21,049 nt of DNA. It comes from a virus. The stretch is from IMG/VR virus record IMGVR_UViG_3300007346_008098, positions 1 to 21,049 of that record; one strand, given 5' to 3'. Numbering within the stretch: position 1 is the stretch's first letter; each line of letters starts with the position of its first letter. The notes beneath the pieces are model-generated. The model had not been told where the DNA came from. It made no database searches and was given only the letters and a program-made list of their open reading frames with translations. The position numbers were made by a program, and so were the translations under genes. This document shows, one piece after another, positions 1-21,049 of this stretch.

Positions 1-2573
1 ATTGTAATTGTAAATACAGGAAGTACACTTAGTACTATTGTATTTGAAATTACTGGAGAATTAAACGCATCTACGCTAGAGACTACGCACCTATAGCTCC
101 CAGAATCTTCTTCTTCTGATGGGTCTTTAAAATACGACGCTCCTATTTCCTCTGCTAAATCTTCCCAAAGAGACGTAATTGTATTAAATTTTTGCCATTG
201 ATACGACAGGGAAATGCCCGCAACACTTACCCCAGCAGAAACAAATAAGTTAAATGGTGTGGTAAGAATTGTAGAAGTGTCATTTGATTGGGCTTCTATA
301 GAGATATACGACGTTACAGATAGCGTAGATACACTAGAGTAAACAGAGTTATAAGGACCGTTGGGAATAATGAGTACTCTGTACTCTGTGCCATCTTGAG
401 AAATATTGTTTATTTTTTCTGAATATATCGCACTAAAAACGCCGGGAATTATTGAAAATTCAGACTCTCCCGGTAGTTTCTTTTCCCATTGGTATGTATA
501 AGAATCTACGAATTGATTGATACCAGGTGATATCGATAATACAATATTTCCAAATGGATTAGTTGTAACAGTTGGAGGGAGGTTTACTGATATGGTTATA
601 TCAGGAACCGTCTCATTATAAAGAATAATGGGATCTTGTCCGAAAAGATTGTTAAACTCTCTCCATTCTATTGCGTTTTCCGTAAAAGGATCCGCGCCTA
701 ACTCAAAGTCAGTTACTGTGTCTTGTTTTTGTACTACGTTGTTTATGTAAGACTTAATTATTTTTGTGGTCCAGTTTCTATATTTAGATAACTTACTGGC
801 AATGAATCCTGCGGCTACGGGGGAAGAGGATGATGTTCCGTCAATTGTGCCATCATACGCAGGAACATTTAACCAAGAATAAAAAGAATCAGAGTCGTAT
901 CTTTCATACTTTGTTCCGGTTCCGGTACCTACTAAAGCGCTTAGTACATCTCCACCGGGAGAGAAAATATCCACGCCTTTACCGGCGTTACTATAATAAT
1001 CTTTACTTTCTTTACTATTTATATCTTTATACGAAGATAACGCGCCTACGGATATAGTTCTGTATCCGCCATTTTGCTCAGTAAACCCTCCTGCGTCCGC
1101 GGGAAAACCTCTTCTATTTATATATTCTTTTTGTGTTTCGACGGGATTTGTATTTGTTCCAGCAAAGAACCAGTTGTCGTAATCAGGCCCGCTAGGTACA
1201 TCTTGTTTTTGATTATAATTACCTGCACTAGCAAAAAATATAATGTCCTGAAAATCGTCTAATAATTCGTCTCCAGATGATCTTAGACTTTGATCAGCAA
1301 GAAGATTATAGGAAAACGTTCTATCATCAGGATCATATGAAGATATTCCCTTTAAAAAATTTGGGGCGTTTGCTATGCCAGTGTAAGAAGCAGCAGCGTT
1401 TGTCCTAAACTTATAGCTGCCTATGTCTGTTATAGTGCTAATATACCCATAACTATTATTAATAACGAGCGGATCCCTTGTGTTATTCCTGTTAGGATTT
1501 AATGGCTTATTTTCATGAAATATCTTTGTTATATCAAAGCAAACAGAAGGGGTGTTTATTAAATAACTAATATTATTGCCAATCTGCGCCGCAATTGTCC
1601 ATTTATTTGCGTTAAACGCCCAACCAAAAGTCCTGCCATATGCCATCGAAGCAACAGGTGTGCCATGATCTGCAACAGTGGCCGCAGGAACATTAGAAAA
1701 ATCTCCACATACCGCAGCGCGAGTGTATCCGTCGTCTATGCTTGGAATGGTTCCTACAGACGCAAATTGCTCAGATCTCTTTGTACTATCTCTCCACCAA
1801 TTTCTTGCGGCCTGCTCATCACAAGTCAGCCTACCTAAATAGGTTACTACAAGGCCATTAGAAATAAAATAATCTGGATCGATATAGTATGGTCCATCGA
1901 GAACAAGATCTCTTACTAAAGAGACCTCAATTCCTACGTTTACGAACTCTGGATGGCCCATCCAAACACCATCGTCGATGATAAGCACATCGACGTCAGA
2001 TCCATCCTCGTCTTCTTCGTATTGAAAAGAGGAAGGCGAGATATTTACGTTCCCACCAAAATTTCTATTGAGGGAAAAACCATCAACGTTCGGAGAAGCA
2101 ACTAATGGCGTATAGCTAAAAGGATCGGCTTTTGTTTGTGTTCTTAAAAGTCCCCAACTACTTCTAAAGTATTCTGCCTGACCGGGCACAGCAGGAGATA
2201 TCGGAGGACCGTCAGTTGCGGGAGGTAGGGTTCTGTAAATTTTGTACCCTGCAAATGGCGCAGGGTCTGATAGACTCGGAAGAACCTGAGGAAACCTATT
2301 TACCAAAGCGTCTGCTTTTGGCCTTGGATAGGTCTCCATGTGAAAACCTGGATCTAGTTCAACATAATCTACTTTATTATTAGATCTGAGTAACTCTGCC
2401 TCCTCCTCATCTAATAAATACGTAGAGCGATATTTTGAATATTCTTTTTTATCAGAGCACTCGCAACACCTACTAGGCACATTGTCGCATAATGTGCCGT
2501 CTGTAGTTAAGAGTTCATGTATCTCCGACCAAGCGGAGGGTGATTTTACGCGTACTACGTAATGCTTCTTCAT
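1..2573 (-). CDS. Subtilisin-like (S8) serine protease with I9-like prodomain and Ig-like C-terminal domains; 3' end outside window
   Basis: Open from the ATG at 2573 to the window edge (857 codons, no stop), so the C-terminus is missing. The start is supported by the strong SD GGAGGGAGA 7 nt upstream. Residues 1 to about 80 resemble an inhibitor-I9 prodomain: HYVVRVK near the start and VDYVELD at 68-74. There is no signal peptide. The S8 catalytic set is complete: D200 in LIIDDG, H303 in DHGTPVAS, oxyanion N452 in FFASAGN, and S581 in GTSSSSPVAAG. The spacing between them is much longer than in subtilisin, so the catalytic domain carries large insertions. From about residue 650 come two Ig-like beta domains; the second has the DSGSYRC motif ending at C829. 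The gene follows the probable tail tube with a 32-nt gap. I infer a virion-associated or host-surface-acting protease made as a self-inhibited precursor; the substrate is unknown. The fold is secure, the role is inference. Confidence 0.9.
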   Translation of the reverse strand, partial: MKKHYVVRVKSPSAWSEIHELLTTDGTLCDNVPSRCCECSDKKEYSKYRSTYLLDEEEAELLRSNNKVDYVELDPGFHMETYPRPKADALVNRFPQVLPSLSDPAPFAGYKIYRTLPPATDGPPISPAVPGQAEYFRSSWGLLRTQTKADPFSYTPLVASPNVDGFSLNRNFGGNVNISPSSFQYEEDEDGSDVDVLIIDDGVWMGHPEFVNVGIEVSLVRDLVLDGPYYIDPDYFISNGLVVTYLGRLTCDEQAARNWWRDSTKRSEQFASVGTIPSIDDGYTRAAVCGDFSNVPAATVADHGTPVASMAYGRTFGWAFNANKWTIAAQIGNNISYLINTPSVCFDITKIFHENKPLNPNRNNTRDPLVINNSYGYISTITDIGSYKFRTNAAASYTGIANAPNFLKGISSYDPDDRTFSYNLLADQSLRSSGDELLDDFQDIIFFASAGNYNQKQDVPSGPDYDNWFFAGTNTNPVETQKEYINRRGFPADAGGFTEQNGGYRTISVGALSSYKDINSKESKDYYSNAGKGVDIFSPGGDVLSALVGTGTGTKYERYDSDSFYSWLNVPAYDGTIDGTSSSSPVAAGFIASKLSKYRNWTTKIIKSYINNVVQKQDTVTDFELGADPFTENAIEWREFNNLFGQDPIILYNETVPDITISVNLPPTVTTNPFGNIVLSISPGINQFVDSYTYQWEKKLPGESEFSIIPGVFSAIYSEKINNISQDGTEYRVLIIPNGPYNSVYSSVSTLSVTSYISIEAQSNDTSTILTTPFNLFVSAGVSVAGISLSYQWQKFNTITSLWEDLAEEIGASYFKDPSEEEDSGSYRCVVSSVDAFNSPVISNTIVLSVLPVFTIT

Positions 2574-2580
2574 CTATTAA

Positions 2581-2589
2581 TCTCCCTCC
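2581..2589 (-). promoter_or_regulatory. Strong ribosome binding site of the S8 protease gene
   Basis: On the minus strand this reads GGAGGGAGA, 7 nt before the ATG at 2573. It is one of the two best Shine-Dalgarno sites in the window and fixes the start. The portal and tail-tube genes upstream on the same strand have no clear SD. Confidence 0.8.
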
Positions 2590-2605
2590 GATCAAGGTAC
2601 CTATA

Positions 2606-3034
2606 TCAGTTATAGGTGAACGTATCCATTACAAATGTCAACTCAAGAGTTGAAACATTAGTCGAAGCTCTATCCGCCTGACCAAAATTAATCGAAGTGA
2701 TTTGAGCATCAGGGATTGTGATTGTTCTGTTGCCTAGGGGCGAAGGGTCTTCACCGCAGCTAACAGGGGTCACTGTGAGGGTAATAAATGAGCAGTCGTA
2801 TGTCTTCCAGAAGTCGACAATGTCGGCGTGCTTTTCAGGATCGAATGGAGCAGACACAGTTACTTCGGACAATGTACGAGGACCCTTAAGCTGGAAAATA
2901 CGTCCTCTTACACCATCGGCGTACTGAGTGGTACCTGATGTATCTCGGATTCCAGAGAAAGTTGTGAAGTAGTGCTGGAAAGGCGAAGCCTGGATCCAAT
3001 ACTGCGCCTGAGTGATGGGCTTATAAGAGAGCAT
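2606..3034 (-). CDS. Probable tail tube protein
   Basis: A 142-aa, beta-rich protein with no signal peptide or membrane segment. The C-terminal half (ITIPDAQITSINFGQADR, then STNVSTLELTFVMDTFTY) matches the pattern of the last strands of contractile-tail tube proteins of the T4 gp19 type: an aliphatic strand, polar turn, then an alternating strand ending in an aromatic D-x-F-x-Y. The middle part (PFDPEKHADIVDFWKTY) fits the helix and loop of that fold. Length is slightly below T4 gp19 (about 163 aa). The start is the only plausible ATG; no good SD is visible. A variant of the GTTTAAAG motif lies 33 nt upstream. It sits between portal and S8 protease, about 13 kb from the sheath and on the other strand, which is unusual because tube and sheath genes are normally adjacent. 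Another small virion protein with the same fold is possible. Confidence 0.6.
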   Translation of the reverse strand: MLSYKPITQAQYWIQASPFQHYFTTFSGIRDTSGTTQYADGVRGRIFQLKGPRTLSEVTVSAPFDPEKHADIVDFWKTYDCSFITLTVTPVSCGEDPSPLGNRTITIPDAQITSINFGQADRASTNVSTLELTFVMDTFTYN

Positions 3035-3067
3035 AGCAGTTATGAATTATGCAATATTTCTATTTAC

Positions 3068-3076
3068 TATTTAAAC
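3068..3076 (-). promoter_or_regulatory. GTTTAAA-type putative phage promoter element before the tail tube gene (variant)
   Basis: On the minus strand this reads GTTTAAATA, 33 nt upstream of the ATG at 3034, in the 59-nt gap between portal and tail tube genes. It differs from the GTTTAAAG core in the last G, so it is the weakest upstream member of the set. Confidence 0.4.
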
Positions 3077-3093
3077 TAGGTTGAATATATCAA

Positions 3094-4959
3094 TTATTGA
3101 AAATACGGATCGAACCATCTCCAGTAGCCTTTGGCTTCTGGGTCAAGAGTTACTGCTTCTCTATGCACAGCGTATCTATTTATTCTAAATACATTGTGAT
3201 AAAGAGTTACAAGGTCAGATACATCATTTTCCTCCATCCCTTCTGATTCAATTAGAGCTTTTAGTCTATATAGCTCAGTTTCTGATTTAGACTTAGACTC
3301 TGCAGCCTCAGCGGGGACCCTACGCAAATCTTTTATTTCTTCGAGTAATCTCTCTATTACAAAGACAATTTCCCCTGGCGAGGTAAACTCGTCTATGTCT
3401 AACTTGGAGATCGCCATCTCATTTCCTGTAGAGTCGCTTACAATTCTTTGGAAACCTACGTCGTCTAATGTACCCTTAAAGTTTGAGGAAATTGTTTGAG
3501 AAATCTTTTGCTTTTCAGAAGTTTCTTCAAAGTCAAACAGCTTCATCAGATCGGCTCCAAAGTCCATGTCTTCAGTTTCAGACATTGGGGCCTCTTCACC
3601 TTCTTGAGGAGGTGCTGCGCCCATTCCGCCCATCTCTGGTGGCATTTCTTGCTTAACCAAAGAGGGAATATTGAGCTTTTCTCTTAGCCAATCGACATCT
3701 TCTACTGCATAACCAAGTGCACCGAGCTGAGATAGAACCTGGACAATACGCACTGGGTCTTCGCGTTGCTTAAGATCCTCAAAGTTACGTACAAGACGCG
3801 GAGGATTTTTTCCAGGATAGTTGAGTTCAACAATCCATCGGACCAACGTAGAGTTAATTGTTTCGTCAAGCTCTTCAGAAAACGCTTTAGCTTTGCGCAT
3901 ACGCACAGAGTCGGCGATTTGATCGCGGGCGAATGAGCCAACACTTCCTGTCTCCTGGCCAACAGTTGTTTCGCCGTTAATCACAAAGCTAATTTGCTGA
4001 TCAATATAGCTAACTAATTGATCATATAGTTCCGGCCTTCCATTACTTTCCAGCCACTGAATATCCATCTCATCGGGCAAAACAATGGCGGTTTCTTGGC
4101 CCATTCTTTGAAGAGCGGTAAATAACGCGTTCACTTCTTCTTCGGGTGTACCAAGACTAAATTTACCAACAGCTGTGGGCGTTGTATGTTTATCCGCGTA
4201 TTGCAGCCAGAAATTAAGCAGAGTTCTTCTAAACTCGACAAGCGGATATAGTTGTCGGCCTAGGCCCGAACCATGCACGTCCATGAAATTACTATAGGCC
4301 CAGTGCCTATGTAATATCATCGATCTAAGAGGAATTCCCATGCCCTCAACTGGCGAGAACATTGTAATAAGTCTAGGACTAATTGTCCCGTCTTCATTGA
4401 GCTTAAATAGGAACCTCCTAGGATCCCGAATTTTAATCTCTGATGGAACAATATACTTCCCTTGCCTCATCCAGCAGATTTCTGCAATCGACATTCCTAG
4501 AATTATCGATTCGCACATTCCTCTGACAAATGTATCAAATCCAGAGTTCGTAGATACAAGGGCTTCTTTTCCATAAGACTGCCTTGTATTGCTGCCCATT
4601 CTATTGATTACTTGGCGAACAAACTCGGCAACTTCTTCATCCTCAGGAGAATCAGAAGCGGGATAAACTTCCCAGTTTCTTTGTACAATTTCCCCTATAA
4701 GTTTTTCCCAAGCAGCGAGAATTTGGCTATCATTAAATAGCCTCATGTATTTCTCAATAGCCCTAGGGCCACCACCACCCTCTTCTAGAAGGATGTCATC
4801 TCTACGAGGAAGGATTACTCCGCTGGTTAGATAAGGTGCTCCTGAATAGGAATATGGATCGGATTTATATCCGGCTAAATTACCTTGAGAAACTCCGAGG
4901 GAAAAATACCGGTCAAAAAACCCCGCCTTTATATGTCTCTTAGGATCTTTAGAGGTCAT
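3094..4959 (-). CDS. Portal protein, Mu gp29-like (DUF935 family)
   Basis: A 621-aa protein forming the dodecameric portal at the capsid vertex, through which DNA is packaged and to which the tail joins. The core, about residues 60-430, carries typical DUF935/Mu gp29 signs: MRLFNDSQILAAWEKLIGEI (about 67-86), an aromatic-rich FWLQYADKHTTP segment, AIVLPDEMDIQWLES, and a block with GETTVGQETGSVGSFA followed by RDQIADSVRMRKAKAFSEEL, then NYPGKNPPRLV. A flexible Met/Gly/acidic linker (about 440-475) leads to an extra C-terminal domain of about 150 residues with a charged helical stretch, longer than in compact Mu portals (about 510 aa). The ATG lacks a clear SD. A 6-codon ATG...TGA mini-ORF just upstream ends in an ATGA overlap with this start. 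GTTTAAAG lies 29 nt upstream. The terminase is not in the window. Confidence 0.88.
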   Translation of the reverse strand: MTSKDPKRHIKAGFFDRYFSLGVSQGNLAGYKSDPYSYSGAPYLTSGVILPRRDDILLEEGGGGPRAIEKYMRLFNDSQILAAWEKLIGEIVQRNWEVYPASDSPEDEEVAEFVRQVINRMGSNTRQSYGKEALVSTNSGFDTFVRGMCESIILGMSIAEICWMRQGKYIVPSEIKIRDPRRFLFKLNEDGTISPRLITMFSPVEGMGIPLRSMILHRHWAYSNFMDVHGSGLGRQLYPLVEFRRTLLNFWLQYADKHTTPTAVGKFSLGTPEEEVNALFTALQRMGQETAIVLPDEMDIQWLESNGRPELYDQLVSYIDQQISFVINGETTVGQETGSVGSFARDQIADSVRMRKAKAFSEELDETINSTLVRWIVELNYPGKNPPRLVRNFEDLKQREDPVRIVQVLSQLGALGYAVEDVDWLREKLNIPSLVKQEMPPEMGGMGAAPPQEGEEAPMSETEDMDFGADLMKLFDFEETSEKQKISQTISSNFKGTLDDVGFQRIVSDSTGNEMAISKLDIDEFTSPGEIVFVIERLLEEIKDLRRVPAEAAESKSKSETELYRLKALIESEGMEENDVSDLVTLYHNVFRINRYAVHREAVTLDPEAKGYWRWFDPYFQ

Positions 4960-4988
4960 TTGGTATTTTTAGACATTATTCTTCAGTA

Positions 4989-4997
4989 TCTTTAAAC
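4989..4997 (-). promoter_or_regulatory. GTTTAAAG putative phage promoter element before the portal gene
   Basis: GTTTAAAGA on the minus strand, 29 nt upstream of the portal ATG at 4959. It lies just beyond the stop of the 58-aa ORF, in the 42-nt gap. The same core precedes the first gene of every transcription block in the window. Confidence 0.55.
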
Positions 4998-5001
4998 TTA
5001 G

Positions 5002-5178
5002 TTACTGCATAGCATCATCCATTTTTGTAAGATCGACAAGTACAGTCTCTAAATCCATGAGTCGTTCTAGAAGTTCTTCTTTACATATCTTTCCTTCTTC
5101 CCATTCTTTGATGAGTTCGTCGGCTCCATCGACCATTACATTATACCCAGAGGTCAAGACATTAATTCCTTTTTCCAT
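5002..5178 (-). CDS. Small acidic hypothetical protein (58 aa)
   Basis: An ORF of 58 codons starting at the ATG at 5178, overlapping the end of the 321-aa gene by 25 nt, and stopping (TAA) just before the portal promoter motif. The product is acidic and mostly helical: the second half (ELIKEWEEGKICKEELLERL, then MDLETVLVDLTKMDDAMQ) has regular hydrophobic spacing that predicts two amphipathic helices. An alternative in-frame ATG at 5136 would give 44 aa. No SD stands out. It fills an otherwise empty gap between two genes on the same strand, and its composition looks coding. I do not recognise the family; a small structural accessory or chaperone is possible but unsupported. Confidence 0.6.
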   Translation of the reverse strand: MEKGINVLTSGYNVMVDGADELIKEWEEGKICKEELLERLMDLETVLVDLTKMDDAMQ

Positions 5179-6119
5179 GATTCTTGTTCTTTGCTGATAG
5201 ATTTGTAAAATTCTTTGTAAGTTTTACGCCATTTTTCGTCGTATTTCCTTACGTATTTGAAGTAGTTTTTTGACCAAGATTCTACGTCATATAAATCTTT
5301 ATACTCATTAGGAACATTTTTTGAAAAGATAGACAGCTCAATTGCAAGGATTGCGCTAATAAAGTCTCCTCGTTTTAGGATCATTTGCTTTTCTAGCGCA
5401 TCGATAGAGATATGTTTAAATTTTTCTCCTATCTCTTTAAAGAGAGGCGATTGCTTAATATCTAATCTCTTTTCTTCCTTTACTTTTTTAATTGTTTCTT
5501 GGTACGCGTTATCAAGTATATCCGCAATAAAGCTTGAGTTGAACTCAATATCTGTTTCGTTGTTAATCTCTCTCCAGAATTTTTTAAATGATTCATAACC
5601 TTTTACAATTGTGATATTTGAATAGGATTGAAGCTTTTGCCTAATGTCTCTTTTTGCTACATCAGAGTAGTGGATGTCTTTACTTTCTGGCCAGAAAGCA
5701 CTACGTTGAGCCAAAGAGTTTGCCCATAAAAACGTGGTTAGGAGCTTTTTAATTCTAGAATCAGCGAGATCTTTTTTTGGAATATCATCGATGTCCTCTA
5801 TTGCTCTTTTCCAGTCATAAAATACATCTAGGGCCTTATTTTCTGCAGCGCAGTACACCGGAGTTTTTGCAAGTTTGCCGATATGCTGTTCACCAAGTTC
5901 TCCGTACCCTGTGATGTCGTTAATAAGCACGTCGTCTTCCGACATACTCTGCGATGTAATTACCCTAGGTTTCTGGACATTTTTTATCTGCGCATTAAAC
6001 TCATGTAACCACCTCTCGTGGGAGATCTGCTGCTCTGTCTTCCAGCGATCGTGCGCAAGAATCTTATCAAGAAGCTCTTCTTTAAGATTACTTAATGCTA
6101 GAATCTCCAGAGTTTGCAT
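5154..6119 (-). CDS. Hypothetical protein, helical and charged (321 aa)
   Basis: I do not recognise this protein. From the ATG at 6119 it is 321 aa; a TTG at 6128 would add three residues, but ATG is preferred. It overlaps the upstream gene by 32 nt and the 58-aa ORF downstream by 25 nt. The product is hydrophilic, rich in Lys, Glu, Asp and Trp, and looks largely alpha-helical, with no signal peptide or transmembrane segment. Features include an N-terminal helical region with paired HDRW/HERW motifs (about 23-38), a central FLWANSLAQRSAFWPESKD segment, and a C-terminal third rich in YK/WK pairs (KNYFKYVRKYDEKWRKTYKE). It has no Walker A or nuclease motif, so it is not the terminase expected before a portal. 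It is probably co-transcribed with the SLOG-like gene. Confidence 0.75.
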   Translation of the reverse strand: MQTLEILALSNLKEELLDKILAHDRWKTEQQISHERWLHEFNAQIKNVQKPRVITSQSMSEDDVLINDITGYGELGEQHIGKLAKTPVYCAAENKALDVFYDWKRAIEDIDDIPKKDLADSRIKKLLTTFLWANSLAQRSAFWPESKDIHYSDVAKRDIRQKLQSYSNITIVKGYESFKKFWREINNETDIEFNSSFIADILDNAYQETIKKVKEEKRLDIKQSPLFKEIGEKFKHISIDALEKQMILKRGDFISAILAIELSIFSKNVPNEYKDLYDVESWSKNYFKYVRKYDEKWRKTYKEFYKSISKEQESWKKELMS

Positions 6120-6555
6120 CGGTTGCAAGTTTGCGTAATTTTACATCTATAAAGCTAATTATATCACGATAGTTCCAGCAGTTGTCAATCTTGTTAAATA
6201 ACTTATGATCGATTCGCCCGAGGTCCATGCCCGCTGTCATAAGCCGATTTACATCATCCCAGCAATTGCTTCCTGCCTCGTCGAATAAAAATATTCTCTT
6301 ATCATCTTCTATTTCTTGCTTTTCTAAAAATCCGAGCACATTGAAAAAGTGAGATAGCATCGGAAGATCCCAGCCAGCAAAGACTATAAAGTCCGAGGAC
6401 TTAATCGTAGCTTCTGTAATCGACTGTCTACTCTTAACCTCTATGTTTTCCTTTTCCGTTAAAATTTGCTCTAAATGAACAACCATTTTGTTTAAGTCAG
6501 ATACCGTATCTACGGATCTTGCCCTAATAATTGTTACAGAGATCTTACTTGACAT
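6088..6555 (-). CDS. Rossmann-like, possibly SLOG/LOG-family nucleotide-binding protein
   Basis: A 155-aa protein that looks like an alpha/beta Rossmann domain. After an N-terminal strand (KISVTIIRA) and a helix, IKSSDFIVFAGWDLPMLSHF (about 71-90) sits where LOG/SLOG proteins have the nucleotide-binding GG-x-GT loop. It is followed by the helix FNVLGFLEKQE, the strand KRIFLFDEAG, and W-D-D-V with a helix, matching the LOG order 'switchable enzyme list / partner strand / N-x-x-G / helix'. The canonical GGxGT is replaced by GWDLPM, so catalysis as in LOG phosphoribohydrolases is doubtful; ligand binding is possible. It is the first gene of the leftward block, with GTTTAAAG 20 nt before its ATG. 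Family assignment is by pattern only; a TIR-like or other Rossmann fold remains possible. Confidence 0.7.
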   Translation of the reverse strand: MSSKISVTIIRARSVDTVSDLNKMVVHLEQILTEKENIEVKSRQSITEATIKSSDFIVFAGWDLPMLSHFFNVLGFLEKQEIEDDKRIFLFDEAGSNCWDDVNRLMTAGMDLGRIDHKLFNKIDNCWNYRDIISFIDVKLRKLATDANSGDSSIK

Positions 6556-6575
6556 AGTTTAGTTTAAGCTACAAA

Positions 6576-6584
6576 GCTTTAAAC
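6576..6584 (-). promoter_or_regulatory. GTTTAAAG putative phage promoter element, leftward, in the divergent 6556-6617 region
   Basis: GTTTAAAGC on the minus strand, 20 nt upstream of the ATG at 6555. It is back to back with the rightward copy at 6590 in a 62-nt divergent intergenic region. Confidence 0.6.
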
Positions 6585-6589
6585 CTAAA

Positions 6590-6605
6590 GTTTAAAGTTT
6601 AAAAA
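6590..6605 (+). promoter_or_regulatory. GTTTAAAG putative phage promoter element, rightward, tandem copy
   Basis: Two overlapping copies: GTTTAAAGT at 6590-6598 and GTTTAAAAA at 6597-6605. They lie 19 and 12 nt upstream of the ATG at 6618. The first copy has the full core, so it is the better candidate. Confidence 0.6.
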
Positions 6606-6617
6606 AAGCTTCTTGAT

Positions 6618-9600
6618 ATGTTATCTGCACTAACACAAAGACAGTTGGAATCAGTTTTTGTCAATCTGCCCAGAATTATCGAGGATGCTTTTAAGTCTTA
6701 CGAGCTAAAAGAAGGCGCTTTTGAAGTCAGAGCAGAAAAAGAGCTATATAATGAACTGTATTTAGACTTAATAAATACTGTATTTGAAAGGATAGAAGGA
6801 GAACAACCTATAAGAATCCTTCCGTTTTACAATAAGCTCTTATTTATTACAATAAAATTAAATTTTAACACCGAGCGATTTTTAAGTTTATTAAAGTTAA
6901 TCGAAGTTGGAGTAATAGCCTATCTGGATAGAGAGGGCATTAAAAATACAAATATAGAGCAATCTTTTTTAAGATACATAGAGAGCATCTCTAATGCAAT
7001 AAAAACAAGAGATATATTTTTAAAAGGAACTAATGTTGACGAGTTAATACAAATAATCGATGAATACGCTCCGTCTACAGCAATTGTAGATCGGACAATT
7101 GCCGCTAGTAGACTGGATGGTAGAAGAATATATTCGTTATTCAGTAAAGATTTTTATTGGGAGTATCAGAAGAAGCAAAATCAAAAAAGCGAAGTTTTTT
7201 CTGGTATTAGAAAAACAGTCTATAATAATAAGCTATACCTCCTTAACCAAGGGATTGCAATACCAAGTTATGACTCATTTGACGATGAAGAGTGGGGAGA
7301 GTATACTTCAAAGTATTTAATAAAGTCAAAAACTTTTAACGAAAAGCTCAATAGCAACCTAAAAACATATATAAGTAATGCGCTAAAAACTTCAAAGGAC
7401 ATAAACTCAAGCATATCCGATTCTAAGGTAGAACAGTTAGAATCTAATATTACTTACGATCAGAAAGATTTAAAATCAAGCTTTGGAGGAGCTGGGGAAA
7501 ACGTAGTAGAAAATGTAATTTTACTCAAGACAATTTTAAAATATTTTGGAAATTCTCAAGCTTCTCCGGTGGGTAGCGTAGACTACATTACTTTGCTATG
7601 CGAATATTTATACGCGTTTTGCTTTGGAAGAAAAATAAACGGAGGATTTTCTGATGTAGGAGGAACGAGTCTTTTAGGAGATTTTAATACGTTATTTTCT
7701 TACGGCTCTAATGTAAACAAAATAGCAGGGTTAAAATTTTTAGAAGGATTCAAGTCTTTGAAATCTTTTAGTCAAAACCTAGATCTTCCTTTAGATATTG
7801 AAATCAAAGAAGAAAAAGAAAAATTAATCTACTCAGCGATATATAATCCAATTTATGCAAAGTATATCTCTGGGATAAAGGATAGGTATATTGCAGAAGA
7901 TCGAAATCCTTATATCAAAGAGGTCGGTGTAGATTTGATTTTATTTGGATTAGAGACTATACTTCAAACTGCTAATAGACTCGGAGATACAATCGAGGCA
8001 ATTAAAATTAGCTTAGATCAATCAGGAATACTGCCAGGATACGAAGGCTTAGGACCCATCTCTATTCAAATAGAAGAATTTAGCAAGGTATTTATTACTA
8101 CATCTGAGCTAGATACAAAGTACGCTAACTCTAAGATACTTCCAGGATTTAATGGGCTACTTAAGTATTTAGTTTCTTCTTATCAGAAATTATCGGACAC
8201 CGTTATCTATCCCTCATTTACTTCGGAATCTTTAGAAAATTTTAATGAGTGGGGAAGAGAAGTAGAAAATGCTCTAGGAAGACTGATATCAAATATCAAA
8301 AACTTAGGATATAGTCCAGGTAACTTCGTGCCTAACATCTCATTTAAATACTCGGCAAAAGATAGAGAGATAGTTATAGATCAGTTAAGATCTCTTAATT
8401 TTCAAGAGAATGAAATAAATAAGTTTTTGTCAGTAGAAAGTTTTGAGGAACTATTGTCAATATTTTCTCCTATAACAGATTCTTTAGATCAAGTTTCCTT
8501 CTTTAAAGGATACGAACTAACTCAGCTTATATACGAATTTGGTGGAGAAAGCGCCGTAGATAATTACCTATCTTATTTGTATTCTCAGGATGAAAATGGA
8601 TTACTGAGAGTATTGAATAATACGTTAAAGAACAAAAACAAGGTGTCTATTTATAATGAAAATAGATTTGGTAAGTTAGTGGGTTTATTGATTAATTTAA
8701 CTTTTGCAATAGATCCCGATCAATTAGCTTTATTTAAAGATTATCTTTCTGGAAGTAACTTGGATTTATTTAAATCAATCGAGTTTTTATTGCAAAACAG
8801 AAATGCAAATATTTTGTTAGATAAAGATAATATCGAAATTTTAGCTCCTTTAGTAGAATCTTTAATTTATGGAAGATCGATATTTGGATATAATTCTTAC
8901 TCTATTGGATATGGTGTTGCGGATAGAGAAGCTCCTCTTGCTTTACAACAATTAGAAGATTTAATAGACAAAGATTTAGGAAGAGCATCAATACCTCTCC
9001 TGCGTAATCTTTTTGATAAGTTTAACGGATTATCAGTTAAAGAGCTCATTAAGATAATCGGGCCGGGCTCTTTCAACACAGAATATGGTCAATTAGTAAA
9101 TGGATATGAAGGTGGTAAGCTAACAAAGCTTATTAACTACGCCTATTTTAGTGGATTATTGCACAGAATTAGTTATTATACAAACTCTTACCAAGTACCT
9201 AATTTTTACATCTCTCCTAACGTTTCAATTAGGCTCGATCAATTTTTAGTAATACTTGAGAGCATAAAAGATCTTTTAAATATTGTATTAACAAATCTTT
9301 CTGGCTCAATTGAGTTTCCGTTTGAAGACACAAACTCAAATCTTTATTCCTTTGAGAACATATTTAATACTCAAAATAAAAAGATAGAAGAAATTTCAAA
9401 AATTGTAAGAAATTTAGTACCTATTAATAGAGACATTTCAAACATAGCCTCTCCGAGCATTAATGGCGAAGCGATTATTGTAGGAGCACCTGGCACCGGA
9501 AACTCTCCGATACCAGAATCAATACCTATTGAAAACTCAATTACTCCAGAACAAGCTAGTCAATTATCCACTGTTATCTCTAGAGACTACTCATTTATCT

Positions 9601-10484
9601 CTGATAAAAAATTTAATAGCACATCAGAATCAGATATAATTAACAAGTTTGTTAAGTTTATTGAAAAAAGTAGGAAAATCTCAAAGTTAAATAGTGGTCA
9701 GTCTTTAATTAGCGAAAATATTATCACAGAAGAAAATTCTAATTTACTTAAAAACCCCGCCACGACGCAAGAAGACAAACCTTTGGTTTCCCTTGGAGAT
9801 GATAAAAATGTCGAAGGTATGCTTCCTGCATTTTATACATCGACACCTTTTTCAGAAGGCGTAGAAAAAGACCAAGAAGATCTTCTTATTTCTAAAAAAT
9901 TAATTTCAAAATTTGATCCATTAGAATCTTGTAAAAAGTTCGGAGGAGAAAATTGCGAAGATAGGGTGCAAACTAATATAAATACGTGCGGTGCAATAAC
10001 AAATTCTGCCATATACCCAGAAAAAGACACAGCGCCGGTTTCTACGGTGTTAAATGGAAGCGTTCCTATCGATAGACCTTTGGGCTCTTCTGATCCTCAA
10101 ACAAGACTATCTAATGTTTTCATTCCTAATGGAAAAAATAACAAACCAGGATATTTTGATCTTTTAGGAGATGGTATAAAAATAACTACTAACTCAGAGC
10201 CGGTACGATTGAACATAGACGCGGAGCCTTATGTATTTAAAAAAGAATCTTCTTTGGACAAAGAGGGTTTATTATCTCAGTACTATAGCTCAGAGTTCGG
10301 ATTAATTGAGGCGATTAAAGCTGGGTGGGAAAAAGACGATCCATTTAACTGTTCATTACTCGAGGACCCATATGCGTACCAAGCATGCATGAACTTATTA
10401 AAATGTAAAAAATTTAAAAGAGAAAAAGGAATGTCCGTATTAAAATTCTGTCCTAAGACTCTTGCAGGAGGGTTATTGAAGTGA
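6618..10484 (+). CDS. Very large hypothetical virion protein (1288 aa)
   Basis: The largest gene in the window; I do not recognise the family. Residues 1 to about 900 are mostly alpha-helical with many Leu/Ile/Tyr and recurring LIY, YLSYLYS and LLKYLVSSY segments, without clear transmembrane helices or a signal peptide. Two paired stretches look alike: SGILPGYEGLGPISIQIEEF (about 469-488) and SKILPGFNGLLKYLVSS (about 506-522). From about residue 980 the chain becomes Ser/Asn/Pro-rich and probably flexible. Cysteines are scarce before residue 1100 (a pair near 328-334) but cluster at the C-terminus, around 1105-1125 and 1245-1280, including NCSLLEDPYAYQACMNLLKC. Codon use is very AT-rich (TTA, ATA, AAA), unlike the sheath gene. 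It heads the rightward tail-fibre block and ends in a GTGA overlap with the next gene. A baseplate, whisker or long tail structural role is inference from position and size. Confidence 0.85.
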   Translation: MLSALTQRQLESVFVNLPRIIEDAFKSYELKEGAFEVRAEKELYNELYLDLINTVFERIEGEQPIRILPFYNKLLFITIKLNFNTERFLSLLKLIEVGVIAYLDREGIKNTNIEQSFLRYIESISNAIKTRDIFLKGTNVDELIQIIDEYAPSTAIVDRTIAASRLDGRRIYSLFSKDFYWEYQKKQNQKSEVFSGIRKTVYNNKLYLLNQGIAIPSYDSFDDEEWGEYTSKYLIKSKTFNEKLNSNLKTYISNALKTSKDINSSISDSKVEQLESNITYDQKDLKSSFGGAGENVVENVILLKTILKYFGNSQASPVGSVDYITLLCEYLYAFCFGRKINGGFSDVGGTSLLGDFNTLFSYGSNVNKIAGLKFLEGFKSLKSFSQNLDLPLDIEIKEEKEKLIYSAIYNPIYAKYISGIKDRYIAEDRNPYIKEVGVDLILFGLETILQTANRLGDTIEAIKISLDQSGILPGYEGLGPISIQIEEFSKVFITTSELDTKYANSKILPGFNGLLKYLVSSYQKLSDTVIYPSFTSESLENFNEWGREVENALGRLISNIKNLGYSPGNFVPNISFKYSAKDREIVIDQLRSLNFQENEINKFLSVESFEELLSIFSPITDSLDQVSFFKGYELTQLIYEFGGESAVDNYLSYLYSQDENGLLRVLNNTLKNKNKVSIYNENRFGKLVGLLINLTFAIDPDQLALFKDYLSGSNLDLFKSIEFLLQNRNANILLDKDNIEILAPLVESLIYGRSIFGYNSYSIGYGVADREAPLALQQLEDLIDKDLGRASIPLLRNLFDKFNGLSVKELIKIIGPGSFNTEYGQLVNGYEGGKLTKLINYAYFSGLLHRISYYTNSYQVPNFYISPNVSIRLDQFLVILESIKDLLNIVLTNLSGSIEFPFEDTNSNLYSFENIFNTQNKKIEEISKIVRNLVPINRDISNIASPSINGEAIIVGAPGTGNSPIPESIPIENSITPEQASQLSTVISRDYSFISDKKFNSTSESDIINKFVKFIEKSRKISKLNSGQSLISENIITEENSNLLKNPATTQEDKPLVSLGDDKNVEGMLPAFYTSTPFSEGVEKDQEDLLISKKLISKFDPLESCKKFGGENCEDRVQTNINTCGAITNSAIYPEKDTAPVSTVLNGSVPIDRPLGSSDPQTRLSNVFIPNGKNNKPGYFDLLGDGIKITTNSEPVRLNIDAEPYVFKKESSLDKEGLLSQYYSSEFGLIEAIKAGWEKDDPFNCSLLEDPYAYQACMNLLKCKKFKREKGMSVLKFCPKTLAGGLLK
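10466..10472 (+). promoter_or_regulatory. Strong ribosome binding site for a GTG start
   Basis: AGGAGGG, 8 nt before the GTG at 10481. It decides that start: GTG overlaps the stop of the 1288-aa gene as GTGA, so translation is probably coupled. Confidence 0.75.
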
Positions 10485-11302
10485 AAATATCCACGAACTT
10501 TTTAATAGAAGAAGAAGGACTTGTATTTCTTCCTTTTGATAAAAAACAGACCAGGTCTTTTAATTATGTGAGATTTGAAGATCAAGAATTAGTTTCAAAT
10601 GACATAGCTAAATTACAAAAACAAAAAACTAACTCTGCACGAATTTCTATTGATACGCAAGATATCTCTATAAAAGAGTTAAAACTAACTAACCAAAATA
10701 TATTAACTTGGGATGATTTATGGATTGATAACTTCGATGGAAGTAGTATTGATCCTATGATCGAATCAATTAACCTTCAAAGAAATTCTTTACTTTACGT
10801 AAACTTTAATTTAAAAAGAGATAAGTTAAGATTTTTAAACTTAGAAGGTAACGCAAATCTGAAAACTTTTATAGGAACAGAGTTGAATGCTTTAGAAGTC
10901 TTAGATTTAAGTAATTGCATAAACCTAGAGTCTGTAAATCTAGGGTTGTCTAAGAATATTAGGATGTTAAGTTTAAAGAATTGTAGGTTAACTGAAGCTG
11001 GGCTAGAACAGGTACTATCCTCTTTTATCCCTACAAAAACTGCTTCTGCAAACATTAGACCAGGATCTTTACCTCCCTTTAGAAAGCTCTATGAAACTCT
11101 TCTAGATCTTAGGGGTAATGACATAAATTGGGGGAATAGAAGAATAGCTTCTAAAATAAGATTATTAGTTACAAACAATTGGTTGGTTTTATGGGATAAC
11201 CCTCCGCCCACAAGCGTAATTCCTATTCAAATGTACGCATTTTTCCCTAAGAATATAAAGGACACAGAAATTTCTCGGTATTATGGCAGACCTTCGCTCT
11301 AG
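10481..11302 (+). CDS. Leucine-rich-repeat protein in the tail-fibre operon
   Basis: A 273-aa protein beginning with GTG behind a near-perfect SD. Residues about 90-182 contain leucine-rich repeats of exactly 22 residues: units beginning IESINLQRN, LRFLNLEGN, LEVLDLSNC and IRMLSLKNC, each with the LxxLxLxxN/C signature. A further LLDLRGNDI strand near 208-216 may cap the solenoid. The N-terminal 85 residues are of mixed type without a signal peptide. The C-terminal part has Trp/Pro (NNWLVLWDNPPP) and probably forms a separate contact domain. LRR domains mediate protein-protein binding, so a role in receptor recognition, fibre assembly or host interference is possible; being between a giant tail protein and a fibre favours a virion or assembly part. 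The next gene overlaps its end by 20 nt. The LRR assignment is confident; the role is not. Confidence 0.85.
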   Translation: MKISTNFLIEEEGLVFLPFDKKQTRSFNYVRFEDQELVSNDIAKLQKQKTNSARISIDTQDISIKELKLTNQNILTWDDLWIDNFDGSSIDPMIESINLQRNSLLYVNFNLKRDKLRFLNLEGNANLKTFIGTELNALEVLDLSNCINLESVNLGLSKNIRMLSLKNCRLTEAGLEQVLSSFIPTKTASANIRPGSLPPFRKLYETLLDLRGNDINWGNRRIASKIRLLVTNNWLVLWDNPPPTSVIPIQMYAFFPKNIKDTEISRYYGRPSL

Positions 11303-12362
11303 ATTTATTGAAGATTATGCTGGAGGTTTGTTAAACGTCTCCAGGCAAGAGTTGGCTAGCACGGGTGAGGTGCTATCTCAGGATGGATTTTTGTCCGATG
11401 CATCTTCTTTTGTCGAAGATGGCACAGGATCGAAGAGTGGATTAAAGCTTGGACTATCTCTTTGTGAGGTGGTCGATCCTACAACCGAACAAGGCGCAGT
11501 TAACGTAAGATACGCCGATAGAACTTACGCTAGCATTCGTGATTTAAAAATCTTTTCTACTGCGATTGCATCTGCTCAGGCGGCATTGGCCGATGCCACC
11601 TCGTCTTCTATAACAAACCTAGAGACTGCATTTGAGCTTCTGGAAGACTCCCAAGATTCTCTGCAAAATCAAATAGACACAAATAACACTCTTTTTGATG
11701 AAAAAATTGCGAGTATTACTTCTTCGATTAGCCAAGCAAACTTGGCAACAAACGCAGAACCGGGGATTATAGAAATTGCAACACCCGGCGAGGTTGCTTC
11801 TTTTAACGATACGACAAGGGCCGTGGTGCCTAGTACCCTTGGGAGCGTTAGAGGGGTGGCTGATGGATTTGCATCGTTGGATGGCGATGGTCTACTTCCA
11901 GTTACAGAACTACCTCAAATCCCGGCAGAAAAAATCCCCGTGTTACCATTGAGTAACATTCCAGTGCTCGATGATAGCAAAATCCCTCTTTTAGAAATAT
12001 CTAAAATACCCGTCCTTCCGGCGAATAAGCTCTTAACAGCTCCCGTCCCATGGGTAGCAACCGCTGCAAATTTTGAACTAAGCGCTAATTTTACTTTTGC
12101 TCATTCAGGGACAGGGACAGAGTTATTACTAGGAGCGGCAAATACAACTAACGATGTTGTCGGAACATCAGGTTTTATTTATGTTACAAACAGCACAGGC
12201 GTAAGCTTGTTGAGCATAAATTCAACTGATTGGAAGCCTACGATCGGTACTTGGGTTGATCCAGAGACAGGAGAAGACGGCTTATCTGGCAATTTGTTAA
12301 TAGGCTATTACATAGCCGCTGTAGGCGTGGTAATTTACACAGCAACTAGAGTAGGAACCTAA
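11283..12362 (+). CDS. Tail fibre protein with Phage_fiber-type motif and octapeptide repeats
   Basis: A 359-aa fibre-like protein. Residues about 85-150 form an Ala/Ser/Asp-rich coiled-coil-like region (TNLETAFELLEDSQDSLQNQ). Residues about 157-186 match the common tail-fibre repeat: AEPGIIEIATPGEVASFNDT followed by TRAVVPSTL, the same layout as the phage_fiber_2 motif 'GIVxLATxxEV...DDTRAVTPxxL'. Then LDGDGLLPVTELPQIPA leads into an octapeptide repeat (xKIPVLxx) at residues 216-247, a likely extended triple-stranded shaft. The C-terminal ~100 residues are beta-rich (FTFAHSGTGTELLLGAAN, YVTNSTGVSLLSIN) and may be the receptor-binding or tip domain. The start is the ATG at 11283, 20 nt inside the LRR gene; its SD is weak. 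It ends 1 nt before the next gene. Trimeric fibre function is family knowledge; host receptor unknown. Confidence 0.82.
   Translation: MADLRSRFIEDYAGGLLNVSRQELASTGEVLSQDGFLSDASSFVEDGTGSKSGLKLGLSLCEVVDPTTEQGAVNVRYADRTYASIRDLKIFSTAIASAQAALADATSSSITNLETAFELLEDSQDSLQNQIDTNNTLFDEKIASITSSISQANLATNAEPGIIEIATPGEVASFNDTTRAVVPSTLGSVRGVADGFASLDGDGLLPVTELPQIPAEKIPVLPLSNIPVLDDSKIPLLEISKIPVLPANKLLTAPVPWVATAANFELSANFTFAHSGTGTELLLGAANTTNDVVGTSGFIYVTNSTGVSLLSINSTDWKPTIGTWVDPETGEDGLSGNLLIGYYIAAVGVVIYTATRVGT
11928..12023 (+). repeat. Four tandem octapeptide-coding repeats, pattern (S/E)(K/N)IPxLxx
   Basis: Codons 216-247 of the fibre gene encode EKIPVLPL, SNIPVLDD, SKIPLLEI and SKIPVLPA in direct tandem. A degenerate unit, TELPQIPA, precedes them and NKLLTAPV follows. 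The DNA is not closely repeated, so the repeat is old and kept at protein level. Confidence 0.85.
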
Positions 12363-12363
12363 A

Positions 12364-13206
12364 ATGGCAGGGAACTCGTCTTCGCTATTTATAGGGCGGA
12401 ATAAAAGAACGTTATTTTTGCCATCTATTGATTTTACGACCGTAATTGACACTAGTGGCTCTAATTCCCCATACTATAACACGTTTTATGTAATAAATAG
12501 GTACTCAGAGCTAGAGACTAATTTAAAAAACTTAGGTATAGGGGCGTTTCCCTCTAGGGTAAATAAATATAGTTTTTGTATTGGCAGCACAGTTGGTACT
12601 GCATTGTCAGCAATTGAAAGAAACGTAGTAATAAATGGCAGTCTTTTTACAAGGTGGGCAACAGGAGATAATTTTCAAAATGACACCGTAGCTCTTGGAA
12701 ACCTATCTATAAATTCCCAAGACGGAATAATAAATTCTGCAAACTTAGTCAGTGGTACAGATCGAGGATACGACACAAATGCAATAAGAGTGGTCTTTGG
12801 GATTTCTAACGACATTACTGCAAACACCACTCAAACATTTAACACTACGGACCTATTTCCATATAAGTATGTAGGATTACATAGTCTTACGTTTTCTTAT
12901 ATAGCAGGACAAGATCAAGGACCAAATCCGGTTCCTGCAGGGACTTGGGTAGGGTTTTTCTATGAAACAAATACATTAGGCACTGCAATCTACATCAACG
13001 GAACCGTTATTAACTATAGAAAAGAAGTGCCCATTGCAAGTGTTGGCGTAGGTGGTCTTACAATAGCATCACAACGTTGTGTTACGCGGGCAATAAATAC
13101 TAATGGCGCACTATATATCTCTGAGCAATTTAGCTCCGCAGCCCGCGCTACGCAATTATTCGAGTCATTTAGCGAGATTATAAAGGACAACCTGACCCTA
13201 GTCTAA
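12364..13206 (+). CDS. Hypothetical beta-rich protein, probable fibre tip or adhesin (280 aa)
   Basis: I do not recognise this protein. It begins 1 nt after the fibre stop, with GGAA about 8 nt upstream as a weak SD. The 280 residues are rich in Asn, Thr, Ser, Gly and aromatic residues, with alternating hydrophobic patterns that predict mostly beta structure (IAGQDQGPNPVPAGTWVGFF, then YETNTLGTAIYINGTVINYR). There is no signal peptide or membrane segment. The Asn/Thr/Gly-rich, low-charge composition and the place right behind a tail fibre suggest a distal fibre, fibre tip or adhesin. It ends with stop codons overlapping those of the opposite-strand 115-aa gene. A fibre chaperone is less likely because the composition is not helical. 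Coding status is firm; function is inference. Confidence 0.8.
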   Translation: MAGNSSSLFIGRNKRTLFLPSIDFTTVIDTSGSNSPYYNTFYVINRYSELETNLKNLGIGAFPSRVNKYSFCIGSTVGTALSAIERNVVINGSLFTRWATGDNFQNDTVALGNLSINSQDGIINSANLVSGTDRGYDTNAIRVVFGISNDITANTTQTFNTTDLFPYKYVGLHSLTFSYIAGQDQGPNPVPAGTWVGFFYETNTLGTAIYINGTVINYRKEVPIASVGVGGLTIASQRCVTRAINTNGALYISEQFSSAARATQLFESFSEIIKDNLTLV

Positions 13207-13545
13207 AAACACTTCCTCAAGGATAGATTTTTTTAGCCGAATTGAGTAAATCGGCCCGACTTTTTTAAACACTACCATCATAATATATTCTCTTTCGTCT
13301 TTCTTAGTGGGTAAAAGTTGCTCTCTAATGGAAATATAAGCATCTCTGCCCCCGAGCATAAGCTCAATTTGCTTGGTATCAAATATCCAAGAGATGTCAT
13401 CTTGGCTTTTTGTGGCTACATATAATCCTATCGGGGCGTTATTTAATACGGCGCTCCTAAACCCAGGAATGAGCGTTTTTTCTTTAGAATAAATTCCTTC
13501 AAATATAGTCCTAATTTTATCTTGTTCTTCTGGATTTTCAAACAT
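13198..13545 (-). CDS. Hypothetical protein downstream of dCMP deaminase (115 aa)
   Basis: Unknown family. I prefer the ATG at 13545, which shares one base with the dCMP deaminase stop (TGATG) and has GGAG 8 nt upstream; a GTG at 13548 would add one residue. The product looks like a small alpha/beta domain: an N-terminal acidic helix (MFENPEEQDKIRTIFEGIYS), alternating strands and a charged C-terminus (SIRLKKSILEEVFLD). No cysteine, signal peptide or membrane segment is seen. Its stop overlaps by 9 nt the stop region of the plus-strand 280-aa gene, so the two converging genes share their ends. Coupling to the deaminase suggests co-expression, not necessarily nucleotide metabolism. Confidence 0.75.
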   Translation of the reverse strand: MFENPEEQDKIRTIFEGIYSKEKTLIPGFRSAVLNNAPIGLYVATKSQDDISWIFDTKQIELMLGGRDAYISIREQLLPTKKDEREYIMMVVFKKVGPIYSIRLKKSILEEVFLD

Positions 13546-13952
13546 CACATTCGCTCCACTTCTACGCCAAGTTTACGAAGTACGTCGATTCCTTCGTTAA
13601 TTCTATACTCGTTTCTGTAATAAACTTTTTTAATACCGCTCTGAGCAATCATCTTTGAACAATCAGGACAAGGACTATGAGTGCAAAACAGCTCTGACTT
13701 GTCAATGGACTCGGAAGATTTTGCCATCTTTACCAAAGCATTTTGTTCTGCATGGAGAACAAAGGGATTGGTAGTTCCGTCTTCTAGCTCACAGCAATTG
13801 GTATGAAAACCCGACGGAGTTCCGTTCCACCCATGCGCCAATATGCTCCCGTTTTTAACTACAATTGCGCCTACCTTGAGCTTTTTACAATTAGAAACCT
13901 GGGCAAATAGTTCTGCAGTTTTCATGTACGCTTCTTTTATCTCAGGTTTCAT
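13545..13952 (-). CDS. dCMP deaminase (ComEB-type zinc-dependent deaminase)
   Basis: Deaminates dCMP to dUMP, the substrate of thymidylate synthase, in the cytoplasm of the infected cell. The 135-aa protein has the complete zinc-dependent cytidine/deoxycytidylate deaminase motif: HAE at about residues 67-69 (with Glu as proton shuttle) and PCPDC about 25 residues later supplying the two zinc-binding Cys. Upstream, KVGAIVVKNG and HGWNGTPSG match the dCMP deaminase substrate region. Length is somewhat shorter than T4 Cd (193 aa) and near bacterial ComEB. I cannot confirm the dCTP/dTTP allosteric site. The start is the ATG at 13952 with AGAGG 7-8 nt upstream. A TATAAT-like box lies 23 nt upstream. 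The stop overlaps the next gene's start. It lies inside a structural region, away from any replication gene visible here. Confidence 0.92.
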   Translation of the reverse strand: MKPEIKEAYMKTAELFAQVSNCKKLKVGAIVVKNGSILAHGWNGTPSGFHTNCCELEDGTTNPFVLHAEQNALVKMAKSSESIDKSELFCTHSPCPDCSKMIAQSGIKKVYYRNEYRINEGIDVLRKLGVEVERM

Positions 13953-13975
13953 AAACTGCCTCTAGTGTTGTATAT

Positions 13976-13981
13976 ATTATA
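13976..13981 (-). promoter_or_regulatory. Possible -10 box (TATAAT) before dCMP deaminase
   Basis: TATAAT on the minus strand, 23 nt before the deaminase ATG, in a very AT-rich 32-nt gap. There is no matching TTGACA 16-18 nt further upstream and no GTTTAAAG motif here. The deaminase may have its own, possibly earlier, promoter or may be read through from 14679. Confidence 0.25.
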
Positions 13982-13984
13982 TCA

Positions 13985-14284
13985 CTATATGGGCTTGTGG
14001 TTTATTTTTTTGATGCCTTGTTCATCTTTTAAAAACTTTTTATAAGCCTCAAAATGTCTGACGTCTTCTTCGCCTAAAAATACTTTGCCAGTTTTGGGTG
14101 GTCTAACTCTTTTCTTTTTAAGAGCCGGAGGTTCGTAAGTTAGTTCTTCTTGAGCCGTAGCATCATTAAAAAAATTTTCTAGTTCATCTTGAGTAGGAAC
14201 AGAAGACATTATTACTTCTGTATTATGTTGCTCTTGGGACGAACTAGAGTTAGTTAGTTTTGTTGTTTTTCTTCTAGTTGTCAT
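13985..14284 (-). CDS. Hypothetical small basic/disordered protein (99 aa)
   Basis: Unknown family. It overlaps the 132-aa gene upstream by four bases (ATGA) and has AGAAG just before the ATG at 14284, so it is probably translated by coupling. The N-terminus is polar and low-complexity (TKLTNSSSSQEQHN), the middle is acidic (DELENFFNDATAQEEL), followed by a basic, proline-containing stretch (KKKRVRPPKTGK) and a short charged helix (RHFEAYKKFLKDEQ). This looks like an intrinsically disordered protein with an acidic peptide next to a nucleic-acid-like basic patch. It might be a minor head or tail accessory or a DNA-binding regulator; I cannot decide. Confidence 0.7.
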   Translation of the reverse strand: MTTRRKTTKLTNSSSSQEQHNTEVIMSSVPTQDELENFFNDATAQEELTYEPPALKKKRVRPPKTGKVFLGEEDVRHFEAYKKFLKDEQGIKKINHKPI

Positions 14285-14679
14285 ACTCTTCTTCTTTTAC
14301 ATGTGCTGCACCCGGCCCAACCCTGTACTCTAGACGGGCCAACGTACTGAGTTCCTGGAGCGTCGGTTAAAGGACCGGACTCATATAGCCCTGGAGCAAG
14401 ACTCGAGCTCTTTCTCGTGGCTTTTTCTGTCCAGTTTTGCCATCCCCACATATCTTCGGAACCATAGACATGGGGACTTTGTTGAGAGTTGTTTGCCATA
14501 TTTGCTCTAGTCGCGTAACTAGGTCCTGGATTTACCCTATTAGAACTCCGTAGGTATCTATCTTGAGATAACGCTTGGCGCACATAAGAGGTGTTTTGCG
14601 TAGTTCTGTCTCTATAGTCAGAGTTGCTACGCGATCCTTCCCAGGATTCATAAGGAGAACTTGATGAATTTATAGCCAT
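14281..14679 (-). CDS. Hypothetical Ser/Asn/Gly-rich small protein with C-terminal CxxC (132 aa)
   Basis: Unknown family; first gene of the leftward four-gene cluster, with GTTTAAAG 17 nt before its ATG and AGGAAAAAG as a possible SD. The 132 residues are low-complexity and polar (Ser, Asn, Arg, Tyr, Gly), with short SSNRVNPGPSYATRANMANN and SPHVYGSEDMWGWQNW segments, and they end in CSTCKRRRV. The single CxxC followed by four basic or aliphatic residues could bind metal in an oligomer or be a structural cap. Such Ser/Asn/Tyr-rich small proteins occur as minor virion parts, but nothing here proves that. Codon use fits the surrounding genes. Confidence 0.7.
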   Translation of the reverse strand: MAINSSSSPYESWEGSRSNSDYRDRTTQNTSYVRQALSQDRYLRSSNRVNPGPSYATRANMANNSQQSPHVYGSEDMWGWQNWTEKATRKSSSLAPGLYESGPLTDAPGTQYVGPSRVQGWAGCSTCKRRRV

Positions 14680-14696
14680 GTTCTTTTTCCTAATGA

Positions 14697-14705
14697 TCTT
14701 TAAAC
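14697..14705 (-). promoter_or_regulatory. GTTTAAAG putative phage promoter element, leftward, in the divergent 14680-14755 region
   Basis: GTTTAAAGA on the minus strand, 17 nt upstream of the ATG at 14679. It is back to back with a rightward copy at 14723, repeating the arrangement at 6576/6590. Confidence 0.6.
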
Positions 14706-14722
14706 ATAAAATTAAAATTAGG

Positions 14723-14731
14723 GTTTAAAGA
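14723..14731 (+). promoter_or_regulatory. GTTTAAAG putative phage promoter element, rightward
   Basis: GTTTAAAGA on the plus strand, 24 nt upstream of the ATG at 14756. It would drive the chaperone-like, sheath and scaffold block. Confidence 0.6.
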
Positions 14732-14755
14732 AAATTACATATATAAGCCATAACT

Positions 14756-15100
14756 ATGCCCTCGAGTAAAATGTCAAGACCTGGCGCAGAAGCAGGAGAA
14801 CAACTTGATATCTCTAATGATTTTGATTTTGGAGATCCAGAGGTAGTCCCTGTAGAAGTATCTGAAGGTAAATATATTTATTTAAAAGAGCCTTGTGCAG
14901 AGGATCTGATCCACATTTCCGATATAAATGACGATGAAAAACTAAGCGAAATTGAGGCCACATTGCAAACAATTTGCGTTCTTCATATGCCAATAAATGG
15001 CGGAAAGAAACTAACGATGAAAGACGCAAAAAAACTCACTGCAAGACAGCTCAAAAAAATTGGAGAGGCGATGGGGGCTCTATTAGGATCAAATGAGTGA
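14756..15100 (+). CDS. Probable tail assembly chaperone (114 aa)
   Basis: Residues about 33-110 resemble small tail-assembly-chaperone-like proteins: a short beta start (VPVEVSEGKYIYLKEPCAED), then helices (LIHISDINDDEKLSEIEATL) ending in KKLTARQLKKIGEAMGALLG. The N-terminus is polar. These proteins bind the tape measure protein during tail assembly. The gene starts the rightward block, 24 nt after GTTTAAAG, with no clear SD. Its end overlaps the next start by 8 nt (ATGAGTGA). An in-frame A-AAA-AAA heptamer at 15028-15034 would allow -1 slippage but leads only to a ~20-codon tail. Family assignment is by pattern only, and no tape measure gene is seen in the window. Confidence 0.6.
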   Translation: MPSSKMSRPGAEAGEQLDISNDFDFGDPEVVPVEVSEGKYIYLKEPCAEDLIHISDINDDEKLSEIEATLQTICVLHMPINGGKKLTMKDAKKLTARQLKKIGEAMGALLGSNE

Positions 15101-15512
15101 TGAGTACGAAATAGAAAGAGAGCATAATTACACCGTATCTATAGAAGATAAAAACAAAAAAAGATTAGTATTTAGGGACATAACAGGACAAGATTTAGAG
15201 TTTTTAGAAAGGTTTATTAACAAAGAAAAAGAATTAAACTTAGAAGATGTTATAAAAATTTTGGAATTATTAAATGTTTCAAGTACTTCTATAAGAAAGA
15301 TTACACCTAGAGTAATCAAAGAAATATTTGAAATTGTAGCAAAAGAAATACTATGTAATTTTATGACAAAACTTCAGTGGTTAGAAGTTTGTTATGCTTT
15401 ACAAAATAATTCTTTTGTTGCTTTATCTTTTTTTGAATCTCAACCAATGACAAAAGTTATGGCAATGATTCAGGTTCATAAGAAAGCAGTCGATGGAATC
15501 AAAAGCTCTTAG
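15093..15512 (+). CDS. Chaperone-like small tail protein, second of a tandem pair (139 aa)
   Basis: Starts inside the end of the preceding gene (overlap ATGAGTGA) with AGGA 4 nt upstream, so the two are probably translationally coupled. Its first half repeats the plan of the 114-aa protein: a beta-type opening (KRLVFRDITGQDLEFLERFI) and a helix-rich continuation (LEDVIKILELLN, then ITPRVIKEIFEIVAKEIL). Both proteins place 'strand, then Dl/L helix' at similar spacing, so they may be diverged paralogues. The second half (MTKLQWLEVCYALQNNSFVA) is an added helical domain. A frameshift fusion of the two is unlikely, because a TAG at 15084-15086 closes this frame upstream. Function is inferred from pattern and position. 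Confidence 0.6.
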   Translation: MSDEYEIEREHNYTVSIEDKNKKRLVFRDITGQDLEFLERFINKEKELNLEDVIKILELLNVSSTSIRKITPRVIKEIFEIVAKEILCNFMTKLQWLEVCYALQNNSFVALSFFESQPMTKVMAMIQVHKKAVDGIKSS

Positions 15513-15518
15513 AAATAA

Positions 15519-15761
15519 ATGACCGACGAATTACGCTTAAAACTTATTTTAATCTTATGCTCAGTAACAGTTGATAAAAACCAATCTAGGTTAAGGGAAC
15601 TTGTGCAAGTTTGCTCTTACTATGTGACTGATAATGATTTTAATAAGATTATGCGTAAGTCTTTAAAAATCTTAGAAACACAAAAATGCGGTATTGAAAG
15701 CTGCACGGATTGGCTAATGAATAATCTTTTTGAGTTGTACAAGAACAATTTGGAAGATTAA
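15519..15761 (+). CDS. Hypothetical small helical protein (80 aa)
   Basis: Starts 6 nt after the preceding stop; no clear SD. The 80 residues read as alpha-helical with regular Leu/Ile spacing (LRLKLILILCSVTVDKNQSR) and four cysteines, including KCGIESC. Isolated cysteines in a cytoplasmic phage protein are unremarkable, but the KCGIESC pair is noticeable. It belongs to the same short operon as the chaperone-like pair and precedes the sheath promoter motif. No family recognised. Confidence 0.65.
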   Translation: MTDELRLKLILILCSVTVDKNQSRLRELVQVCSYYVTDNDFNKIMRKSLKILETQKCGIESCTDWLMNNLFELYKNNLED

Positions 15762-15780
15762 AGGTTATAAATGACCGTTT

Positions 15781-15789
15781 GTTTAAAGA
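15781..15789 (+). promoter_or_regulatory. GTTTAAAG putative phage promoter element before the tail sheath gene
   Basis: GTTTAAAGA, 38 nt upstream of the sheath ATG at 15828, within a 66-nt gap. It is followed by ATC as in the copies at 4989 and 14697 (both GTTTAAAGAT). A separate promoter would suit the high demand for sheath protein. Confidence 0.6.
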
Positions 15790-15827
15790 TCGATTGAAAG
15801 GCCTCTTACTTTGTAAAGAATTATTTT

Positions 15828-18800
15828 ATGGCTAATCCTGTAAACATCAATGTTGGCGCCATCCAGCGCCCTGGAGTGTTTGTTACTCAGTCATCGACTG
15901 GTGGATTACCTCAACCCCTAGCCTCTCACGCTATTGGTTACATTTTTGGTTCTACTCCGGTAGATCCATACGATGCAAATCCCGTCGAAGAGTATTCATC
16001 TCTCCCTCCTTACCAACCCACCCAGGTTGGTTCGCTAGAGGACTTTGTTCAGAAAGCAGGTGGTGTACCAACTGCTGCTAACAGTCCTCAGTCCATTATT
16101 TCTTACGATTCAGTAAGAGCATTTTTTGATAATGTCGGTGTAAATGGAATTCTATACTACACCCGCGTAACCCCTACTCCTGAGACAAAAATTGTCGTGA
16201 GCAAAGGAGCAGGTTGGAATCTATTTTCTTTGAAGCTTGGTGGAAGATACTTTGGAGATAAGTCTCTGGGTATCAATGATGCCGAAGGCGTAGAAATTAG
16301 AGTTATCTCAACTACTTCTTTAGATGCAAATGATAACGCATTTGATATCGTAGGATATTTGAGAGAAGAAGATCCTGATTTTAGCACATTCTATAGAATC
16401 GAGCAAGACGACGAAGAATCAAAGAACGCTACTTTTAGAATTTATTCTAAAGATACCCGCGTAATTCCCGTTGTTGATACCTTCAAGGCTTATCAGATTT
16501 CTGATACTGCATACGCAACTCCAGAAAACGCAGGAGCGGTCAATCAGTACGTTCCGATTAAAGAGCTTAATTTCCGTTGCGTTGCAAGAGACGTACTAAC
16601 ACAAGAAACACCTCTATTTGTTTCTGGTGCTGCTATTGGAAACTTTTTAGAAGCAACTTCGGTTACTGCGAATACAAATGGCACGAACTCTTTTGAAAGT
16701 GCTAGTGGAAAAATCAGAGTAGCTGATATCACTTCTCTATCTATTGGGACCGATGCTCTTGCTCCTGGAGACAAGGTTGTTTTAGAAGGTATTGACTTAG
16801 GTCAGGCATATAACGGAGCCGGTGAACTTCCCGCTGGTGGCGTTTTTTATAGCACAGTCTATGAAGTACTGAGCGTAGATGCCCCAGATGATTCCTTTAT
16901 TCTTGATAACGGCTCTGGTTCACCTCTTCTCTTCACTTCTAACGATTTAACTTCTGTAGTAAGAGTTCGTAGATTGGCTTATGATCCTTCAGAAGCTACT
17001 GAAGTATACCAAGCTATCGAAGATTTTCTAATTGACCAGGAAATCTATGCTACTGCAGCTGACATCCCCGATGACAAAATTGTTGCGGTATCGAGCGATG
17101 AAAGAGTAGGAAAAGATGATCATATCCGCTGGAGTGACTCATTCGCTGCTTATTATCAGTGGGATGCTGGAACTACTGCATTTACACCAGGTGCAGATGG
17201 CACGGGTCTTAGCGTAATTCCACAAGGTACAATTACCTCGGTTGGTGGTAATGTAACAAGAACCGGATATGTTCCTGATAGTGTTCAAGTTTTCTACGTA
17301 AACGTAGCAGGCGAAAACAGAGTAATCATCGCCAATGGCGCTACTCCTGCGGAACTAACCGATAGCATCACTACTTCGCTCAAAGAAATTCTTCAAGAAA
17401 AAGAACTCGATGGGTTCTACATCGTTGAGTCGGTAGAAGTTGACTATGAAACTGCGCTCGGAGCGGGTAATTATGCCCCGAATAACGGCGAAGCAATCGG
17501 AACAACCTTAGCTGTAGCAGGTGCTCCTGCCCTCCGTCCTTCGGCCGATGGTAGAGAACTCACAGGCTCACTTAGCGTAACTTCTGGAAATACCACAGTC
17601 CTAGGCACAAGATCTGCTCAAACAGGGACCATTGAACTCCAAGCAAATGGATCATTACTGGGTACAAACACAAACTTCCTTAGCGTAATTGCTCCTGGTT
17701 ACAGAATCCTTATCGGATCTGATACCTACGAAGTAGTTAGTGTTGCTTCAAACTCCCAGGCAATTGTTCGTAATCCTGGAGGCGCAACTGTTGCTTCTGG
17801 TGCTTCATATAGCATCGTAAGTTCTAGATTTACTGAGGAGCTATATGGCGGTGCTTCTATTGTTATCAATGGATATCGCTTTACAGTTAATTCCGTAACC
17901 AATGACGGAGAAATTGTAGTTGCTGAACAGCCCGCATTTACCTCAAGTTCAACACAAGGATTCTTAGATAGCTCTTCTGCTAATGGATTCTATCGCCACG
18001 ATTATATTCTTAAGGTAAAAATTACCTCTAAAAATGGTACTTCTTCGCCTATCGTACCTGGCTTAAATCGCTATGGTAAAAAAGACGAGAATATTATCAG
18101 AGCCAACTCAATCGACGAAGCCGCAGACTTTGCAAACTATAAGCTTTCTGCAAAAGCAAGATCACAAGACTTTACCTATGCCATCGAGCAAGGTATGGGA
18201 TCCGGTGATTTCCGTCCTGGATTCTTAATGGCTCCAGAGGCTTTTGCTGGAATTAAGTCAGAAGTGGGCGGATTAAGCAAAACCCAAGCACGTGAAGAAA
18301 GAGTAAAAGTTACTCAGTCTCTCTTAAAAGCTGCTGAGGGTAAGCTAGGAGGAACAGAAGGAATCTCTGGAACTCAACATATTGCCTTGGTTGATTGCGG
18401 ATCTGATGAACTAAGCCTAAGCGAAGTTCAAGACGAGCTGTCATATATTAAGCGTACTGCTGGCGCGCCATTTGGCCATGCTGCTTTCTACGCTCCTTAT
18501 ATCAAGAATGCCGCCGATAGGTTTATTCCTCCAAGCGCATTCATCGCCGGCATTGCATGCTCACGCTATGTAAACGAAGGCTTCCAGCAAGCCCCTGCCG
18601 GAGCAAGATATCCACTAAGAGGCGCAAACGGACTCTTATTTGATATTACTGCCCAACAACAAGAAGTAACATATCCTCTAGGCCTCAATCCTATCAGAAG
18701 CCTTCCTAACAGAGGAATTGTAGCCTGGGGTGCTCGCACAACGAGCTCTAATGCTCTCTTTAAGTTTGTCAATACTCGCGCTATTCTTAACGTCCTACTC

Positions 18801-19166
18801 GACGTTCTTGCAAGAAGCTTCGATGACATTCTCTTTGAGCAAATTGACTCGGCGGGTACACTTTACGCAAGAGCTAAGTCTATCGCCTCTCAGGTAATGG
18901 GCCAACTCTATCGTCAGGGTGCACTATTTGGTGCAAGACCAGAACAGGCATATTTAGTTGTTTGTTCTGATGCTAATAATTCTGTATCAGATCTAGAAAA
19001 CGGAACTCTCAGACTCGATGCTTATGTGGCTACATCACCCACACTTGAGCGCCTTGTTGTTACCGTTGTAAGAACACCGGCTGGTCAAGTTGCCCAGGTA
19101 TCCGACTCGTTCTCTAGAAACGTTGACAGATTTGATTATCTTCTTAATTCCGCCACCATCCAGTAA
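15828..19166 (+). CDS. Contractile tail sheath protein, expanded (1112 aa)
   Basis: Forms the contracting outer tail tube. The N-terminus (GAIQRPGVFVTQSSTGGLPQ) is typical of sheath proteins. The C-terminal ~390 residues are the conserved sheath core: SYIKRTAGAPFGHAAFYAPY with IPPSAFIAGI, NRGIVAWGARTT (about 964-975), FKFVNTRAILNVLLDVLARS (about 983-1002), RAKSIASQVMGQLYRQGALF, and the final domain. At 1112 aa it is far longer than T4 gp18 (659) or Mu sheath (about 495). The extra sequence is in the middle: residues about 260-710 hold beta-rich modules, among them GSLLGTNTNFLSVIAPGYRI with EVVSVASNSQAIV (about 608-650), a repeat style common in surface-exposed phage domains. Codon use is richer in C-ending codons than in neighbouring genes, as expected for a highly expressed gene. 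The stop is 7 nt before the next gene. Confidence 0.93.
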   Translation: MANPVNINVGAIQRPGVFVTQSSTGGLPQPLASHAIGYIFGSTPVDPYDANPVEEYSSLPPYQPTQVGSLEDFVQKAGGVPTAANSPQSIISYDSVRAFFDNVGVNGILYYTRVTPTPETKIVVSKGAGWNLFSLKLGGRYFGDKSLGINDAEGVEIRVISTTSLDANDNAFDIVGYLREEDPDFSTFYRIEQDDEESKNATFRIYSKDTRVIPVVDTFKAYQISDTAYATPENAGAVNQYVPIKELNFRCVARDVLTQETPLFVSGAAIGNFLEATSVTANTNGTNSFESASGKIRVADITSLSIGTDALAPGDKVVLEGIDLGQAYNGAGELPAGGVFYSTVYEVLSVDAPDDSFILDNGSGSPLLFTSNDLTSVVRVRRLAYDPSEATEVYQAIEDFLIDQEIYATAADIPDDKIVAVSSDERVGKDDHIRWSDSFAAYYQWDAGTTAFTPGADGTGLSVIPQGTITSVGGNVTRTGYVPDSVQVFYVNVAGENRVIIANGATPAELTDSITTSLKEILQEKELDGFYIVESVEVDYETALGAGNYAPNNGEAIGTTLAVAGAPALRPSADGRELTGSLSVTSGNTTVLGTRSAQTGTIELQANGSLLGTNTNFLSVIAPGYRILIGSDTYEVVSVASNSQAIVRNPGGATVASGASYSIVSSRFTEELYGGASIVINGYRFTVNSVTNDGEIVVAEQPAFTSSSTQGFLDSSSANGFYRHDYILKVKITSKNGTSSPIVPGLNRYGKKDENIIRANSIDEAADFANYKLSAKARSQDFTYAIEQGMGSGDFRPGFLMAPEAFAGIKSEVGGLSKTQAREERVKVTQSLLKAAEGKLGGTEGISGTQHIALVDCGSDELSLSEVQDELSYIKRTAGAPFGHAAFYAPYIKNAADRFIPPSAFIAGIACSRYVNEGFQQAPAGARYPLRGANGLLFDITAQQQEVTYPLGLNPIRSLPNRGIVAWGARTTSSNALFKFVNTRAILNVLLDVLARSFDDILFEQIDSAGTLYARAKSIASQVMGQLYRQGALFGARPEQAYLVVCSDANNSVSDLENGTLRLDAYVATSPTLERLVVTVVRTPAGQVAQVSDSFSRNVDRFDYLLNSATIQ

Positions 19167-19173
19167 TTGAAAA

Positions 19174-21030
19174 ATGCCCGATAATCAAGAAAATATATTA
19201 AACGCTAAAGAACCTCTATCATCTCAACAACCTAAAAAGATTGTACACATCGAGATGTTCAGAGCTGGACCTCAGATTAGCTCTTCGGGGCAAAAGATGA
19301 TGTTCACAGAGGAGGATCTTGATCAGGTTGTAGGGACATATGCTCCCGATCAACATGAGGCTCCCTTGATCATCGGGCACGATCAAACTGATTCGACCCC
19401 GGCCCTTGGCTGGGTAAAAAATCTTTGGAGAAAGGGCTCACAACTTTGGGGTAAGGTTGAACTTACCCCTAAAGCCGAGAAACTAATCAAAGATGGAGTT
19501 TTTAAAAAAGTAAGTAGTTCTTTTTACTTACCAGACGCAGAGACAAATCCCCACCCAGGAAAATTGGCTTTGCGCCATCTAGGACTAGTTTCAATTCCCG
19601 CCGTAAAAGGCTTAGCAGCTTTTTCCGAGGGTGGATTTGACGACGAAAAGATTATCAATTTAGCCCCGCAAGAAGGGGAAACCATTATCTCGTTTAAAGA
19701 AGCCTTAGAAACAAAAAACTCTACTATGACTAGAAAAAAGAAAACAACTGACGTTGCTCAGGAGGTCTCGGTAGATCATGCCGAGGGCGGAATGACCGTC
19801 AACATTAACATCGGAGGAGGCGGTAAGCCTTCTGTATACGACGACTCTGGTAATCAAGTTGATGAGACAGGCGCTCCAGCTGATTATAAGATGGAGTATG
19901 CCATGGACGAAGAAACCGAAGAAGACATGCCCGCAGATACCGATTCTGAAATGCCTGAGGAGGGCATGGAAGGAGAAGGAGATGACATGGGCCTAGAGGA
20001 CGAAGGTGGCGAAGAAGAAGCTCCAGAAGCCTCTGGTGAAGATGACATGGAAAGTGAGGAAGAGATGGGTTCAGAAGGAGAAGAAGCTCCTGCTGAAGAC
20101 GACGGATCGGAAGATATCTCTGGCGAAATGGAAAACAATGATAAAAAAATTGCGTCTCTAGCAGCCGAGTATGAAGAAGACGAGCTTTTCCAAGCTTTAG
20201 CCCTTAAAAAGCAAGCAAGTTCAATGATGGAAAAAGATATGTCTTACGGAGAAATGCCCGAAGGACTTAAAAAGCACATGGAAGAAAAAGAAGGAAAGGG
20301 AGAGGATGAAGAGGAGGATAAAAAGAAAGAAGCTGATATGGGAGAAGAGCAAGTAAGCGATAACGCCGAAGAAGCTCCTGAAGAAGAGAAGGAAGAAGCC
20401 AAGGCTGACATGGCCGAGGACAAAACTGAAGAGGACGAGGACGAAGAGAAAAAGAAAACTGATATGTCAGAAAAGGTTAAAGAAGAGAAGACTGAAGAGT
20501 CAGCATCTCATTCTGAAGAAGCTGCGCCTCTGGCTACAGAAACTCTGGATCATAGCGAATCCGCTATGGGAGATCAGAGCATTAATGCCCTTAATGCTCG
20601 GGTAGCCGAATTAGAGGAAGAGCTCAACAGACAAAGAAAGCTTGCTCGCGAGAAAGAAATCTCCTCGTTTGCTGAAGGTCTTTATGAGGCCGGAAAGCTT
20701 ACTGAACAGATCGTTCCTAAGTCCGATTTAGTTCGTTTCATGGAAACTCTTAATAATAAGAACTCCGTGAATTTCTCCGAGACCGGTAAGGCCTCTCAAT
20801 TCGACTTCTTCCGCGGAGTCCTTGAGTCACTTCCCTCTATGGTCTCTTTTGAAGAGTTTGCTACTCCTGCATCTGCTCCTAAAAAAGCAAAGACAGTTGA
20901 GCCTAACGCTTCTGGATACGCTTATGATCCAAACACAGCAGATATCCATGCCGAGGCACTTTCATACGCCGAGGAAAATGACTGCGATTATTTAACAGCT
21001 GTTAAGCTTGTTATTGAAAATAAAAACTGA
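19174..21030 (+). CDS. Prohead protease-scaffold fusion, Mu gpI-like
   Basis: Residues 1 to about 165 are a Mu gpI-type protease: FTEEDLDQVV, YAPDQHEAPLIIGHDQTD (with the conserved H-E-A-P-L-I-I-G-H pattern), ALGWVKNLW, FKKVSSSFYL and HLGLVSIPAVKGL. The His and the Ser in VSSSF are the likely catalytic residues. From about residue 185 comes the scaffold: a very acidic, Met-rich linker (about 230-460), a coiled coil (INALNARVAELEEELNRQRK, about 470-490), then conserved helical parts (FFRGVLESLPSMVSFEEF) and a C-terminal helix. In Mu, gpZ is made from an internal start in I; here an in-frame ATG (codon 185, position 19726) sits exactly at the domain border, with GTTTAAAGA 25 nt upstream. No good SD is seen at either start. 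Its neighbour downstream is probably the major capsid protein. Confidence 0.88.
   Translation: MPDNQENILNAKEPLSSQQPKKIVHIEMFRAGPQISSSGQKMMFTEEDLDQVVGTYAPDQHEAPLIIGHDQTDSTPALGWVKNLWRKGSQLWGKVELTPKAEKLIKDGVFKKVSSSFYLPDAETNPHPGKLALRHLGLVSIPAVKGLAAFSEGGFDDEKIINLAPQEGETIISFKEALETKNSTMTRKKKTTDVAQEVSVDHAEGGMTVNINIGGGGKPSVYDDSGNQVDETGAPADYKMEYAMDEETEEDMPADTDSEMPEEGMEGEGDDMGLEDEGGEEEAPEASGEDDMESEEEMGSEGEEAPAEDDGSEDISGEMENNDKKIASLAAEYEEDELFQALALKKQASSMMEKDMSYGEMPEGLKKHMEEKEGKGEDEEEDKKKEADMGEEQVSDNAEEAPEEEKEEAKADMAEDKTEEDEDEEKKKTDMSEKVKEEKTEESASHSEEAAPLATETLDHSESAMGDQSINALNARVAELEEELNRQRKLAREKEISSFAEGLYEAGKLTEQIVPKSDLVRFMETLNNKNSVNFSETGKASQFDFFRGVLESLPSMVSFEEFATPASAPKKAKTVEPNASGYAYDPNTADIHAEALSYAEENDCDYLTAVKLVIENKN
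19692..19700 (+). promoter_or_regulatory. Internal GTTTAAAG copy before an in-frame scaffold start
   Basis: GTTTAAAGA inside the protease-scaffold gene, 25 nt before the ATG at 19726. The sequence also encodes SFKEA in the protein, so a chance match cannot be excluded; a further in-gene match at 10971 has no start codon close behind it. Confidence 0.35.
19726..21030 (+). CDS. Possible independent scaffold protein from internal in-frame start (Mu gpZ-like)
   Basis: An in-frame ATG at codon 185 of the protease-scaffold gene opens a 434-aa product beginning MTRKKKTTDVAQ, which contains the acidic linker, coiled coil and scaffold C-terminus but no protease. Mu, lambda and many other phages make a separate scaffold this way. 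The domain border fits, and a GTTTAAAGA motif lies upstream, but a good SD is missing (only a weak TTAGAAA). Production of this product is inference. Confidence 0.45.
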   Translation: MTRKKKTTDVAQEVSVDHAEGGMTVNINIGGGGKPSVYDDSGNQVDETGAPADYKMEYAMDEETEEDMPADTDSEMPEEGMEGEGDDMGLEDEGGEEEAPEASGEDDMESEEEMGSEGEEAPAEDDGSEDISGEMENNDKKIASLAAEYEEDELFQALALKKQASSMMEKDMSYGEMPEGLKKHMEEKEGKGEDEEEDKKKEADMGEEQVSDNAEEAPEEEKEEAKADMAEDKTEEDEDEEKKKTDMSEKVKEEKTEESASHSEEAAPLATETLDHSESAMGDQSINALNARVAELEEELNRQRKLAREKEISSFAEGLYEAGKLTEQIVPKSDLVRFMETLNNKNSVNFSETGKASQFDFFRGVLESLPSMVSFEEFATPASAPKKAKTVEPNASGYAYDPNTADIHAEALSYAEENDCDYLTAVKLVIENKN

Positions 21031-21041
21031 GGTAATTACTA

Positions 21042-21049
21042 ATGGCAAC
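21042..21049 (+). CDS. Start of the next gene, probably major capsid protein; only first codons in window
   Basis: ATG GCA AC at the window end, with the weak SD GAGG (21029-21032) about 9 nt upstream and 11 nt after the scaffold stop. Mu-like and many other phages place the major head protein right after protease and scaffold; only position supports the assignment. Confidence 0.4.

Follow-up and report, generated by a model that had tools for sequence, protein, structure and literature searches.

A strict 8-bp box as predicted late promoter of TIM5-like cyanomyoviruses, with a phage SigF-family sigma as its likely reader

A repeated box ahead of genes in a TIM5-like fragment

The window, i.e. 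the whole stretch of DNA analysed here (21,049 bases), is a virus fragment representing a piece of a TIM5-like cyanomyovirus. The portal is 85% identical to its counterparts in Cyanophage S-TIM5 and three relatives (genus Aurunvirus); from sheath to portal, the genes follow the same order as in S-TIM5 and S-TIM54, on the opposite strand. Next to the tail tube gene lies an 857-aa gene with a Subtilase-family (S8) domain (3-2573, minus strand), which has no upstream GTTTAAAG.

The exact octamer GTTTAAAG occurs eight times in the window. Dinucleotide shuffles predict 1.76 copies, in line with the original prediction's rough estimate of one or two, and eight copies were reached in none of 100 shuffles. 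Six of the eight end 18-39 nt ahead of start codons (Table 1); in the range 8-60 nt before ORF starts these six compare with 0.15 expected (p ~1e-8), and the octamer is the top 8-mer of the window. The proposed recurrence of a motif upstream of genes is therefore real, as are the back-to-back copies in both divergent gaps. Its plus-strand coordinates had been given correctly, while those on the minus strand were off by one (the correct values are 4990, 6577, 14698 and, for the variant, 3069). Copies with one mismatch show no excess in the window (42 vs 36.6 expected), and the signal is therefore strict.

The box ahead of the portal gene is kept before portal orthologues of S-TIM5, S-TIM54 and four environmental contigs (G001-G004). 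The one-base variant GTTTAAAT is likewise found ahead of the tube-like orthologues of S-TIM5 (60584) and S-TIM54 (61259). The S-TIM5 orthologue of gene 14281-14679 is annotated as a virion protein.

Table 1. Boxes and associated features in the window
Feature	Position	Strand	Remarks
Variant of predicted promoter box, GTTTAAAT	3069..3076	-	34 nt before tail-tube-like gene 2606-3034
Predicted promoter box GTTTAAAG	4990..4997	-	30 nt before portal gene 3094-4959
Predicted promoter box GTTTAAAG, left half of back-to-back pair	6577..6584	-	21 nt before gene 6088-6555; orthologous-site comparison
Predicted promoter box GTTTAAAG, right half of pair	6590..6597	+	20 nt before 1288-aa virion gene 6618-10484; orthologous-site comparison
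In-gene GTTTAAAG copy, probably coding	10971..10978	+	no ATG in promoter range
Host-type extended -10 TGATATAAT	13976..13984	-	before dCMP deaminase gene 13545-13952, which has no GTTTAAAG
Predicted promoter box GTTTAAAG	14698..14705	-	18 nt before gene 14281-14679; orthologous-site comparison
Predicted promoter box GTTTAAAG	14723..14730	+	25 nt before gene 14756-15100; orthologous-site comparison
Predicted promoter box GTTTAAAG	15781..15788	+	39 nt before tail sheath gene 15828-19166
Conserved sheath leader block TGAAAGGCCTCTTACTTTGTAAAGA	15793..15818	+	few bases after box
Nested promoter-like box GTTTAAAG in protease ORF	19692..19699	+	26 nt before in-frame ATG 19726
Predicted nested product, 434 aa, 29% D+E	19726..21030	+	C-terminal part of 618-aa protease ORF

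Distribution and conservation in related phages

Since the fragment is TIM5-like, the motif could be tested in whole genomes. The comparison covered the complete genomes of S-TIM5 and S-TIM54 as well as five contigs from the environment, 80-159 kb long, of which one (G003) has 56% GC; all these sequences are mutually related, and counts of relatives do not represent independent events. GTTTAAAG is the top upstream 8-mer in all eight TIM5-like sequences, G003 included, with p values from 1e-8 (window) to 5e-26. The genome-wide comparison with coding DNA suggested in the original prediction came out in its favour: 25 of 36 copies in S-TIM5 (1.0 expected, p 2e-26), where the octamer is the most enriched 8-mer, and 27 of 38 in S-TIM54 (about 1 expected, p 3e-29) are located just upstream of annotated starts.

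Among genes leading a transcription unit in S-TIM5, the box precedes 16 of 25 virion genes and 8 of 84 others (p 1e-7); the corresponding numbers in S-TIM54 are 16/24 and 10/82. The remaining nine leading virion genes of S-TIM5 are without an exact box.

Analysis of 99 non-redundant promoters revealed no -35 element, no second box and no other element above 0.31 bits. An AT excess begins immediately downstream of the box, and nothing is conspicuous in the GC-rich genome (56% GC) beyond the box and the four bases after it. Further downstream, a weak A/purine excess is seen at the predicted transcription start. Strict, short and held within a fixed range upstream of putative late genes on the sense strand, the box has the features of a phage sigma-dependent single-box (T4-late-like) promoter, as do the missing -35 and the AT-rich DNA that follows.

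T4 served as a control. In 42 kb of its structural genes the same script ranked TATAAATA first (11 of 17 copies upstream), at 14-28 nt from the start (median 26.5; 27-28 in TIM5-like sequences), which agrees with the proposal that the motif has the position of a T4 late promoter but a different sequence. GTTTAAAG has no copy in 267 kb of Synechococcus/Cyanobium DNA, a weak test since this DNA is GC-rich; 1.18 Mb of other cyanobacteria contains four upstream copies vs 0.96 expected.

When orthologous sites were compared (32 groups), 127 of 175 were found to read GTTTAARG and 12 more to deviate by one mismatch, mostly at position 2. The sheath promoter, in the form of GTTTAAAG or GTTTAAGG, is present before nearly every sheath orthologue for which upstream sequence exists, from 100 down to 42% identity; the box is absent in one relative with 49% sheath identity (L073). 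The leader block that follows is near-invariant across relatives (L018-L091), reading TGAAAGGCCTCTTACTTTGYAAAGA in close ones and GTGAAAGATATAGTGTCTTC in distant ones. It is perhaps a 5'-UTR hairpin, another 5'-UTR element or a regulatory site.

The two further exact copies noticed inside genes fared differently. At the site corresponding to 19692, all relatives examined contain GTTTAAAG (GGTTAAAG in L088) followed by an ATG, and the box occupies the same aligned column in 34 of 34 sequences compared. Among the 87 amino-acid-conserved columns of these 34 sequences, no codons other than those of the box, TTT AAA GAA, reach 95% invariance; elsewhere in these genes TTT and AAA are chosen in only about half of the cases. 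By these features the copy is a conserved nested promoter-like site, probably responsible for a separate acidic protein of 434 aa. This product is probably scaffold-like by analogy, as some phages nest the scaffold within the protease gene. With a promoter nested in it, the protease gene is predicted to hold a scaffold-like protein under a control of its own. The copy at 10971, on the other hand, is missing in distant relatives, where the amino acids differ, and its role as an internal promoter is unsupported by this distribution and by the region that follows. In 20 close relatives its codons AGT TTA AAG are invariant while neighbouring codons vary; no start codon follows.

The phage sigma and the sister phage S-CBWM1

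Each of six TIM5-like genomes possesses one gene for a protein with sigma region 2, and such proteins were also found at 56 environmental loci. The nearest model is PRK07408, cyanobacterial SigF (regions 2 and 3, aa 26-172), with a score of 43 bits, far below the cut-off of 261 bits, so that the TIM5 sigma is a divergent relative and not an equivalog. It matches phrog_351, not phrog_234 (the gp55 PHROG), and BLAST finds no similarity to T4 gp55. Clamp domain PF02916 was detected in the T4 control and in none of four TIM5-like genomes. The suggestion of a divergent phage sigma therefore holds in that a candidate is present, but its sequence puts it in the SigF family and does not resemble gp55, and no T4 clamp gp45 was detected.

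A Pfam search of the TIM5 sigma returned no region 4 match. Its structure model, of low confidence overall (pLDDT 60, pTM 0.30), contains four helices at 166-223 (pLDDT 75-91), and Foldseek aligns it with full-length sigmas with poor global fit. On the basis of this model, a domain 4 may be present in the phage sigma.

The sigma gene is part of a two-gene unit. TGNTAYAAT is located upstream of this unit in 35 of 35 distinct upstream regions, GTTTAARG in none; in S-TIM54 the upstream sequence is TGGTACAAT. The next independent upstream motif of S-TIM5, TGATATAAT, is a host-type extended -10 that precedes genes such as gyrase, NrdA and ThyX and is enriched in S-TIM54 too. Because the sigma unit has a host-type -10 and never GTTTAAAG, a two-step cascade is implied. 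A second window copy of TGATATAAT (6158-6166, minus strand) lies inside gene 6088-6555, upstream of ORF 5154-6128, and is present in S-TIM5 as well. A thioredoxin-like gene overlaps the start of the sigma gene (L011:11106-11420(-), S-TIM5), a neighbourhood that raises the possibility of redox control of the sigma.

A different box is found in the sister phage S-CBWM1 (NC_048106.1; portal identity 36%), whose whole genome contains no GTTTAAAG. Its top upstream 8-mer is GGGTAAAA (also extended by T), with 18 of 34 copies upstream (p 1.5e-17) and the box 20-43 nt from starts. Aligned on TAAA, the S-CBWM1 box GGGTAAAAT is in the same register as GTTTAAAG, and in both phages A is weakly over-represented at one and the same position downstream, close to where transcription is expected to begin. 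GGTAA forms part of the S-CBWM1 box; TIM5-like phages have GTTTAA, without GGTAA at -12. Since the S-CBWM1 box keeps the SigF element GGTAA (-12), GTTTAAAG is placed at the -12/-10 position.

S-CBWM1 gp045 is homologous to the TIM5 sigma (27% over residues 18-134, E 8e-8), the homology being confined to regions 2-3, and also belongs to the SigF family. S-CBWM1 encodes a second sigma as well, and the pairing of gp045 with the box is not certain there. Comparison of both lineages points to a joint change of sigma and box. With sigmas that are homologous and boxes that differ, the two cyanophage lineages constitute a natural experiment on change of sigma specificity. No promoter motif is described for S-TIM5 or S-CBWM1 in the papers searched (the original S-TIM5 genome paper was not among them).

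Interpretation and comparison with known systems

GTTTAAAG is almost certainly an on-switch before virion genes of TIM5-like viruses, and its reader is, from sequence evidence, most likely a virus-encoded sigma of SigF-family descent. The interpretation of the motif as a phage-specific late promoter is supported. We hold it to be highly probable that the box is the late (virion) gene promoter of TIM5-like cyanomyoviruses, a single element in -10 position read by the phage SigF-family sigma once the host polymerase has synthesised this sigma. Host RNA polymerase with the host principal sigma would transcribe the thioredoxin-like/SigF unit from its TGNTATAAT promoter, and the phage sigma would then direct polymerase to GTTTAAAG, opening the virion genes. 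From the alignment with the sister phage, the likely register is G-15 T-14 T-13, then T-12 A-11 A-10 A-9 G-8 W-7, followed by an AT-rich melting region; transcription would begin at a purine some 7-9 nt past the box. The enrichment, strictness, position and conservation of the box, its co-occurrence with the sigma, the host-type promoter of the sigma unit and the different box of the sister phage with its homologous sigma are observed; sigma-box binding, start site and late timing are inferred.

The box might instead be a -35-type element with a separate -10 some 12-17 nt downstream. GTTTAA equals the textbook -35 of Bacillus sigma-B, and TAATGT/TATTAT-like hexamers are visible by eye 11-14 nt downstream in some promoters. 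Yet the start codon follows the box within 24 nt in 35% of the non-redundant promoters, so that transcription would start at the gene or within it; a second box emerges neither from the 99 promoters nor from the GC-rich genome, and the same-register box of S-CBWM1 matches the -12 element of SigF. By its spacing and the missing second box, this reading was rejected as very improbable. Slightly less so, though still unlikely, is a true phage promoter whose reader would be, in place of the phage SigF, the host polymerase equipped with a host sigma and helped by a different phage activator. The link between sigma and box is drawn from sequence comparison, and other phages do combine activators with the host sigma, as at T4 middle promoters; this is countered by the presence of one phage sigma in every genome examined, by the separate control of the sigma unit, by the concomitant difference of box and sigma in S-CBWM1 and by the lack of a second conserved activator-site motif beside the box.

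Least probable is a non-promoter element (translation signal, replication/packaging site or methylation/restriction site). Shine-Dalgarno sequences are often missing at genes that have the box (8% vs 17-21%), though the statistics are weak (p 0.03 and 0.10 in the two genomes). Against such an element, the box leads transcription units, has sense orientation in both divergent gaps, is enriched ahead of virion genes, and shares its distance and flanking AT-richness with T4 late promoters.

If the late promoter reading is extended to the origin of the system, a host-type SigF would have been captured by cyanophages and turned into a single-chain, clamp-independent late sigma that reads only the -12 box, the box shifting with the sigma from host GGTAA to GGGTAAAAT in S-CBWM1 and GTTTAAAG in TIM5-like phages; we give this scenario even chances. 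Nature would then offer an example of a late sigma in a single chain, the lack of which in T4-type phages has been described as puzzling. Phage late promoters served by a sigma of the phage are of a known kind; what is new, so far as the checks reach, is the sequence, the derivation of the sigma from SigF and the change of the box in step with it. The TIM5-like lineage is widespread in the sea, and the box flags late units directly in metagenomic fragments.

T4-like cyanophages resemble TIM5-like ones in being marine cyanomyoviruses with a late sigma in the phage genome (S-PM2 gp55). They differ in sigma family by annotation, and a different box is expected from the literature; GTTTAAAG occurs only three times in 49 kb of S-PM2. 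Among host systems, the Nostoc SigJ J-box (GGGaAtacT) is an extended -10 with a weak or dispensable -35, read by a group 3 sigma (PMC6495340). It shares these properties and resembles GGGTAAAAT of S-CBWM1, but controls a host developmental regulon and has another sequence.

Cyanobacterial SigF (type 3) promoters consist of TAGGC (-32) and a required GGTAA (-12) (PMC2758279). The likeness concerns sigma family and the S-CBWM1 box, which contains GGTAA and aligns with the TIM5 box; in contrast, the TIM5-like box has TT for GG before TAA, is a strict 8-mer and has no conserved -32 element.

T4 late promoters TATAAATA are read by gp55 with gp33 and gp45; the box is located one turn before the start, with AT-rich DNA after it and no -35 (PMC2988020). 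TIM5-like promoters differ in the box, in the sigma, whose sequence is not that of a gp55 and which may have a domain 4 of its own, and in that no T4-type clamp domain was detected. They agree in the 8-bp box at -10, AT-rich downstream DNA, lack of a -35, use of both strands, association with virion genes and start-codon distance. The T4 review asks why a fused late sigma is missing from T4-type phages (PMC2988020); if the phage sigma has its own domain 4, this question becomes testable.
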